Shown here: piece by piece, positions 1 through 64,000 of the stretch
How the letters are laid out: every line of letters starts with the position of its first letter
How positions within the stretch are numbered: position 1 is the first letter of the stretch
NCBI RefSeq assembly: GCF_014779765.1
Contig: NZ_JACXZA010000003.1
Span: 620,001 to 684,000, forward strand
DNA: 64,000 nucleotides
Direction: 5' to 3'
Origin: Paenibacillus terricola
GTDB taxonomy: Bacteria; Bacillota; Bacilli; Paenibacillales; Paenibacillaceae
The notes under the pieces: model-generated
Databases searched by the model: none
The model's input: only the letters and a program-made list of their open reading frames with translations
What the model was told of the DNA's origin: nothing
Position numbers and translations under genes: made by a program

Positions 1-1304
1 CTTAGACGGAATAAGCGCGATAGATTAATAATCATCTCGCTGATCTTGTCCTGTCCGGCAGACTCCGCTTCCCAGAATATCGTATCCAGCATGTTGTATA
101 GAAAATGCGGATTGATCTGCGCCTGCAGCGCCTTGAGTTCTGCCTCCTGCTCCCTAAGCCGGAGCACGTAAACATCGTCAACCAGCGACTTAATATTTTC
201 GACCATATTGTTATACCCCTGACTTAGATAGCCAATCTCATCTCCATATTTGACCTCTACTTTCTCATCGAACTGGCCGTTCTGGAAACGGCGCATCGAC
301 AGCAGCAGATTCTTAATCGGAGCGGTTAGGAAAGAAGTAAGCAGCAGCATGATCGGAATGCTCATAACCAACATACCTACAACGAGCAGCACGATAAACT
401 GCTGGATGGAATTGAGCTCCTTGGTCAAGACGCTGAGCGGAACCGCATAGAGATACTGCCAACCATTCTCTCCTTTGCTGTACGTTAAAAGCAGGCTCTC
501 CCCGTCCAACCGCACAACCTTGGATCCCGACTCCGGAACGGATCGAATCATCTCCAGCTCAGACTGCCCTTCCTTGTAAAATGGTTTGCCCGCTTCCAGC
601 AGCGGCGCGCCGCTGGCATCCAGAATGACAAGCCCATGATCCTTGTCGTACAGATTCGCCAAGTATTGCGCCTTGATCGTCTCCTGATTGACGCCAACGA
701 ATATGAACCCGATCGCATACCCGTTATTCACATTCCGGACGATCCGGGTCATCCCAATCTTGTCCTTGCGGTTATTCTGAATAAACACATTGTCCGCAGG
801 CATTGGAAACCAGAGCGGCGCACCGCGCAGATTGGCAGTCAGCTTATAGATCGGGTTCGCTTCAATCTGCTGAATCGTACCCGAACCGCTGCTGTCATCG
901 GTTGCGACCTGGAATAAAGGCGGACCTTCCTTCCCATACAGCGCAACGTAGTCGAAGTTGCCCGTTAAGAGCATCTGATTCATCAGCGTCGTCGTCGACC
1001 CATTGTACAAGGCAGGATCAAGCGAACCTTCTGACGGCCTGACATCCGATTGAAGCGTCGACTGAATATAAGGGTCCATTACAAATACCGTTACCCAGTT
1101 GGAGATCGCCTTTTGCATCGACCGCATATTGTTCTCAACAACCCGTACAACGCCTAGATTGGTGGAGCTGACCTTGTTTACGACTTGGGTCTTTGACGTT
1201 TCAATCGCATAATACCCGAGCGCAACGGAAAACACTGTCATAAGCAGCGTGAACAAAATAATGATTTTGAATTTTAGGCTTAAGTTGAAATAAGCGCGAA
1301 GCAT
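1..1304 (-). CDS. YesM-class sensor histidine kinase (partial, C-terminus off window)
   Basis: Membrane sensor kinase of the YesM class, which usually phosphorylates an AraC-type (YesN) response regulator controlling sugar uptake. The reverse frame starts at ATG 1304 and runs off the left edge; 434 residues are visible. Order: TM1 about residues 11-32, extracellular sensor region about 33-300, TM2 about 303-325, a HAMP-like linker to about 380, then the start of the His_kinase domain with QINPHFLYN, whose His (about residue 400) is the expected phospho-acceptor. The ATP-binding domain is outside the window. It is divergent from the solute-binding gene at 1508, the usual arrangement when such a pair controls a neighbouring importer. 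The ligand is unknown; xylo-oligosaccharide is plausible from the GH43 gene. Confidence 0.92.
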   Translation of the reverse strand, partial: MLRAYFNLSLKFKIIILFTLLMTVFSVALGYYAIETSKTQVVNKVSSTNLGVVRVVENNMRSMQKAISNWVTVFVMDPYIQSTLQSDVRPSEGSLDPALYNGSTTTLMNQMLLTGNFDYVALYGKEGPPLFQVATDDSSGSGTIQQIEANPIYKLTANLRGAPLWFPMPADNVFIQNNRKDKIGMTRIVRNVNNGYAIGFIFVGVNQETIKAQYLANLYDKDHGLVILDASGAPLLEAGKPFYKEGQSELEMIRSVPESGSKVVRLDGESLLLTYSKGENGWQYLYAVPLSVLTKELNSIQQFIVLLVVGMLVMSIPIMLLLTSFLTAPIKNLLLSMRRFQNGQFDEKVEVKYGDEIGYLSQGYNNMVENIKSLVDDVYVLRLREQEAELKALQAQINPHFLYNMLDTIFWEAESAGQDKISEMIINLSRLFRL

Positions 1305-1442
1305 AAGGATCACAAGCCTTTACATATATGCTTTTTTTGTCATTCTAATCTTCCCTTGCAGCAATCACAATGACTCGGGTGAAGGTTTCGACAATCGTCT
1401 ACCTTCGTCTTTTTTTCTCTACTGACCGTTCATTATTCCGCT

Positions 1443-1451
1443 TGTTATGAT
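1443..1451 (+). promoter_or_regulatory. candidate extended -10 promoter of the sugar importer operon
   Basis: TGTTATGAT (TGn plus TATGAT) lies about 55 bases before the solute-binding gene start. A weak -35-like CTGACC lies at 1422-1427, 18 bases upstream of TATGAT. The importer operon has no other obvious promoter in the divergent gap with the kinase. Start site not demonstrated. Confidence 0.4.
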
Positions 1452-1507
1452 CAGTGCAGGCCAAATGAGTTGCCAGATTCCTTAATCAACCATCAGGGGG
1501 AATAACG

Positions 1508-2842
1508 ATGAAGAGATATTCCAAGTTAGCGCGTGCATCCATATTAACGCTTGCTATTGCATCCGTAGGTTCGCTTGCTGCATGCGGCAGCGACAACGGT
1601 TCCAGTACGTCGGACAACAACAGCGGCAGCGGCGACAGCAAAGTAACGCTGCGCTTCTTCTCCAACCTGCCAGACCGCAAATCCGGACAAGGACTTGCTG
1701 AACAAACGGTAATCGATAATTACGTGAAAGCAAATCCGAACGTCAAGATCGATGTCGAGACGCTTGCGGAAGAGCCTTTCAAGAACAAACTGAAAGCTTA
1801 TATGTCCTCCAACGAACCGCTTGATATTACCATGGTTCACGGCGGTGCCGAGCTTAATACACTTGTACAAGCCGGTTATGTAACGGAGCTGGATCCGAAG
1901 CAGTATGAAGGCGAGCAATACAACTTCCTGCCAGGCGTGTACAAATCGTTCACCTTCAACGACAAGCTGTATGGCTTGCCGCGTAACAGCGACTATGAAG
2001 TCATTTACTACAATAAGAAATTGTTCGCAGATAATGGCGTGAAAGTGCCAACGACACTCGGTGAGCTGCTCGATGCTGCCAAGGCATTCCGTGATAAAGG
2101 CATCGCACCGATGTCCATTAACGGCAAAGACCTGTGGAGCTTCGGCGAGATGTATCAGAACCTCGTGCTGCGTTACAGCGGCAATCAGAATCTGATTCTT
2201 GATGCGATCGATAAGAAAACCAAATTCGCAGACGACGAGAGTTTCTTGAAGGCTGCGCAATTCCTCGGTCAAGTGCGCGACGCAAAGATGTTCCAAGATT
2301 CCTTCATGACGGCCGACTACGGCGCATCCCAGAACATGTTCACGCAAGGCAAAGCAGCGATGTGGTACATGGGCTCGTGGGAAGCTGGCATGGCGACGAA
2401 CGAAGCGCTGCCTGAAGAGTTCCGCCAGAATCTTGGCGTCGTGAAATTCCCGGTTGCCGAAGATGGCAAAGGCACATTGGATGATCTGCTTGCTTGGAAC
2501 GGCGGCGGCTATGCAATGGTAAGCAGCTCGAAGCATCCGGAAGAAGCGAAGAAGTTCTTCGATTACCTGATGAGCGCTAACCAATGGGCGAAGACAGCAT
2601 GGGATACGGGTGCTGCAGTTCCAGCACAGAAATATGATCTGACGGGCTCCGAGAGCGAAGTTCAGAAGACGCTGACGGACATTCTGGTCAATGCAGCGTC
2701 GACATCCGGCGCTTCCGCAATCGACTACGGCACGCCGAAGTTCAAGGACGACATTCAGAATGCACTAGGCAAGTTCTTCTCCAGCAAACAATCACCTGAA
2801 GATCTGTTAAGCGCGCTCCAGACAGCGGTGGACAATCAATAA
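1508..2842 (+). CDS. sugar ABC transporter substrate-binding lipoprotein (family 1)
   Basis: Extracellular lipoprotein that captures a sugar and passes it to the two permeases encoded next. 444 residues with a lipoprotein signal: basic start, hydrophobic core and lipobox LAAC (Cys about 26), followed by a Ser/Gly/Asp-rich linker. The mature part has the family-1 solute-binding pattern, for example TMVHGGAELNTLVQAGYV and the C-terminal AMVSSSKHPEEAKKFFDYL segment. A strong purine-rich RBS (CAGGGGG) precedes ATG 1508. First gene of the operon 1508-6298. No ATP-binding subunit is encoded here; relatives use a shared MsmX-type ATPase. Substrate inferred as xylo-oligosaccharide from the GH43 gene. 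Confidence 0.92.
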   Translation: MKRYSKLARASILTLAIASVGSLAACGSDNGSSTSDNNSGSGDSKVTLRFFSNLPDRKSGQGLAEQTVIDNYVKANPNVKIDVETLAEEPFKNKLKAYMSSNEPLDITMVHGGAELNTLVQAGYVTELDPKQYEGEQYNFLPGVYKSFTFNDKLYGLPRNSDYEVIYYNKKLFADNGVKVPTTLGELLDAAKAFRDKGIAPMSINGKDLWSFGEMYQNLVLRYSGNQNLILDAIDKKTKFADDESFLKAAQFLGQVRDAKMFQDSFMTADYGASQNMFTQGKAAMWYMGSWEAGMATNEALPEEFRQNLGVVKFPVAEDGKGTLDDLLAWNGGGYAMVSSSKHPEEAKKFFDYLMSANQWAKTAWDTGAAVPAQKYDLTGSESEVQKTLTDILVNAASTSGASAIDYGTPKFKDDIQNALGKFFSSKQSPEDLLSALQTAVDNQ

Positions 2843-2914
2843 TGGCATAGAAGGAATCGGATAAGGACAGGGCGATCCTGTCTTTATCCCTTTCTAAAGG
2901 ATGGAGTGATTATC

Positions 2915-3805
2915 ATGCATCGAGTGTTTAGAAACAAAACAGCCATTTTTCTATTCGTAGCTCCTGGTATGCTGCTGTTCGCGTTAACCTTCCTGGTTCC
3001 GATTATCGTCAGCGGCTACTATTCCTTCACGGATACGCTTGCTCCAGGGACGAAAGTCACGATGGTTGGCTTCGACAATTATACGAACCTGCTCTTCCAC
3101 GACGAGCGATTCTGGCTTGCGCTGCGCAACGCCCTGCTGCTTGGCATCGGCTTTATCGTCATTCAGCATCCGATCTGTATTTTCTTCGCTATCCTGCTCG
3201 ACCGACTCGGAGGCAAAGCGGAGAAGATCTTCCGTACGATTTTCTTCATTCCGTGCGTCATCTCGGTTGTCGTTATTTCGAAAATGTGGCTTTCCCTGCT
3301 CGATCCAACGTTCGGCATGCTGAACAAGTTGCTGGATCTGGTTGGGCTTGATTCCTTGAAGCACGCTTGGCTTGGCGAGAGCAGTACGGCGCTAGGCTCC
3401 ATGCTGTTCATTCTGATCTGGGCAGGCTTTGGCTGGGGACTTCTGTTCTATTATGCAGGCGTTAAAGGGATTTCCGAGGATCTGTACGAGGCCGCTCAGC
3501 TCGACGGCGCTTCCGGCTTCCGTATGCACCTGAAGATTACGGTACCGCTCTTGAAACCGGTTATTGCTGTTCAACTCACGCTTGCGATCATTACGGCATT
3601 GAAACAAATGGAGACCGTCTTCCTCACGACCAACGGCGGACCTGGCGACTCTACGCAATTCCTCGCGGTTTATTTGTACAACAAAGCATTCTCGGCCAGC
3701 CAATACGGCTATGCCAATGCCATATCGGTATTGTTCGTTATCGTATGTTTACTTGCAACATATTTGAGCAATCGTCTCACTCGCAATGATGCGACGGATT
3801 TCTAG
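2915..3805 (+). CDS. sugar ABC transporter permease (MalF/UgpA type)
   Basis: Inner-membrane permease subunit with six predicted transmembrane segments. The EAA loop that contacts the ATPase is visible (EAAQLDGASGFRMHLKITVPLL, about residues 193-214). ATG 2915 is chosen over the in-frame GTG at 2906 because GGATGGAG lies at the right distance before the ATG; 296 residues result, normal for the family. It is paired with the permease at 3818. Confidence 0.92.
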   Translation: MHRVFRNKTAIFLFVAPGMLLFALTFLVPIIVSGYYSFTDTLAPGTKVTMVGFDNYTNLLFHDERFWLALRNALLLGIGFIVIQHPICIFFAILLDRLGGKAEKIFRTIFFIPCVISVVVISKMWLSLLDPTFGMLNKLLDLVGLDSLKHAWLGESSTALGSMLFILIWAGFGWGLLFYYAGVKGISEDLYEAAQLDGASGFRMHLKITVPLLKPVIAVQLTLAIITALKQMETVFLTTNGGPGDSTQFLAVYLYNKAFSASQYGYANAISVLFVIVCLLATYLSNRLTRNDATDF

Positions 3806-3817
3806 GAGGGCGACAAC

Positions 3818-4642
3818 ATGATAGCACGCAAAAAAACGGCAATCTGGATCTTCTTCCTGATCGTCGCCGCAGGACAATTATTTCCGCTCATCTGGCTTGT
3901 TGACTTCTCGTTCAATTCAAGCGCAGACTTTTATTCCAATAGCATTCTGAAATGGCCCAGCTCGCCTCAATGGCATAACTACGTAAATGCATGGGTGGAT
4001 GGGAAATTTTTAAAATATCTAGGCAACAGCTTGCTTGTTTCCGTAGTGACCATCGCACTGACGGTCGTTTTGTCTCTCACGTTGTCTTATGCGTTCATCC
4101 GCATGCAGTGGAAGCTGCGCTCGCTGTTCTATACGATCTTGCTGCTCGGGATCATGATTCCGATTCATGCGACATTGCTGCCGAACTTCGCGATCTTCAA
4201 GGCGCTTGGTCTTACCGATTCCTACTTCGGACTTATTCTTCCTTATACGGCGGTATCCGTTCCGCTCGGAACGTTCATGCTCAGCGGCTTCCTGCGCAGC
4301 ATTCCGAAGGAGCTTGAAGAGTCGGCTCTCATGGATGGCTGCAGCATCTACCGCATCGTGTTCCAGATCATTGCGCCGCTGCTTAAGCCAGCGCTTGTCA
4401 CCGTTATCGTAACGACGTTCCTGAACTGCTGGAATGAATTCATTATGGCTTCGACGTTCCTTAGCAAGGATGCGCTCAAGACGCTGCCTTTCTCGGTCAT
4501 GAACTTCGCGGGTCAATATTCTTCCGATTACGGCTCCCAGTTCGCTGTCATGGTGCTCACTTCGATCCCTGCCATCATCATCTATGCGGTGTTCAATGAG
4601 CAGATTACGAAGGGCGTTACAGCTGGCGCTGTCAAAGGCTAA
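3818..4642 (+). CDS. sugar ABC transporter permease (MalG/UgpE type)
   Basis: Second permease half of the importer, 274 residues, six predicted transmembrane segments, with the conserved EAA-loop motif LEESALMDGCSIYRIVFQIIAPLL. The C-terminus ends in KGVTAGAVKG, the typical end of this permease class. AGGAGG lies 8 bases before ATG 3818. Only 12 bases separate it from the upstream permease, so the two are co-transcribed and form the heterodimeric channel. Confidence 0.92.
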   Translation: MIARKKTAIWIFFLIVAAGQLFPLIWLVDFSFNSSADFYSNSILKWPSSPQWHNYVNAWVDGKFLKYLGNSLLVSVVTIALTVVLSLTLSYAFIRMQWKLRSLFYTILLLGIMIPIHATLLPNFAIFKALGLTDSYFGLILPYTAVSVPLGTFMLSGFLRSIPKELEESALMDGCSIYRIVFQIIAPLLKPALVTVIVTTFLNCWNEFIMASTFLSKDALKTLPFSVMNFAGQYSSDYGSQFAVMVLTSIPAIIIYAVFNEQITKGVTAGAVKG

Positions 4643-4666
4643 TAGGAGCGGAAGGAGACAGACGGT

Positions 4667-6298
4667 ATGATTCAGAACCCTATTCTTAAAGGCTTTAACC
4701 CCGACCCTTCCATCCTGAGAGTCGGGGACGATTACTACATTGCGACTTCAACGTTCGAATGGTATCCCGGCGTACAGCTGCACCATTCCAAGGATCTTGT
4801 GAATTGGCGTGTCATCGGCTATGCATTGGATCGTCAGTCGCAGCTCGATCTCAAAGGGATCGAGGCTTCGGGCGGCGTATGGGCGCCATGTCTAAGCTAC
4901 GATGATGACGCTAAGCTCTTCTATCTCATCTATACGATCATGCGCAGTACGAACGGCAACTTCTTCGATCTCGACAATTACGTTGTCACGGCAAGCGATA
5001 TTGCCGGACCTTGGTCCGATCGTACTTATTTGAATAGCTCAGGGTTTGACCCTTCCTTGTTCCATGATGACGATGGCCGCAAATGGCTGCTCAATCTGGA
5101 GTGGGATAACCGTCCTGGCTACGAGCATCCCGGCTCCATCGTTATTCAGGAATATGACCCGGAACGCCGCGAGTTGATCGGTTACCCAGTCAGCATATTC
5201 CGCGGAGCTACCGATATGGGATGCCTGGAGGCTCCGCATATTTACAAGCGGAACGGTTATTACTACATGATGGCGGCAGAAGGCGGTACGGGCTTCGGGC
5301 ATGGCGTAACCATCGCTCGTTCCGAATCGTTGTTTGGTCCATACGAGTCTGACCCTTGCAACCCGATTATCACCTCCGCTAAGGAGATAAACCTCAATCG
5401 GCGAGGCGTCGACGATTACTTAAAGCCGTACCAGTACAATCCCGAATCTATTCTGCAGAAAAGCGGTCACGGCTCCCTGGTTGAGACTGCAGCCGGCGAA
5501 CCTTATATTGCCCATCTCACGGCGAGGCCGCTCGCCTCTAATCAACGCAGCATGCTGGGACGGGAGACGGCCATCCAGCGCTGCGAATGGACCGAGGACG
5601 GCTGGCTGCGGCTGGCTTCCGGCGGGCAGCGGGCGGAACTGACGGTGCCGCCCCCTCTGCTTGCACCAGCGCCTTGGGAGACGGAACCATCCCGCGAGCA
5701 CTTCGACAGCGGCGAATGGAACGTGCATCTGAATTCGCTGCGCGTACCGCTAAGCGAGGATTGGGTTAGCCTTAGCGCGCGGTCAGGTTATATGCGTCTG
5801 CGCGGCCGGGAGTCGTTGTTCTCCCTTCACGAGCAAAGCCTGATCGCCCGCCGCCTCCAATCGGTTCATGCGATTGCCGAGACATGCGTGGAGTTCGAGC
5901 CGGACAACTTCCACGAGACCGCGGGTCTGACGCTATTTTATGACCAGAATATGTTCTATTACTTAAGGATCTACTATAGCGAAAGTCTTGGCAGCAAATG
6001 TCTGGGCATTCTGTACGCGGACAACGGCGTGAGACTGCAAGAGTCCCGTATGCCGATTGCCGATTGGGATCGCGTTTACTTGCGGGCCGTTATCGAAGCC
6101 GAGGAGCTCCGGTTCTGCGGATCGCCGGACGGTGAGGAATGGACGCAGATCGGCCCTGTGCTCGATGCGAGCAAATGCTCGGACGAATATTCCAAGTACG
6201 GCCACTTCACAGGGGCATTCATTGGGGTATGTTGCCAGGATTCGTATCGTAAGCGTAAGCATGCGGACTTTGATTATTTTGAATACAAAGAGCTGTAA
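4667..6298 (+). CDS. GH43 beta-xylosidase / arabinofuranosidase-type glycosidase
   Basis: Glycoside hydrolase family 43, likely cytoplasmic because there is no signal peptide, cleaving xylo-oligosaccharides brought in by the importer encoded upstream. 543 residues: five-bladed propeller about 1-320 and a C-terminal beta-sandwich (Beta_xylosidase_C2 type) about 345-540. Expected catalytic residues are in place: Asp13 (base, in FNPDPS), Asp128 (in GFDPSLF) and Glu188 (acid, in CLEAPHIYKR). It follows the permease by 24 bases and is the last gene before a hairpin at 6337-6382. GH43 members vary between xylosidase and arabinofuranosidase activity; the N-terminal signature and the C-terminal domain favour xylosidase. 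Confidence 0.93.
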   Translation: MIQNPILKGFNPDPSILRVGDDYYIATSTFEWYPGVQLHHSKDLVNWRVIGYALDRQSQLDLKGIEASGGVWAPCLSYDDDAKLFYLIYTIMRSTNGNFFDLDNYVVTASDIAGPWSDRTYLNSSGFDPSLFHDDDGRKWLLNLEWDNRPGYEHPGSIVIQEYDPERRELIGYPVSIFRGATDMGCLEAPHIYKRNGYYYMMAAEGGTGFGHGVTIARSESLFGPYESDPCNPIITSAKEINLNRRGVDDYLKPYQYNPESILQKSGHGSLVETAAGEPYIAHLTARPLASNQRSMLGRETAIQRCEWTEDGWLRLASGGQRAELTVPPPLLAPAPWETEPSREHFDSGEWNVHLNSLRVPLSEDWVSLSARSGYMRLRGRESLFSLHEQSLIARRLQSVHAIAETCVEFEPDNFHETAGLTLFYDQNMFYYLRIYYSESLGSKCLGILYADNGVRLQESRMPIADWDRVYLRAVIEAEELRFCGSPDGEEWTQIGPVLDASKCSDEYSKYGHFTGAFIGVCCQDSYRKRKHADFDYFEYKEL

Positions 6299-6336
6299 AG
6301 ACGCAGATTAAAATGGAATATGGACACAAATCAAAC

Positions 6337-6382
6337 GAACACAAAGGAACACTCCTCAGATGAAGAGAGTTCCTTTGTGTTC
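6337..6382. terminator. bidirectional hairpin between convergent genes
   Basis: Perfect 14-bp inverted repeat, GAACACAAAGGAAC at 6337-6350 and GTTCCTTTGTGTTC at 6369-6382, between the GH43 gene and the convergent small gene. Neither strand has a strong U tract, so efficiency is uncertain. Confidence 0.65.
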
Positions 6383-6398
6383 ATTGCAATATCAATGG

Positions 6399-6716
6399 CT
6401 ATGCGCGATCGCGATCGCGGTTGTGGCTTCTCATGCCGGCAAGACCGAATAAACCAAGGAGACCAAGCCATCCCCAGTTAAATCCTTTATTGGTTGTGGT
6501 GGCATACGGGCGATAGTTATTCGTGTGCACGTTATTACCGGTGCCAACGTAATTCATGTCCGTGCCCAATGCGCGGTTTGTTGTGTTGATTCCTTCATTC
6601 ACGCCATGACGAATTTCATTACCTGGCGTATTGTACGTCGTATACGCAGAAGCAGGAGCAGCGGAAGACATCATCAAGCATGCCGCCAGACCACAGATCG
6701 GTAACCATTTTTTCAT
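6399..6716 (-). CDS. small secreted WGxxGxxG-type protein
   Basis: 105-residue exported protein. The signal peptide (residues 1-24) ends in ASA. A polar Asn/Thr-rich middle follows, then a C-terminal segment WGWLGLLGLFGLAG followed by RSHNRDRDRA. The W-G-x-x-G spacing, hydrophobic stretch and basic tail match what is called the WGxxGxxG family, whose layout resembles a C-terminal membrane-anchoring or sorting signal. Function unknown. GAGGGG precedes ATG 6716. It stands alone, convergent with the GH43 operon. Confidence 0.8.
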   Translation of the reverse strand: MKKWLPICGLAACLMMSSAAPASAYTTYNTPGNEIRHGVNEGINTTNRALGTDMNYVGTGNNVHTNNYRPYATTTNKGFNWGWLGLLGLFGLAGMRSHNRDRDRA

Positions 6717-6862
6717 GTTCTTACCCCTCTTCGATTAATGTTTAAGCATTAATTATTGTCCATCTGGGACGTGCTGTTTATTCTCGGCGTGGGGCTGAAC
6801 AATTTGACAATTGACACATTTATTTGAATGGAAACGCCGTTTGTATCGATGTTCTCGCGAAC

Positions 6863-6892
6863 ACAAAAAACGGCCCCGCCATTGGAGCCGTT
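6863..6892 (-). terminator. intrinsic terminator of the lipoprotein gene
   Basis: Read on the minus strand: AACGGCTCC, a short loop, GGGGCCGTT, then a run of T. It begins about 9 bases after the lipoprotein stop codon. Confidence 0.85.
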
Positions 6893-6900
6893 CCGTTCTT

Positions 6901-7608
6901 CTATTCCATTTCGTTTAAAGCCAGATTCCCTACCACGAGTTTGCTGCCTTTCACACTGTACTCTGCTTCTACATTCGCTATAAAGAAGCCAGGCGATACT
7001 TGCGCCGAAACTTCCGCGAGCAGATGCTGATTCTCCACCCGATACGTTACAATACTGCCGATTGCCACATCGTCAAACCACATGCCGGCGTCCTCATCGT
7101 TATATTGTTTGTTGATTGTGTTATCTTTGTACGTTAACGTGTAGTCCTTCTTCCCGTCCTTACTGCTCGCTGATGAGATCAAACTGCTCTTCACTACAGA
7201 AACAGCATCTTGTATGTCGAGCTCCGTGAAATCATTCCTAAGAACATGTACTTCTGAATCGCGCAACCCTGTACCGTATCCCTTGGTCAAAATGATAACG
7301 ACCTCCTGATCGGCATCTTGATCCAGATCGTCTCGAATAATCTCCGGATAGTAGCCATCGTTCGTTACATTGGTCCACGAGAAATGCTTGCTGTTCTCCC
7401 CAAGCTTCACCGTAATACCTGTCAGCATATCCCCGGATACACTCGTATCCGCAAACAGTTGAACGTACTTATCTGGACTCTCTGCAATGACAGACTCCTT
7501 ATCACCACTCGCGTTATTCTTCTGATCAGCAGGTGGCTCTGTATTGCTCGAGCACCCAGCAGCAGCTAATAAGAATAAAGCCAGAACGACCGCAATACGT
7601 TTCATCAT
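6901..7608 (-). CDS. hypothetical lipoprotein
   Basis: 235-residue lipoprotein of unknown function. The start is the first of two adjacent ATGs at 7608, behind GGGGGATT; the open frame extends upstream, but that part lacks an RBS and would bury the signal peptide. Signal peptide with lipobox LAAAGC, then a charged linker. The mature domain has DDLDQDADQEVVIILTKGYG, an Asp-rich loop like those of FG-GAP/calcium-binding repeats, so metal binding is possible but unproven. Transcribed alone and closed by a strong terminator. Confidence 0.75.
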   Translation of the reverse strand: MMKRIAVVLALFLLAAAGCSSNTEPPADQKNNASGDKESVIAESPDKYVQLFADTSVSGDMLTGITVKLGENSKHFSWTNVTNDGYYPEIIRDDLDQDADQEVVIILTKGYGTGLRDSEVHVLRNDFTELDIQDAVSVVKSSLISSASSKDGKKDYTLTYKDNTINKQYNDEDAGMWFDDVAIGSIVTYRVENQHLLAEVSAQVSPGFFIANVEAEYSVKGSKLVVGNLALNEME

Positions 7609-7710
7609 AATCCCCCATATCGTTACCTGTAGCTTCATTCTCTTATTTAGACTCGCCAGCGTTTCCAAATGTTTCATGCGAATATGCAAATGCTTGGACT
7701 TATATGTACG

Positions 7711-7744
7711 ATAATAAAAATGGCCGCCTTCTGCAGGCAGCCAT
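7711..7744 (-). terminator. intrinsic terminator of uxaBA
   Basis: On the minus strand ATGGCTGCCT and AGGCGGCCAT form a 10-bp stem with one mismatch, followed by TTTTATTAT. It lies about 50 bases after the uxaA stop codon. Confidence 0.85.
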
Positions 7745-7795
7745 TCGCTATTGGTAACGGTTGTAATAACCTGAAACGCCGCCACTATTATGCAT

Positions 7796-9301
7796 TTATA
7801 GAATAACGCCGTCCTTAAAGATCGCGATCTCTTTATAACCATTCTTCTCGTTGTGCGTCACTTTCTCTCCCGAGGCAATTGCAATCGCATACTCCCACAG
7901 GTCGTCAGCAAGCTCTTCCATGGAGGTTCCTTCCAACAGCCTGCCGGCATTGAAATCGATCCAATTCCGTTTGCGCTGCGCTAGCTCCGAATTGGTCGAT
8001 AGCTTAACAGTTGGTACAGGTCCGCCGAAAGGCGTACCTCTTCCTGTTGTGAAGAACACAATGTGCGCCCCTGCAGCCGTTAGTGCCGTTACGGAAACCA
8101 AGTCATTGCCTGGCGCTTCAAGCAAGTTCAGCCCATTCTTCTTTACCCTTGCCCCGTAAGGGAGAACGTCGGTAACGACCGCATGTCCCCCCTTCTGGGT
8201 ACAGCCGAGCGACTTCTCCTCCAGCGTGCTTATACCGCCCGATTTGTTGCCTGGCGAAGGGTTCTCATAGATGACCTGGTTATGCCGAACGTAATATTGT
8301 TTGAAATCGTTAATGAGCGTGACGATTTTGCCGTACACCTCTTCGTCGCATGCGCGATTCATCAGAATCGTCTCTGCGCCGAACATCTCCGGCACTTCCG
8401 TCAGAATGGACGTGCCGCCGGCCGCAATTAACCGGTCGGACAGCTTGCCGACTAACGGATTCGCCGTGATACCAGAGAAGCCATCCGAACCTCCGCATTT
8501 CAAGCCGATCTTCAGCTTTGATACAGGGATTGGCTTTGCAGTGAACGTCTGCGCGTATTCGACCAGTTCCCCGATCAGCGCTAGCCCTTCTTCCTGTTCA
8601 TCTTCGGCTTCCTGCGATTTCATAAACTTGATCCGCCGTGGATCGTGGTCTCCGATAACCGACTTGAACGATTCAATCTGGTTATTCTCGCATCCTAATC
8701 CCACGACTAACACGCCTGCCGCATTCGGATGATGAACAAGCGATGCCAGCAGCTTTTGCGTATAAACCAAGTCATCTCCAAGCTGCGAGCATCCGAATGG
8801 GTGTGCAAAATGGTAGATTCCATCTACCTGACCGGCATATTGACGGTTGCCATCGCGTGCTAGCAGCTCACAGGATTTATTAATGCAGCCAACGGTATTA
8901 ATGATCCATATCTCATTGCGAATGCCGACCTCACCGTTAGGCCGCTCATATCCCATAAACGTACGTCCCGCATCTACCGATGATGGAGGTGTAGAAGCGT
9001 TCAAACCTGCGAGCGGCTCGTACTTATAATCGAGAATGCCATCCAATCCCGTTCTAAGATTATGCGTATGCACCCATGAGCCTGGCGTGATTTCTTCACG
9101 GGCCTTGCCGATCGAGTAGCCGAACTTAAGGACATCGTCGCCAGAGGACACCTTGCTCGTCGCAATCTTATGCCCGCTTGTTACATCCTCTGAAAGTGTA
9201 AGCACGTCCCCGTTCTCCAGAATTAGCTCTTGTCCTTTGGATAACGAATCAAGCGCAATAATAACTTGATCGTTAGGCGATAACCGTACCCATTGCTGCA
9301 T
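7796..9301 (-). CDS. uxaA: altronate dehydratase
   Basis: Dehydrates D-altronate to 2-keto-3-deoxygluconate in galacturonate catabolism. 501 residues from ATG 9301: N-terminal SAF-type domain (about 1-90, LSPNDQVIIALDSL) and the large UxaA/GarD domain with GCSQLGDD, GLGCENNQ, KCGGSDGFSG and CTQKGGHA, the Cys/His-rich motifs expected for the metal site. ATG 9301 is chosen because GGAGGAC lies 7-8 bases upstream and because the ATG overlaps the uxaB stop as TAATG, implying translational coupling. Length matches the family (about 500). No kdgK/kdgA or uxaC lies in the window, so the rest of the pathway is elsewhere. Confidence 0.95.
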   Translation of the reverse strand: MQQWVRLSPNDQVIIALDSLSKGQELILENGDVLTLSEDVTSGHKIATSKVSSGDDVLKFGYSIGKAREEITPGSWVHTHNLRTGLDGILDYKYEPLAGLNASTPPSSVDAGRTFMGYERPNGEVGIRNEIWIINTVGCINKSCELLARDGNRQYAGQVDGIYHFAHPFGCSQLGDDLVYTQKLLASLVHHPNAAGVLVVGLGCENNQIESFKSVIGDHDPRRIKFMKSQEAEDEQEEGLALIGELVEYAQTFTAKPIPVSKLKIGLKCGGSDGFSGITANPLVGKLSDRLIAAGGTSILTEVPEMFGAETILMNRACDEEVYGKIVTLINDFKQYYVRHNQVIYENPSPGNKSGGISTLEEKSLGCTQKGGHAVVTDVLPYGARVKKNGLNLLEAPGNDLVSVTALTAAGAHIVFFTTGRGTPFGGPVPTVKLSTNSELAQRKRNWIDFNAGRLLEGTSMEELADDLWEYAIAIASGEKVTHNEKNGYKEIAIFKDGVIL

Positions 9302-10809
9302 TAGCTTTGTCCTCCTTCCGCCATCGTCCACCAACGGCAAATGGCATCAATCAAGCCTGGCCAACTCGATAGATCTTGCTCCCACAGAGTTTGTAGTGCG
9401 AGCAACTGCTCCACGGTTGTGCGCAGGTCTTGTTCCTTCTGCTCCGCATTCGCCCATATTGCAGCAATTTGTTGTAATAGTTCCGCATTATCCCGGACGA
9501 CATACCGCCCGCCTTGCAAGTCGCGCCCTTCGTAATGACCATCAGCCTGCGTGATCCGATAATATCGCAGCAAGCCTGCTAACCCCGTCGCAAGCCCCTC
9601 TGGGATCGACTGGCCAAGTTCCGCATAATGGCTTAAGGTCGGCAGCAAACGCACTTTGAACTTCGATAAGCTGTTCATTGCAATATCTTCTAACCGATGG
9701 CGGATATACGGGTTACCGAATCGTTCGAATACCGTATCAGCATACTCGTTCATATCGTCCAGTGGATAAGGGATAGCCGGAATAATCTCCGCGCGCACCG
9801 TTGCTTGTACACGTTGGCCTAGTACCGGATGCTCCATGAACGCCCGAACATGTCCGACTCCATATAGGAGGCCAAGCGGTGCCATCCACGTATGGGACGC
9901 ATTCAGGATGCGCACCTTCCGCTGCTGATAAGGACGCAGATCATCTGTCCAATGGACATTCAAACCCGCTTTCTTCAGCGGCAGCAGCTCATCCAGTTCT
10001 TCTTCTCCTTCTATAGCCCATAGATGATAAGGCTCCGCTGTCGTCAGCATCCGGTCCGAGTAAGACCATTGCTCGAACCATGCCGCCGCCTGATCCTCGG
10101 AAGGGTATCCCGTCACAATACGATCGACAAGCGAATTTAAGAATCGGCAGCTTGAAGCGATCCATCTTCTGAAGTCATCCGGATAACCCCAGTCTAGGCT
10201 GTATCTCACAATATTGTCCCGCAGAGCATCGCCATTCCGCTCTAATAGCTCGCATGGCAGGAAGATGATGCCTTTGTCTAATGCACCTTGAAACTTGATA
10301 TACCGTTCGTATAACAAATAAGCCATTTTACCAGGATAAGAAGCGATCGGACCATATGTTAACGGTTCCTTCTTGTAAGCGATTCCAGCTTCCGTCGTAT
10401 TCGAGATGACGAATCGCAATGTCTCGCAGCCAGCTAGTGTTGTGAACGCCTGCCAGTTCTCATAAGGATCGAATACTTGTGAGAACACCGATATGATATT
10501 ACGGCGCTCGACTGGCTGCCCATCTTCCAAGCCTCGAACGACTAACGTATAAAGTCCATCCTGCGCGGCTAATTGCTCAATGTTATGTTTACCGGAAGGT
10601 CTCGGCTGGGTAACCGCAACACTGCCTTGGAACAACCCCTGCTCCTTACTCACTTGCAGCATCCAATCCGCAAACCCTCTTAAGAAATTGCCTTCCCCAA
10701 CCTGTAATACGGTGACTGGACTTGCAGTGACGGCCTCATATTGCTGCTTCTGTTCCGCTGTCAGTCGAGCTGCGCTCAGCTGCTGAAGCTTCGTCTCTTT
10801 TGCTTTCAC
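9301..10809 (-). CDS. uxaB: tagaturonate reductase (altronate oxidoreductase)
   Basis: NAD-dependent reductase of the mannitol dehydrogenase family that turns D-tagaturonate into D-altronate, the substrate of the next gene product. 502 residues from GTG 10809, preceded by AGGGGGA. N-terminal Rossmann-like part (about 30-250, LQVGEGNFLRGFADWML with the nucleotide-binding loop) and C-terminal helical domain with the KVRILNASHTWMAPLGLL signature, whose Lys and His are active-site residues in this family. First gene of the uxaBA operon, divergent from the AraC regulator at 10961. Confidence 0.95.
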   Translation of the reverse strand: MKAKETKLQQLSAARLTAEQKQQYEAVTASPVTVLQVGEGNFLRGFADWMLQVSKEQGLFQGSVAVTQPRPSGKHNIEQLAAQDGLYTLVVRGLEDGQPVERRNIISVFSQVFDPYENWQAFTTLAGCETLRFVISNTTEAGIAYKKEPLTYGPIASYPGKMAYLLYERYIKFQGALDKGIIFLPCELLERNGDALRDNIVRYSLDWGYPDDFRRWIASSCRFLNSLVDRIVTGYPSEDQAAAWFEQWSYSDRMLTTAEPYHLWAIEGEEELDELLPLKKAGLNVHWTDDLRPYQQRKVRILNASHTWMAPLGLLYGVGHVRAFMEHPVLGQRVQATVRAEIIPAIPYPLDDMNEYADTVFERFGNPYIRHRLEDIAMNSLSKFKVRLLPTLSHYAELGQSIPEGLATGLAGLLRYYRITQADGHYEGRDLQGGRYVVRDNAELLQQIAAIWANAEQKEQDLRTTVEQLLALQTLWEQDLSSWPGLIDAICRWWTMAEGGQS

Positions 10810-10882
10810 GATCTGGTCCCCCTATACGTAAAGTTAAAGTTTCTATCTTCTTGTTTTCATTTTTACGCATCGAAAAGGAAAA

Positions 10883-10898
10883 GAAAATGTCCATTTTC
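10883..10898. promoter_or_regulatory. palindrome in the uxaBA/araC divergent gap
   Basis: GAAAATG-TC-CATTTTC, 7-bp arms, between the divergent starts (10809 and 10961). It is a candidate operator for the neighbouring AraC regulator or another catabolic regulator. Position and symmetry only; no family consensus matched. Confidence 0.35.
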
Positions 10899-10918
10899 TA
10901 TTATTTTTTATCCGATTC

Positions 10919-10927
10919 TGATATGAT
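10919..10927 (+). promoter_or_regulatory. extended -10 of the AraC regulator gene
   Basis: TGATATGAT (TGn plus TATGAT) lies 33 bases before ATG 10961, with no good -35 box, as is common for extended -10 promoters in low-GC Gram-positives. Confidence 0.5.
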
Positions 10928-10960
10928 GAACCTATATTCTCCCGAAAGGGGATAACCGCT

Positions 10961-11824
10961 ATGCAGCCCTACCGTAAGCCTTTTCATTTTGACCCGAATT
11001 TCCCATTCGAGCTCGTCTACAAGGGTATTCGATATTCAGATAAAGAATTGCCGGACCATCTTCACGACATGTATGAGATCGTCTATGTCCACGAGGGCCA
11101 TGGGATGTTCTTCATCAACGGCTCCTTATATGAGAAAGGCAAAGACGACCTGTTCCTTATTCCAGGCAACACGCTGCACCGTGCTTATCCTTCCGAGAAT
11201 GATCCGATTGTCTCCACCGCTATATTCTTTGCCCCATCTCTCATCCAGAACGATTCGCTAGACGACGGGTATGATCCACTTCGATGCTTCAATATGGCTA
11301 GAAGGAAGAAACAGTACAAGATTGAGCTGTCCGATCCCCTTCGGCAGACGATCGAAGCTGTCATTCATACGATGGTAGGCGAACTGAAGACCCGAGAGTA
11401 TGGATATCGCCATGCTCTGCAGCTGCAGTTGCAGCGGTTGCTGCTCGATCTAAGCCGACATCCGTTCACGAAGGAAGCCTCCCCATCGAAGGTATCGGGA
11501 TTTGTTCCCCAGTGGATCCACAACGCACTTCGTGACATTGACCATGATCCTGTGCGCTGCGGCGGACTCGCCGAGTTATCCGAGAAAGCAAACATTAGCC
11601 CTGGTCATTTCTCAAGAGTATTCAAGCAGATAACGGGCATGAACGTTATCGAATACGTGAATGCCAAGCGACTCATCATCGCCAAGGAACTGCTGCTATC
11701 AACTGATGATAACGTCGAGACAATCGCATTAGCCTGCGGCTTCCAAGGGATGCGGCACTTCTATGAAGCGTTCAAGAAAATTACGGGTCTCACCCCGCGG
11801 GCTTATCGTATCCAGGGGAAGTAG
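10961..11824 (+). CDS. AraC-family transcriptional regulator, probable uxaBA regulator
   Basis: 287 residues. N-terminal cupin-like sensor domain (about 15-150, DHLHDMYEIVYVHEGHGMF) and a C-terminal pair of helix-turn-helix motifs (about 185-285, LAELSEKANISPGHFSRVFKQITGM and ETIALACGFQGMRHFYEAFKKITG), the AraC signature. AAAGGGGATAA precedes the ATG. It is divergent from uxaBA, so it most likely senses galacturonate or a pathway intermediate and activates that operon; this link is inferred from position. Confidence 0.9.
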   Translation: MQPYRKPFHFDPNFPFELVYKGIRYSDKELPDHLHDMYEIVYVHEGHGMFFINGSLYEKGKDDLFLIPGNTLHRAYPSENDPIVSTAIFFAPSLIQNDSLDDGYDPLRCFNMARRKKQYKIELSDPLRQTIEAVIHTMVGELKTREYGYRHALQLQLQRLLLDLSRHPFTKEASPSKVSGFVPQWIHNALRDIDHDPVRCGGLAELSEKANISPGHFSRVFKQITGMNVIEYVNAKRLIIAKELLLSTDDNVETIALACGFQGMRHFYEAFKKITGLTPRAYRIQGK

Positions 11825-11846
11825 ATGATGATGGTTGACGACAAAG

Positions 11847-11880
11847 AGGGCATCCTGGACGAATCCAGGATGCCCCTTTA
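11847..11880 (+). terminator. intrinsic terminator of the AraC gene
   Basis: GGGCATCCTGG, a 6-base loop, CCAGGATGCCC, then CTTTATT, 24 bases after the stop codon. Confidence 0.85.
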
Positions 11881-11884
11881 TTAC

Positions 11885-12085
11885 ACACCTAGCGGTTGCC
11901 ACAGTAGTTATTCTACTAGAATCGGCAGCATTCTACGCCTTACGGTTGCCAGCGAGGCTATTCGTGCTGATCGGACCCATTTATAGGCTAGTTCGAGCAA
12001 ATAAGCACCATCGCAACCTTTACACCGTAGAATGGCGCATTTTCGAACAAATAAGCATTTTCAGCAACCGTTAGCGCGCTCTAAC
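11885..12085. repeat. intergenic cluster of short inverted and direct repeat units
   Basis: About 200 bases without a convincing gene. GCGGTTGCCA and ACGGTTGCCA occur in one orientation; GCAACC(T/G) occurs twice in the other, each preceded by a version of TCGARCAAATAAGCA. The units face each other and form an imperfect composite palindrome. Similar intergenic units seem familiar from other Paenibacillus genomes, but this was not checked. Function unknown. Confidence 0.5.
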
Positions 12086-12103
12086 AACAGGTACTCTCCC
12101 CTG

Positions 12104-12745
12104 TCATGCAAACAACACACCCGTTGATAAAGTCGAATGCTCCTCTCCAGCCGCATTTTGCCGCTGAAGCCGACAATCGGACCATCCTCTTATCACTCCG
12201 CATTGAATCGCCCGGCTGCGACTCTCCCAGAAGCTAGCCCGCACCACTTGATATAGATCATAGACTTCCTGCGCCTGATTAATCGATTCATATAGCTCAG
12301 GTTTAAGTTCATTCGCTAATTGAACATATGGCAGCTTCGCTACCGCCTTCATCGAACGGATATTTTGCTTGCGAACCTTCAAATACACCGTCTCTATCTG
12401 ATGTTCAAGAAACAGTTCCGTGAAAAAGGTTTCTTTTGCCCGCCCATTGTAACCTTGGCCAAAATAAGGTGCTCCTATCCATGTTGCCAAAAAGCCCGTT
12501 CTGTTCGTTATATCATATAACTGAATCGTTCCAATCGGGTGCCCAAGCTCATTCATAATCGTTCTTGCAATCAATGTATTCTGCAATTCCAATTCCAGGG
12601 TGATCAACTGTTTGGTGACGAACAAATACTCTTCATAGGATTGGCATTTGTGACGGACGTAAGGGAAAACTGCAGGATCCACCATTAAGTCATACAGGGT
12701 ATGGCACTCATGCAGATCAAGTTTTTTAAGTATGTGAACGATCAC
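12104..12745 (-). CDS. GNAT-family N-acetyltransferase
   Basis: 213-residue RimJ/RimL-like acetyltransferase, transferring acetyl from acetyl-CoA to an unknown acceptor. The core (about 1-165) includes DPAVFPYVRHKCQSYEEYLF, the strand GHPIGTIQLYDITNRTGFLATWIG and the acetyl-CoA loop PYFGQGYNGRAKETFF. The last 45 or so residues (after about 168) are polar, Arg/Cys-rich and unlike the family, as if the end had shifted frame or run into foreign sequence. No usual RBS is evident before ATG 12745. It stands alone. Confidence 0.75.
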   Translation of the reverse strand: MIVHILKKLDLHECHTLYDLMVDPAVFPYVRHKCQSYEEYLFVTKQLITLELELQNTLIARTIMNELGHPIGTIQLYDITNRTGFLATWIGAPYFGQGYNGRAKETFFTELFLEHQIETVYLKVRKQNIRSMKAVAKLPYVQLANELKPELYESINQAQEVYDLYQVVRASFWESRSRAIQCGVIRGWSDCRLQRQNAAGEEHSTLSTGVLFA

Positions 12746-13028
12746 CCTACCCTAACGATTTGAATGTCAGACCATTTCAGTATATAAACGGACATAGGCG
12801 GTTATATTAATTCTAATTGCGGTTTATATGAACTCTATTTATGGTTTATGTAAACCTCGCCTTAGAAGTTGTCAGACCACTAAATCCCGCAGTTTACGCG
12901 GACTTCTGCAGCTAGAATCAGAGAAGGAACCAATTCCATATTTGAGTTAATCGCCTATTAACAAATCAGATTTATACTAGGCGTATCACCAACAAATCAT
13001 CTCTTATTCAAAGAAAGGAATCCACTAC

Positions 13029-13658
13029 ATGGGGATCCATACGTATTTTCAATCGTTAACCGATTTAGAGCGAATCATTCGCTGCCCAGGCAAATTCAAA
13101 TTCCAGGAGCACAGCGTTTCGGCTCATTCTTGGAAGGTCGTCCAATACGCGAAGACGTTGGCCGATATTGAAGAAAGCAATGGAGTCGTCGTGAATTGGA
13201 AAAAGTTATATGAAATCACAAGCAGTCATGATTACGGCGAAATTTTTATCGGAGATATCAAAACACCCGTGAAGCATTATTCGTTAGAACTCCGAGCCAT
13301 GCTGCAACAAGTAGAAGAAGGAATGGTTGAACATTTCATCGAAGATCATATTCCCGAGGACTTCAAGCACATCTTCCGCAGACAACTGCGCGAAGGCAAA
13401 GATGATACGGTGGAAGGTCAGATACTTGAAGTAGCCGATAAAATGGATCAAATCTACGAGGCATTCGCGGAGCTGCAACGAGGGAATACAGAGAAAGAAT
13501 TTATCGTCATGTACCGAACTGCCCTTATCAAAATCAAAGAAATCAAGCTTCATTGCGTGGCGTATTTCCTGGAAAATATACTGCCCGACTTAGTTAGCGA
13601 AGGATCTAGATCTCCAATCGATATCGCGAAGATTACGAATGAAGCGTTGGCATCTTAA
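13029..13658 (+). CDS. HD-domain phosphohydrolase, YfbR-like (5'-deoxynucleotidase type)
   Basis: 209-residue cytoplasmic HD protein. The metal ligands sit where they do in E. coli YfbR: Arg18, His33 (EHSVSAHSW), His67-Asp68 (SHDYGE) and Asp137 (EVADKMD). YfbR removes phosphate from deoxynucleoside 5'-monophosphates. Here the residue after Arg18 is Cys rather than the Trp that YfbR uses for substrate contact, so specificity may differ. AAAGGAA lies 9 bases before ATG 13029. No operon partner. Confidence 0.82.
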   Translation: MGIHTYFQSLTDLERIIRCPGKFKFQEHSVSAHSWKVVQYAKTLADIEESNGVVVNWKKLYEITSSHDYGEIFIGDIKTPVKHYSLELRAMLQQVEEGMVEHFIEDHIPEDFKHIFRRQLREGKDDTVEGQILEVADKMDQIYEAFAELQRGNTEKEFIVMYRTALIKIKEIKLHCVAYFLENILPDLVSEGSRSPIDIAKITNEALAS

Positions 13659-13982
13659 AACTCCGTCCCCCTATTATAACCCCTCTCCCTTCTTTTCCTT
13701 ACCCGACTACAAAATGAAGTCTCCTTAACTGTCAATCGACCGAATCTCTAGTAAGTTCGTACTTAAAACTAGAAGCCCGCATCTATTATAGATACAGGCT
13801 TCTGATAACCACATATTTATCTCCGTTTCATCTTCTAAACAATACCTCTGTGACTCGATTTCATTGTTTTATTTTTCCGATCCGATTGTGTAGAAATAGT
13901 CTGCTATTTTTCCAATTATTAGACTACTATTAAGAACAGGAGATACTTGTACAATACTCTGGCCACCTAAAGGAGAATATCC
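13659..13982. other. intergenic region with one hairpin
   Basis: 324 AT-rich bases with no gene. A hairpin at 13771-13803 (AGAAGCC and GGCTTCT arms plus inner TCTA/TAGA) has a T run only on the minus strand, so it could be a relic terminator of a lost gene. Nothing else is assignable. Confidence 0.5.
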
Positions 13983-14597
13983 ATGTATATCGAGGAACAG
14001 AAGAAGATCGTAACCGAGATCATAACACCAAAAATGAATAATTTAGGATTTAAAAAATCTTCGTACAATTACTACAAAAAAGTAGACGATACTCTCGGCA
14101 TTTGCTTTAATTTACAACCTAATAAATATAACGATCAAGAGGAAGTGCGGTTCACTTTTAACGTTGGAACATTTGTGCCTAATGCTTATGAAGTATACAT
14201 TAATCTTAATTCCAATAATGAATTGCCTAAATTCCCCAAAGAATACAACTGTATTGAAAGAAAGAGAATAGGAAATTTGAAGAAAACGACGGATCTCTGG
14301 TACACACTAAATCCATCGACTGACATTGAGACTGTACATAAAGAAGTTTCGAATGATTTGGATCATTACATCATCCCTTACATCCAAGGAATTAATCAAA
14401 GGAAGCTACTTGAAACTTCGGATGAAACGTTAGGATGGCCTGATAAAATCATTCTGACCATTTATAAGATTCAGAATGGACTTGTTACTGAGGGGAATGA
14501 TACTTTAAAGAAACTGTATCGTAATAAACCTAATCATTATATAGCGGAACAAATTATGAAGATTGCATCAAAATATAACATGTCAGTGGAGCAATAG
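13983..14597 (+). CDS. DUF4304-like hypothetical protein
   Basis: 204 residues, no signal peptide, no membrane segment. The N-terminal 130 residues resemble DUF4304: LGFKKSSYNYYKKV, ICFNLQPNKYNDQEEVRFTFNVG. Function unknown. AAAGGAG precedes ATG 13983. The gene is clearly AT-richer than its neighbours, and its first 30 coding bases with two leader bases recur exactly at 19257-19288, both signs of a transferred or rearranged gene. DUF4304 genes are often scattered accessory genes. Confidence 0.75.
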   Translation: MYIEEQKKIVTEIITPKMNNLGFKKSSYNYYKKVDDTLGICFNLQPNKYNDQEEVRFTFNVGTFVPNAYEVYINLNSNNELPKFPKEYNCIERKRIGNLKKTTDLWYTLNPSTDIETVHKEVSNDLDHYIIPYIQGINQRKLLETSDETLGWPDKIILTIYKIQNGLVTEGNDTLKKLYRNKPNHYIAEQIMKIASKYNMSVEQ

Positions 14598-14641
14598 ACC
14601 CCTACATCCTGTAAACCACTCTCAATCTAGAGCCACTATGA

Positions 14642-14672
14642 ATAGGCCAACCTATCTCGATGGCTGGCCTAT
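14642..14672. terminator. hairpin between convergent DUF4304 gene and ABC exporter operon
   Basis: ATAGGCCAACC and GGCTGGCCTAT form an imperfect 11-bp stem between the two convergent stop codons. There is no strong U tract; possible shared terminator. Confidence 0.55.
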
Positions 14673-14708
14673 CTTGACGGAAATCCGCAGTTTCAGTGGA
14701 CCCTTGTC

Positions 14709-16469
14709 TTATGCATATTGCAAGCGATAGAGCTGCGCGTATCGCCCGGAACTCGCGAGCAAGCAATCATGGTTCCCTTCTTCCAGCGTTTCTCCATTCT
14801 CCATGACGATAATACGGTCTGCGCCCCGGATCGTGGATAATCGATGGGCGATCACGATCGCAGTCCGCCCCTCCATTAGCCGTTCCAAAGCTTGTTGAAC
14901 GAGTTCCTCCGATTCGCCGTCCAACGCGGAAGTAGCTTCATCAAGCAGCAACAATGGCGCATCCTTCACCATTGCGCGAGCAATGGCTATACGCTGGCGT
15001 TGTCCGCCCGATAATTGTGCACCATTCTCACCTATTCGCGTATCCAAACCATCAGGTAACCGATGAATCAATTCCTCCAAACCTGCTTCGCGCACGGCCT
15101 GCCTAACGCTTTCATCGTTTGCCTTTAAATTTCCCCATGCGATATTCTCCCGAATCGTACCGTCAAATAGATAACAGTTCTGAGGTACATATGCGATAAG
15201 TTCTCGTACCACCTCCTGTGAATATCGTTCACGCGACTGCCCGAACAATTGAATGTCACCGTTATCCGCTTCCGCGAGTTCCATCAAATAGCGAATCAGC
15301 GTTGTCTTGCCTCCACCGCTTCCACCGACAATCGCCAGCTTTTCTCCGTTTCTGACTTGCAAGGACATATTGTTTATGACTGGCATATCGGCACCGTAAG
15401 ACACCGTGACGCCTTGCATATCGATTGCATGCACCGCATTTGGGTCTGGCTTTGTCGTATTCTCCCGCATTTGCTCTTCGGGACGATCAAGGACTTCCTT
15501 GACGCGTGACGCGGCAATCGTTGCGTATTGCAGCTGATGGTACGAGTTGGTCATCAACAACACATCATTGTTGATTTGCGACTGCATGAGCACAATGAAC
15601 ACCACCGTTCCTAAATCGGTCATGCCCATGTGAACGAATATACTGCCTGCGATAAGCGTAAACACGATAGCACTCCATTGGATGGCCGAACTCGATGATG
15701 AACGCAGCGCATTATAGTTAGCGCCGCGCATCGCATAGGAATAAGCCGTTCCGGAATCGGATTCATATTGTTCACGCAAATTCGGGGTAAGCCCGAACAT
15801 ACGCACGACAACGCTGCCTGCAATCATGTCGATCATTCGCTGCGTCAGAGACGACAAGATGCCCATTTGTTTCGTATGCCAAGCGTATTCCCTGCGAATG
15901 CAGGCTAGGTTCGCGTAGATGCTGATGATTACGAATATGAGATTCATCATGCCGATGGCAGGCTGCTTCACGATACAGATGATCGTGGCTATCAGGATGC
16001 TGACGGGGATGGCGAATAAACTGCGATCACCGGTCATCATGGAACCGAAAAAGGCGGAAGTGCGTTCTGCATCCATGCTCATGCGAGCGGCCAAATCACC
16101 GGACAATTGCTTATTCGCTTCCGATGCAGGCATCGCGGTTAATTTGGCAAATAGTGATTTACGTATCTGTGCGAGCCCAAGTATATGAATGCGGGATGCA
16201 TGATAATTGACAGAGGTGATGACGATGATACCTGCGATCACGACGACGGCAACAATCCCGATCGTATTCAACATCGCTGCGAAGTTACCCGTTACGGCAA
16301 GCGCCGTCGTCTGTCCGATTAGATAGGCGGAGGTGATCGACATCCATGCGTTCTGCAGGATGCTGAGCATGGAGCATAGAAGATAACGCGTTCGCCACGT
16401 CCGTATAAACCGCCAGGACCATGCCATCATTCGAAGGGTGTGCCGAATGTTGTCCATCGCTAATTTCAT
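14709..16469 (-). CDS. ABC exporter, fused permease-ATPase (second half-transporter)
   Basis: 586 residues: N-terminal six-helix exporter domain (about 20-330) and C-terminal ATPase (about 350-585) with Walker A GGSGGGKTT, signature LSGGQRQR, Walker B LLLLDE and the H-loop IVIAHRLS. ATG 16469 follows AGGAGGCGGACCT and overlaps the upstream stop by 4 bases (ATGA), so it is translationally coupled to its partner; the two form a heterodimeric multidrug or peptide exporter of the BmrCD/YheHI kind. Expression is expected to be controlled by the TetR protein encoded upstream. Confidence 0.93.
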   Translation of the reverse strand: MKLAMDNIRHTLRMMAWSWRFIRTWRTRYLLCSMLSILQNAWMSITSAYLIGQTTALAVTGNFAAMLNTIGIVAVVVIAGIIVITSVNYHASRIHILGLAQIRKSLFAKLTAMPASEANKQLSGDLAARMSMDAERTSAFFGSMMTGDRSLFAIPVSILIATIICIVKQPAIGMMNLIFVIISIYANLACIRREYAWHTKQMGILSSLTQRMIDMIAGSVVVRMFGLTPNLREQYESDSGTAYSYAMRGANYNALRSSSSSAIQWSAIVFTLIAGSIFVHMGMTDLGTVVFIVLMQSQINNDVLLMTNSYHQLQYATIAASRVKEVLDRPEEQMRENTTKPDPNAVHAIDMQGVTVSYGADMPVINNMSLQVRNGEKLAIVGGSGGGKTTLIRYLMELAEADNGDIQLFGQSRERYSQEVVRELIAYVPQNCYLFDGTIRENIAWGNLKANDESVRQAVREAGLEELIHRLPDGLDTRIGENGAQLSGGQRQRIAIARAMVKDAPLLLLDEATSALDGESEELVQQALERLMEGRTAIVIAHRLSTIRGADRIIVMENGETLEEGNHDCLLASSGRYAQLYRLQYA

Positions 16470-18205
16470 AGGTCCGCCTCCTGCGATTTATAGAGTCGAT
16501 AATATACGCCCTGCAGCATCATCAGTTGTTCATGTGTACCGCTTTCCGCAATTCGACCATCTTGCATGCATACAATGCGGTCGATATTACGAAGGGCAGA
16601 CAACCGGTGCGCAATAATGATCGTAGTGCGCCCCTGCATGAGTCGTCGAAGCGCTTCCGTCACTAATGCTTCGGCTTGCGTATCTAACGCGGAGGTAGGT
16701 TCGTCAAGCAAGAGCAACGGGGCGTCCTTCAACATCGCGCGGGCAATCGCGACCCGTTGTCGTTGTCCGCCGGACAGACGAAGCCCACGTTCGCCGATTT
16801 CACGCTTCACATCCATTTCGTTCAGCAGCGCTGCGTCAATCGCAGCTTGTATGTTTTCGTCCGACGCGCCTCGATTTCCCATTGCTACATTGTCCCATAT
16901 GCTTCCGGCAAACAGATACGTATCCTGCCCCACATAGGAGATGTATTCGCGAAGCGCATCCGTTGACCACGCCTCCACGGCATTGCCGAATAACGAGATT
17001 TCACCTCCGTTCTTACGGTACAACGCCATAAGCAGTTTGATCGCGGTTGACTTGCCCGAACCGCTTCCGCCAACAAGCGCAATATGCTCCCCTCGACTGA
17101 TCGAGAAGGATAAACCGTTTATAACGGCCGGCTTATCCGGGTAGGAGAACTCAACATTATCGAATATGATCGCATCTCCTCCCGGCTTTCTTTCGGTGCC
17201 GTCTGTCGGTTCAAGCGGAAGATCCCACAGCTCGAATACGCGTGAGGCGCAGCCGCGCGCTGTTTTGAAATCGGTCAGCACGGATGAGAAGTCTCCGATC
17301 GGGTTCCCGATGAAGACACTCAATATAATGACCGACATGACGCCACCAGAAGTGATGTGATGGATGCTTGCCAGATACACGCCGAATCCGCATATGATGA
17401 TTTGCGGAAGGAAGAACATAATCCGCCCCAATGGAGAGAGCAATAGTGTCGCTCGATTGGCATTCATTCCGCTATCGGCCGCTCGATCTACCGCCGCGTC
17501 ATAACGGTGACGTAGATTGGAGCCCAAATTGTACGCCTTTGCGATTTCGTAGCCGCCCATCAGATTATTCGCAATGGACAGCGATTCGCCAGCCGCTTGC
17601 TGCCACTGTAAGGCGAAACGGGTTAACGGAGCCGAAATTTTCATTTGCAGCAATGCAATAACTGGCACAATGGCAAGCGAGAACAGCGTTAATTGCCAGC
17701 TTATAAGGAGAGATACGATAAACGCTGCAAGGCCGATGATTTGCTGTGGCAGCCGTACAGCATAATAATTTTGCAACGTTGCGTTAATCTGGCCTAAATC
17801 GCTATTGGCACGAGACAGGATGTCGCCCATCCGCTGGCTATCCAGCGTCTGCATATCGATCTGGGACATGATCGCGAACGTTTTATCTCGCATCGTGCGA
17901 TCGCACAACCCGCCATATTTGATTCCTAGAAATTGCTGCAGATATTGCGATGGAATCAACAGCGCGAGCGATAGCAAGAGAATCGCCGTCTGCATGTTAA
18001 CGATCGTACCCGTTGCGCCATAATCATCAATCATTGCATGAAGGCACTGCGTCATGACGCTCAATACGGCAGATGTTAGCAACGAGAATAGGATCGTTGA
18101 TACAAGAACCGGGTTGTGCTTCGCATTAACAGCCAAATAACGCTTCATGACTTGTATCGTGCTTGGGGGAACTTCATTTGTGGACAGCATCGTGTCAACA
18201 TTCAT
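16466..18205 (-). CDS. ABC exporter, fused permease-ATPase (first half-transporter)
   Basis: 579 residues: exporter membrane domain about 30-325 and ATPase about 345-575 with Walker A GGSGSGKST, signature LSGGQRQR, LLLLDEPTSALD and H-loop IIAHRLS. Both halves keep a glutamate after Walker B, so neither site is visibly degenerate. ATG 18205 lies 8 bases after GGAGGAG. Transcribed in the same direction as tetR, with two palindromic operators in the 181-base gap between them. The exported compound is unknown. Confidence 0.93.
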   Translation of the reverse strand: MNVDTMLSTNEVPPSTIQVMKRYLAVNAKHNPVLVSTILFSLLTSAVLSVMTQCLHAMIDDYGATGTIVNMQTAILLLSLALLIPSQYLQQFLGIKYGGLCDRTMRDKTFAIMSQIDMQTLDSQRMGDILSRANSDLGQINATLQNYYAVRLPQQIIGLAAFIVSLLISWQLTLFSLAIVPVIALLQMKISAPLTRFALQWQQAAGESLSIANNLMGGYEIAKAYNLGSNLRHRYDAAVDRAADSGMNANRATLLLSPLGRIMFFLPQIIICGFGVYLASIHHITSGGVMSVIILSVFIGNPIGDFSSVLTDFKTARGCASRVFELWDLPLEPTDGTERKPGGDAIIFDNVEFSYPDKPAVINGLSFSISRGEHIALVGGSGSGKSTAIKLLMALYRKNGGEISLFGNAVEAWSTDALREYISYVGQDTYLFAGSIWDNVAMGNRGASDENIQAAIDAALLNEMDVKREIGERGLRLSGGQRQRVAIARAMLKDAPLLLLDEPTSALDTQAEALVTEALRRLMQGRTTIIIAHRLSALRNIDRIVCMQDGRIAESGTHEQLMMLQGVYYRLYKSQEADL

Positions 18206-18224
18206 TTGTCCATCTCCTCCTTAG

Positions 18225-18243
18225 TGAATGAATTATTCATTCA
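18225..18243. promoter_or_regulatory. TetR operator 1 before the ABC exporter
   Basis: Perfect palindrome TGAATGAAT-T-ATTCATTCA about 20 bases before the exporter start, just downstream of a TATTAT -10-like box (minus strand, 18253-18258). It matches the palindromes at 18321 and 19079, so it is assigned to the neighbouring TetR repressor. Confidence 0.75.
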
Positions 18244-18320
18244 TTTTCGTTCATAATAGATAGCACGCCAAGGCGTGCCGAGTTTTGCATATTGGGTCTA
18301 TCTCCACTCCTCTCCATCGG

Positions 18321-18339
18321 TGAATGAATAATTCACTCA
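18321..18339. promoter_or_regulatory. TetR operator 2 before the ABC exporter
   Basis: TGAATGAATAATTCACTCA, the same 19-base palindrome with one mismatched pair, 78 bases after operator 1 and about 50 bases beyond the end of tetR. Confidence 0.7.
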
Positions 18340-18386
18340 TTTTCATTCATATATTTTGGCACGCCGAAGCGTGCCGGGATCGATCA

Positions 18387-19064
18387 TTATGAATTGTTGT
18401 CGCTTAAGTAAGCCCTCGTCACGAGGTCGATTGCGGTTTCACGAGCTGCATCGCGCGGCACCGAGATATCAGGCATTAAGATGTTAGCGTTCATGGCCCA
18501 CCAGGTCAAAATATCGTTGATGCACTGCACATGGACGCGCGGGTAGTCCAGTTCCCTGATCTCGCCGGCTTCCATGTAGATCGTCAAGTTCTGCTCGAAT
18601 ACTTGGAAGAACTTATCCTTTAGCGGGAAGAAGGCAGCTGCCAACTCACGAAGAATACTCGCATTCGTCTCGATATTTCCGGTCGCAAGAAGGATGTCTG
18701 CACTCATATCGAAAATATCCGATACCATCTGCTTAAAGTGCTTAGTAATGGATCCGTTCGCATCTGTGATTCGCAGAACATCGTCGAAGATTCGGTCATT
18801 AAGCTTATCGCCAAGCTCATTCAAATGATTCATATCGGCCTCTTCAACCGGCAGCGCAATATCGGAGTCGAGATAGTCTTTATCCAATGACGCGCGGATG
18901 ACGAAGGTCAGGATGGCCTTTTTACTTGCAAACAGATTGTATATTGTGCCAGTTGCGATACCAGCTGCGGAAGCAATTTCAGATACTTTCGTATTCGCGT
19001 ATTGCTTGGTATTGAAAAGCCTGCCCGCATGAAAAAAGATGCTGCGAAGTCTAGCGTCTGCCAT
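18387..19064 (-). CDS. TetR-family transcriptional regulator
   Basis: Repressor-type regulator of the adjacent exporter. ATG 19064 is chosen because GAGGTG lies 5 bases upstream and because a longer GTG start at 19094 would put the operator inside the coding region. 225 residues: N-terminal helix-turn-helix (about 1-55, TKVSEIASAAGIATGTIYNLFASKKAIL) and a helical ligand-binding domain. Its promoter (19095-19123) carries a palindrome at the expected start site, and two similar palindromes precede the exporter genes, which points to autoregulation plus control of drug export. Ligand unknown. Confidence 0.88.
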   Translation of the reverse strand: MADARLRSIFFHAGRLFNTKQYANTKVSEIASAAGIATGTIYNLFASKKAILTFVIRASLDKDYLDSDIALPVEEADMNHLNELGDKLNDRIFDDVLRITDANGSITKHFKQMVSDIFDMSADILLATGNIETNASILRELAAAFFPLKDKFFQVFEQNLTIYMEAGEIRELDYPRVHVQCINDILTWWAMNANILMPDISVPRDAARETAIDLVTRAYLSDNNS

Positions 19065-19078
19065 GTCACACCTCGAAA

Positions 19079-19093
19079 TGAATGATTCATTCA
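19079..19093. promoter_or_regulatory. TetR operator 3 at its own promoter
   Basis: TGAATGATTCATTCA, 7-bp arms around a single T, directly downstream of the tetR -10 box. It is a shorter version of the 19-base palindromes before the exporter. Confidence 0.65.
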
Positions 19094-19094
19094 C

Positions 19095-19123
19095 ATTGTA
19101 TGCACGCAGTTACTTGTTGTCAA
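19095..19123 (-). promoter_or_regulatory. sigma-A promoter of tetR
   Basis: On the minus strand TTGACA, 17-base spacer, TACAAT: a near-consensus housekeeping promoter. The start site would fall inside the operator at 19079-19093. Confidence 0.8.
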
Positions 19124-19256
19124 TCCCATCCAGTAAAAACGTTTACGTCATAGAAAACTCTTATTCAATCTAAGCAAGGCTGTAAAATAATCAAGAAGGA
19201 ATCCCCGAAAGACTCGCGAATATTTGGACATAGTTCTAAGAAGAAGAGGAGAGTAA

Positions 19257-19318
19257 CCATGTATATCGAGGAACAGAAGAAGATCGTACCGTCCAGGGCT
19301 GACTCTAGCAATCCTTGA
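19257..19318 (+). pseudogene. stranded 5' fragment of a DUF4304-type gene
   Basis: 32 bases (19257-19288) are identical to 13981-14012, the start of the DUF4304 gene, including ATG and ten codons (MYIEEQKKIV). The frame continues for nine unrelated codons to a stop at 19316, giving 19 residues. A GGAG-type RBS precedes it in both copies. Best read as the remnant of a duplicated or recombined gene copy. It lies 53 bases before the AraC regulator. Confidence 0.6.
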
Positions 19319-19370
19319 TAGCTTCCAATCGTCGCCCCTGTCGGTATCAGATGATAGAGGAGAGTGACTA

Positions 19371-20168
19371 ATGAACCATATTTACTATGTCGAATGCGAT
19401 GCTGCGCACGCGAGCAACTTTTACTTTGATATTCCCCAAGGTCATAACTGCTGGCTCCTTGTCATCACCAAGACTCCCGCTCAATTCTGGGTCGATGGGG
19501 AGCTTAAGGAATACCCCGCTCATAGAGCCATTGTTTATCGTGCGCATCAGAAAATTTATTACAAGGCTTGTGCCGAGACATACGTTAATAACTGGATCCG
19601 TTTTTCATCCGACGAAGCCTATATTACCAAAACATCGCTTCCGTTCGGCATTCCATTCTCTATAGATGATCCTGACTACTGCCACAAGCTATTTGAGCTG
19701 TTGGTCATCGAGCACAACTTTAACAGAGACTACAAAAAAACATCAATCGATCATCTGCTCCGGATTATGTTTAACAAACTTCTGGAATCCTATTTCCATG
19801 ATGGTTTTACACCTCAATACTATAATTTATTAAAACTTCGCTCAGCCATTCAGAACAACCCCGGCGACCAATGGACCGTTCCCAATATGGCAGACTCTCT
19901 CGGAGTCAGCCCAGGTTATCTGCAGTCTATTTACAAAAAGACCTTCGGCATCTCCTGCATGGAAGATGTCATCAACAGCCGAATCCGGTTGGCCAAAGAA
20001 TATTTGTATTTGTTCCATGGCACCCAAAGCGTTGCCGAAATCGCCTTTCAATGCGGATATCATAATGTGGAACACTTCTGCCGGCAATTCAAACAAATAA
20101 CCGGCTATACACCCAGAGGATTCCAAATAAAAGACGATTTCGCAGCCGCTTCGGTCATCTCGTCATAG
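19371..20168 (+). CDS. AraC-family transcriptional regulator
   Basis: 265 residues: N-terminal sensor domain (about 1-150; cupin-like strands such as GHNCWLLVITKTPAQFWVDG) and C-terminal double helix-turn-helix (about 165-258; VPNMADSLGVSPGYLQSIYKKTFG and EIAFQCGYHNVEHFCRQFKQITGYTP). GAGGAGAGTGACTA precedes ATG 19371. It is convergent with the esterase/importer genes, and regulation of those genes is the simplest guess, not shown by any shared site. Confidence 0.88.
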   Translation: MNHIYYVECDAAHASNFYFDIPQGHNCWLLVITKTPAQFWVDGELKEYPAHRAIVYRAHQKIYYKACAETYVNNWIRFSSDEAYITKTSLPFGIPFSIDDPDYCHKLFELLVIEHNFNRDYKKTSIDHLLRIMFNKLLESYFHDGFTPQYYNLLKLRSAIQNNPGDQWTVPNMADSLGVSPGYLQSIYKKTFGISCMEDVINSRIRLAKEYLYLFHGTQSVAEIAFQCGYHNVEHFCRQFKQITGYTPRGFQIKDDFAAASVISS

Positions 20169-20176
20169 CAAACAAA

Positions 20177-20226
20177 GCCGACAAGCCATCCATATCTCAT
20201 AGATCGGCTTCATCCGGCTTGTCGGC
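20177..20226. terminator. bidirectional hairpin between araC and esterase genes
   Basis: GCCGACAAGCC at 20177-20187 and GGCTTGTCGGC at 20216-20226, a perfect 11-bp stem with a 28-base loop, between convergent stop codons. Confidence 0.65.
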
Positions 20227-20238
20227 CTATACGTACTT

Positions 20239-21765
20239 TTACAACGGGTTTTTCTTGAAATATTGCCCGATGATGAATTTCATAATATCGCTAGGCTGAT
20301 CTCTGATGAATTCAGCTTGATCCGCGAAGCGCATGCCGTATGGCGCCTTCGACGTATAGGGCTCCCACCGCGGCAAGTCGTCTCCCGTAGAATCTTTGCC
20401 GTTCGGATCTCCCGAGCGGATGAAGTTCGCCCAGTAATGGCACATCTGCCTTGCAAGATCGTAATGTTTGCCTATGAAAGGTCTCCAGCATTTGGCTAAG
20501 GTCTCGAAGAAGAACCAGAGATCCACCGAGTGGAACGTTCCTGGATTGTCCCATCCAGGAATCTCCGCATCGAAATTGTAATAGTACATCGGGAGGTTGA
20601 CGCCGGTATCCGTATTGACCTGCCCGGCGATCCGAATCGCGTATTCAATGCTGCTTACGGATGCTTGTCTCAAGACCTCATCGAAGTTTCCTGACGAGAA
20701 TCCGCAAAGTGCCAGAAAATCTTCGGCATCATCGCCGAACAGGTCGACTGCCAAGGTTTTGAACTCATCCGGCGTAGTAACCTGAGGGACATTGAAAAAC
20801 TCGGATGACGTATGGCCGAACATTACCGGTACCGGCCAGCGCTTGTTCTGAAGAAGCCGTTCGAACGGGTCGCCTACGTTGAACTTGTTATCGATAACGG
20901 TGCCCCAGAACGCTTTGGACGCCAGATACTTATCGCGGACGTAGACCGCATCAAGCTTACGGGCATCCGCAAGCGAGGATACGCCGAGAGATTCAAAGAA
21001 GCGAACGCCATCTTGTTCAGCTTCTTCCAAGGTGCGCAGAAACCTTGGCGTGCGGCCTCCTGGGTAGAGTCTCGTGATTAACCCGCTCTGAATGATCGCT
21101 CTTTGGAAGAGTCCTTCGTTCTGGGGCGAAGTGAGCTGGTTCATAACACTGCCGCCCCCTGCCGACTGCCCGCCGATGGTGATGTTGTCCGGATCGCCGC
21201 CGAAAGCCGCAATATTGCGTTTGACCCAGTTCGTAGCGAATTGTTGGTCGAGGTGACCGAAGTTCGCCGGAGCTTCCGGCGATTCCTCGGTAATCTCCGG
21301 ATGGCATAGAAATCCGAATACGTTCAGACGATAATTGATCGTCACCACGACAACGCCTCTTCGAGCAATGCGTTCGCCGTCGAACTCCATTTCCGCCGGA
21401 TGGCCTACCTGCAGCCCTCCCCCGAAATACCATACGAATACCGGCAGCTTCTCGTCGGAACGGTTTGCCGGGGTCCACACGTTAAGGTAGAGACAATCCT
21501 CGTCCATGGCAATATCCGGTTCCACAGCCCATTCTCGAGTGTAGATATTATTGACGTCGATTTCCTGTCTGACCTGCATGGAGACCGGCGCGAATTCGTA
21601 AGCTTTAAGAACGTCCTCCCACTCTCTCGCAGGCTGCGGAGCACGCCAACGGTTCTCGGCTACGGGCGGGGCAGCAAATGGAATCCCCTTGAAACTTGTG
21701 ATTCGGGGATCGGCTGCCGGCAGCCCTTGAACGACCCCGCCTTCAACTCTTACGACTCTAAGCAT
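20239..21765 (-). CDS. type-B carboxylesterase
   Basis: 508-residue alpha/beta-hydrolase that cleaves carboxyl esters (p-nitrobenzyl-esterase group). N-terminal signature GIPFAAPPV and EDCLYLNVWTP, oxyanion hole FGGG (about 114-117), nucleophile Ser201 in GGQSAGG, and the His region TFHSVDLWFFFE near residue 415. The usual GESAG around the serine is GQSAG here, as in some family members. No signal peptide, so cytoplasmic. AAGGAGG precedes ATG 21765. It follows the importer genes in the same direction but behind a terminator, so it may act on an imported acylated sugar or ester and is only partly co-transcribed. Confidence 0.9.
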   Translation of the reverse strand: MLRVVRVEGGVVQGLPAADPRITSFKGIPFAAPPVAENRWRAPQPAREWEDVLKAYEFAPVSMQVRQEIDVNNIYTREWAVEPDIAMDEDCLYLNVWTPANRSDEKLPVFVWYFGGGLQVGHPAEMEFDGERIARRGVVVVTINYRLNVFGFLCHPEITEESPEAPANFGHLDQQFATNWVKRNIAAFGGDPDNITIGGQSAGGGSVMNQLTSPQNEGLFQRAIIQSGLITRLYPGGRTPRFLRTLEEAEQDGVRFFESLGVSSLADARKLDAVYVRDKYLASKAFWGTVIDNKFNVGDPFERLLQNKRWPVPVMFGHTSSEFFNVPQVTTPDEFKTLAVDLFGDDAEDFLALCGFSSGNFDEVLRQASVSSIEYAIRIAGQVNTDTGVNLPMYYYNFDAEIPGWDNPGTFHSVDLWFFFETLAKCWRPFIGKHYDLARQMCHYWANFIRSGDPNGKDSTGDDLPRWEPYTSKAPYGMRFADQAEFIRDQPSDIMKFIIGQYFKKNPL

Positions 21766-21785
21766 ATTTGATTTCCTCCTTTAGT

Positions 21786-21826
21786 AAAAAGGCCGGGGAT
21801 ATATATGTTGATATATATCCCTGGCT
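21786..21826 (-). terminator. terminator between importer and esterase genes
   Basis: On the minus strand AGCCAGGGATATATAT, a 4-base loop, ATATATATCCCCGGCC, then TTTTTA, 25 bases after the solute-binding gene stop. Confidence 0.85.
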
Positions 21827-21850
21827 TAATAAGAAATAAAGAAATAAGAT

Positions 21851-23647
21851 TTACTTAGTGGCCGTTGCATCAGCACGCATTTTTACAATCTTCTGAGCCC
21901 TTTCCGTATCCACGGCAACGACATCATTCCAACCGAGACCTACTACATCTTTCTGCATCTTTGTCCACAGCTGGTCGAACTCGGCTTGATCTTTCGCGAA
22001 TACCATTTTCCAGGATGTGTTCTTCACATAGTCCGAGATTTGGCTTCGTTTGTTCTTAACGTCCGATGAATCGCTTCCAAGGCTTGTGTTAATGTTCGGC
22101 ACGATATCGATCATATTATTCTTCTGGTAGTAGTCCGTTGCATTCGTTGCGTTGAAGGCTTTCTGCCAATCCGTTTTCAGAGCCGTTTTGTTCGCTTCAA
22201 TGGTACTGCTCCAATAATTTGTGTTATAAAATTCCTTGGTGTCCGGATCTACGACAAAATCGCTCATGATCATGGTGTTAAGCTTGCTCTGTCCGTCCTG
22301 GTATCCGCCTCCGCCGTATTCATCTGGAACAGGCGTATTGTTCTGGAAGGCAGTCTGTCCGACTTCGGTAAGCTTAAACTTGCCATCTGTTGTCTTTTCA
22401 TAGTTAAAGCCTTCAAAACCAGCGGTATAGTAGCGCAGTCCTTCAGGTGAATTGAGCCAATCCAGGAATTCCATGATCCGATCGGGATCCTTCGCTTTTG
22501 ATCCAATCGCAAATACTCTTCCGCTGCCGTAATAAGCGTCGCTGTTCTGAATGATATGAGTATCCGCGATCGGAACCGAAACATTGCCGTCCCCGTTCTT
22601 GCCTCTCTCAATCGTATTGTAGAAGCCTGTCTGCCAAGAGTACCACAAGAGAAGAACCTGCTTGTTGGTCAGCTTCTCGGCTACTTTGTTCCAATCCTGG
22701 GTAGGAGAGTCGGGATCGACCAGCCCCTGTTGATTGGCGTCAAAAAAGAATTGAAGAATCTTCTTGTACATGCTGTTGTCGTCGATGAGCGGAACGATGT
22801 CGCCCTTCGCATTTAACTGAATGGTCGAAGTGCCATCCGGCTGTTGGTAACCATACCAACCGCTCAGCCAGCGCACGTTCTCCATGCCGCCTCCATCCCA
22901 ATCCTTCCACAGGGTGATCGGAACGATCGGCTTACCGTCCGGCGTCTTCGGATACTTCTCTTGCATTTGCTTCAAGACGTTCAGAAGGTCGTTCAGATTG
23001 TTGAGCTTGGGAGCCCCAACTCCCTTGTAATAATCCCAAGGCATGATCGGGCTCGAGTAAGGGAGCTCTTCCGAGAAGGTCGTAGGCGACGTATCGGCTT
23101 CGAACGTCGGCAAAGCGTATATCTTGCCTTCCGGATTGACTTTATCGAAGGCCGCGTTGAATGGCTTAAAATGTTTGTCCACGTACTGAGACAAGTACTT
23201 CGTATTTTTGAGCTGATCCGTGAGATCCATGACAAGACCGGCCGGAATCAGTTCTTCCAACTGGCTGTTATCGACGATCACAAGATCCCCCAGGTCGCCC
23301 GCTGCCGTTCTCGTCTTGTATAACTGATCGCCTGCCACTTGAGGAGCAAGTATGTTCAACGTGATATTGAATTTATCTTTGATAATCTTGCCATACCAAC
23401 CGGTCTGCTCTCCTTGGTAATTGGCCGCATTGTCGAATACGGTGATGGTAAGCGGCTTGCTATGATCGATCGTGCCGGTAGCTTGAGTTGCGCTTGTACT
23501 CGTACCTGTGTCAGACGACTTGTCGGATGAAGATGTATTGTCGGATCCGCTGCTGCACCCGGTCAATGCGACCGACACCACTAACAGACCAGCCAACGAT
23601 ACTAACACTGATTCCCTTGCGGATTTCTTGTTTTTACTCAAGTTCAT
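21851..23647 (-). CDS. Lpl-type extracellular substrate-binding lipoprotein
   Basis: Large sugar-binding lipoprotein of the LplA/YtcQ group, 598 residues from ATG 23647. Signal with lipobox VALTGC, Ser/Thr-rich linker, then a family-1 solute-binding fold (ITVFDNAANYQGEQTGWYG, LVIVDNSQLEELIPAGLVMDLTDQL, DRIMEFLDWLNSPEGLRYYTAGFEG). The G-rich RBS touches ATG 23647, while an in-frame TTG at 23641 has better spacing, so the true start may be two codons later. Third gene of the importer operon, 50 bases after the second permease. Substrate unknown; such systems import pectin or hemicellulose oligosaccharides. Confidence 0.9.
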   Translation of the reverse strand: MNLSKNKKSARESVLVSLAGLLVVSVALTGCSSGSDNTSSSDKSSDTGTSTSATQATGTIDHSKPLTITVFDNAANYQGEQTGWYGKIIKDKFNITLNILAPQVAGDQLYKTRTAAGDLGDLVIVDNSQLEELIPAGLVMDLTDQLKNTKYLSQYVDKHFKPFNAAFDKVNPEGKIYALPTFEADTSPTTFSEELPYSSPIMPWDYYKGVGAPKLNNLNDLLNVLKQMQEKYPKTPDGKPIVPITLWKDWDGGGMENVRWLSGWYGYQQPDGTSTIQLNAKGDIVPLIDDNSMYKKILQFFFDANQQGLVDPDSPTQDWNKVAEKLTNKQVLLLWYSWQTGFYNTIERGKNGDGNVSVPIADTHIIQNSDAYYGSGRVFAIGSKAKDPDRIMEFLDWLNSPEGLRYYTAGFEGFNYEKTTDGKFKLTEVGQTAFQNNTPVPDEYGGGGYQDGQSKLNTMIMSDFVVDPDTKEFYNTNYWSSTIEANKTALKTDWQKAFNATNATDYYQKNNMIDIVPNINTSLGSDSSDVKNKRSQISDYVKNTSWKMVFAKDQAEFDQLWTKMQKDVVGLGWNDVVAVDTERAQKIVKMRADATATK

Positions 23648-23697
23648 CCCCCACTTTTGTCAATGTTTTTTGGTCAAATGTATTATAATAGCGCAGG

Positions 23698-24666
23698 TCA
23701 ACCTTTGACGGCGCCGATCATAATCCCCTTAACGAAGAACCTCTGGAAGATCGGATAAACCAACAGGATGGGCGCCACGACGATAATGGTCACCGTCATT
23801 CGGATGGAAGTCGTCGTCTGCTTGGTCGTCAGACTGGCCATAGCCGTCGAGCCGGCGTTCTGAAGATTGACCATGGTCGATAATGAACTCGCCTGATTAA
23901 TGTAGTTGTATAGAATAAACTGCAAGCTGTAGAGCTTGCTGTCCGTCACCAACAGCAGCGTGTCCTGAAAAGAATTCCACTGGTCTACCGCGGCGAAGAT
24001 TGCGACCGTCGCCAATATGGGCTTGCTTATAGGCAGCATGATCCTGAAGAAGATGGTCATGACGCCGGCCCCGTCGATGCTGGCTGCCTGCTGCAGTTCC
24101 TTCGGCGTTGACTCCACGAACGTCTTGACCAGAATGATGAAGAAAGGCGCGACGATCGTCGGCAGAATATAAGCTAGAAAGTTGTTAGTCAGATGCAGCG
24201 ATCTCATGGTCAAATACCATGGAATAATCCCGGCACTGAAAAACATCGTAATAATCGTGTAGCGATACCAGAATTTCCGCCCCCACATATCCTCTTGGCT
24301 AAACATGAAGCCCAGGAATGCCGAAGCCCCTACCGTCAAAGAGGTTCCGATGACCGTTCTTCCTATCGACACTAGCGCCGCGTGCCCCAGCCCCGGGATC
24401 TTAAACACGTCGACGTAGTTCTGGAAATGGATATGCTTCGGAAAGAATACGACATCGCCTCTGGCGCTGATATCATTAGCGCTGATGGTGTTAATGATGA
24501 GCGAGTAAAAAGGATAGATGCAGACGAAAGCGAACAGGGAAAACAAGGTATAGATCACAACGGAAATCAACTTGTCCGTCGCGCTGACCTGATATCTCAC
24601 TTTTTTATCGAAGCGGCTTTGACGTACCTGTTCTTGTGACGTTAGATTGACTGTGCTGTCGCTCAT
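23698..24666 (-). CDS. ABC transporter permease (LplC/YtcP type)
   Basis: 322 residues, six predicted membrane segments after a 30-residue cytoplasmic start. EAA loop LQQAASIDGAGVMTIFFRIMLPIS and the C-terminal end GIMIGAVKG are typical. GGAGAGGGC precedes ATG 24666, which overlaps the upstream permease stop by 4 bases. It forms the channel with the product of that upstream gene (24663-25583). Confidence 0.92.
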   Translation of the reverse strand: MSDSTVNLTSQEQVRQSRFDKKVRYQVSATDKLISVVIYTLFSLFAFVCIYPFYSLIINTISANDISARGDVVFFPKHIHFQNYVDVFKIPGLGHAALVSIGRTVIGTSLTVGASAFLGFMFSQEDMWGRKFWYRYTIITMFFSAGIIPWYLTMRSLHLTNNFLAYILPTIVAPFFIILVKTFVESTPKELQQAASIDGAGVMTIFFRIMLPISKPILATVAIFAAVDQWNSFQDTLLLVTDSKLYSLQFILYNYINQASSLSTMVNLQNAGSTAMASLTTKQTTTSIRMTVTIIVVAPILLVYPIFQRFFVKGIMIGAVKG

Positions 24667-25583
24667 ACAATGCCCTCTCCTCTTAACAATTTGGATAGTC
24701 CGTTCACCGAGAAGAGAAGTACGACGCTAATCAAGCTCTTCAGCATGCTGATCGCGACGGACACCGAATAGCTGCCGCCACCCATGGCTAGGTTGTATAC
24801 GTACAGATCCAATGCCTGTATGCTGTCCTTATTAAAAGCATTCTGGAAGACGAAGTATTGCTCCAGGCCGTTATTTAAGAAGCTCGCGATTTGCAGCATC
24901 AGCAGCACGAAATACGTCGGCAGCATGCTTGGCAGGACAACATATCGAATGACCTGCATTCTTGTCGCGCCATCCACATGAGCTGCTTCATAAAGTGAAT
25001 CGTCGATTCCCATGATCGCCGCGATATACAGGATGGCTGACCACCCCAGCACTTTCCAAGTCGTCCACAACCACATCATCAGCCACACATGATGCGAGCT
25101 TTGAAGGGGTAATATCGGAGAATCAATACCTAATTGCCGCAAAAGACCATTGACGATGCCATCGCTGGAGAACATGGTGAACGCCAGCGAATAGACCAAT
25201 ACCCAGCTGATGAAGTTCGGAAGAGTCGTAACCGTCTGGATGAACTTGCGAAAACGGACAGCCTTGATCTCGGTCAGGAAGATTGCAAAAACCATGGGAA
25301 GCCAAGAGAAGAGAAGGTTTAAGCCGCTCAATCCGAACGTGTTCTTAATGATCTGCAGCAGTTGATCGACCTTCACCTGGTTCTCAACCAAGGAATGAAA
25401 CCACTGGAAACCGACAAATGGCGATTTCGATAACGGAATCGGCGGCGAATAGTCGAAGAAAGCATAGACCCATCCATATAACGGGTAGTAAGCAAAGATA
25501 GCGAGCAGAGCCATGAAGGGCAGTATATAGAGAAACTTCCTTATAGACATGCTTCTTATACCGTTTTTTTGTACGTGCATCAT
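24663..25583 (-). CDS. ABC transporter permease (LplB/YteP type)
   Basis: First gene of the importer operon, 306 residues from ATG 25583, the first of two adjacent ATGs, behind AGAGGAGTGAC. The frame stays open upstream, but that part has no RBS and covers promoter sequence. Six predicted membrane segments, with EAA loop YEAAHVDGATRMQVIRYVVLPSM. No ATPase gene is present, as usual for this class. Confidence 0.92.
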   Translation of the reverse strand: MMHVQKNGIRSMSIRKFLYILPFMALLAIFAYYPLYGWVYAFFDYSPPIPLSKSPFVGFQWFHSLVENQVKVDQLLQIIKNTFGLSGLNLLFSWLPMVFAIFLTEIKAVRFRKFIQTVTTLPNFISWVLVYSLAFTMFSSDGIVNGLLRQLGIDSPILPLQSSHHVWLMMWLWTTWKVLGWSAILYIAAIMGIDDSLYEAAHVDGATRMQVIRYVVLPSMLPTYFVLLMLQIASFLNNGLEQYFVFQNAFNKDSIQALDLYVYNLAMGGGSYSVSVAISMLKSLISVVLLFSVNGLSKLLRGEGIV

Positions 25584-25679
25584 GTCACTCCTCTTTGTTA
25601 TGGTGCTGTTCGTAAAATCCAACGGATCGTTCAAATAAATGAACTTTCCTAATATAAAGGGTAACAAAGCGCTTGATGA

Positions 25680-25693
25680 TGACAACGTTTTCA
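25680..25693. promoter_or_regulatory. cre-like site upstream of the Lpl-type importer
   Basis: TGACAACGTTTTCA matches the CcpA consensus TGNAANCGNNNNCA at all but one position, about 100 bases before the importer start. A second CG-centred palindrome, AAGCGCTT, lies just beside it. Catabolite repression of a sugar importer would be expected. Confidence 0.4.
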
Positions 25694-25764
25694 TGCGTGA
25701 ACTTATCATAGGACATCGACTTTTTCTAAACAATGACCGATCCTCATCGTTTATTGATCTATTC

Positions 25765-25842
25765 TCATCGCAGGTATTCGACGGCATATGTTTTCCCTGA
25801 TCCGCTGGCACCCGTTACAATAACAGGTAACCTATTCCCCAT
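25765..25842 (-). pseudogene. relic of a P-loop NTPase gene (5' end only)
   Basis: ATG 25842 with GGGGAGACGA upstream opens a 25-residue frame that contains an intact Walker A, GASGSGKT, then stops at 25765. The phrase PVIVTGASGSGKTYAVEYL is typical of the first 20 residues of small kinases or ATPases. No continuation is visible in the other frames, so it is a deletion relic rather than a frameshift. Confidence 0.4.
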
Positions 25843-25906
25843 TCGTCTCCCCTCATTTTTTGAACACGCCCATACAAGAGACATCTCTGCTTTCCTAACT
25901 AAAGAA

Positions 25907-25945
25907 AAATACTCCGTTCCCCTTTAGTAAGAGAACGGAGTATTT
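25907..25945 (-). terminator. strong hairpin downstream of the GH9 gene
   Basis: AAATACTCCGTTC and GAACGGAGTATTT, 13-bp perfect stem; on the minus strand followed by TTCTTTAG. It is 170 bases beyond the GH9 stop, so it may close that transcript or belong to the P-loop relic. Confidence 0.7.
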
Positions 25946-25987
25946 CTCAATGAATGTCTCGTCGAACCAATGCAGGTTGTTTCATAA

Positions 25988-26016
25988 CAAAGGACCGTCT
26001 ACCCGACGGCCCTTTG
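25988..26016 (-). terminator. second hairpin downstream of the GH9 gene
   Basis: CAAAGGACCGTC and GACGGCCCTTTG form a 12-bp stem with one mismatch about 100 bases after the GH9 stop codon. There is no long U tract. Confidence 0.5.
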
Positions 26017-26116
26017 AAGTAACGAATGGGTTTGGTGAAAACTGCTATTAATTTGATTGTTCGCCATTCGAACCGGCGTAGAATGTTAAGTAGTTCTCTA
26101 TCTGGCAGCTAGCAGG

Positions 26117-29100
26117 TTATTGGACCTTCGATTGGGATAACAAGTATTGGGCATCCCGGATCAAGCAATCAGCAGCTTCCACTGAAATATGCTTGCCTCT
26201 CTGCGCTTTCACTTCATTCACCAAGGCTGCAAGCGCATTCGAAGACAATTTGCTTAGCAGGCTGTTTGCGATACCTGCATTATCGATCCACCCCGACTTC
26301 TTAAAGTTGGTTATCAAGGTCTGCATGGATTGGATGCTGGTAGTCGTCTGGAATACGATCTTCTTGCTGCTTGTATTTCCGGCAAAGTCACTTGCAGTGA
26401 CAATCAACGTATGCGAACCGAGCGTCAGCGTATAGAGCGGTATAGCCGCTCCTTGCTGCACGCCTTTCCCATCCAGTGTGATCGTCGTCTTGGCGGCGTC
26501 AACTCCGGATAAGCTATCCTTCAGCGAGATGTCCGCCGTAATAGCAAGCGAATCGTTGTACGAGCCGTTTGTCACATCCGTTAATGTAATTTCCGGCGCG
26601 GTCGAATCCAGGTTGAAGTTGATGGTTTTAACGGATTCAACATTGCCGGCGTTGTCCGTCGAACGATAGCTCACTGTCTGTTGGCCGTCTTGACTAATAG
26701 TGACAGGCGCCGTGTAGATTTGCCATGCAGATCCGTCATTCAGACTATACTCCGTCTTGGCTGCGCCCGTTCCATTGTCGCTTGCAGTCAAGCTGACTGT
26801 CACATCCGATGTATACCAGCCGTTGCTTCCATTTGGAGCCGATGGATTTATAGCAGCTGTTGCAACAGGAGCATCATGATCGCTGTCGGCAAATGCGGTG
26901 ACAAACACAAGATTGGCAGTAGAACCAACAGTATGCTCATTTGTGGTCCATTCGGTATAACAATCCATAAAGTTTTTGGCAGGGAATATGGAGATTAGCG
27001 GATTATTATACTGATTAGGCCCTAACGGCATAATCCCTTTCGGCACCCCTGGTCTAGGGTCGTTGTTCATAATCCCATATACATGTTCTAGACTGTCTTC
27101 GCCATATCCCGTTACAAAGCTTTTTCTCAATGGATTAGCGCCTAGAATATAATTTAATGCAGCAAGCGCCATATTGTTAATCGTTTCGTTATTCATACCT
27201 AGAAGCTTGGAACCGATCAGGGCTTCTGTAGCCGTATTAAGTATGATGTTGTTGCTGCCCCAGTAATAATTTCCTTGATAAATCGTATTATTCCAAGCAT
27301 TGTTTCGATATCTATCCGTTTTGTGGTTTAACCAAATCGTAAATTCATCTTTATACCAGTTCACCGCATCCATGTCGCGGTTATCAGATCCCATGTAGTA
27401 GAAGAATGCCCAATGCCAAGCGCCGAGCCAATCTCCTGTCGGATCCTCAAATCTATCCTTGCTTTGCGCATAGCTATTCACAAAGTAGTCGTTATACTTT
27501 GCATCGCCGGTAACCCGATACAAAGATGCGGCGGCCATCAGCCTCGATTCCTTATCGGTGTCAGATTCATAAGTTCCTGACGGACCTTTAATATTATCGG
27601 GATTTTGTTCGAGATACATCCAGGCAAGCTTAGCAGCCTCTAAACATTTATCGGCAAACGCCGGATCATACTTGGCATACACGATTGAAGCATGTGCTAA
27701 AGCGGCTGCTGCCCATGCCGTATCATTGGTCGGCCTTACATTTGCGGCATCGTCTCTTTTATCCCTTATTGCCCTAGTATTATTATCATTATTCATTGAC
27801 TCGACTTTGGCGTAGAAACCGCCGCTTTCAGGGTCTTGCATATTCAGAATCCACTCAAGTTCCCATCTTGCTTCATCAAGGATATCAGGAACATTATTTC
27901 CGCTTTCCGGTATATTGGTCTGATCCGTATAGGTCTCCGGGAAGAACTCAATAGACCATAATAGAGTCATAACCGCCCCCGCTCCTGCAGTTACATACTT
28001 TCCTTTATCACCGGCATCAAACCAGCCTTTCGATACGTCTTTAACAACCGCTGAATTGGATTCAAAGGCGGCAGCCGTATCCATAGGCGTTATATCCGCC
28101 CTTGGATAAGGAGTGTACTGCGGCTCAAGCGCAATTCCTGAACGTTGAAAATAATAATATTTGGCCGCATCCTCCAATAATGGCTTATAAACATCATCTC
28201 CGATCTTAAATTTGGGAGACTTATTTATACCGGTTGCATTAACCGTAATATAATAATCACCCGGTTCTTTAAGGTCCGAGAATACAGCTTTTAGAACCCT
28301 TTCTCCGGAATCAATGTCATAATTTTTCACGAGTGCCAGTTGCCCGCCGTAAGCAACTGTGTCGTCAGCAGCTCTCCTTACCTGGAACGGGGTTCCGACA
28401 TCAGCGGTTAATACATCCTCAAATCCGGAAACATAGGCGTATTTCTCGGAAGCGTTCCGGAATCCCAACTGATTTACTTTAATAGCCGGAAATCCTGGTT
28501 CTTTATCGGGAGAAGTTAGTTTAATCTGATTCAACCAAACCGTAACCGGTTCGTCGTTTGCTCTGTCCAGTAGGATAGACTTTGCATTGTATTCATCCAA
28601 ATCAACCGAGGGGTCATTGTAAATATCCTTTAAGGGGATCTTTACATGCTGCCAATCCGTAGTAACTGTAACGTAATCCGTTATTGATTTAAATACAGTA
28701 TGTTCAACGCCCGACGCACGTCTCTCGACATGGTCATCGCCGCCGATTTTAAATTGCTCTCCGCCGTTTTTGCCCTTTACATTAAACTCCAGATATCCGT
28801 TCGGAACATAATTGTGCATATCATGATTGGCCCATCCTGCCATTACAAGCACAGCGGACATCCAATCTACCTTCGTTGAAATATTAAATCGCAATGAAGG
28901 TAAATTCTCATAGGTTTCTTGCGTATCGACAGGCAAACCACCGTTTACCGTTTCCAATCCGCCGCTGCTCCCGGACCACCCGCTGTAACTATCTTTGAAT
29001 ACATAATAGTCCGGGAGGTTTCTCCACCCTTCAGGCGCGCCGTAACTGCTTGCATAGGCCTCCATAGACGGCGAGATTACAGGCGTAAATCCGATTGCAA

Positions 29101-29137
29101 TACCAGCGATTAGAGTTATTATTTTTTTACCTTTCAT
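26117..29137 (-). CDS. secreted multidomain GH9 cellulase with FIMAH tail
   Basis: Extracellular endoglucanase-type enzyme, 1006 residues. ATG 29137 is chosen because AGGAGG lies 7 bases before it; ATG 29152 would overlap that RBS. Order: signal peptide about 1-30; N-terminal beta-sandwich carbohydrate-binding-like domain about 45-210; CelD_N Ig-like domain about 218-312; GH9 catalytic domain about 315-755 with DAGD at 374-377 (nucleophile activation) and the C-terminal TNEHTVGSTANLV, whose Glu is the likely acid; an Ig-like domain about 765-850 (ASDNGTGAAKTEYSLNDG), another beta domain about 850-925; and a C-terminal helical FIMAH-like domain about 935-1006. No anchor motif is seen. Monocistronic, with a cre-like site upstream. 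Confidence 0.92.
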   Translation of the reverse strand: MKGKKIITLIAGIAIGFTPVISPSMEAYASSYGAPEGWRNLPDYYVFKDSYSGWSGSSGGLETVNGGLPVDTQETYENLPSLRFNISTKVDWMSAVLVMAGWANHDMHNYVPNGYLEFNVKGKNGGEQFKIGGDDHVERRASGVEHTVFKSITDYVTVTTDWQHVKIPLKDIYNDPSVDLDEYNAKSILLDRANDEPVTVWLNQIKLTSPDKEPGFPAIKVNQLGFRNASEKYAYVSGFEDVLTADVGTPFQVRRAADDTVAYGGQLALVKNYDIDSGERVLKAVFSDLKEPGDYYITVNATGINKSPKFKIGDDVYKPLLEDAAKYYYFQRSGIALEPQYTPYPRADITPMDTAAAFESNSAVVKDVSKGWFDAGDKGKYVTAGAGAVMTLLWSIEFFPETYTDQTNIPESGNNVPDILDEARWELEWILNMQDPESGGFYAKVESMNNDNNTRAIRDKRDDAANVRPTNDTAWAAAALAHASIVYAKYDPAFADKCLEAAKLAWMYLEQNPDNIKGPSGTYESDTDKESRLMAAASLYRVTGDAKYNDYFVNSYAQSKDRFEDPTGDWLGAWHWAFFYYMGSDNRDMDAVNWYKDEFTIWLNHKTDRYRNNAWNNTIYQGNYYWGSNNIILNTATEALIGSKLLGMNNETINNMALAALNYILGANPLRKSFVTGYGEDSLEHVYGIMNNDPRPGVPKGIMPLGPNQYNNPLISIFPAKNFMDCYTEWTTNEHTVGSTANLVFVTAFADSDHDAPVATAAINPSAPNGSNGWYTSDVTVSLTASDNGTGAAKTEYSLNDGSAWQIYTAPVTISQDGQQTVSYRSTDNAGNVESVKTINFNLDSTAPEITLTDVTNGSYNDSLAITADISLKDSLSGVDAAKTTITLDGKGVQQGAAIPLYTLTLGSHTLIVTASDFAGNTSSKKIVFQTTTSIQSMQTLITNFKKSGWIDNAGIANSLLSKLSSNALAALVNEVKAQRGKHISVEAADCLIRDAQYLLSQSKVQ

Positions 29138-29530
29138 AAACTGCCTCCTCATTCATTTGAGAATAATCGACATTACGATCAGGAGATAAAAGTAGACCTG
29201 ACGCACTGCTGTCCTCTCTCGAATTAAACCGCTTACAAAAATCCGAATATCACCTCCTAGAATACCCGTATAGCTATAAATTTTCATGTCGTAGTAATTG
29301 AATCTTGTTGGAAAATGCCGAGTGGACCTGCGGGAGTGGAAAAAAGTAGGGGCATATTTACGATCATATCAGAAGGATTGAGAAGTATCCTTAGTATTTC
29401 GGCCACAAAACTAGCATAATAAAGACATCCTCGCATCTCGAAACATATTCGATGTGTTTCTTGCTTGTGTTGTGTGTCAGAATTAGTGAGAAAAATGAAG
29501 TAAAAAACGTTGATTTATCAAGGGGGGTTT
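29138..29530. other. upstream region of the GH9 gene
   Basis: About 390 bases with no gene. Contains the cre-like site at 29224-29237, which fits glucose repression of a cellulase. No convincing promoter boxes were identified. Confidence 0.5.
29224..29237. promoter_or_regulatory. cre-like site upstream of the cellulase
   Basis: Minus strand TGTAAGCGGTTTAA matches the CcpA consensus TGNAANCGNNNNCA at all fixed positions except one, 87 bases before the start codon. Confidence 0.45.
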
Positions 29531-29602
29531 TCATAATTCATGATCCAAAAACGTAATCTCTGCTTCAGTAAATCCTGTTCTGATTTTTCTCATGATGTTC
29601 AT
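29531..29602 (-). pseudogene. relic of a transposase-like orfA (N-terminal 23 residues)
   Basis: ATG 29602 behind AAGGGGA opens MNIMRKIRTGFTEAEITFLD, which resembles the start of short IS-encoded helix-turn-helix proteins (R-x-R-x-G-F-T-x-x-E). The frame ends at 29531 after 23 residues. With the hairpin at 29639-29683 it probably marks an eroded insertion sequence. Family assignment is from memory and uncertain. Confidence 0.35.
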
Positions 29603-29638
29603 TCCCCTTGTGTTCCTCGATAGTATGATTAAACACAA

Positions 29639-29683
29639 AACCCGTAAGAGGTCACTTTTTTCAAAGTGTCCATCTTACGGGTT
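29639..29683. terminator. long hairpin upstream of the relic, possible IS end or terminator
   Basis: AACCCGTAAGA at 29639-29649 and TCTTACGGGTT at 29673-29683, with a further inner stem ACTTT/AAAGT. It is the strongest hairpin downstream of the RHS/small-protein pair and may terminate that transcript. Confidence 0.5.
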
Positions 29684-29791
29684 ATAGTTCATAGCCACAC
29701 TCGCATGTGGCGCTTGTCTATTCCTCAAGCAAGCTACTATTCTCTCTTTGAATTAATTGAGTAATAAGGAACAACGTCAATTACATACTTT

Positions 29792-30304
29792 TTACCAGAC
29801 CGTTTTTAATATTTTTTTTAAATCATAGTCATAAATGCTGAGGTATCCTTTAGGTGTAAAGTATTTTCTAAATGATGCCCTGCTAACGGGATACAATATT
29901 TCCCATTTTTTTACATTTAGATCAACGTATAAAACATTGGTTTCCTTATTTTTTTCTAATCGCCCTACTTCACCCACTAAAAGAAATTTATTTTCGATTT
30001 CAAACCATTTAAAATCAAACTCCTTATCATCTAGATACTTATTCGGGCTATTTAGGGATACTTTCACAGCAATGTTCTCTTCTAAATGTGTATTAGTATT
30101 TGTTTTTGCAATCCATCCAGTATCAAGAACATATTTAGATTCTGTAACACAAATATAATTTCCAACTTTTAATTTTTGTTGTGCATCTTCGAGTTTAATT
30201 GCAAACTTGATTGGAACAAAGTTCAACAATATCGGAATTAATAATACACATAAAGTAATAGAGATAACTATTCTCTTCACTCTCCCGACTCTATCCATTA
30301 CCAT
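29792..30304 (-). CDS. small membrane-anchored hypothetical protein after the RHS gene
   Basis: 170 residues of unknown function: one N-terminal hydrophobic segment (about 11-32, uncleaved anchor or signal) and an extracytoplasmic beta-rich domain. AAGGGTGA precedes ATG 30304; the gene starts 14 bases after the RHS stop. Position directly after a polymorphic-toxin-like protein suggests an immunity protein or partner, but no known immunity family is recognised. AT-rich like its neighbours. Confidence 0.65.
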   Translation of the reverse strand: MVMDRVGRVKRIVISITLCVLLIPILLNFVPIKFAIKLEDAQQKLKVGNYICVTESKYVLDTGWIAKTNTNTHLEENIAVKVSLNSPNKYLDDKEFDFKWFEIENKFLLVGEVGRLEKNKETNVLYVDLNVKKWEILYPVSRASFRKYFTPKGYLSIYDYDLKKILKTVW

Positions 30305-30318
30305 TTACATCACCCTTA

Positions 30319-33300
30319 TCATGTAAACTTCAACAAAGTCGCCCCGCCTGTCGCTTCAGGGTATCGTGCAGAGCCAGTACTGGAAAATCCATATGACATT
30401 CTTGCTAAGTCAACAAATTCAGCGTAAGTAGACCATTTACCACCTAGTGCTCTGTTGACTTTTGCTTTCCAAGAAAAATACTCTCTTGGATACATCATAT
30501 ATTGATATGTTGTTTTACCTTCATATGCCCAAGTAGTCCCTCCAACTTGGTTAACCCAAGCCTGAGCAAAACTTTGACTTCCGCCTGTTCCAGTATTGCA
30601 CGAGTAAAACCATGAAGTAGGATCTGAAAACGCATTACTATTAATGTACTGAATATTAGCTATAGTTAAATTTAAATTCTGATTGTATGAAGAACTATAA
30701 TTATATCCTAATGGTATCATGCCAGTTAACCCATGTGAGAACACCGTAAAACTGGTTATTTTATCATTCATCCTACTGTTACCACCAGTCTTATTGTTAA
30801 TGTAATTAATGAAATCGTCCGCACTACTTAATTTTACTATATTTACATTTAGTGAGCTAACAGCTTCTGAGAAGTTAGCCCAATCTTCATCACTCCACCC
30901 TGCATCGGCAATAAGCCATGCAATTGTTTCGTTGGGATTAGCTTCCCTTAATTCCATAATTTTTTTCAATGCAGGTTCAATAAAATTATAACTATATCCC
31001 CCATGGGAATCGACAGAATAATCCCCACCCGATACGACTATTCCTTCGTGTCCACTTGGATCAAAATACTTTATAGGATTATTAGTTACATACGTATAAA
31101 GATTTGACGTCAACGGATTCGTAATATCCCCTTCATACGTATCCTTATTTATAAATCGTTTATCGACGGGGTTATAATAACGAGCCCGGAGATAGATTAG
31201 CCCAGATTCATCATCATAGATTTCCCCAGTGTACTTGAATGGATTTGACATCCGTTCAACCTTTGAGATAATATTGCCCCAGATATCATAATCATAACTA
31301 TTAAGAATAGCTCCTGTATTATCCCGGATCTCAACGACGTCACCGTGTCCATTATACGTATAATATCCCGCTTTGTTTGAGGCTACGTCCTTTCGGTAAA
31401 GCAGCTCATTTCCCCAAATGTTACGCCCAATCGTATTACCACTAGTATCAAGTTCTTCAATGACATGTCCGTTCAGATAGACGTATCGCGTCTTGACCCC
31501 ATTTACCGTCTTCGTTGCACGAAGACCATCTCCATAATAGGTATAACTTGCCGTGGCTGTAGGAGAGGCATACGTACTGAGTTGATCCAATGCGTTGTAC
31601 GAATAGTTCTGGTTGGCGATAGATAAAGTGTTGCCTCTCGCATCATACGTATACGTTTTATTGACAGTAGGAGAGGTATAAGTACTAATTTGATTCAATA
31701 CATTGTATGAATAGTTCTGGTCACCGATGGTCAAAATATTACCTTTTTTATCATACGAATACGTGTTATTGAGGTTTAAGCCGACAGAGGTTTCGTTCTT
31801 GATTCGATTCAGATCATCATATTTGAAGTCAAATCGCGTTCCATTCCTGTCGATGGACGATATGTTCCCCATGCCGTCGTAACCGAATGTTTCAGACCAT
31901 ACGTTGGAACTACTACCATTGGTTACTTTCACACTGGTTAACTCATCGAATGCATCGGTAAGCCGAGTCTGAGTCATCCCGTTAGGCGACGAAATCGAAT
32001 ACTTATTCTGGTTGTTTGATGTTTCGTATGCATACGTCACTGTTCCCATATCCGGATAGGAGACCGTTTGTAAACGGCTCAGCTTATCATACGTATAGGT
32101 AACCGCCTTGTTATCAGGATAGGTCATTTGCGTTAGCCGATCGTAACTATCATATCCCAATATATAAGACTTTCCGGCAACGGTTTGTTTATCCATCCGC
32201 TTCCATTGATCATAATGATACGACAAGTTTTCATTGTCCTTGGTCGTTACACCAGTCAGTTGCCTTGTCGTCGGATCATACGTATACTTTCTCCAGTATA
32301 CTTCGGTCCCTGATGCATTTTTGATACTCTCTTGGCTCGGCTCATTGTAATCCGTATACGCGTAAATGTGAATGAATCCATTCTCGTCAGTATACTGATT
32401 AAGTAACCCATTATTCTTATACGTATAGAGCTCCGAAAGTCCGGCTGCATTGGTCTTCTTCAATAGTGTGCCGATTTCATTAAATAGGTAGTTTCGCTGC
32501 GTTACACCATCAACTTTAACATTCGTCACTTGCCCCGCGCTATTGTTCACATAATCGTAGTTCTGTCCCAAACTATCCGTTACATGGATTAGATTACCGA
32601 TCGCATCGTAAGCGTACGAAGTTGATTGGTTAATGCCGTTGGCCGTAACGGTTTGATTGGTCAAATAACCAAACGGTGTATAACGGTTAGTCGTCAACCG
32701 CAATTTAGTAGCGCTCTGCTCCTGATTCTTCACCAACTGACCCAGCTTATCAGAGTAAGACCACGTTTCTTTGCCATCCGGTTCTATAACCTTGACTGTT
32801 GATTGAAGCGTACTCGACGAACCATTGATAGCATAGACAGCGTTACTGTAGTAATACTTCGTCTGTTGGCCTAATGGATTCGTTAGTGTGCTTAGTTCAC
32901 CATTCTTGCCGTACACGTACGACGTTTTCTGATTATTGTCGTTATATGGTTTTGTCTCTTTAAGTAACACTCCGCTGCTGTCATATTCGTTCTTTAGCAC
33001 AATACGGCTGGCGCTGCCTGTGACCTGTCTTGTCTGAACATCAACCTCACCAAATGGTGTGTACCGTGTCAGAGTCGATTCACCGTCCGGTGATACCATG
33101 GTGACTATGCGATTCGCGTCGTCATAGCTATAACTGGTTGTCCGAGGCGATGCAGTCGTAACGGTAGGAGTGAACTTGTCCGTTAGAATCCGATCTTTAT
33201 AGTCATATGTATATTCCGCTTTGCTGTTGTCCGGATACGTTACCTTGATTAACCGATTAAATGCATCGTACTGATATTGAGTAGACAGAGCTGTTTGGGC

Positions 33301-36126
33301 TTGTCCGTCACCTAGCTTCGCCTTGACTGTCTGCTTCGTAACATTGAGCAGTTTCGCATCATATTCGAGCGTTTGTTCGGTCGTGCTTGCATTCGTCGAG
33401 TACTGCGCGCCGGAGCTCGTTTCCACAATTTTTGTTGGCAATCGGCTTGCTGTATACGAGACATAGTCAGTTGTAGTCGTATCTTGCAAGGTCTGGGTTG
33501 AATTGTTTGGATTGCGATATTTACTGATAGTCTTTGCCGTTTTCAACGTACCGTCGGCATTGTAAGTATAATTGTTCTCTACCACGGTCAAACCATCGCT
33601 TGAAGTGTTCTTGACGAGACTAACCTTGCGGAAAGGGCCAGTATATTGACTCTCGGTTACGTTACCTGCGGCATCCACTTGATAAATAATAAAACCGTAA
33701 GCATCATACTCTTGCTTCACTAACGTACTATAATTGCCTAGATTGCTTGGCAGCGTGCGCGAGTTTCCACTCTTCAAGAACGTCTTGATTGCGGCCGGCG
33801 TCGTATCTCCTGCCACTCCTTCTCCGAAGGTCTTGATCAAATATGGCTTCGTCTTCCCATCGTCGTATTGATAGCTGACCGTCTGCTTCGGCGCATAAGA
33901 ATACTGTGAAGCCCCGTCGTTCAAGCTAAGTCCGTTGCTGAGCGCTGCCGTTTCATTCGTTACGGAGTCGAGCTGAAACTGGCCAAGTTTAGTGGCTGAG
34001 AAAGCATAGTTTGTCTTCTTCGTAAAATCACCATAGTAGTACGTGAACGCCGTATTCACTTTATCGCCAGAACGATATCCACCTGCCTGTTCCAGTCGAT
34101 TTTTTGGTAAATAATTGCTATATGGTGTTTCCGTTATGTTTTGCTTCGGCCGCAGCCAAATTTCATTCGCCTTATTTGTTGTATCTGTGGTAACACTCAT
34201 CTGTAGGCTTTTTGTCGCATTGTCGCTATTCGTATAGCTGTAATAGACGTTAACGACAGGCAGGTAGCCAATATATTTCAAAAGATAATTATCGATATAA
34301 GAACGAATAGTTCCGCGCCTCTGATCCCGCTCTTTAAAGGTGTTATACCACCGCCAGCTTCGATCGAAAGTTTTATACTGTACAGTTGTTTTGAAACCTG
34401 TATCATCTGTCACTTCTTTTAGGAGCAGGCTAAGTGCTTCACCGTAGGTGCTCCGATCATGTTCATCGGCGAACGAGGACTCGATCTTGGTTGTCCCGTC
34501 GCTGTCTGTCACATCCAGTATGATTTTCGTCCCGTCATACGGCATGAGCCAATAATCGGAGAAGTTGAAATCGACAACCGTTTCAGTCGGATCATAGTAA
34601 GTATATGTTTTTAAGACGCGATTATTAATTACATCGCTCACGGAAGACAACTGGAAGTAATTAATGGGACGAAAGCTATTATTACCATAACTTGCACCAT
34701 TTAGAGATATATTTTTTTGAATCGCTATAAAATCAGCGTTGTAAACAATATGCTTGAGTAGTACGTTGCTACTGTCATAGACCGCAATTCCTATGATTCT
34801 ATTAGTAGAAGAATTTCTTTCAATCACGATCTTCTGGTTTAAGGAGTCTTTGATCGTCGTACTCCAATTTTCGTTCCAGGGTTCGTTGTAGGTATACGTC
34901 ACCTTATCTCCGAAAGCATTGGCTTTTTCAAGTAATCTCCCATCTGAACCAAATGTATAGATAAGTTGATCATTATTTAGATATAGTTTAGTTTCCCATC
35001 TACTGTTCGCTGAATTATATACGGATTCCCCCATTCTTGCATCTTCATATGGATGACTGATCGACTTGTTACGTTGATCCGATAAAAATCTATAAGTCGT
35101 TCCATCTTCGATTGTGAAGGAATAGAAAGCAATATTTAACCCAATTGAACTTATAAGAATACCCGTTGGATAATTAGGGAGAGGATAATTGTTTCGAATC
35201 TGCTCTCCCATATCGACATAACCGGATAATTTCATTGTCGGTATATTCAAAGACCACCCGCCGGCAATATAATTAATGTCAGTAGTAACCGGATTACCTG
35301 GTATAGTGTTCACTGTCGTGCCACAAGGGTTATAGGATATTATCGGCAAACATCCGTACTGCGGCTCTGCTGCAAACGAACTGTTGGAATCGTAGCTACG
35401 GACTAACGAGATATCTAACCCTTCCCGCCCTGGCAGGAAGACATCAACATCTCGCTGATGAAAGGCTCGCATCGTCGGATCGACATCCGAATCGATGTTG
35501 TGTTTGTAATCAAATATAGCGTCCTTGAGGGAATACTTAATGTCACTCGACCCACTGGAAGCGGCAGCAGCTACCATCTGATTCGACATGTCTAGTCCGG
35601 ATTGTTCAAGAGCGTCTGTCGATGGTTCCTGATCGTCTGATTCGGCCTTATCCTCTTCGCTTGTTCCACTATTGTCCATCAGAAGGCTGGTATCCGAGTT
35701 GTATTGTATGACGAGTGGGGCCAGCTGCAGTAACAAAGCTTTTTCTTCTTCCCTCATCGTATCGACCATAGAGTTAACGATATCTCGATTCCAGCTTAGT
35801 ACGATTTGAGTAGAGTTCTCGTCTAGTAGATGCATCAACTCAGGGTAATAATAAGCTGATGCCATCAGCATGACTGACGTAAACGACTGTTGCATCTGCA
35901 GAATCTGTTCCATTGTAAAATTGCCGTACTCTGCGATAATCGATAAGTCTGGGCTGCCATTTTGCTGATCCTCAGTCTCTGTATTTAGGTCGACTACACT
36001 TTCCTGAATCAACTGCTGCTGTTGTACGCTCTCTCTCTCCACATCATCAGCGTCCACCTTACCCGTAATGGACATTGAAGTAACTAGCAGAGAAATGCCG
36101 AGAATAATCGTTAGTAACTTCCTCAC
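30319..36126 (-). CDS. secreted RHS/YD-repeat protein with a distinct C-terminal domain
   Basis: 1935 residues from GTG 36126, chosen because GGAGGGG lies 5 bases before it, whereas the upstream in-frame ATG 36153 has no RBS. Signal peptide about 1-28, acidic Gln/Ser-rich region to about 190, then many YD repeats (Y-x-Y-D-x-x-x-R-L) forming the RHS cage, ending in the core motif YDDESGLIYLRARYYNPVDKRF and DPSGHEG. After the core comes a domain of about 225 residues with VFSHGLTG and FYSCNTGTG, an HG...C arrangement like clan-CD cysteine proteases. Secreted, WapA-like in plan; likely a polymorphic toxin or adhesin. No LPXTG or SLH motif seen. AT-richer than the flanks. Confidence 0.9.
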   Translation of the reverse strand: MRKLLTIILGISLLVTSMSITGKVDADDVERESVQQQQLIQESVVDLNTETEDQQNGSPDLSIIAEYGNFTMEQILQMQQSFTSVMLMASAYYYPELMHLLDENSTQIVLSWNRDIVNSMVDTMREEEKALLLQLAPLVIQYNSDTSLLMDNSGTSEEDKAESDDQEPSTDALEQSGLDMSNQMVAAAASSGSSDIKYSLKDAIFDYKHNIDSDVDPTMRAFHQRDVDVFLPGREGLDISLVRSYDSNSSFAAEPQYGCLPIISYNPCGTTVNTIPGNPVTTDINYIAGGWSLNIPTMKLSGYVDMGEQIRNNYPLPNYPTGILISSIGLNIAFYSFTIEDGTTYRFLSDQRNKSISHPYEDARMGESVYNSANSRWETKLYLNNDQLIYTFGSDGRLLEKANAFGDKVTYTYNEPWNENWSTTIKDSLNQKIVIERNSSTNRIIGIAVYDSSNVLLKHIVYNADFIAIQKNISLNGASYGNNSFRPINYFQLSSVSDVINNRVLKTYTYYDPTETVVDFNFSDYWLMPYDGTKIILDVTDSDGTTKIESSFADEHDRSTYGEALSLLLKEVTDDTGFKTTVQYKTFDRSWRWYNTFKERDQRRGTIRSYIDNYLLKYIGYLPVVNVYYSYTNSDNATKSLQMSVTTDTTNKANEIWLRPKQNITETPYSNYLPKNRLEQAGGYRSGDKVNTAFTYYYGDFTKKTNYAFSATKLGQFQLDSVTNETAALSNGLSLNDGASQYSYAPKQTVSYQYDDGKTKPYLIKTFGEGVAGDTTPAAIKTFLKSGNSRTLPSNLGNYSTLVKQEYDAYGFIIYQVDAAGNVTESQYTGPFRKVSLVKNTSSDGLTVVENNYTYNADGTLKTAKTISKYRNPNNSTQTLQDTTTTDYVSYTASRLPTKIVETSSGAQYSTNASTTEQTLEYDAKLLNVTKQTVKAKLGDGQAQTALSTQYQYDAFNRLIKVTYPDNSKAEYTYDYKDRILTDKFTPTVTTASPRTTSYSYDDANRIVTMVSPDGESTLTRYTPFGEVDVQTRQVTGSASRIVLKNEYDSSGVLLKETKPYNDNNQKTSYVYGKNGELSTLTNPLGQQTKYYYSNAVYAINGSSSTLQSTVKVIEPDGKETWSYSDKLGQLVKNQEQSATKLRLTTNRYTPFGYLTNQTVTANGINQSTSYAYDAIGNLIHVTDSLGQNYDYVNNSAGQVTNVKVDGVTQRNYLFNEIGTLLKKTNAAGLSELYTYKNNGLLNQYTDENGFIHIYAYTDYNEPSQESIKNASGTEVYWRKYTYDPTTRQLTGVTTKDNENLSYHYDQWKRMDKQTVAGKSYILGYDSYDRLTQMTYPDNKAVTYTYDKLSRLQTVSYPDMGTVTYAYETSNNQNKYSISSPNGMTQTRLTDAFDELTSVKVTNGSSSNVWSETFGYDGMGNISSIDRNGTRFDFKYDDLNRIKNETSVGLNLNNTYSYDKKGNILTIGDQNYSYNVLNQISTYTSPTVNKTYTYDARGNTLSIANQNYSYNALDQLSTYASPTATASYTYYGDGLRATKTVNGVKTRYVYLNGHVIEELDTSGNTIGRNIWGNELLYRKDVASNKAGYYTYNGHGDVVEIRDNTGAILNSYDYDIWGNIISKVERMSNPFKYTGEIYDDESGLIYLRARYYNPVDKRFINKDTYEGDITNPLTSNLYTYVTNNPIKYFDPSGHEGIVVSGGDYSVDSHGGYSYNFIEPALKKIMELREANPNETIAWLIADAGWSDEDWANFSEAVSSLNVNIVKLSSADDFINYINNKTGGNSRMNDKITSFTVFSHGLTGMIPLGYNYSSSYNQNLNLTIANIQYINSNAFSDPTSWFYSCNTGTGGSQSFAQAWVNQVGGTTWAYEGKTTYQYMMYPREYFSWKAKVNRALGGKWSTYAEFVDLARMSYGFSSTGSARYPEATGGATLLKFT

Positions 36127-36502
36127 TTTGTCCCCTCCACAATAAATTTTCATTTTTTTTCAAAACACTACCATTCTACCATATATAATCCAAAATAAAA
36201 GTCTTATAGATTGTAATAATACGGATATCCTTCGCGTCATCTTTCGGTTTTCCATTTTCACAAAGAAGAAACAGCAATAGAGGATCAGCATTAAAGCCAT
36301 TCCATTTAGTTGGTACCCAGCATACTCCCTACCACAGTCACGGATTGCAATCCGTTAGCGAATATCTTTGTTTCAGAATATAATTATATTTGCCAAAATA
36401 AACAGATATTGAGAAAGTTACAGAAAAGTAAAGAATTAGTCTCTCAATCAGATTTGGATTCAACATTCAGGCTCCGTATTATTAATTTGCAGCCGAATTT
36501 TC

Positions 36503-36538
36503 CGATAAGTAATTTTAATGGTTTAAAATTACTTATCG
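36503..36538. promoter_or_regulatory. perfect 16-bp inverted repeat in the leader of the propeller gene
   Basis: CGATAAGTAATTTTAA, loop TGGT, TTAAAATTACTTATCG. It ends 7 bases before the GGAG of the next gene, so it is either a protein-binding palindrome or an mRNA hairpin affecting translation. There is no following U tract, so it is not a terminator. Confidence 0.6.
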
Positions 36539-36557
36539 CAAAGTAGGAGATGGAAAA

Positions 36558-37748
36558 TTGAAAAAGAGAATTTTAATCGCTTTCCTTGTAACCTTAGTAA
36601 TTGGTATAGGTATGTTTGGGGAGGCGTATGCCAAGAGTTACGACAAACTACCACAGGAAACATGGTCACAGAAGCCAAATGCGGATTATGTACCAATCCA
36701 AGAAGATATCTACATGGTTCCAGGCACGAATACCATCTATCTTCACGTAGGAGAAGAAAAAGCCTCTCAGACGAAAGTGTGGGCGCCTGATACGCTTCGA
36801 GCAGTAGATCAGACTACCGGAAAAGTAAAGTGGGTCTTCTCGTTTGCAAAACCAGGTTACGGATGGCCAAGTACGGAAGATCCCTTCGTGTATACACAGG
36901 ACGGAAGCGTTTATGCTTATTTCTCATCCGAAAGGTTACTATACGCAGTCAACGCTAATGGCAAGGAGAAGTGGAGCAAGCAGTTACCTATAGACACGCC
37001 ATTTGATGGGAAGCTTCATCGTTTAAGCGATGGAACATTAGTTATTGTCGCAGTGAAGTCCTCTGCCATTGGGAAGGAATCAGTACGGCTTGTAGGATTT
37101 GACGCAAACGGAAAGTCTAAGTTCGATAAAACCATCTCAGGCAGTCTTGTAACCGTCTCGAAAGACAGAATTGTGGTCAAAGCAATAACTAAATCAACAG
37201 ACGCTGTAAAAATCGTAGGTTACGATTCTTCCTTGAAGCAGGTGTATAATTACTCCTTTAACAAAGGGACATACGTTAATGAGTACACCTCTTTCACACT
37301 TACGGATGGGACATTGGTTTTCCCGACCATCGCTCCAGAAAGCAAGCAGAAGCAAACACTAATTGGCCTGTCCTCGTCCGGGAAGTTGGTCTGGAAAAGA
37401 ACACTGGACCGCAATGGACTAGCGTTTTCGGCTGGAAATGGATACTTATTCATTAATTTTACAACTAACAAATTAAGCTATTATAATCACAAAGGATTGG
37501 TAAAGGAACGTACGTTAACCGATTTCAATATGCCTGAAGGTGATGTATTACCAACGGCGAGAATTTCCTCGGACGGGAAGATCTTAGTAGATCTGATCAG
37601 TCGGCAGTATATTTTAGATCCAGTAACATTGAATAGTGTGTATGATTTCGGGGTCGGTATTAAGGGAACCATTCTGGATTATAAAAATAAAAACATAATC
37701 GTTCATTTGTGGAAAGAAAATAAGATTTCTAGCTATCATCTGACCTAG
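36558..37748 (+). CDS. secreted PQQ-type beta-propeller protein
   Basis: 396 residues from TTG 36558; the only nearby ATG (36549) stops after three codons, and GGAG lies 8 bases before the TTG. Signal peptide about 1-25 (ends AYA). The rest is propeller repeats of the PQQ/quinoprotein-like kind: LRAVDQTTGKVKWVF, LYAVNANGKEKWSKQL, LIGLSSSGKLVWKRTL. Catalytic PQQ residues are not evident, so a binding or scaffolding role is more likely than dehydrogenase activity. Transcribed divergently from the RHS gene, with similar AT-rich codon use. Confidence 0.82.
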   Translation: MKKRILIAFLVTLVIGIGMFGEAYAKSYDKLPQETWSQKPNADYVPIQEDIYMVPGTNTIYLHVGEEKASQTKVWAPDTLRAVDQTTGKVKWVFSFAKPGYGWPSTEDPFVYTQDGSVYAYFSSERLLYAVNANGKEKWSKQLPIDTPFDGKLHRLSDGTLVIVAVKSSAIGKESVRLVGFDANGKSKFDKTISGSLVTVSKDRIVVKAITKSTDAVKIVGYDSSLKQVYNYSFNKGTYVNEYTSFTLTDGTLVFPTIAPESKQKQTLIGLSSSGKLVWKRTLDRNGLAFSAGNGYLFINFTTNKLSYYNHKGLVKERTLTDFNMPEGDVLPTARISSDGKILVDLISRQYILDPVTLNSVYDFGVGIKGTILDYKNKNIIVHLWKENKISSYHLT

Positions 37749-37874
37749 AATTAGGATAACGGTCGGATGAAATCGGGCACATAGTTGCCCTGAACGTTAT
37801 TTTCCCAAGTGACACTTGAACTGTTTGATAAGGAGAACTCCTGCAATAAAGGTTGTGTGACGAATATGGATGAA

Positions 37875-37911
37875 GCCCGCTTCACAATCGTGGAGCGGGC
37901 AATTTGTTTTT
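37875..37911 (+). terminator. intrinsic terminator after the propeller gene
   Basis: GCCCGCTTCAC, loop AATC, GTGGAGCGGGC with one mismatch, then AATTTGTTTTT. Confidence 0.8.
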
Positions 37912-37988
37912 AAGATACGCGCTGTTCTGATCCTCCATATCAATGACCCTCCTCCTTCTTCATCAGATTGATCCTCATCATCCCCCCA

Positions 37989-38018
37989 TTGACAACCACC
38001 TCCCCATATGTTTAGTAT
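37989..38018 (+). promoter_or_regulatory. promoter of fabH
   Basis: TTGACA at 37989-37994 and TAGTAT at 38013-38018, 18-base spacer. The predicted start falls inside the FapR-like box at 38024-38042. Confidence 0.6.
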
Positions 38019-38023
38019 TAGGT

Positions 38024-38042
38024 ATTAGTATCTGGTACTAAT
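38024..38042. promoter_or_regulatory. FapR-type operator upstream of fabH
   Basis: ATTAGTATCTGGTACTAAT closely follows the known FapR box (TTAGTACC-type half-site and TACTAA half-site). It overlaps the predicted start site of fabH, consistent with repression relieved by malonyl-CoA. Confidence 0.75.
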
Positions 38043-38071
38043 ACCAGACAAACAAAAAGGTGGTTATCGCA

Positions 38072-39073
38072 ATGACTTCATCCTCTCGCATTCGTTCCAA
38101 CGCTAAGCTGACGGCAATCGGTTCTTATGTTCCTGATCGAAAACTTACGAACGCTGATCTCGAGCGTCTCGTCGATACGAATGACGAGTGGATCGTGCAG
38201 CGCACCGGCATCTCGGAGCGCTGCATGTCGGCGCCGGGACAGTTCACCAGCGACCTGTGCATTGAGGCTGTCGCTGATCTGCAACGCCGATATAACGTCC
38301 AGCTGGAGGACGTCGACTATATTATCGTTTCCACTACGACGCCTGATATGCCATTCCCATCCGTATCGGCACGCGTCCAGCAAGCGTTCAATATCCAGGC
38401 ATGCGGTGCAATTGACCTGCAAGCAGCATGTGCAGGATTCACGGCCGCTCTGCAAAATGCTAACGGGCTGCTCCTATCCGGCATCGCCCGCAAAGTGCTT
38501 GTCATCGGTGCCGACACGATGACGAAGATTACCGACTACACGGATCGCACGACGTGCATCCTGTTCGGAGACGGCGCTGGCGCCGTGTTGGTCGAGGCTG
38601 ATGACGACCGTGAAGGCGATCTACTCGCTTCGTACTCCGTCACGACTGGCGCTGGCGGTCATCATGTGTATCTGACCGGCCTGTCCGAGAAGATCGGCGA
38701 GCACGAGCTGCAGAACCCGGGCAAGATCGTTCAAAACGGCCGCGAGGTGTACAAATGGGCAGTCAGCACCGTGCCCGTCGGCATCGAGCAGCTGCTGGAG
38801 CGCGTCGGCCTGACTGTCGCCGATATCGACTGGTTCGTTCCGCACAGCGCGAATATGCGTATTATTGAATCGATCTGCGAACGTTCCGGCATCCCTGTTG
38901 AACGGACGCTCGCATCGCTCAAGCATTACGGCAACACTTCGTCTGCTACGATTCCGCTGGCGCTTGACTTGGCGGTACGTGACAACAAGCTGCAGCAAGG
39001 CCAATTGGTACTGCTGTATGGCTTCGGCGCAGGTCTTACCCAAGCTGGCGTTCTATTGCGCTGGGAACTATAA
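38072..39073 (+). CDS. fabH: beta-ketoacyl-ACP synthase III
   Basis: Condenses a short acyl-CoA with malonyl-ACP to begin fatty-acid synthesis; cytoplasmic. 333 residues from ATG 38072, chosen over GTG 38060 because AAAGGTGG lies 8 bases upstream of the ATG. The catalytic triad is intact: Cys120 (QAACAGF), His258 (VPHSAN) and Asn288 (YGNTSS). It is an orphan copy with no other fab genes, but its promoter carries a FapR-like box, so it belongs to the lipid regulon rather than to the glycan genes downstream. Confidence 0.94.
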   Translation: MTSSSRIRSNAKLTAIGSYVPDRKLTNADLERLVDTNDEWIVQRTGISERCMSAPGQFTSDLCIEAVADLQRRYNVQLEDVDYIIVSTTTPDMPFPSVSARVQQAFNIQACGAIDLQAACAGFTAALQNANGLLLSGIARKVLVIGADTMTKITDYTDRTTCILFGDGAGAVLVEADDDREGDLLASYSVTTGAGGHHVYLTGLSEKIGEHELQNPGKIVQNGREVYKWAVSTVPVGIEQLLERVGLTVADIDWFVPHSANMRIIESICERSGIPVERTLASLKHYGNTSSATIPLALDLAVRDNKLQQGQLVLLYGFGAGLTQAGVLLRWEL

Positions 39074-39130
39074 CCCATAACCAATCCATAACTTCCTTTC
39101 TTCCTCGCCCGCAACAAAATAGTCTCTTGT

Positions 39131-39161
39131 GGAGGAGCAGATGACGTGTCCCTGCTCCTCC
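39131..39161 (+). terminator. hairpin after fabH
   Basis: GGAGGAGCAG and CTGCTCCTCC, 10-bp perfect stem with an 11-base loop, 58 bases after the stop codon. Weak T content follows. Confidence 0.6.
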
Positions 39162-39216
39162 TATTCTCGTATGCTATCAAGAGAGCTACTACGAGAATGA
39201 ACGGAGGATACCCATC

Positions 39217-39942
39217 ATGCAGCCGGGCATGCCTATGGTGTCTATTATTATCCCCTTCTACAACTGCCCCTATGTGGATCAGGCTATTACTAGCGCGCTC
39301 AATCAGACCTACCCCAATGTCGAGATTATCGTCGTAGACGACGGATCCACGATGCATCAGGACAAACTTGCCCCTTATCTCAATCGCATTCACTATATCG
39401 GCAAAGCGAATGGCGGCACTGCTAGCGCACTTAATTACGGGATGAGCCTAGCGTCAGGCAAATATGTTGCATGGCTCAGCTCGGACGATCAATTCAAGCC
39501 GACGAAGGTCGAACGTCAGGTGGCATTCATGGAGGCAATCGGCGCGCAAATCAGCTATACCGATTTCGATATTCTCGATCAGTATTACACGATTGTCTCC
39601 CGTAATGCATCTGCCAAATACCCCTCCATGCGGGCATTATATGATGCGCTGCTGGGCGGTTGTCCCATTAACGGCTGTACCGTTATGATGACGAAGCAGC
39701 TGTTCACGGGGATGGGCGGCTTTAATGATCAGCTTCCTTACACCCACGACTATGAATTGTGGATTCGGGTCGTGCTTGCCGGCTTCAGCCTTCCTTTCAT
39801 CAATGAGTCGCTGACCGTTTATCGCAAGCATCCGGGCATGGGAACGCAGAAGCATTACGATATGATTGTGCAGGAAGCACGCAATATCGGGGGGATGTAT
39901 CGCTCCGCGCTTACGTCGCTGATCGCCCGCACACCTGGATAA
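39217..39942 (+). CDS. family 2 glycosyltransferase
   Basis: 241-residue GT-A-fold glycosyltransferase: N-terminal VSIIIPFYNCPY, nucleotide-sugar loop VDDGST, acceptor-side SSDDQF (the DxD-type metal site) and the helix YTHDYELWIRVVLAG. No membrane segment, so soluble or peripheral. GGAGG precedes ATG 39217. It is closely related to the GT2 at 41196 (same SIxIPFYN, GGTASALN and AWLSSDD signatures), probably an old duplication. It starts the short plus-strand pair of glycan genes. Confidence 0.9.
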   Translation: MQPGMPMVSIIIPFYNCPYVDQAITSALNQTYPNVEIIVVDDGSTMHQDKLAPYLNRIHYIGKANGGTASALNYGMSLASGKYVAWLSSDDQFKPTKVERQVAFMEAIGAQISYTDFDILDQYYTIVSRNASAKYPSMRALYDALLGGCPINGCTVMMTKQLFTGMGGFNDQLPYTHDYELWIRVVLAGFSLPFINESLTVYRKHPGMGTQKHYDMIVQEARNIGGMYRSALTSLIARTPG

Positions 39943-40005
39943 AATAGATCGATTCGCAGCCATTGTTCCGCGCAGCCGGAAGAAAGGAAGGTGCATCAAG
40001 CGGCT

Positions 40006-41085
40006 ATGGAAATATGGTTCATGTTCGTCATCCCAAGCGGCGGCATGCATACGCTCAATTGCGAACGCATACCCGCCTTAACAAAAACTGGCATTCGCTG
40101 CAGACTGATCTATTTTCAGCAAGGTATCGGCAGTACGCAAGGAACGATGCCTTGCCCTGTTCACTATGCGAACAAGCCGGAGGAGTTCAAGGAACTGCTC
40201 CGCCAGCATCCCCCATCCGCTATCGTCGTCAGCTCCTGGTATACGAAAGTCTATACGCTGCGCGAGGTCGGCTACGCCGGCCCGATTATCTTCGAAATTC
40301 AAGGGTTAGGCCCTCCGCAAAAAGCGCGTGAAGAAATGTCCAAGATGTACGGGTATATCCAGCCTCATGCAACTGCTGTCCTTCATCCAGGCAGTCCGCT
40401 CATTACCAGTTTACTTAGCGTCATGATGCCTCACAAAGTAAGCTATGTAATCCCAAACCCGATCAATGCTGACGCTTTTCATTACCGTTCGAAGCCTATG
40501 GACCGTAAGCTGCCGATGGTTCTCATCTGGATCGGCCGGGTCGAACCGAATAAGAATTGGGCTGAATTTTTGCTTATCGCCCACGAACTGGTGAGGCGTG
40601 GAGAGGATCCAGAGCTGTGGATGTTCGAGGACCCGACACTCTCCGAACAGAAAGATCGGCAAGCGATGGCGGGCGCGATTCATGCGCTTGGATTACAGAA
40701 CCGCATCAAGCTGCTGCCGCATGTTCCCCGCATGCAGATGGCCGAATACTTCTCTGCAGCGGCGGATGCGGGCGGCGTACTGCTTATGACCTCGTTGTCA
40801 GAAGGCGCGCCATATGCCGCATTGGAAGCGATGATATGCCGATGTCCGATCGTTACAAGCGATAATGACGGCATTCGTACGATGGTTGCTAACGGGGTTC
40901 ACGGTATCTATTACAACTTGGGAGACATTGCAGGAGCCGCGAATGCCGTCCAAAACCTCCGCCATGATAAGAAGCTTCGCAAGGCGATTGTCAGTCAAGC
41001 CGAGCAGCGCGTGCTGTCCGAATTTCAGCCAGCCAATTACGCTGCAGCCTTCCGCTTAATATTGAATCAGCTCGGGGTCCGATGA
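40006..41085 (+). CDS. family 4 glycosyltransferase
   Basis: 359-residue GT-B-fold glycosyltransferase; C-terminal Rossmann domain with IWIGRVEPNKNWAEFL and the E-x7-E motif EGAPYAALE that binds the nucleotide sugar. The frame also offers GTG 39991, but AAGGAAGG is too close to that codon; ATG 40006 gives looser but workable spacing. Start uncertain by 5 codons. It follows the GT2 gene by 63 bases and is probably co-transcribed with it. Confidence 0.85.
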   Translation: MEIWFMFVIPSGGMHTLNCERIPALTKTGIRCRLIYFQQGIGSTQGTMPCPVHYANKPEEFKELLRQHPPSAIVVSSWYTKVYTLREVGYAGPIIFEIQGLGPPQKAREEMSKMYGYIQPHATAVLHPGSPLITSLLSVMMPHKVSYVIPNPINADAFHYRSKPMDRKLPMVLIWIGRVEPNKNWAEFLLIAHELVRRGEDPELWMFEDPTLSEQKDRQAMAGAIHALGLQNRIKLLPHVPRMQMAEYFSAAADAGGVLLMTSLSEGAPYAALEAMICRCPIVTSDNDGIRTMVANGVHGIYYNLGDIAGAANAVQNLRHDKKLRKAIVSQAEQRVLSEFQPANYAAAFRLILNQLGVR

Positions 41086-41104
41086 ATAATAACGGATAAC
41101 AACA

Positions 41105-41158
41105 GGGAAGCTTGTCCTTCATCGCGCTGGCTGCAGCCAGCGGGTCGGCGATCTTCCC
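41105..41158. terminator. bidirectional hairpin between convergent glycan operons
   Basis: Outer GGGAAG/CTTCCC with an inner perfect 18-base palindrome CGCTGGCTGCAGCCAGCG (41125-41142), between the convergent stops at 41085 and 41196. Confidence 0.6.
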
Positions 41159-41195
41159 TTCCGCCGTTCCTGCCGGCTCATATACAGCACCTCTT

Positions 41196-41921
41196 CTAAC
41201 GAATGCCGAGCTGCCCAAGATACGCTGACCAGCGATGTTCATAGTGACGGAACAACGCCTTCGTCTCCTGCTCAATCACAGCCTTATGCTGAACCGTCCC
41301 CATCCCTTCATGCCATCGATAAGCAATAAGCGGCTCCGGCGTTAGATGAACGGGATACCCAGCCAGCATTACCCGATACCAATAATCGAGGTCGTGCGTA
41401 TACCGCTGATGCTCATTGAATAAACCGATTCGTTTGAACAGCTCTTTCCTCATCATAACGGTGCAGCCGTTTATCGGATTGCTGTTACGGAACGTCCGCA
41501 GCATATCATGCGCCGCCTTCGGCGGAATGACGCCTAGTTGCGTATATTTACCTCTGCCGTCCACGACATCGAAGCCTGTATGGCCGATCCAAGCGTCCGC
41601 CTTCTGCATCGCTTCAAGTTGGCGTTTTATTTTGTCCGGATAGAAGAAATCGTCAGAGCTCAGCCAAGCCACATAATCTCCGCTCGCGTATCGAAAACCG
41701 TGGTTCAACGCGCTTGCCGTACCGCCGTTTCTTTTTCCCAGATAGCTAATTCTGCCGAGGTAGGGCTTAAGCAGGTCCGCATGCTCCGTCGACCCGTCAT
41801 CGACGACGATGACCTCCACATTCGAATAGGTCTGCGCAAGCGCGCTCTCGACAGCTTCTCTGATGTAAGGATCGTTGTAGAATGGAATGACAATCGACAC
41901 TTTCGGATTTCCTAAGACCAT
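41196..41921 (-). CDS. family 2 glycosyltransferase
   Basis: 241 residues, GT-A fold, paralogue of the enzyme encoded at 39217: VSIVIPFYNDPYIREAVESA, VDDGST, WLSSDDFF, YTHDLDYWYRVMLAG. ATG 41921 has AAGGGAAGGGC upstream and sits 3 bases after the preceding stop. Last gene of the operon that starts at 47357. It would transfer one sugar of the surface glycan; donor unknown. Confidence 0.9.
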   Translation of the reverse strand: MVLGNPKVSIVIPFYNDPYIREAVESALAQTYSNVEVIVVDDGSTEHADLLKPYLGRISYLGKRNGGTASALNHGFRYASGDYVAWLSSDDFFYPDKIKRQLEAMQKADAWIGHTGFDVVDGRGKYTQLGVIPPKAAHDMLRTFRNSNPINGCTVMMRKELFKRIGLFNEHQRYTHDLDYWYRVMLAGYPVHLTPEPLIAYRWHEGMGTVQHKAVIEQETKALFRHYEHRWSAYLGQLGIR

Positions 41922-41924
41922 TCG

Positions 41925-42896
41925 TCAGCCCTTCCCTTTCTGTGCCAAAATCGCTCTCGCATCGTTAAGCGCATCCCGAAGCGACTGCTCAAGCGGTATG
42001 CGAGCCTGCCAGCCAAGCGCATGAATGCCGCTTATATCAACAGGATCAGGCGATGGCGCCGACGAATCGCCAATCTCGAATACCAGCTTGCCATGCGCCA
42101 TCGCGGTATAATGGAGTGCCAGCTGCTCCAGCGTCACGAAGCTGCCGGAGGCAACCGGATAGACGCCTCCGCTTATGCCGCTCCGCAGCAGCACCTCATA
42201 AGCAGCCATCGCATCGCGAACATCAAGGAAGTCGCGCCGCTCGTGGCGCGACGACAGGCGGAAAGGCGGCGCCGTCTCGCCTGCTGCTTCTGCCGCTTCG
42301 GTCTGCGCCGTATAGCGCGCCAGCAGTGCGCACAGCCCCTGCGAGGGACCAGGTCCAATCAGATTGGATGGCTCTGCAACGATAACATCCATGCCATAAA
42401 GCGACGACCAGCATTGCGAGACAAGCACCTGCACCATTTTGCTCAAACTATAAGGATGGAGAGGCGCAGGTACCACAGCATGGTCAACCGAGAGTCGGAA
42501 CCGCAGCATCGAGCCTGCAACGAGAACACGGCACGGGCGGCCCGCCGCTCTAACCGCTTCGAGCAGATGAACCGTCCCCATCCCGTTCGTCATCAGATAA
42601 GCCGCAGGGTCCTGCCAGGAACCGCCGACTGCGTTCAGTCCTGCCAGATGAACAATTGCATCCGGCTGTGCCTGCGCAACCGCTCGTCGTGCATCGTCCC
42701 GGTCCGTCCAGTCACAAGCGATCACTTCAAGCGTGCTGTCATGACCGGGCGCTGCGGCTCCGTGCTGTGTACGCCGAGATACAGCGGCTATGACTTCCCA
42801 TCCCGCCTGTCGAAAATATGCGACGGCATGCTCGCCGCTGAACCCGCCCGCTCCAGTCACCAATACGCGCTGGCCGTTCATGTCGACCGCATCCAT
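41925..42896 (-). CDS. NAD-dependent epimerase/dehydratase (extended SDR)
   Basis: 323-residue nucleotide-sugar enzyme of the extended short-chain dehydrogenase type, resembling GDP-mannose dehydratase/reductase-like members. NAD-binding VTGAGGFSGEHAV (residues about 13-25), active-site YSLSK, and the substrate-domain phrase DFLDVRDAMAAYEVLL. The sugar is not predictable. The start overlaps the preceding gene by 19 bases and no clear RBS is seen, so ATG 42881 is an alternative. Confidence 0.85.
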   Translation of the reverse strand: MDAVDMNGQRVLVTGAGGFSGEHAVAYFRQAGWEVIAAVSRRTQHGAAAPGHDSTLEVIACDWTDRDDARRAVAQAQPDAIVHLAGLNAVGGSWQDPAAYLMTNGMGTVHLLEAVRAAGRPCRVLVAGSMLRFRLSVDHAVVPAPLHPYSLSKMVQVLVSQCWSSLYGMDVIVAEPSNLIGPGPSQGLCALLARYTAQTEAAEAAGETAPPFRLSSRHERRDFLDVRDAMAAYEVLLRSGISGGVYPVASGSFVTLEQLALHYTAMAHGKLVFEIGDSSAPSPDPVDISGIHALGWQARIPLEQSLRDALNDARAILAQKGKG

Positions 42897-43708
42897 GCCG
42901 CCAATTCGCTTAACATTTGCGGGTAGTGCGGAGCCTCATAGCTCCAATCGGTGCGCGACGGAGCAAGCGTCCGATCAATGGCAGGCGTATCCGTCGGCGT
43001 TATAACTGCCTCACTATGATCGAATGCCCTCTGGAACAAATGCAGCAGCTCATGCTTGCTCACGACTTCCGGTGCAGCAAGCTGCACCAGTCCGCCGATC
43101 TCCGGATGCTGAATGGCATAGTGTACGGCCTTCGCAAGCTCCAGCGTCGTAACGCCATTCCAGTAGACGCGCGAATAGCCTTGAATGATCCCGGTCTGCT
43201 TCAGAAACCATTGCAGCAGACCAATTCCCGCTGGATTCAGATCCGGGCCGATAATGGAGGTGCGGATCGTAAGATGCCGCGGATCCGTCACCTCGCCAAG
43301 CGCTTTCGTCCGGCCATACACCGTCGGATTATCTGGCGAATCCTGTTCCGTGTACCGACCTTTACTTCCTGAGAAGACGCAGTCGCTGCTAATATGAATG
43401 AGACGTGCTCCTATCGTATCTGCTATATGGCGCAGCCAATGCGGGAGCAGCCCATTCACCTGATAAGCGGCGAGCGGATGCTGTTCAGCATCCGCATTAA
43501 GGATACCTGCCGCATTGACGATAACGTCAGGACGATATGCGGTAACGACAGCCAGCACCTGCTCGAGGTCCGATGCATCGAGCGGAATGCCTTCGCGATC
43601 ATCGGACCTTCTCGTCGTATGCGCGACACTTATGCCTTCCACTGTGCGAAAATAGTGAACCAGCAGATGACCGGCCATCCCATTGCCGCCGATCACAAGC
43701 AGCTTCAT
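42878..43708 (-). CDS. RmlD-like NDP-sugar 4-reductase
   Basis: 276-residue SDR of the RmlD (dTDP-4-dehydrorhamnose reductase) family: GGNGMAGHLLVHYF, SSDCVFSG, active-site YGRTK. Here it lies between a CapE/WbjB-like dehydratase and a WecB-like 2-epimerase. In that trio the RmlD-like member (as in WbvR) reduces the 4-keto group to give UDP-L-rhamnosamine, the precursor of UDP-L-QuiNAc. ATG 43708 overlaps the upstream stop as ATGA. Substrate is inferred from neighbours. Confidence 0.87.
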   Translation of the reverse strand: MKLLVIGGNGMAGHLLVHYFRTVEGISVAHTTRRSDDREGIPLDASDLEQVLAVVTAYRPDVIVNAAGILNADAEQHPLAAYQVNGLLPHWLRHIADTIGARLIHISSDCVFSGSKGRYTEQDSPDNPTVYGRTKALGEVTDPRHLTIRTSIIGPDLNPAGIGLLQWFLKQTGIIQGYSRVYWNGVTTLELAKAVHYAIQHPEIGGLVQLAAPEVVSKHELLHLFQRAFDHSEAVITPTDTPAIDRTLAPSRTDWSYEAPHYPQMLSELAAWMRST

Positions 43709-44688
43709 GCGAGGAACCCCCCGCGCTCCAGCAGCTGCCGGATATGCTCCTTATCCATAATGTTCTGACTGGAGCTGAAGCTGTCGAATTGAACCGGCGC
43801 ATACGAGCTGTAACGTTCCTTCAAGCCTGGCACATCGAGCGCCGGCAGAATAACCAGGTACTCATCGTCATAAACGACCGTGCTCTTGCTCTCGAATTCC
43901 GTCAGCAGAATTTCATGCAGCTTCTCGCCGGGGCGTGTGCCTGTCTCCACAATATCCGCCTGACGTCCGAGCGATTCCATCAGCACTTCGGCCAGATCAA
44001 CGATTCGGCAGGTCGGCATCGTCATTACGAATATTTCGCCGCCGATGCTTTCCTCCGATGCTTTGAACAGCAGCTTAATCGCATCCTGCAGCGTCAGGAA
44101 GAACCGCGTCATGCGCAGATCCGTGATGCCTACCTGCCGCTTCGACTGAATTTGATGAATGAACAGATGGACGACGCTGCCGTTCGTTCCAAGCACATTG
44201 CCGCCGCGGACGCAGACGAATTTGGTTTCCGAACGAAGCAGATTGGCGTATACGATCAACTTCTCGCCTATAGCCTTCGTCATCCCGTAGAAGTTCGATG
44301 GATTCGCTGCCTTGTCGGTCGAGATATAGATAACGCGTTTGACGCGGTTCGCAATAGCCGCTTCGATCACATTCTGCGTGCCGATTACATTCGTCTTCAA
44401 CGCTTCATAAGGCTGATCCTCGCAGACCGGAACATGCTTCAATGCCGCTAAGTGGAAAACATAGTCCACTTGTTCGCAAGCACGCATCAACGCTTCTTTA
44501 TCGCGAATATCGCCAATGCAGAACGTCAGACGCGAGTCTTCGAAAAACCGGCTCATCGACACTTGGCTTGATTCGTTTCTCGAATAGACAATAATTTGCT
44601 TCGGATTTTGCGGCAGCAGTTGACGAATTAATTCGTATCCCCACGAGCCCGTTCCACCCGTCACCAGAATACGCGAATTGTTAAACAT
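43705..44688 (-). CDS. CapE/WbjB-like UDP-GlcNAc 4,6-dehydratase/5-epimerase
   Basis: 327 residues, extended SDR of the polysaccharide-biosynthesis (CapD/FlaA1-like) group. NAD motif VTGGTGSWG, STDKAANPSNFYGMTKAIGEK with the catalytic residues of the 4,6-dehydratases, and the C-terminal TRPGEKLHEILL characteristic of this group. ATG 44688 follows GGAGGG and overlaps the wecB-like stop by 8 bases; a longer start at 44709 lacks an RBS. First step of the proposed UDP-L-sugar pathway. Confidence 0.9.
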   Translation of the reverse strand: MFNNSRILVTGGTGSWGYELIRQLLPQNPKQIIVYSRNESSQVSMSRFFEDSRLTFCIGDIRDKEALMRACEQVDYVFHLAALKHVPVCEDQPYEALKTNVIGTQNVIEAAIANRVKRVIYISTDKAANPSNFYGMTKAIGEKLIVYANLLRSETKFVCVRGGNVLGTNGSVVHLFIHQIQSKRQVGITDLRMTRFFLTLQDAIKLLFKASEESIGGEIFVMTMPTCRIVDLAEVLMESLGRQADIVETGTRPGEKLHEILLTEFESKSTVVYDDEYLVILPALDVPGLKERYSSYAPVQFDSFSSSQNIMDKEHIRQLLERGGFLA

Positions 44689-45772
44689 TCCATTTCCCTC
44701 CAAGCACATATTTCACCACAATGTCCGAGACACGTTCCGCCTTGTACCCTTCCGGCACGGACCAGTTCGCCGGCAGGCTCATCATAACAGCAACTGCGCC
44801 TGCTATATTCTCAGGCTTCAAGCCGCACACCACATTACTTCCGCAATCGACCGTCTCAGGACGCTCCGTCGTATCGCGGATCGTTACGGTCGGTACGCCG
44901 AACAGGCAGCACTCCTCCTGCACCGTTCCGCTGTCCGTAATCGCAAGCCGCGCGTATTTCTCCAACTTTACAAAGTCCAGAAAGCCAAATGGTTCATACA
45001 GCTCAACTAATGGATGAAGCGTATGGGCAACGCCGCCTTCCAGCTTGGACCGGGTCCGCGGATGAACGCTGCAGACGATGCGCAGATCGGATTGGTCCGC
45101 AACCATGTTCAGCCCATCCATAATCGATCGTAGACGCGCAGGATCATCGACGTTCTCCGCTCGATGTGCCGTCACGATCACATATTGGCCTGCAGTTAGT
45201 CCAAGCCGCTCCATTATGCTGCTTGCCTCAATGCGCGGCATATAGTAGCTGAGAACCTCATGGATGGGGTTGCCCGTCTGTACGATCCGATCGGCTGGAA
45301 CTCCTTCCCGCAGCAGATTGCTTTTGCTGTATCCGGTATAAGGCATGTTGATTGTAGACACAGCATCGATGATGCGGCGGTTTTTCTCCTCCGGCACCTT
45401 CAGATCATAGCAGCGATTGCCCGCTTCCATATGAAGAACCGGAATGCCCATCCGCTCCGCAACGATAGCGCACAAGGCGCTGTTCGTATCCCCGAGCAGC
45501 AGCACGACATCCGGCTTCTCTTGCAGCAGCAGCCGCTCGATCTCTCCGAAAATCGCGGACAGCTGTGCGCCAAGCGTCTGCTTACCCGTAGACAGCGTAT
45601 AATCAGGCGGACGAACCTCCATCTCTTCGAAAAAAATGCCGCTTAACGAAGGCGAGAAATTCTGCCCGGTGTGGACGAGCGTATGCTTCTCCGCCAGCTG
45701 ATCCAGCTTTGCAATAATGAGGCTCAATCGGATAATCTCCGGTCTTGTGCCTAGAATGGTCATGACACGCAT
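44681..45772 (-). CDS. wecB: UDP-N-acetylglucosamine 2-epimerase-like enzyme
   Basis: 363-residue non-hydrolysing 2-epimerase with the family's active-site residues: Asp in GDTNS, Glu in HMEAGNR, Glu in PEEKNRR and His in TAHRAEN, with a GT-B-type double Rossmann fold. GGAGGGAAGTCC precedes ATG 45772. In a trio with a CapE-like and an RmlD-like enzyme it more likely acts as the final C2-epimerase on a UDP-L-sugar (FnlC/WbvD role) than as WecB proper, which makes UDP-ManNAc; both remain possible. Confidence 0.9.
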   Translation of the reverse strand: MRVMTILGTRPEIIRLSLIIAKLDQLAEKHTLVHTGQNFSPSLSGIFFEEMEVRPPDYTLSTGKQTLGAQLSAIFGEIERLLLQEKPDVVLLLGDTNSALCAIVAERMGIPVLHMEAGNRCYDLKVPEEKNRRIIDAVSTINMPYTGYSKSNLLREGVPADRIVQTGNPIHEVLSYYMPRIEASSIMERLGLTAGQYVIVTAHRAENVDDPARLRSIMDGLNMVADQSDLRIVCSVHPRTRSKLEGGVAHTLHPLVELYEPFGFLDFVKLEKYARLAITDSGTVQEECCLFGVPTVTIRDTTERPETVDCGSNVVCGLKPENIAGAVAVMMSLPANWSVPEGYKAERVSDIVVKYVLGGKWNV

Positions 45773-45797
45773 GGACTTCCCTCCATTCCTTCGTTAT

Positions 45798-47357
45798 TCA
45801 GCCTCGTCGTTTGCGACGCGCGCTGCGCTTGCGGGCGCTGACGCTCCGTCTTCTTGTTGAGGCACGGCCTCTCGATTTGCTAGACCGTTTCTTCCCGCCT
45901 CGGACCCTTGTGCCCCGGCGTCCTTTTCTACTGCGAGAACGGGACATTGGAGCAGGCGGCGCTGGCGTCTGAATTGCGACCGACAGCTCCAACCGCCCGA
46001 TCGGCTCGCCTTTCGGCAGCGCGTGGATCGTTGCATCATCGATCTCCATTATCTGATCAAGCGAGTAACCTGCTTCGATAACCGCCGCCTCCGAGCGGAA
46101 AGGCCGAAGGATGCCACCCTCCAGCAAATAAATGACGGGACCGCTGCCGCGTACGAGATGTGGAACCCGAATCGTATTCGCTCGAAGCAGCTCGAGCAGC
46201 CGAAGCAGCTTGATCCGGTAAGCAGTCAATCCGTATGCCAGGTCGGCTGCATGCGCATTTTTCTCCCCGATGGTGTATAGATCACCGGAGTGGAGCAGCG
46301 CGTCCACACGCGCGATTAGACCGCCAATGTCGCCAACAGGTACTGCATTCGCTGCGTTGCCGGTAGCTGCCATAATTTCAGCTAGTCCGCCTGATGCGAA
46401 GGCAACGACTGGTTTTTTGAAAATAAGCCCTTCAAGCGCCGTTAGACCGAAGCCTTCTGCTGTTAGGCTGGGCACGACAAGCAAATCGAACGCTGGATAG
46501 ATCGTCTCGATCTGGTCCTCGAACTGCACCCATCTGAACCGTTCCAACAGTCCAGCTTGCCTAACCATATCGATGCCAGAGTCGAACAGTGGCCGGTCGA
46601 CCGGATTGCCAACGACCAGAAACATGGCATTCGGGTGGCGCGTTGCGATTTCGATCGACATTTTGATATAAGGGATAAAGCCTTTGTTCTCGTAAATCGA
46701 GGAAGCGATAAAGCCAATCAGCTTATGCTGATGCTTAATGGCAAGCCGGTTGCGCCTGTTCTCCCGATTCGTCAGCCAGCTTGTAGGGCGTAGTGCATCG
46801 ATATGCCAGGATGGCGGGAGCAGCATCATTCGGTGTGCCAGATGAGGGAAGAACATTCGGATCGGCTGCAAGGTCGATTCGGAAATGCCGACGATCCAAT
46901 CGGAGTAACGCTCGATAAGGGCAACAGAAGCGGAAGTATACGGGGTTAGTCTAATCGTCTCCATCAGCATCCAGACGACTGGAATGCCTAACTCCTTCGC
47001 TGCAATTGCAGGCATCGGGTGTACCGAGGTGCTCACTAGCACAACATCAGGACGCTGTTCAGCGAGCAGCTGCACTAGCGCTGCGTAGTCGGAGTGGCTT
47101 CTGAACTTATGCAGCTCTTCCATCAGATGCGGCTGCGACAGATAGAGCGGAACCGAGATTGGAATCGGCTGAACGATTATCGCAACGCCCGCCTGTTCGG
47201 CTTGAGCCGACAAATACCCGGTATTCGGAACGACAAGCGTACAGTTGAAGTATGGAATCAGCTCCTTCAGCATGAACAGCAGCAGCTTCTCCGCTCCGGT
47301 AATATACGACTGGCTGCAAATGTGAGAGAAAGCGAACAACCGAGGCTTGGAACGCAA
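45798..47357 (-). CDS. family 4 glycosyltransferase with basic C-terminal tail
   Basis: 519 residues. TTG 47357 is the start because AGGAGGTGAGG lies 8 bases before it. GT-B fold about 1-385, with the E-x7-E motif EGFGLTALE. Residues about 395-460 form a small extra domain (GSGPVIYLLEGGILRPF ... PKGEPIGRL) that also occurs in the GT2 at 51516. The last 50 residues are almost only Arg, Lys, Ser and Gly. First gene of the operon 47357-41196, with a hairpin in its leader. Confidence 0.88.
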   Translation of the reverse strand: MRSKPRLFAFSHICSQSYITGAEKLLLFMLKELIPYFNCTLVVPNTGYLSAQAEQAGVAIIVQPIPISVPLYLSQPHLMEELHKFRSHSDYAALVQLLAEQRPDVVLVSTSVHPMPAIAAKELGIPVVWMLMETIRLTPYTSASVALIERYSDWIVGISESTLQPIRMFFPHLAHRMMLLPPSWHIDALRPTSWLTNRENRRNRLAIKHQHKLIGFIASSIYENKGFIPYIKMSIEIATRHPNAMFLVVGNPVDRPLFDSGIDMVRQAGLLERFRWVQFEDQIETIYPAFDLLVVPSLTAEGFGLTALEGLIFKKPVVAFASGGLAEIMAATGNAANAVPVGDIGGLIARVDALLHSGDLYTIGEKNAHAADLAYGLTAYRIKLLRLLELLRANTIRVPHLVRGSGPVIYLLEGGILRPFRSEAAVIEAGYSLDQIMEIDDATIHALPKGEPIGRLELSVAIQTPAPPAPMSRSRSRKGRRGTRVRGGKKRSSKSRGRASTRRRSVSARKRSARRKRRG

Positions 47358-47388
47358 ACAGACCTCACCTCCTACAAGTTTTGCTGCC

Positions 47389-47416
47389 GCTTATTCATCC
47401 CTTAGGATGAATAAGC
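47389..47416. promoter_or_regulatory. hairpin in the leader of the 47357 operon
   Basis: GCTTATTCATCC, loop CTTA, GGATGAATAAGC: perfect 12-bp stem that ends about 12 bases before the RBS of the TTG-started glycosyltransferase. No U tract follows. It may modulate translation of the first gene. Confidence 0.5.
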
Positions 47417-47631
47417 AGCAGTAACACTTCGCAATCAACAATTCCTACTTCTGAAACAAATCTAGCTTCCATAGCATCGAAAGGCCTTCATCGCATCGAT
47501 GAAACCAGCACAACCATTAGCTTTGCAAGCACCCTGTCGCTATGAAATGCTGCTACCTTTATATCTTCGTTTCTATAATATATTGACGAGACGTTGGAAC
47601 CGGCACGACAGATAGACCTGCACCAAATGCA
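47417..47631. other. intergenic promoter region between the two glycan operons
   Basis: About 215 bases with no gene. It must hold the promoter for the operon starting at 47357. AT-rich stretches such as TATATTATAG (minus strand, near 47580) are present, but no box pair with correct spacing was identified. Confidence 0.4.
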
Positions 47632-47683
47632 CAAAAAATCGGCGGTACGAACACCGCACATGACGTGCGGCATCCGACCGCCG
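47632..47683 (-). terminator. intrinsic terminator of the large glycosylation operon
   Basis: On the minus strand CGGCGGT...ACCGCCG encloses CCGCAC/GTGCGG, followed by ATTTTTTG, about 50 bases after the CgeB-like stop. It defines the 3' end of the operon that starts at 57410. Confidence 0.85.
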
Positions 47684-47730
47684 AGCAATCGTCTAACCGT
47701 CTATCCAAGGTGAAGCGGCTGTCGTCGTCT

Positions 47731-48879
47731 TTATACTCCGAACAGAATGGCCAGCATCGTCTCCAGCCGTTTCACGTACGTATGCTCACGCAGCGTCCGA
47801 TGCAAGCCCCGCAGCGCGATCAGCCTCCGTTCCTGCTCGTGAGCCAGGTAATACTCGATTTTCTCGATCATTTCCTGCGGCGAAGAGTACGTTACGATCT
47901 CGATGTCGGGCAGGTAGTAGAGCGGCAGATCCATTCGAATGTCGGTCAGCTGGAGCGTTGCGCAAGCCGATATTTCGAATGTCCGCGGGTTCGGAGATAC
48001 CGCATTAATTGCTAGACTATTATTGTTGAACGATTCATCGTCGTGCGCTCGATGCATGTTAATGACTATTTTGGCTCCGTTATAGTTAGCAGCTGTCTCA
48101 TCTGGCTCCATCCACCTGCTTGTAATCTTAGGCGCCAGCTTCGAGTAGTCGCGCAGCCGCTCCCACCAGATGCCGGTAATGAGCGTATCCTTAGTTTGCA
48201 GATAATCGGATATCTGATCGAAGAACCCTACGCGTTTCCAATAAGCCGAACCAACGAAGCTTATCTCTTTGCGTGCGCTTCGCGGCGGGTTGCCCGGACG
48301 GAACACAGTTGGATATACCCCTAGCGGCAGATGATGAACATTCTGGCAGCCAAGCGCCTGATAGAAAGGCACGCACGTCCGTTCAAGCGTGAACACATGG
48401 TCATAGTGCGGCGCAAGACGTGAAGTAATGTCCGTATAGTAGGGATCATCCGTAAACCATACGACAATTCGAATGCCTTCACGCCGAATCGCGTCCACCT
48501 CGGTCGTCTCGAATTCCAGCCCGTCCAGTACGATTACAACGTCGGGTCTAAGTCTTGCAGCGATTTCGGCAACCGGCAGCTTGGCACTCGCGATACTAAC
48601 GCGTACAGCGAGCATTCGAAGCGTCTCCGCGATTGCTTCATCTAGCGGCGAATACGGAAAACCTTTGCCAGTCGCAACGAACAGCACATGAATCGGACGA
48701 ATCTGAACAGACTGCGGTATAGATTGAATGAGCGCCTCGCATTGTCCATACCAGTAGCCATGTTCCCATCCTAGGGCATAAGCGGCCTCTCTTCCATGCA
48801 ATCTCGATCCCCCCTTTGCCGTTCGATGCTTGTCATGGCGAATCGGAGTTGGCAATTTTACCACCCTCTCTTCCTGCAT
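47731..48879 (-). CDS. CgeB-like glycosyltransferase
   Basis: 382-residue protein of the CgeB type (N-terminal DUF3880-like domain and C-terminal Glyco_trans_1_2 domain: VVWFTDDPYYTD, LPLGVYPTVF, SFVGSAYWKR, INMHRAHDDESFNN, RTFEISACATLQLTD). B. subtilis CgeB acts in glycosylation of the outer spore crust. Residues about 30-50 carry a tetrad segment AYALGWEHGYWYGQ preceded by Arg/Lys/His. It is 18 bases after the paralogue encoded upstream and is the last gene of the operon. Confidence 0.85.
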   Translation of the reverse strand: MQEERVVKLPTPIRHDKHRTAKGGSRLHGREAAYALGWEHGYWYGQCEALIQSIPQSVQIRPIHVLFVATGKGFPYSPLDEAIAETLRMLAVRVSIASAKLPVAEIAARLRPDVVIVLDGLEFETTEVDAIRREGIRIVVWFTDDPYYTDITSRLAPHYDHVFTLERTCVPFYQALGCQNVHHLPLGVYPTVFRPGNPPRSARKEISFVGSAYWKRVGFFDQISDYLQTKDTLITGIWWERLRDYSKLAPKITSRWMEPDETAANYNGAKIVINMHRAHDDESFNNNSLAINAVSPNPRTFEISACATLQLTDIRMDLPLYYLPDIEIVTYSSPQEMIEKIEYYLAHEQERRLIALRGLHRTLREHTYVKRLETMLAILFGV

Positions 48880-48897
48880 TAGACTGCACCTTAGGCG

Positions 48898-50013
48898 CTA
48901 CAATCTGTTCGAATAACCTAGAACCTGCATCAGCCGAGTCATCCTCGACAAGTAAGTATGCTCCCGCCTAGTTCGCACAAGACCGCGAATAGCAATCAAA
49001 CGGCGAGCCTCTTCATTAGCTAGATAGTAACGAATCTTATCGGCGAGCTCGACCGCGCTGCCATAAGTCTCGAGTTCCACGCCAGGCCGATAGTACGTGC
49101 CTAAATCTTCCCGAATGTCCGTCAGCTGCATCGTGCCGCATGCCGCAATCTCATACGTACGCGGATTTATCGAGCGGCCTGGGTATTGATAGCTGTTCTT
49201 ATTGTCTGAACCGGCTTCCGTCGTCCGATGTAGATTGATAACAATTCGTGCGCCATTGTAATACGCGGCTGATTCCTCGATCGGCAGCCAGCCGTGGCGT
49301 ATGAATGGCTTCAGCAGCTGATATTCCTTCAGGCGGTCCCACAAGCCGCCTGCAATGAATACATTCAAGCCTGCAAGCTGCTGCGCGATCGCATCAAACA
49401 TTTGCACCCGGTTCCAGAACCCCTGACCGATGAAGCATACGTCCGACATATAGCTGCTCCCTACACGCATTGGCTTGAATATTCCAATATCGACTCCAAG
49501 CGGCATATAGTGAACTTCTCTGCATCCGAGCAACTGGTATAACGGAATCGTGCTCAGCTCGTGCGTCAATATCGTATCGTAATGCGGTGCTATAATGACG
49601 GTATCATCGGTAACGTACGGGTCATCGGCGAACCAGATGATGGTTCGGATACCAGCTGCACGAATTCGGTCAACCTGCGCGAGATGATCATCAGGGAAAA
49701 CATGCAGACCATTCAACACGAGCACGAAATCCGGACGAATAAGCAATGCCTGCTCTGCCATGCTCACCGCTTCAACAACATGCAGCTCCCTTACCGACTG
49801 GCGAAGCGCTTGGATAATCCCATCATCAATGGCTTGAAAGCCTTGCGGCACGTATAGAACCCGCAAGTTGTACACCATAGGAACTGGCGGATTGGCGAGC
49901 CGCATAGCAGCCTCGCAAGCACCGTCCCGCCAGCCGATCCGATATCCATCCACCAGCCCTCGCTCATGCGAGTCTGCTGCTAACGCGGCTTGAGGCCGCT
50001 TTATCCAGCTCAT
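48898..50013 (-). CDS. CgeB-like glycosyltransferase (paralogue)
   Basis: 371 residues from ATG 50013, chosen because AAGGGGTGA lies just upstream; the frame also opens at 50058 without an RBS. Same layout as the next gene in the operon: tetrad segment GYRIGWRDGACEAAM (about 22-37), then IIWFADDPYVTD, YMPLGVDIGIF, CFIGQGFWNR, INLHRTTEAG and RTYEIAACGTMQLTD. Likely works with its paralogue as a pair on the same acceptor. Confidence 0.85.
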   Translation of the reverse strand: MSWIKRPQAALAADSHERGLVDGYRIGWRDGACEAAMRLANPPVPMVYNLRVLYVPQGFQAIDDGIIQALRQSVRELHVVEAVSMAEQALLIRPDFVLVLNGLHVFPDDHLAQVDRIRAAGIRTIIWFADDPYVTDDTVIIAPHYDTILTHELSTIPLYQLLGCREVHYMPLGVDIGIFKPMRVGSSYMSDVCFIGQGFWNRVQMFDAIAQQLAGLNVFIAGGLWDRLKEYQLLKPFIRHGWLPIEESAAYYNGARIVINLHRTTEAGSDNKNSYQYPGRSINPRTYEIAACGTMQLTDIREDLGTYYRPGVELETYGSAVELADKIRYYLANEEARRLIAIRGLVRTRREHTYLSRMTRLMQVLGYSNRL

Positions 50014-50215
50014 ACCGTTCACCCCTTCTCCACAATATGCTCTCCATGTCGAGCGCACACGGGTATATGCGTACGGGCTGCAAAATTGGCTGATGACGGG
50101 TATCCGCCTGTCCGATATTGGGCCACACGACGCACGAATAGCCCGGCTTGCACGTCACGGATCGTAGGATCCGTCGGCGCTAACCGGGCGCTATCTAGGA
50201 CAACGCGGCATTGTG

Positions 50216-50497
50216 TTATGGCTGATTCTCGTACGCAATCTGATGACCATCCTCGAACCCTTTGGCAAAGCCTGTATTATACCCTTCGTTGTAGGCTGTG
50301 TCATACCCTTGATTATACGATGGCTCCCGTCCCGTCCGCGGAACGGTATGCTTACGCGGTATACGCCGCTTCGTGACCGATTTCTTCGACCGTCGTGTAG
50401 AAGTCGTTTTCCGCTTGGACGATGCCGCCTTCTGACCTCTCTTCGAAGTTGTTCTGGAAGTCCGGCGCGCTCTCCGTTTGCTGCTTTTCACTGCCAT
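50216..50497 (-). CDS. small Lys/Arg/Ser-rich protein with [GA]-aromatic tetrads
   Basis: 93 residues, unrecognised. The first 55 are Lys/Arg/Ser/Thr-rich, nearly free of hydrophobics and very basic. The last 35 are seven tandem tetrads of the form [GA][YFH]xx (GYDT AYNE GYNT GFAK GFED). The same tetrads link basic segments to catalytic domains in three glycosyltransferases of this operon, so a scaffold or docking role is suggested. ATG 50497 overlaps the stop of the upstream gene (TAATG). Confidence 0.6.
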   Translation of the reverse strand: MAVKSSKRRARRTSRTTSKRGQKAASSKRKTTSTRRSKKSVTKRRIPRKHTVPRTGREPSYNQGYDTAYNEGYNTGFAKGFEDGHQIAYENQP

Positions 50498-50796
50498 TAC
50501 GAATGATCCCCCCTGGTCCTCCGCTGCCTGCCGCTCGCTTGCTGATTAATCCACGGTCCGGACGGCCGGCCCTGCCGCCGCTGTCCGAATCGAATGCCGA
50601 CCACAGACTCCGTCAGCGTCTGCTGCATCTGGCTCAACTGCGCGATGTTGTCGCGAAGGGACTTCGCGACCGGATCGGCGTGAACGGATACATCGGCAAT
50701 CGATTCCAGAATGCGGGCCAGCGCTTTCTGGCTGCGCGCAATCGAGCTGACCAGCTCAAGCTTAACCTCGCGTTCTCGTTCGGCTAACCGACTCAC
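50497..50796 (-). CDS. small helical hypothetical protein A
   Basis: 99 residues, unrecognised, no signal peptide. The first 70 residues are predicted helical (heptad-like LAEREREVKLELVSSIARSQKALARIL), and the last 30 are Gly/Arg/Gln-rich and disordered. It overlaps both neighbours (TAATG into the next gene, 4 bases with the previous one), so synthesis is tightly coupled within the glycosylation operon. Related in layout to the two small proteins encoded upstream. Confidence 0.6.
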   Translation of the reverse strand: MSRLAEREREVKLELVSSIARSQKALARILESIADVSVHADPVAKSLRDNIAQLSQMQQTLTESVVGIRFGQRRQGRPSGPWINQQASGRQRRTRGDHS

Positions 50797-51143
50797 GGAT
50801 GAACTCCTGGTCCCGGTCCGCCGAGCATACCGCCGTTATCGTCACCTTCTAAACCATGTTCCAGTGCGACGCGCATAACGGCATTCATTCCCCTGCCTAT
50901 CTTGGTGAGCCCGTCAATGACCTCCACGATCTGATCGTGCATGCGCAGCGACTCCTTCAATTGCTGTTGCTGCTCATAATAAGCGTCTGACGAGACGTGA
51001 TTGCATATCCAGTTTCTCACTTTCTCCGCTTCAACCGCTTTGGCTTCCAATATCATTGAAATGTCCCATTGCAGCTTGGCGGCAGTATCCAGCATGCGCT
51101 GAAAGGCCTGCTCGCGTCCCGCCATATCATTGCCGCCTCCCAT
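50793..51143 (-). CDS. small helical hypothetical protein B
   Basis: 116 residues, unrecognised: helical about 5-95 (REQAFQRMLDTAAKLQWDISMILEAKAVEAEKVRNWI; DQIVEVIDGLTKIGRGMNAVM), with a Gly/Pro-rich end. It is a soluble four-helix-type candidate. The pattern of a helix around repeated A/L-x-x-I-L-E-A resembles helical protein C, so these may be paralogues that form a complex. Confidence 0.6.
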   Translation of the reverse strand: MGGGNDMAGREQAFQRMLDTAAKLQWDISMILEAKAVEAEKVRNWICNHVSSDAYYEQQQQLKESLRMHDQIVEVIDGLTKIGRGMNAVMRVALEHGLEGDDNGGMLGGPGPGVHP

Positions 51144-51155
51144 GGTTCATCATTG

Positions 51156-51476
51156 CTATTCTTCGTCTTCCATTTCCATAATGACGTGATACATTTGCTC
51201 CGCCATCATTTCTTGCAGCTCTGCCACACTGAACAAATACGCGATGACGCTCTTCGTCACCCCGCTCGCTTGATCGAGAAGCCCTGCGAAGCCGCCGAAC
51301 TCGGGGTCTTCATCCGGCAGCGCGTGAACCATCTGCGCCATGCGGACAGCTACATGCCGTTGTGCCTCCAGCACGCGGGCGACTTGCCGGCTCGTATGTG
51401 ATACATGCTCAATCAGCGCGTCTACGGAATCCTCCACTGGCGCCGCCCCTTTCACTAAGTTCTGCTGTTTCAGCAT
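51156..51476 (-). CDS. small helical hypothetical protein C
   Basis: 106 residues, unrecognised: helices about 15-50 (VDALIEHVSHTSRQVARVLEAQRHVAVRMAQMV) and 65-105 (acidic end MEMEDEE). Contains the phrase RVLEAQ, matching the ILEA and RILES phrases of proteins B and A. Lies 12 bases before protein B. The only nearby GGAG is close to ATG 51476, so the start is less certain. Confidence 0.55.
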   Translation of the reverse strand: MLKQQNLVKGAAPVEDSVDALIEHVSHTSRQVARVLEAQRHVAVRMAQMVHALPDEDPEFGGFAGLLDQASGVTKSVIAYLFSVAELQEMMAEQMYHVIMEMEDEE

Positions 51477-51515
51477 ATGCTCCGCCAGCCGTACGGTGAC
51501 TGGGCTTGCTGGTCG

Positions 51516-52889
51516 CTATAGCGATTGGCGAAGCACAACCGGCGCAATGATCGGAAGTTCATCCTGCAGACTGCTCAGCTCCGTGTCATCCATAAGCCGC
51601 GTCTGCCCCCGATCCAGTCCCCAGCGCTCTGCTGCTTCCTGCGTTGCAACCCGCCGTTTCGTTCCTGCTTCAACCCAATACCGCAAGCCATCGGCGCTTG
51701 CAGCGAGCGATCCAGCAGCTCCGCTCTGTGCAGACAGAATAGCAGGATCATTCGCTTCAATCGGTTCTCCAATCGGATACCTTCGCATATCCAGCTGCGA
51801 CAGCCTAGCTACCGGCAGCATCGCATTGCCTGTCAGAGGACGCCGTTTCCCATTGTCCAGCCAGTAGATCGTTTCCCCGACACCTTTCACAAGCACATGA
51901 TTCGGATAAAAATCGGTCAACCCGCCTGCCCGAGGCATCGTACCGAACAGCTCATCCCGCTGAATCCGCCATTCATTCACCAAGTGAATGAGCTCGTGCG
52001 GGTTTCCCCATTTGCTCATATAGAAACGCATATTACGTTCGTTAATGCTCTCGAACTGCTGACCGGTCGCTTTCATGCTGACGCTTCCGAAATGGTGGAT
52101 GAACGAATCCCTCGCAATGACAAGCGAATATCCCTGCAGTCGCACACGGATGTTGTAATCGTCATCCTCGAAGTTGCCAACCTCGAACCCTTCGTCCAAA
52201 TAGCCGACCTTCTCCAGCAACTCACGCCGGAACAGTAGACAGAAGCCGACCAGACGGTCCGTTCGAATCCATCTTGCAGAGTTTAACTCGTTGTTACGCC
52301 GCGCGAATTCGTACATATCGACGATATCCGTATAAGGAACATCAATCTGCTGATCGCCGCTAATATAGTTCGTAACCGGCCCGACCATCCCGATCTTCGA
52401 CTCGCTGTTCAGACAAGCGAGCATGTTATCGAGCCAATTATCCGTTACAAGCGTATCATTGTTGAGCAGCAGCAGCGTTGTCCCCTTCGCCATCATCAGC
52501 CCGATATTGACAGCGCCTGCGAACCCATGGTTGTCCGCAAGTATCCGATATCGCACCTGCGAGCCAATCTGCTTCAAATACTCCGCGGTTTCATCCGTTG
52601 AGCCATTATCAACAATGATAATCTCGTAAGGAAGATCGGTGTGCTCGCTGATGCTCTCCACACAAGACTTCAAATATTTCGCCTGATTATAAGTCGGTAT
52701 TATGATGCTCGTGCCGTCGAATAACGTCTCAAAGCTTTCGATTCCGGCGCGCTTTCCATCTTCGTATCCTGCACCGTATCCTAACTCCTGCCGTGTTGGT
52801 TGTGTTGTGGAAGAACGCCTTACAGCTCTTGGCGCTTTACGCCGTGAGCGTCGCCGGGAGCCTCGAAGCTGACGCAATGTGCTTCTCAT
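51516..52889 (-). CDS. family 2 glycosyltransferase with basic N-terminus and extra C-terminal domain
   Basis: 457 residues from ATG 52889, which has AGAGGATG at correct spacing; ATG 52898 would touch the RBS. Order: Arg-rich start (about 1-30), tetrads GYGAGYEDGKRAG (about 37-49), GT2 catalytic domain about 55-310 (SIIIPTYNQAKYL, VDNGST, LLNNDT, NFEDDDYNIRVRLQG), then about 330-455 the extra domain VKGVGETIYWLDNGKRRPL ... PIGEPI and a second related unit. Resembles rhamnosyltransferase-like GT2 enzymes that act on proteins or polysaccharides. Confidence 0.87.
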   Translation of the reverse strand: MRSTLRQLRGSRRRSRRKAPRAVRRSSTTQPTRQELGYGAGYEDGKRAGIESFETLFDGTSIIIPTYNQAKYLKSCVESISEHTDLPYEIIIVDNGSTDETAEYLKQIGSQVRYRILADNHGFAGAVNIGLMMAKGTTLLLLNNDTLVTDNWLDNMLACLNSESKIGMVGPVTNYISGDQQIDVPYTDIVDMYEFARRNNELNSARWIRTDRLVGFCLLFRRELLEKVGYLDEGFEVGNFEDDDYNIRVRLQGYSLVIARDSFIHHFGSVSMKATGQQFESINERNMRFYMSKWGNPHELIHLVNEWRIQRDELFGTMPRAGGLTDFYPNHVLVKGVGETIYWLDNGKRRPLTGNAMLPVARLSQLDMRRYPIGEPIEANDPAILSAQSGAAGSLAASADGLRYWVEAGTKRRVATQEAAERWGLDRGQTRLMDDTELSSLQDELPIIAPVVLRQSL

Positions 52890-52934
52890 GCTCTTCATCC
52901 TCTTTCTGGACCAAAGTTAAAGAGGTAGTTCAAC

Positions 52935-54116
52935 TTAAAGCGACAACTCCCGCTTCGTGATCCCATCAGCCAAATGTCCGAAATCGAGCGCCGCCTTGCC
53001 AAGCTCAGTCGCAATGCGCGAAGCAATGACAACCGCCGGTATGCCAGCAGCCACGAGGGCAAGATCGAAATCAGCACCGCCTGCTTCCATCACGACGCGG
53101 TCAATATCCGCCATCCCGCGCACTGGTGCGATGACCCCCGTCACCCGGTAGCCCCGAGCAGTCAATAGCTCTGCTAGCCCAGGGGACGCATTGCCGATCA
53201 GCAGCAGGCTCTTCCCTTGCAGCAGCCGCTGCAGAAGTCCTTCCTGATAAAGGCTGTAATTAATCGTGGAGCTCGTAATCCGCATCGATCGTATATCGAG
53301 ATGATGCCCCCTCAGCACAGGGAAGAGCAGCGGTTGAAACTGCTTGCGTCGCGAGAGCGGCACACCAACGATCGTTGCCTGCCGAATTGCTGTCGCAAGC
53401 AAATTGCGCGAAGCAATATCAGGTGGCGTAACGCCTGCATAGGGTAGAAAAGCAGCTTGCGCCGCTGTCTGCTCGGCTGGAATGACGATATCCTGGGCCA
53501 GCGCCATCAGCTCGCCATCGCCTAGACGGACGATCGAATAAGGAGTACGGTCACGAATCGCGTTCTCCAGCTCGTTGAATACTTCGGCTGTACTTGTCAG
53601 CCGGATGCCGAGCGGCAGCAATTGTTCGACTCCCGCAGCAATAACATCACGCAAGCTGATGTCCGGCAAAATAACGCCATAAGGCATCGCCTTCTCATAC
53701 AGTTCTTCGCCAGCGGCGAAGATCGCTTCTTCCCGCACCTCATCTTCCCACTGAGCGGATCGGCGGTCATGCTGATGCGGTTCAACCGTCGAAGCCGCAG
53801 GGACGACTGCTTCCGGTGACAATGGATACTCCGCCTGATAGCTCGGCGATTCAGCTGTCAATCGTTCCCGCTCCAATGGCCGTCTATTATACGTACGGCT
53901 TCTCCTTTTTAACAGCGACCGCTTGCGGCTTTGGGTACCTGTCCATATGGAGCCGCGGCGAGACTTGCGCTTCGACATGCTGGCACCTGCACGGATCGGA
54001 GTCCGTCGGTCGACCAATGCACGGATCGGGGTCCGCCGGTCGACCAATGCACGGCTCGCAGGCCGAGCTGGCTTGCGGGAGGGGAGGGCATATATTGGTG
54101 TAGGTCTACGAACCAT
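52935..54116 (-). CDS. GT-D-fold glycosyltransferase with basic repeat-containing N-terminus
   Basis: 393 residues. The C-terminal 250 residues carry YSIVRLGDGELMALAQ, where DGE is the DxE metal motif of GT-D (DUF1792-type) enzymes such as dGT1, which extends glycans on serine-rich adhesins in streptococci. The first 85 residues are Arg/Ser/Pro-rich and contain a ten-residue repeat twice (RALVDRRTPI), encoded by a 30-bp tandem duplication. ATG 54116 has GAGGGAA upstream; ATG 53978 is a weaker alternative. Supports a protein-glycosylation role for the operon. Confidence 0.82.
   Translation of the reverse strand: MVRRPTPIYALPSRKPARPASRALVDRRTPIRALVDRRTPIRAGASMSKRKSRRGSIWTGTQSRKRSLLKRRSRTYNRRPLERERLTAESPSYQAEYPLSPEAVVPAASTVEPHQHDRRSAQWEDEVREEAIFAAGEELYEKAMPYGVILPDISLRDVIAAGVEQLLPLGIRLTSTAEVFNELENAIRDRTPYSIVRLGDGELMALAQDIVIPAEQTAAQAAFLPYAGVTPPDIASRNLLATAIRQATIVGVPLSRRKQFQPLLFPVLRGHHLDIRSMRITSSTINYSLYQEGLLQRLLQGKSLLLIGNASPGLAELLTARGYRVTGVIAPVRGMADIDRVVMEAGGADFDLALVAAGIPAVVIASRIATELGKAALDFGHLADGITKRELSL
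53991..54050. repeat. 30-bp tandem duplication inside the GT-D gene
   Basis: Two adjacent 30-base units (53991-54020 and 54021-54050), differing at two positions, in frame; they encode the duplicated ALVDRRTPIR segment of the basic N-terminus. Confidence 0.9.
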
Positions 54117-54134
54117 CGTCTTCCCTCGCTCTCC

Positions 54135-54869
54135 TTAATCAACAGTCGGTGGCGTACCCATCATTCGAACGGCAGCTTCATGAAGCGATTCGAACGTGCC
54201 TGCGTCCGTCCACCAGCCGTTAAGCACCATATAAGTCAGCTTGCCCAGCCGGGCATATGCATTGTTCAAATCTGTAATTTCCAGCTCCCCACGCTCCGAT
54301 GGCGTCAAGCCGGCAATGAGATCGAAAGCAGATGAATCGTAGAAGTAGATGCCGGTCACACTGTAGCTCGTATCAGGCATCTTAGGTTTCTCCGTAATCC
54401 GTACAATCGACTGTCCGCTCTCATCGAAGGTCGGAACACCATAACGCCTGGGATCTGGTACATGCTTCAGCAGCACCATTGCGCCGCTCGCCTGCTTCTC
54501 GAACTGCTCTGCGAATCGCGTTAGCGAGTCTTCGAACAAGTTGTCTCCGAGCAGCAGAACGAATTTCTCATTCGTCCCAATGAATGGATTCGCCAGATCA
54601 AGCGCCTGTGCGATTCCGCCTGCCTCTTCCTGTATCCGATACGTAATCGAGACGCCAAACTCCGCACCGCTGCCGAAATAGGTAATGAACAGCCCTGCTG
54701 TTGCACGGCCTGTAATAAGCAAAATATCGGTAATGCCAGCCTCTTTCATTTTGTCGATCGCATAATGAATCATCGGGTAGCGGCCGACGGGCAGCATATG
54801 TTTATTGAGCAATGTCGTTAGCGGCCGGAGCCGCGTGCCGGTTCCGCCAGCCAATATGACAGCCTTCAC
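54135..54869 (-). CDS. RmlA-like sugar-1-phosphate nucleotidyltransferase (short form)
   Basis: 244 residues from GTG 54869 (AGGAGGGG 8 bases upstream). Nucleotidyltransferase fold with VILAGGTGTRLRPLT, NKHMLPVG, LLGDNLFED, ITEKPKMPDTSYSVTGIYFYD and GWWTDAGTFESL, the signature set of glucose-1-phosphate thymidylyltransferase. It is about 45 residues shorter than classic RmlA, lacking the C-terminal allosteric part. Makes an activated sugar (dTDP-glucose or similar) for the operon; no RmlB/C is present in the window. Confidence 0.88.
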   Translation of the reverse strand: MKAVILAGGTGTRLRPLTTLLNKHMLPVGRYPMIHYAIDKMKEAGITDILLITGRATAGLFITYFGSGAEFGVSITYRIQEEAGGIAQALDLANPFIGTNEKFVLLLGDNLFEDSLTRFAEQFEKQASGAMVLLKHVPDPRRYGVPTFDESGQSIVRITEKPKMPDTSYSVTGIYFYDSSAFDLIAGLTPSERGELEITDLNNAYARLGKLTYMVLNGWWTDAGTFESLHEAAVRMMGTPPTVD

Positions 54870-54911
54870 TTACGATACCCCTCCTGCATGAACGGGATAG
54901 GTGCCCGTCCG

Positions 54912-55670
54912 TCATGTGCCGATAAAAGTACTTGGATCGATTGACCACTTGTCGATGAACAATTGGCGATTGCGTGCAAGCAGTTGCTGAACCGTTTCCT
55001 CGCTTTGCTGGCGGAAACTCGCGCTGCCCTCGTGGTAGATGAGTGCGTCACGGCACATCATCAGTCCGTAACCGTTCATCCGAACGCGCAAACAGTAATC
55101 GTCGTCCTCATAATGACCAGGCGAGAATCGTTCGTCCAGCTCGCCGACCTTCTCATATACCTCTCGCTTGATCAGCATGCACAGCCCGACGATTCGGAGA
55201 ACACGCTCGCGTGCAGCAGGATCAGGACGGTTCGTCTGCTCAGCAATGCGCATGAACTGCTCGATCCCATCGAACGAATACGTTACTTGCTGCTTTCCGC
55301 TCGCATAGTTCGTAACGGGTCCAACCAATCCAATGCCTGGCTCCTGTGCGAGACCAGAAGACAGATTAAGCAGCCAGTTCGTCGTAACGACAATATCGTT
55401 GTTAAGCAGCATCAACTGATCGCCTGACGCAATTCGAAGCCCCTTGTTGCATGCTGCCGGGAAACCGGCATTCGCAGATAATGCAATGAAGGTAATGCCC
55501 CTGCCCACACACCATTCAGCCGTTCCGTCACTCGAGCCATTATCGACGACGATTAGCTCGTAAGGGGTTATTCGGTCATCGGTATACGTTCGAATGGACT
55601 GGATTAATCGCTGCAGCAGCGGCAGCCCGTTATTGGTCGGAATAACAATACTCGTCAGTTTCGTACTCAT
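54912..55670 (-). CDS. family 2 glycosyltransferase
   Basis: 252 residues, GT-A fold: TSIVIPTNNGLPLLQRL, VDNGSSDGTAEWC, LNNDIV (metal site), VGPVTNYASGKQQV and the acceptor-side HYEDDDYCLRVRMNGYG. Close to the catalytic domain of the 51516 enzyme (shared VGPVTNY and EDDDYxxRVR). ATG 55670 overlaps the preceding stop as TAATG, so the two are translationally coupled. No basic tail here. Confidence 0.9.
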   Translation of the reverse strand: MSTKLTSIVIPTNNGLPLLQRLIQSIRTYTDDRITPYELIVVDNGSSDGTAEWCVGRGITFIALSANAGFPAACNKGLRIASGDQLMLLNNDIVVTTNWLLNLSSGLAQEPGIGLVGPVTNYASGKQQVTYSFDGIEQFMRIAEQTNRPDPAARERVLRIVGLCMLIKREVYEKVGELDERFSPGHYEDDDYCLRVRMNGYGLMMCRDALIYHEGSASFRQQSEETVQQLLARNRQLFIDKWSIDPSTFIGT

Positions 55671-56497
55671 TAAAGCTGCCTCCGCATGACGACATGCCGC
55701 CGCCGACCGCTATCCTCGTTCGTTAATCGGTTGCCGCCTGCATTCATCGCATATTTGAGCGCTTCGATATGATCGCCGATTATGAGGCGGGACACCTCAT
55801 TGTCCTTGCCAACATTGCTCTGCCGAAGCCGATTGGATTGCAGGACATTAACGGAAGCAGCCGTTCGAACGTGTAATCCCGCTTCGATAGCGGCAGCCTG
55901 CGCCTTCGGCGGTACGGCGAGCAATCCGCTGCCAATCCGCTCGATGGCACGCCGCGACATCGCATGGGGCACACATGTCATCGAGTTCGCCCGCAGGTCG
56001 GGACGGCCGAGCGACAGGTTCAAGAAAGCCTTCATCTTCGTCACTTCATCCCAATCACGAAATAGCGGCAGAAACGGCGAAATATCGTTTAACGCAACAT
56101 CAGTCCCTTGCGCGATCGCGGCGATAAAACGTTTGAGACGATCGGCCCCGATTGGTATATCGCCATCCACGAATAGAACAATATCGGACTTCGTAAGTTT
56201 GGCGCCAATGGAACGGCCTACGTCGTGCCCAAGCTTCTCGGTATAATGCACAACCGTTGCCTGCGGGAATGAACGCGCAATCGATAAACTGCTATCTGTA
56301 CAGCCGTTCAGAACAACAATCGTTTCTTCCAGCGGAAGCTTCCCAAGCTCTCGTAGTACGAGCGGTAGCGTCTCTTCCTCATTCAATACCGTTACGACGG
56401 CGGATACTCGGCATCCGATCGGCAGCACGGCAGTGGTTTCCTCTGTCTCGGGTCGTTTCACTCGTCGTCGGCTTGACACGCTGTCCTCACCTCGCAT
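55670..56497 (-). CDS. family 2 glycosyltransferase
   Basis: 275 residues; GT-A fold with [50 protein letters not shown] (DxD-type site), [18 protein letters not shown] and a C-terminal [16 protein letters not shown]. Short basic N-terminus. Paralogue of the 56487 product. A GTG at 56479 with AGGTGAGGA upstream is a possible shorter start. Overlaps the upstream gene by 11 bases. Confidence 0.88.
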
Positions 56498-57410
56498 AGT
56501 GCCTTTTTCTCGTTCGGTCTACAAATCCGCACCGGTCGTCCCCTCGGCTTATCACCCAATCCAGCGCTTCCAGATGGTCTCCAACGATCACTTGCTCAAG
56601 CGGTCTGATCCGCTCCCTCTCCGTACGAGGCGGGTTCAACTTACCTACATTCACACGTTGCACGGCTTTTACTCGAAGTCCTAATTGAATCGCTTTGGCG
56701 TGGGCGAGAGGAGGTACTGCGAGCGACTCCACTCCAACCATTGTAAGAGCCGTTCGGCTGAGCGCATGAGGAACAGCCGTCATGGAGGTTCCATTCAGAT
56801 CCGGCCGCTGCAGTATCGCATTCAGCGTATGTTTCGCTAACACGACGCTGTGTACCACCGGTTTGGCAGTTGGCCCGGAATAATCATTAAGCGCCACATC
56901 AACGCCTTCGCGAAGAACAGCGTTTACGAATGGTCGCAGCCGCAGGGCGGGAATAACCATGTCGCCATCGATGAACAAAAGCACATCGCCTCGCGCCGCT
57001 TCTGCACCAACTGCGCGCCCGACATCATGACCAAGCGGTTCGGCATACTCAATGACGCGAGCGCCTGCTCGCTTCGCTATAACCGATGATCCGTCCCTAG
57101 TGCCATTGGCGACAACGATCACTTCTGTTGACGGGTGGACAGCGAAAGCTTCGCGAATAACGCGGCGTATCGTTCGACGCTCATTCATCACGGGGATAAT
57201 GACCGATACGAGCGGTATCGAATCTACGCGTTCTGCATCGCCAGTCAGCCTTGTGCGGTATCCAGACGATGCAGGTCGGCCCAGCTTGCGGCCTGACTGT
57301 CCCTTGCGACGTACAATTCGGCCTCGTGCTCCTCCAGCATCTGAAGACTGCGAGCTTCTCCTGACTCTGCCAGAACGAGACCGATTTCCGCTAATCTTAA
57401 ATCGGTTCAT
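56487..57410 (-). CDS. family 2 glycosyltransferase with basic N-terminus
   Basis: 307 residues, first gene of the large glycosylation operon. The first 65 residues are Arg/Ser/Gly-rich; the GT2 domain follows: [61 protein letters not shown] and [29 protein letters not shown] lies 9 bases before ATG 57410, inside one of the two 10-bp direct repeats flanking the inserted element. Confidence 0.88.
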
Positions 57411-57419
57411 ACGGTTGCC

Positions 57420-57715
57420 ACCTCTTGAAGTACGTGTTCAAAAAGTCGGGTTTTCAGCACCGAGAAGATTGCGAGAACCTGAAAAGCGTATGCTTACGAG
57501 GTTGTTATTTGCTCGCAGGTTGTAACACTGCAGTATCGCAAATAACTTCAGGAGGAACGGAGTGTAGGCAACACCTACATGTACAAGGTTTCCAGCGGAA
57601 ACCTGCATCGGAAGCATAAACTCCGGACTCCGAAGGTGAACGCAAGCTTCGACGTCGAATAGGCTTCATGAATTACTTCGTGATCAAAAGACGACTTTTT
57701 GAACAACCTCTTGAA
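57420..57715. mobile_element. 276-bp MITE-like, hairpin-rich insertion in the operon leader
   Basis: The sequence 57430-57705 is flanked by identical 10-bp direct repeats ACCTCTTGAA (57420-57429 and 57706-57715). Its ends are inverted: TGTTCAAAAAGTCG near 57435 and CGACTTTTTGAACA at 57692-57705. No transposase is encoded. Internal hairpins include TGTAGG/CCTACA, GGTTTCC/GGAAACC and GTTATTTGC/GCAAATAAC. Removing it with one direct repeat restores a compact leader with promoter, short spacer and RBS. The left end has 5 extra bases (GTACG) outside the inverted repeat, so the exact ends are uncertain. Similar copies seem familiar from Paenibacillus genomes; not checked. Confidence 0.65.
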
Positions 57716-57732
57716 TGAATCGCTTGCGGTAT

Positions 57733-57760
57733 ATTGTATGTTGGTCAACCTACTTGGCAA
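57733..57760 (-). promoter_or_regulatory. sigma-A promoter of the large glycosylation operon
   Basis: On the minus strand TTGCCA (57755-57760), 16-base spacer, TACAAT (57733-57738). The -10 sits inside CATACAATA, which also resembles sporulation sigma-E/K -10 elements, but a matching sporulation -35 is not visible. The start site would be near 57726, upstream of the inserted element. Confidence 0.6.
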
Positions 57761-58157
57761 CGGCGTATGTACGTCAAGGCATTAGCGGTTCCTTCACCCG
57801 CGCTGTTGCTGGCGAGACGACTGTCCAACTTTCTCCCTCCTATTTAGGCTAAGGTCCCGCCTTCTCTAAGAAACTATCTGGTACTACTGGATGTCCCACT
57901 TCCTATCGCAGTCACACCATTGCGATTCAATTTCATAGATTGCGTCCTTGTTAATCTCATTGACGAGAAGACGAGCCCCTGTACGAGGCTCGTCTTCTCC
58001 ATGCAATAACTAATTCTATCAATCGTTATGGAACGCACAGAGGAACCGGCATGAACCGTCACTTAGACCGCCAAGCAGCCAGATCGCGACATTGGAGGGT
58101 CTTGCAAGTCTTGCGAGCTCGATCCACTAACCATCAATATCGTCCTATTAATAATAA
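57741..58157. other. intergenic region between the repeat-protein gene and the glycosylation operon
   Basis: About 420 bases without a gene. A perfect 13-bp hairpin at 57965-57999 (GAGAAGACGAGCC and GGCTCGTCTTCTC) lacks a U tract on either strand; it may be a backup terminator or a separate leader structure. Nothing else assignable. Confidence 0.5.
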
Positions 58158-58161
58158 AAGA

Positions 58162-58188
58162 GCTGCACAGCCGTTTGCGCTGTGCAGC
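58162..58188 (-). terminator. intrinsic terminator of the giant repeat-protein gene
   Basis: Minus strand GCTGCACAGC, 7-base loop, GCTGTGCAGC, then TCTTTTATTATT, about 25 bases after the stop codon. Confidence 0.9.
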
Positions 58189-58213
58189 CATAGAACAACA
58201 TCTTTAATCGCAA

Positions 58214-61200
58214 TTACCGCTTCGTACCCACTGCAATCCAGTTAATAAAGCCTACCGGCTCCATACTGAAGCGGATGCGGGAAATCGTCACGAGCGCAAA
58301 TTCTTCCGACTTTCCCTTCAGCGTTGCTATGCATGCAGGGTGGTCTGTCATGGCTACGAATACATATCCGTTGTCTTGGAACGATTCCTCGAACGGAATA
58401 ATGACCTCGCAGGACTCCTCTTGACCCGTAAACGCAAAGGACGTCAACCCACACTGTTGGAATGTCCTCTTGCTTGCCGATGGTACGCTTACTGGCGTGA
58501 AGGTCAGATTGCTCTCCGCTACTGCACCATCTGCCAGTTCCCTTGAACCGACCGCTCCCTCAGCCAGATGAGTGCCTGCTATCGCTCCAGGTTGCAAATG
58601 CCTCGCTTCAATCGACCCTTCCGTCACGATCGGCTTGCCGCTGCCGATCAGACTAACGACATCCGCAGACAGCTTGCTGACACTTATGCTGCCATCGGCA
58701 AGTGCGTCATTCGTAACAGCTCCTGCTGTCAAGTGATGCTCGCTTACGCTTGCATTCGCCAGCTTATCGCCATCTACTGCACCAGCTGTCAGATGATCCG
58801 CCACAATCGTGCCGTATGCAATGTGCGAGGTACGGACAGCCAGATCGGCCAGCTGATCCGAACCAACAGCGCTGCTGGCAATTTTGCTTTCGGTCACAGC
58901 TCCGTCTGCCAGTTGCTCACTGCGGACCGATCCGCCAGCCAGCTTGCTGACCGTCACAGACCCCTCCGCCAGCTTCGCTGTTGTAACGACGCCATCAACC
59001 AGCTGCACATTGCCTACAGAAGATGTTGCCAGCTTTGCTGCCGTTACCGCTCCGTCGACCAGCTTCGCCGTCGTTACAGCATTGTCGGTCAGCTTCGCTG
59101 CCGTCACAGCTCCGTCCGCCAGCTGCAAGCCTCCTACCGATGCCGTTGTCAGCTTTGATCCCGTCACCGAGCCATCTGCCAACTTCGCTGCCGTTACAGC
59201 GCCATCCGTCAGCTTCGCCGCCGACACGGATCCATCCGCCAGCTGCACGCTGCTGACCGATGCGGCTGTTAGCTTCTCAGCTGTTACCGCTCCATCTGCC
59301 AGCTTCTCAGCCGACACGGCCCCGTCTGCCAGTTTCGCACTCGATACCACGCCATCGACAAGTTGTTCCTCACCGACCGACCATGCTGTCAGCTTAGCTG
59401 CTGTTACAGATCCGTCTGCCAGCTTCTCAGCCGACACGGCCCCGTCTGCCAGTTTCGCACTCGATACCACGCCATCGATCAGTTGATCCTCACCGACCGA
59501 CCATGCTGTCAGCTTAGCTGCTGTTACCGCTCCATCTGCCAGCTTCTCAGCCGACACGGCCCCGTCTGCCAGTTTCGCACTCGATACCACGCCATCGATC
59601 AGTTGATCCTCACCGACCGACCATGCTGTCAGCTTAGCTGCTGTTACCGCTCCGTCTGCCAGCTTCTCAGCCGACACGGCTCCGTCTGCCAGTTTCGCAC
59701 TCGATACCACGCCATCGATCAGTTGATCCTCACCGACCGACCATGCTGTCAGCTTAGCTGCTGTTACCGATCCGTCTGCCAGCTTCTCAGCCGACACGGC
59801 TCCGTCTGCCAGTTTCGCACTCGATACCACGCCATCGATCAGTTGATCCTCACCGACCGACCACGCTGTCAGCTTAGATGCTGTTACCGCTCCATCCGCT
59901 AGCTTCTCCGCAGACACAGCTCCGTCTGCAAGCTTCTCAGCCGACACAGCTCCGTCTGCCAGTTTTGCAGTTGATACTGCGCTATCGATCAATTGATCTT
60001 CACCGACCGACCATGCCGTCAGCTTCTCTGCTGTTACCGATCCGTCCGCCAGCTTCTCGGCCGACACAGCTCCGTCTGCCAGTTTCGCAGTTGATACTGC
60101 GCTATCGATCAGTTGATCTTCACCGACCGACCATGCCGTCAGCTTCTCTGCTGTTACCGATCCGTCCGCCAGCTTCGATGCTATTACACTGCCATCGGCA
60201 AGCTTCGCACTCGACACTGCGCCGTCGATCAGCTGCACTTCACCAACCGACGATGCTGTCAGCTTTGCAGTCGTCACGGATCCATCGGTAAGCTTAACTC
60301 CTGTTACGCTGCCATCGGCAAGCTTTGCATTCGATACCGCGCCATCGACCAGTTGCACTTCACCGACCGACGATGCTGTCAACTTCGCAGTCGTCACGGA
60401 TCCATCGGTAAGCTTAACCCCTGTTACGCTGCCATCGGCAAGCTTTGCATTCGATACTGCGCCATCGACCAGCTGCACTTCACCGACCGACGAGGCTGTA
60501 AGCTTCTCGTTTGTCACAGAGCTGTCAGCCAACTTCGATGCTGTTACGCTGCCGTCTACAAGCTTTGCATTCGATACTGAGTCATCGATCAGCTGCGCTT
60601 CGCCTACCGACCATGCCGTCAACTTCTCGTTCGTCACAGAGCTGTCAGCCAACTTCGATGCTGTTACGCTGCCGTCTACAAGCTTTGCATTCGATACTGA
60701 GCCATCGATCAGCTGCGCTTCGCCTACCGACCATGCCGTCAACTTCGCAGATGTCACCGAGCGATCGGTAAGTTTTGCCGCTGATACACTGCCATCTGCC
60801 AGCTTTGCTGCCGAAACCGCACCATCGATCAGCTGCACTTCGCCTACCGACTCTGCAGCTAGTTTCTTACCTGTAACGGAGCCGTCTACCAGCTTCGCCG
60901 ACGTCACGCAGCCATCTGTCAGCTTCGCTGCCGATACCGCGCCGTCCAGAAGCTGCAGCCCGCCTACCGATGCTGCCGCCAGCTTCGCTGATGTTATAGA
61001 TCCGTCCACAAGCTTCACTGCCGTAACAGCGCCATCCGCCAATTTCACAGTCGATACAGCACCGTCGACCAATTGCAGTTCGCCTACCGATTCCACGGCC
61101 AGCTTCTCTGCTGTCACCGATTCACTCGCCAGCTTATCAGCCGTTACAGCTCCATCAATCAGCTGCACTTCGCCCACCGATGCTGCCGTCAGCTTCTCTC

Positions 61201-64000
61201 CAGTCACCGATCCGTCGGCAAGCTTCGTTGCTGTAACAGCGCCATTCGTCAGCTTCGATGCCGATACGACGCCATCTGCCAGCTGCGTGCTGCCTACCGA
61301 CGCAGCCGCAATCTTCGCCGCTGTTACGGAGCCGTCTACGAGCTTCGACTCGGTTACGGCGCCATCGGACAGCTTCGATGCCGATACAGAACCATCCACA
61401 AGCTTGAACGAGTTAACCGAACCATTCTGCAGCTTCGATTCCGATACTGCACCATCGGCCAAATGCACGTTATAGACCGATGCTTGCGTCAGGTTCGCTG
61501 CTGTAACTGAACCTTCCGCCAGCTTAGCCCCAGTAACTGCACCATCTGTGAGATGCACCGCGTAAACTGACGCCTCTGCCAACTTGGACGCGATAACAGA
61601 GCCATCTACAAGCTTCGAAGCCGTAACCGAATCATCAGCCAGCTTCTCTTCCGTAACCGATCCTTCTACAAGCTTCGATTCCGTTACAATCGCATCCGCC
61701 AGATGGATGCTCTTAACCGCTGCATAATCCAGCTTCTCCGCCGTCACCGCTCCATCCGCAAGCTTTCCGTACGTAACGGAACCAGTTGCAAGCTCGCCTG
61801 TGCCTACCGATCCGGCAGCAAGATGAATGCCCAGCACTGCACCTGGAGCCAGCTTCGCGCTTGTGACGCTGCATTCGTTCAGATGGTTCGCGTCTACCGA
61901 ACCGTCTGTCAGCTTCGTGCCATCAACCGATCCTTCGGCCAGATGTGCTAAACCGACAACACCCCGCGCCAGCTTCGAGCTCGTAACTGCATCGTCTGCC
62001 AGATGCTGCTCACGAACGGCTTCATCCTGCAGATGAACACTGCCTACTGCATACTCATCAAGCTGCCGCTCACCGATAGCGCCGCTCACTAGCTTCTCCC
62101 TCGATATAGAACCTGAAGCGAGCAGCGCGGAATCGATCGAAGATGGCTGCACGAATTTCGATGCATCCCACAATCCATTCAACTTACGCAGCGACACCGA
62201 ACCGTCTGCCAACTGCTCAGCTCCGACGCTGCCAGCAATAAGATGCGCGCTGTGTATGCTGCCCTCGGCTAGCAGTCCGCCTGTCACCGTACCTGGCTTC
62301 AGCTTGCTGCCATTCAAGCTGCCTTCCGGCGCCTTGTCGAAGGACAACGCATCACCAGCTAGATGAGCAAGCGTTACAGAGCCTTTGCGCAGATGATAAC
62401 CTTGAATCGACTCTGCCTTCAGATGTTTGCCCGATACCGACTCGAGCATCAGATGCTCGCCGCTCACGGAGCTTGGCGCGATTTTGTCGCTGTTGACTGC
62501 ATCCTTCTGAAGTGCCTGGCCGCTCACTGCATAAGGGGCAAGATGCTCCGAGCCGACCGCGCCCTGCGACAGATGAATGCTGCGGACAGCACCGTCAGCC
62601 AAGTGTTTAGCCTGCACCGTGCCGCTCGTCAAGTGCGCAGCATTAATGGCTCCATCCCGGAGATGAATCGAGCCGACAATACCGCCCTGCAGATGGCTTG
62701 CGTCCACGCTCTCAGGCGACAAATGTTTCGATTCGATCGCACCAGGCAGCACATGATCCGAACCAACGCTGCCGGATGTCAGATGAATGCCGAATACAGA
62801 ACGTTCCGCAAGATGTCGGCTGCCCACCGAGTCCATTGCCAGATGACGCTCCGTGACCGCCTCGTCTGCCAGTTCACGCGATGTAATTGCCGATTCCTTG
62901 AGCAGTTCTGATGAGATCGCGCCAAGTTTGACGTGTTGAGATGAGACTGCCCGCTGCGCAAGCTGATCCGTTCCAACGGATCCATCCGCAAGATGCAGCT
63001 GCTGCACGGCATCATCCCGCAAATGTAAAGCGCCAACGCTTCCGTAGGCGAGCTTCTCGCTTGACACGCTCTCGTTGCCGAGTTTGTTCGTTGTGACAGC
63101 ATAATCCGTCAGTTTATCCGTCGTAATCGATTCTGGCGACAGCTTCAGCGAATTCACTGCATAGTCGGCCAAATGGTGTGCGAATACCGTACCGAAACCG
63201 ATATGACGCTCCGACACCGATTGCGAAGCCAGCTTCGCCGATGTGATCGCACCATCCTTCACCGCATCGCTCTCTACCGACCATTCGGCCAAATGACGCG
63301 CCTCAATCGCACCTGGGCAGATGTGAGATGAATCAATCGTCTCCGTCTGGATCGACTCGCCCGTAACAGCGCCTTGCGACAGATGATAGGAACGAATCGA
63401 ATCCGGCGCAATTTTATCGAAAGTAACGATCTCATCCTTCAGATGCTGCCGGTCAACAGCGCCCTCAGCCAATTTCCTCCCGCTCACGGCACCGTCTGCA
63501 AGCTTGATCTCAAGCACCGATGCATCTGCTAGCTGCTCTGTATCGACGGAATACAAGCCGATATTCTCCTGGAGAACCGACTGCAGCGCCAGCTTCTCGT
63601 TCGTCACCGACCTATCCTGCAGATGCGCTGCATCCACTGCACCTTTCTGAATCGCCTTCGACGACACCGAGCTTTCCGTCAGATGACGCTGTTCGATCGT
63701 ATTATCCGCCAGCTTATCGGCTGTAACGGATGCACGACCTATATGCTTCTGCTGAACGATCTCATCCGCCAGCTTCGCCGACGTAACGCTATAATCCGCA
63801 AGCTTGGAAGAGGTTACCGCATGGTCGGCCAGCTTGATCGTCGTAACAGCTTGCTCCGACAGCTTCGTTGCCGTCAGCGTTTCATCGACGATGTGGCTTC
63901 CTTGTACTTGCAGCGCTGCGATATGTGTTCCGTGTACGGCCCCCGCTTGAAGATGCTCCGAGGATACCGCTTCGGCGGCCAGTGCGGATGAGGTGACGGA
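58214..64000 (-). CDS. giant decapeptide-repeat surface protein with WIAG-like tail (5' end off window)
   Basis: The frame is open to the right edge, so the 1928 residues seen are only the C-terminal part; the start is outside. About 180 tandem decapeptides of the form [AS]V[TS]xxKLADG fill it, a pattern like phage tail-fibre or beta-helical rods. Repeats near the right edge are diverse (many HL instead of KL); those coded at about 59281-60720 are almost identical in 40-residue groups. The last 100 residues are a non-repetitive beta-rich domain (FTPVSVPSASKRTFQQCG ... INWIAVGTKR) that matches the WIAG-tail idea. Cys is absent from the repeats in view. Likely a surface rod and candidate acceptor for the adjacent glycosyltransferases. 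Confidence 0.88.
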   Translation of the reverse strand, partial: SVTSSALAAEAVSSEHLQAGAVHGTHIAALQVQGSHIVDETLTATKLSEQAVTTIKLADHAVTSSKLADYSVTSAKLADEIVQQKHIGRASVTADKLADNTIEQRHLTESSVSSKAIQKGAVDAAHLQDRSVTNEKLALQSVLQENIGLYSVDTEQLADASVLEIKLADGAVSGRKLAEGAVDRQHLKDEIVTFDKIAPDSIRSYHLSQGAVTGESIQTETIDSSHICPGAIEARHLAEWSVESDAVKDGAITSAKLASQSVSERHIGFGTVFAHHLADYAVNSLKLSPESITTDKLTDYAVTTNKLGNESVSSEKLAYGSVGALHLRDDAVQQLHLADGSVGTDQLAQRAVSSQHVKLGAISSELLKESAITSRELADEAVTERHLAMDSVGSRHLAERSVFGIHLTSGSVGSDHVLPGAIESKHLSPESVDASHLQGGIVGSIHLRDGAINAAHLTSGTVQAKHLADGAVRSIHLSQGAVGSEHLAPYAVSGQALQKDAVNSDKIAPSSVSGEHLMLESVSGKHLKAESIQGYHLRKGSVTLAHLAGDALSFDKAPEGSLNGSKLKPGTVTGGLLAEGSIHSAHLIAGSVGAEQLADGSVSLRKLNGLWDASKFVQPSSIDSALLASGSISREKLVSGAIGERQLDEYAVGSVHLQDEAVREQHLADDAVTSSKLARGVVGLAHLAEGSVDGTKLTDGSVDANHLNECSVTSAKLAPGAVLGIHLAAGSVGTGELATGSVTYGKLADGAVTAEKLDYAAVKSIHLADAIVTESKLVEGSVTEEKLADDSVTASKLVDGSVIASKLAEASVYAVHLTDGAVTGAKLAEGSVTAANLTQASVYNVHLADGAVSESKLQNGSVNSFKLVDGSVSASKLSDGAVTESKLVDGSVTAAKIAAASVGSTQLADGVVSASKLTNGAVTATKLADGSVTGEKLTAASVGEVQLIDGAVTADKLASESVTAEKLAVESVGELQLVDGAVSTVKLADGAVTAVKLVDGSITSAKLAAASVGGLQLLDGAVSAAKLTDGCVTSAKLVDGSVTGKKLAAESVGEVQLIDGAVSAAKLADGSVSAAKLTDRSVTSAKLTAWSVGEAQLIDGSVSNAKLVDGSVTASKLADSSVTNEKLTAWSVGEAQLIDDSVSNAKLVDGSVTASKLADSSVTNEKLTASSVGEVQLVDGAVSNAKLADGSVTGVKLTDGSVTTAKLTASSVGEVQLVDGAVSNAKLADGSVTGVKLTDGSVTTAKLTASSVGEVQLIDGAVSSAKLADGSVIASKLADGSVTAEKLTAWSVGEDQLIDSAVSTAKLADGAVSAEKLADGSVTAEKLTAWSVGEDQLIDSAVSTAKLADGAVSAEKLADGAVSAEKLADGAVTASKLTAWSVGEDQLIDGVVSSAKLADGAVSAEKLADGSVTAAKLTAWSVGEDQLIDGVVSSAKLADGAVSAEKLADGAVTAAKLTAWSVGEDQLIDGVVSSAKLADGAVSAEKLADGAVTAAKLTAWSVGEDQLIDGVVSSAKLADGAVSAEKLADGSVTAAKLTAWSVGEEQLVDGVVSSAKLADGAVSAEKLADGAVTAEKLTAASVSSVQLADGSVSAAKLTDGAVTAAKLADGSVTGSKLTTASVGGLQLADGAVTAAKLTDNAVTTAKLVDGAVTAAKLATSSVGNVQLVDGVVTTAKLAEGSVTVSKLAGGSVRSEQLADGAVTESKIASSAVGSDQLADLAVRTSHIAYGTIVADHLTAGAVDGDKLANASVSEHHLTAGAVTNDALADGSISVSKLSADVVSLIGSGKPIVTEGSIEARHLQPGAIAGTHLAEGAVGSRELADGAVAESNLTFTPVSVPSASKRTFQQCGLTSFAFTGQEESCEVIIPFEESFQDNGYVFVAMTDHPACIATLKGKSEEFALVTISRIRFSMEPVGFINWIAVGTKR
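59281..59880. repeat. five near-identical 120-bp tandem units within the repeat gene
   Basis: Units begin at 59281, 59401, 59521, 59641 and 59761, each four decapeptide codon blocks, differing at few positions. A 150-bp unit follows, then further 120-bp families at about 60180-60720. It is a hierarchical array (30 bp within 120 bp) that could expand or contract by slippage or recombination. Confidence 0.92.

Follow-up and report, generated by a model that had tools for sequence, protein, structure and literature searches.

A giant decapeptide-repeat protein and a neighbouring glycosyltransferase operon as a candidate sporulation-stage surface glycoprotein system in Paenibacillaceae

The window analysed here, a stretch of 64,000 nucleotides from Paenibacillus terricola (G000:C11:620001-684000, in a genome of 6.78 Mb), carries the gene of a giant decapeptide-repeat protein that precedes a glycosyltransferase operon of 12 genes, all on the same strand. 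We consider it probable that the two make up a sporulation-stage surface glycoprotein system, in which a rod made by the mother cell is glycosylated by the neighbouring enzymes. The parts of this reading differ in strength. Expression of both the repeat gene and the operon at the spore stage is very likely, and it is likely that they belong to one common system, while the role of the rod as glycan acceptor, the weakest step, is close to an even call. The evidence consists of the anatomy of the genes, their conservation, their co-distribution with the coat protein SpoIVA, conserved promoter elements and N-termini that have no signal-peptide-like stretch.

The original prediction had named a repeat protein of more than 1900 residues and, in the same direction, an operon with four GT2 enzymes, a GT-D enzyme, two CgeB-like enzymes, a nucleotidyltransferase and four small proteins. 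Open reading frames and HMM matches recovered every one of these parts on the minus strand (Table 1). The whole repeat gene occupies G000:C11:678214-685464, with its start at 685464 outside the window, and encodes 2,410 amino acids from MKNKKG, comprising 198 decapeptides and a WIAG tail.

Table 1. Positions in the window of the repeat gene, the operon, the block below it and the elements between them, in the direction of transcription.
Feature	Position	Strand	Family match or remark
Decapeptide/WIAG-tail protein, C-terminal 1,928 residues	58214..64000, runs past window	(-)	Pfam/HMM matches
Terminator-like stem, 11 pairs, after repeat gene	58161..58189	(-)	
P2, conserved SigK-like promoter element of operon, GTAC-N4-GCCGTT..CATACAATA	57732..57772	(-)	
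MITE-like repeated element between P2 and first operon gene	57431..57705	(-)	flanked on both sides by TTCAAGAGGT
GT2a, GT2-family glycosyltransferase, Arg/Ser-rich N-terminal tail	56487..57410	(-)	
GT2b, paralogue of GT2a	55670..56497	(-)	
GT2c, GT2 glycosyltransferase	54912..55670	(-)	
Short RmlA-like sugar-1-phosphate nucleotidyltransferase	54135..54869	(-)	below RmlA cut-offs
GT-D fold glycosyltransferase, basic N-terminal tail	52935..54116	(-)	PF22882, NF040628
GT2d, paralogue of GT2c, basic tail and GX3-type motif	51516..52898	(-)	
s1, small protein, no family known	51156..51476	(-)	
s2, small protein, invariant ILEAKAxEAEK core	50793..51143	(-)	
s3, small protein, no family known	50497..50796	(-)	
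s4, 93 residues, Lys/Arg/Ser-rich tail and GYxxGYxxG motif, little else	50216..50497	(-)	
CgeB1, CgeB-like glycosyltransferase, GX3-type motif	48898..50058	(-)	PF13524, PF12996
CgeB2, paralogue of CgeB1, GX3-type motif	47731..48879	(-)	PF13524, PF12996
GT4 glycosyltransferase, Arg/Lys-rich C-terminal tail, first of downstream block	45798..47357	(-)	
WecB-like UDP-GlcNAc 2-epimerase	44681..45772	(-)	TIGR00236, over cut-off
PseB/FnlA-like UDP-GlcNAc 4,6-dehydratase	43705..44709	(-)	below both cut-offs
RmlD-like reductase	42878..43708	(-)	below cut-off

The repeat of the giant protein is highly regular. A single register modulo 10 accommodates 191 of 199 anchors, and the hydrophobic autocorrelation is 0.63-0.67 at each multiple of five, up to 30; serine or threonine occupies repeat position 5 in 51% and position 7 in 57% of the decapeptides. 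By curated cut-offs the protein is a member of both NF012201 (WIAG tail; 94.5 bits against a cut-off of 33, residues 1847-1926 of the part in the window) and PF25296 (Decapeptide; 66.7 bits against 45). The Pfam scan returned Decapeptide and Pentapeptide_4 only; it found no collagen GXX repeats, no C1q/TNF-like C-terminal domain and no S-layer or wall-anchor family, and it matched no family to the WIAG domain of the window's own protein. Compared with the PDB, the repeat profile matched designed pentapeptide proteins at about 1e-5, perhaps through mere repetitiveness, and the WIAG domain alone gave nothing credible among solved structures. No function of the WIAG tail (NF012201) was found in print, the one full-text match concerning an algal virus. 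Another large protein of the window, of 1,944 residues (30319-36153, minus strand), appears by eye to be RHS/YD-repeat-like.

At the N-terminus, 18 of 21 repeat proteins possess a basic leader and variants of the motif KPL[FY][FY]VDNPNxxEL; the other three, from g6 (L057-L059), have a different leader, PKLRHVSPKFKELELTERR or near it. In none of the 21 was a hydrophobic segment found; hydropathy averaged over 15-residue windows reaches at most 0.52 in the first 60 residues. This lack of a signal-peptide-like stretch fits a protein that is made and used within the mother cell.

Within the operon, intergenic gaps range from -11 to +157 bp across the 12 genes and are followed by one of 373 bp. The GT-D protein exceeded the cut-offs of PF22882 (266.5 bits) and NF040628 (232.4 bits), and its nearest named match, from Paenibacillus cellulosilyticus, is 75% identical; we take DUF1792 to be the family that defines the GT-D fold. 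CgeB1 and CgeB2 both exceeded the cut-offs of PF13524 and PF12996, which we take to be the families of the CgeB type. No relatives of the GT-D protein or CgeB2 appeared among solved structures, and no flippase or polymerase family was matched in the operon. For s1-s3 there was no credible Pfam family, and by profile comparison they are at most distantly alike. The stretch marked out in the original prediction stops at 47731, with CgeB2; the conserved block continues below that position with the GT4, WecB-like, PseB/FnlA-like and RmlD-like genes. The MITE-like element upstream of GT2a has inverted ends GTTCAAAAAGTCG...CGACTTTTTGAAC and, among 64 genome matches, nine further near-full copies (76-94%).

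To see how far this arrangement extends, we compared loci across the Paenibacillaceae. The order WIAG, GT2a, GT2b, GT2c, nucleotidyltransferase, GT-D, GT2d, s1-s4, CgeB1, CgeB2, followed by GT4, WecB-like, PseB-like and RmlD-like genes, is largely kept in L016-L019 (three named species and one strain) and in loci of g1, g2, g5, g12 and g19, within the reach of each stretch, although some loci lack single genes or carry inserted ones. L018 begins at a contig end, and its stretch holds no WIAG gene. Other loci depart further from this order. L040 (g8) has nothing that matches GT2c, s1, CgeB1 or CgeB2, and the g6 loci (L037-L039) have a shorter form that runs from WIAG to GT2d. A locus of g13 (L044) retains WIAG, GT2a-c, the nucleotidyltransferase and s1-s4, and another, of g17 (L045), retains WIAG, GT2d and s1-s4. 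In g18 (L046, L047, L049) the operon is intact and the WIAG gene lies elsewhere in the genome. In g9, s1-s3 follow WIAG in one genome (G009, L041), with the glycosyltransferase block 12-18 kb farther, and in another (G062) WIAG and GT-D are megabases apart.

A WIAG protein was found in 260 of 295 Paenibacillaceae genomes (one match in 243, two in 17), and a GT-D match at E up to 1e-5 in 196. When the operon type of GT-D was delimited at E up to 1e-49, a cut set after viewing the match list, in which the next best value was 1.3e-21, 172 of the 176 genomes with an operon-type GT-D had a WIAG protein, compared with 88 of the 119 genomes without one; 88 of the 260 WIAG genomes thus do without the operon-type enzyme. 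Co-location was assessed among the matches listed (150 per search), where 88 genomes were common to the WIAG and GT-D lists. In 50 of these 88, among the matches listed, WIAG and GT-D are at most 20 kb apart and invariably co-directional, GT-D being 3.7-18.4 kb downstream, and these 50 genomes span at least 8 of the 19 sampled genera. The remaining 38, again among the matches listed, have the two genes farther apart on one contig (17) or on different contigs (21). The kept order and this co-directional proximity indicate an arrangement beyond chance, and the survey of the family bears out the co-occurrence that had been proposed as a check. The original prediction had also counted operons standing without a decapeptide protein nearby as evidence against it, and such operons do occur in part: in g18, in the 38 genomes just mentioned, and in four genomes that have an operon-type GT-D and the operon genes but no WIAG match and no adjoining decapeptide ORF. 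In one of the four the stretch is a contig of 11 kb, and the WIAG gene of that genome may be on a different piece. Some GT-D matches in relatives (for example G168, G051 and G019) contain in-frame stop codons in the matched stretch, and a second, distant GT-D (33%) was noted elsewhere in the genome (L005:9402-11670), beside a gene whose product looks, by eye, like a UDP-sugar dehydrogenase.

The distribution of the WIAG protein follows that of SpoIVA. Among 299 Bacilli, SpoIVA (TIGR02836) was found in 211 and WIAG in 79; all 79 WIAG-positive genomes have SpoIVA, none of the 88 SpoIVA-negative genomes has WIAG, and 132 SpoIVA-positive genomes have no WIAG, in counts that ignore kinship. In the Paenibacillaceae, the 16 of 295 genomes that have no SpoIVA all belong to genus g7, and all 16 have neither WIAG nor GT-D; the other 19 WIAG-negative genomes have SpoIVA. 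With SpoIVA as proxy, the WIAG protein is thus restricted to spore formers in both samples. Since the SpoIVA-negative Paenibacillaceae form one genus, they possibly represent one loss event. The s2 profile was found in 25 of the 299 Bacilli, which are exactly the 25 SpoIVA-positive Paenibacillaceae in the sample, from four genera, and nothing else. This link to spores is new. As a side observation, genus g7 may have lost sporulation, and as a candidate of that kind it could help to find further spore genes through what it lacks.

A second line of evidence comes from the promoter regions. Upstream of the repeat gene (P1), every one of 21 genomes has GCATANNNTR within 100 bp, against a mean of 0.47 after shuffling and 1 of 51 control windows; a stricter form, AC-N14..18-CATANNNTR, is present in 13, against a shuffle mean of 0.2 and none of the 51 controls. 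For P2, an 800-base window around the GT2a start was scanned, and every one of 21 loci contained GCCGTY-N17..21-CATANNNTR, against a mean of 0.005 after shuffling and 6 of 169 control windows. Of the five matches that lie away from GT2a, four fall within the nucleotidyltransferase gene and one, in L041, precedes another ORF. The bare pattern RC-N16..17-CATANNNTR is less specific, with 16 of 21 GT2a loci against a shuffle mean of 1.2 and 15 of 169 controls. The dinucleotide AC or GC precedes CATA by 17 bases at 19 of 21 repeat-gene sites (13 of them with AC) and by 16 bases at 15 of 21 GT2a sites (3 with AC). SigE, like SigK, reads CATA-type -10 boxes. In the available passages of PMC4750369, the SigK promoters of bclA (CAC-N16-CATATGTTA) and bclB (AGC-N16-CATATAATT) have a spacing that the P1 and P2 elements resemble, and the accessible part of PMC12826061 reports SigK in 100% of surveyed Paenibacillus genomes. 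From elements and spacing like those of published SigK promoters, we infer that SigK is the likely factor for the repeat gene and the operon, with SigE as a possible one. Searches for wider regulons gave two exact and seven one-mismatch P1 sites in the genome against 12 in the reversed control, while the P2 pattern including GTAC has a single site in the genome, that of the operon, so that no regulon emerged. At none of 12 loci did the GT4 block have a SigK-like element upstream.

The separate conserved promoter elements suggest that the repeat gene and the operon are probably two transcripts. A single transcript running from the repeat gene through the operon is held unlikely, as the terminator-like stem and the second promoter element lie between them. 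The scan that gave this stem found 14 such sites across the region, where shuffled sequence led one to expect 10.5.

Several operon proteins share basic tails and a short glycine-spaced motif. The median Arg/Lys content of the first 50 residues, with orthologue starts set at the first possible start codon and some N-termini consequently too long, is 0.44 in s4, 0.26 in GT2d, 0.25 in GT2a and GT2b, 0.22 in GT-D, 0.18 in CgeB2 and 0.14 in CgeB1, and that of the last 50 residues of GT4 is 0.48. For WecB, PseB and RmlD it is 0.08-0.11, and for 24 other long ORFs of the window, which are not curated genes, the median is 0.12 and the maximum 0.16. The GX3-type motif [YFW]xxG[YFWHVILK]xxG is present in s4 (18/18), CgeB1 (12/13), CgeB2 (14/15), GT2d (20/21, where some matches may lie in the enzyme domain), GT-D (14/20, with 0/6 in the window's own genus) and GT2b (5/19). 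It was found in none of the orthologues of GT2a (0/21), GT2c (0/19), the nucleotidyltransferase (0/21), s1 (0/18), s2 (0/19) and s3 (0/19), and elsewhere in GT4 (1/12), WecB (0/9), PseB (0/8), RmlD (0/6) and the other long ORFs (2/24). L030, from the same species as L016, is excluded from the motif and GT2a promoter counts and included in the Arg/Lys medians.

Profile comparison related s4 to CgeB2 (probability 78%, E 1.8e-5, 21 columns) and gave 41% for GT2d and 17% for CgeB1. Matches of s4 to the FliH (E 7e-5) and Yae1_N (3e-3) models were both far below cut-off. As described in the literature excerpts at hand, the GX3 segments of FliH and Yae1/Lto1 have a GxxxG-spaced motif as in s4, with putative homology; unlike those segments, the motif here is common to a set of enzymes. 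It is possible that the motif, shared by five operon proteins of which three have clearly basic tails, acts as a docking tag. A bolder version, which we hold to be doubtful, is that the enzymes are built into the spore surface through the motif as an address, with s4 as adaptor, and decorate the giant, tail-fibre-like rod in place on the growing coat. The carriers would then be both CgeB-like enzymes, GT2d and, in genera other than that of the window, GT-D; in GT2d and GT-D the motif comes after an Arg/Lys/Ser-rich tail. This genome also has two copies of the CotH kinase, and PMC7821199 reports that CotH phosphorylates the serine-rich region of CotB in B. subtilis; by analogy, CotH could phosphorylate the Ser/Arg tails of the operon proteins.

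Outside the Paenibacillaceae, 4 of 16 WIAG loci from other Bacilli families (L071, L073, L082, L083) have operon-like genes nearby, and the other 12 have no gene matching this operon's set, their other genes being mostly untyped. The ten genes after WIAG in L083 are glycosyltransferase or sugar-nucleotide genes, and in L073 a group of this kind starts two genes from WIAG. Because these groups differ from the present operon, the association of WIAG with sugar genes seems to recur across families, in a minority of the loci seen. Two side observations belong here. One genome (G555, family f22) has two tandem WIAG genes at L074, and a GT4-type gene about 6 kb upstream of the repeat gene (L004:9860-11092, minus strand) is the best query match for a gene near WIAG or the operon in L042, L047, L071, L073, L082, L083 and L088.

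Taken together, these data can be arranged into the following model. The mother cell, probably late and under SigK, would make the decapeptide rod with its basic leader, KPL[FY][FY]VDNPNxxEL motif and WIAG domain, and would express the 12-gene operon separately. The rod would be deposited on the spore from the mother-cell side, so that no secretion is needed. The downstream genes would supply part of the sugar nucleotides, and the enzymes would build the glycan in the same compartment, most likely on the Ser/Thr of repeat positions 5 and 7. The GX3-type motif, which follows a basic tail in s4, GT2d and GT-D, might hold the five proteins together or on the growing coat. For the functional link and the spore surface, both part of the original prediction, the conserved order, the co-occurrence, SpoIVA, the SigK-like elements and the N-termini together lend strong support; the acceptor role that it gave the repeat protein is a conjecture from gene position and composition.

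The main rival to this model places the sugar elsewhere: the operon would make a free or otherwise anchored spore-surface polysaccharide, and the repeat protein would be a neighbouring filament rather than the acceptor. We regard this as a serious but less than likely alternative. It accords with the separate promoter elements and the stem between repeat gene and operon, with the operons that stand apart from WIAG in g18 and the 38 genomes among the matches listed, and with the four genomes that have no WIAG match; such a product has been considered for the B. subtilis crust genes, and in the available passages of PMC7439481 the crust sugar legionaminic acid had a final acceptor still to be identified. 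On the other hand, the tight co-directional adjacency in 50 of the 88 genomes among the matches listed, the even spacing of Ser/Thr in the repeat and the operon's lack of a matched flippase or polymerase family argue for the rod as acceptor.

The remaining two alternatives deny the link to the spore altogether. That vegetative cells use the region for a secreted glycoprotein of the cell wall or S-layer is suggested by the large repetitive rod and by the DUF1792 enzyme that, in the excerpts available of PMC5063993, takes part in glycosylating the secreted adhesin Fap1. We judge it highly improbable, given the SpoIVA co-distribution, the SigK-like elements and the lack of any S-layer or wall-anchor family in the Pfam scan, and a secreted or S-layer protein was rejected on the 21 of 21 N-termini without a hydrophobic stretch. 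The repeat protein might also be a phage-tail-fibre relic or tailocin part beside an unrelated polysaccharide operon. Weak matches of 9 of 21 WIAG members to the tail-fibre C-terminus family PF21882 (Gp53-like_C; best E 2e-4) and a match of the repeat profile to a cyanophage fibre in the PDB (E 3e-4) point that way. Such an origin is scarcely credible for a protein that occurs, mostly as a single match, in 260 of 295 Paenibacillaceae and has a conserved SigK-like promoter element; in addition, a scan of 19 neighbours at L083 and L073 found no phage family, neighbours elsewhere being compared with operon proteins only.

The preferred reading, a glycosylated rod on the spore, has counterparts in known systems. 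BclA has a globular C-terminal domain and carries sugars. As the exosporium nap of the Bacillus cereus group is described in passages of PMC4750369, BclA is a long repetitive spore-surface rod transcribed by SigK. The repeat protein likewise would be a long rod with a C-terminal domain and a SigK-like promoter element; unlike BclA, it has decapeptide repeats and a WIAG domain in place of any collagen or C1q/TNF Pfam match, and its leader motif and enzymes look different, BclA being set apart here by description and not by alignment. For the B. subtilis crust, the parts of PMC10502511 and PMC7439481 at hand list spsM, spsABCDEFGIJKL, yfnHGFED, ytdA-ytcABC and cgeAB-cgeCDE, with nine candidate glycosyltransferases including CgeB, CgeD and SpsA, control of cotY, cgeA, spsI and spsM by SigK and GerE, and CgeA only proposed as a glycosylation target. 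Those genes form five groups in these excerpts, whereas the present system has a single operon, with a GT-D enzyme and four small proteins, next to a giant repeat protein; the CgeB-like call here denotes a match at the level of the family. Like the Fap1-type serine-rich repeat adhesin loci, as far as the available text on them goes, the region has a repeat-rich candidate acceptor and several glycosyltransferases including a DUF1792 enzyme, but it differs in the lack of a signal-peptide-like stretch in the repeat protein and in the link to sporulation. On the best reading, the system would function in the manner of the B. subtilis crust and the BclA nap, outside the collagen-like family. A full-text search, with preprints and most subscription papers beyond its reach, gave no published study of this system among the matches listed.

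Even for B. subtilis it is not settled which protein bears the sugars of the spore surface, as the available passages of PMC7439481 and PMC10502511 show. In the Paenibacillaceae, a candidate acceptor and a set of enzymes are no more than 20 kb apart in at least 8 of the 19 genera sampled, and since they are so close together, removal of a single gene or of the operon could answer the question. The small proteins of no known class, together with the common motif, suggest a way of organising glycosyltransferases. Our findings suggest that the pair may build a sugar-coated layer on the dormant spore, and they provide a testable candidate for the sugar-carrying protein.
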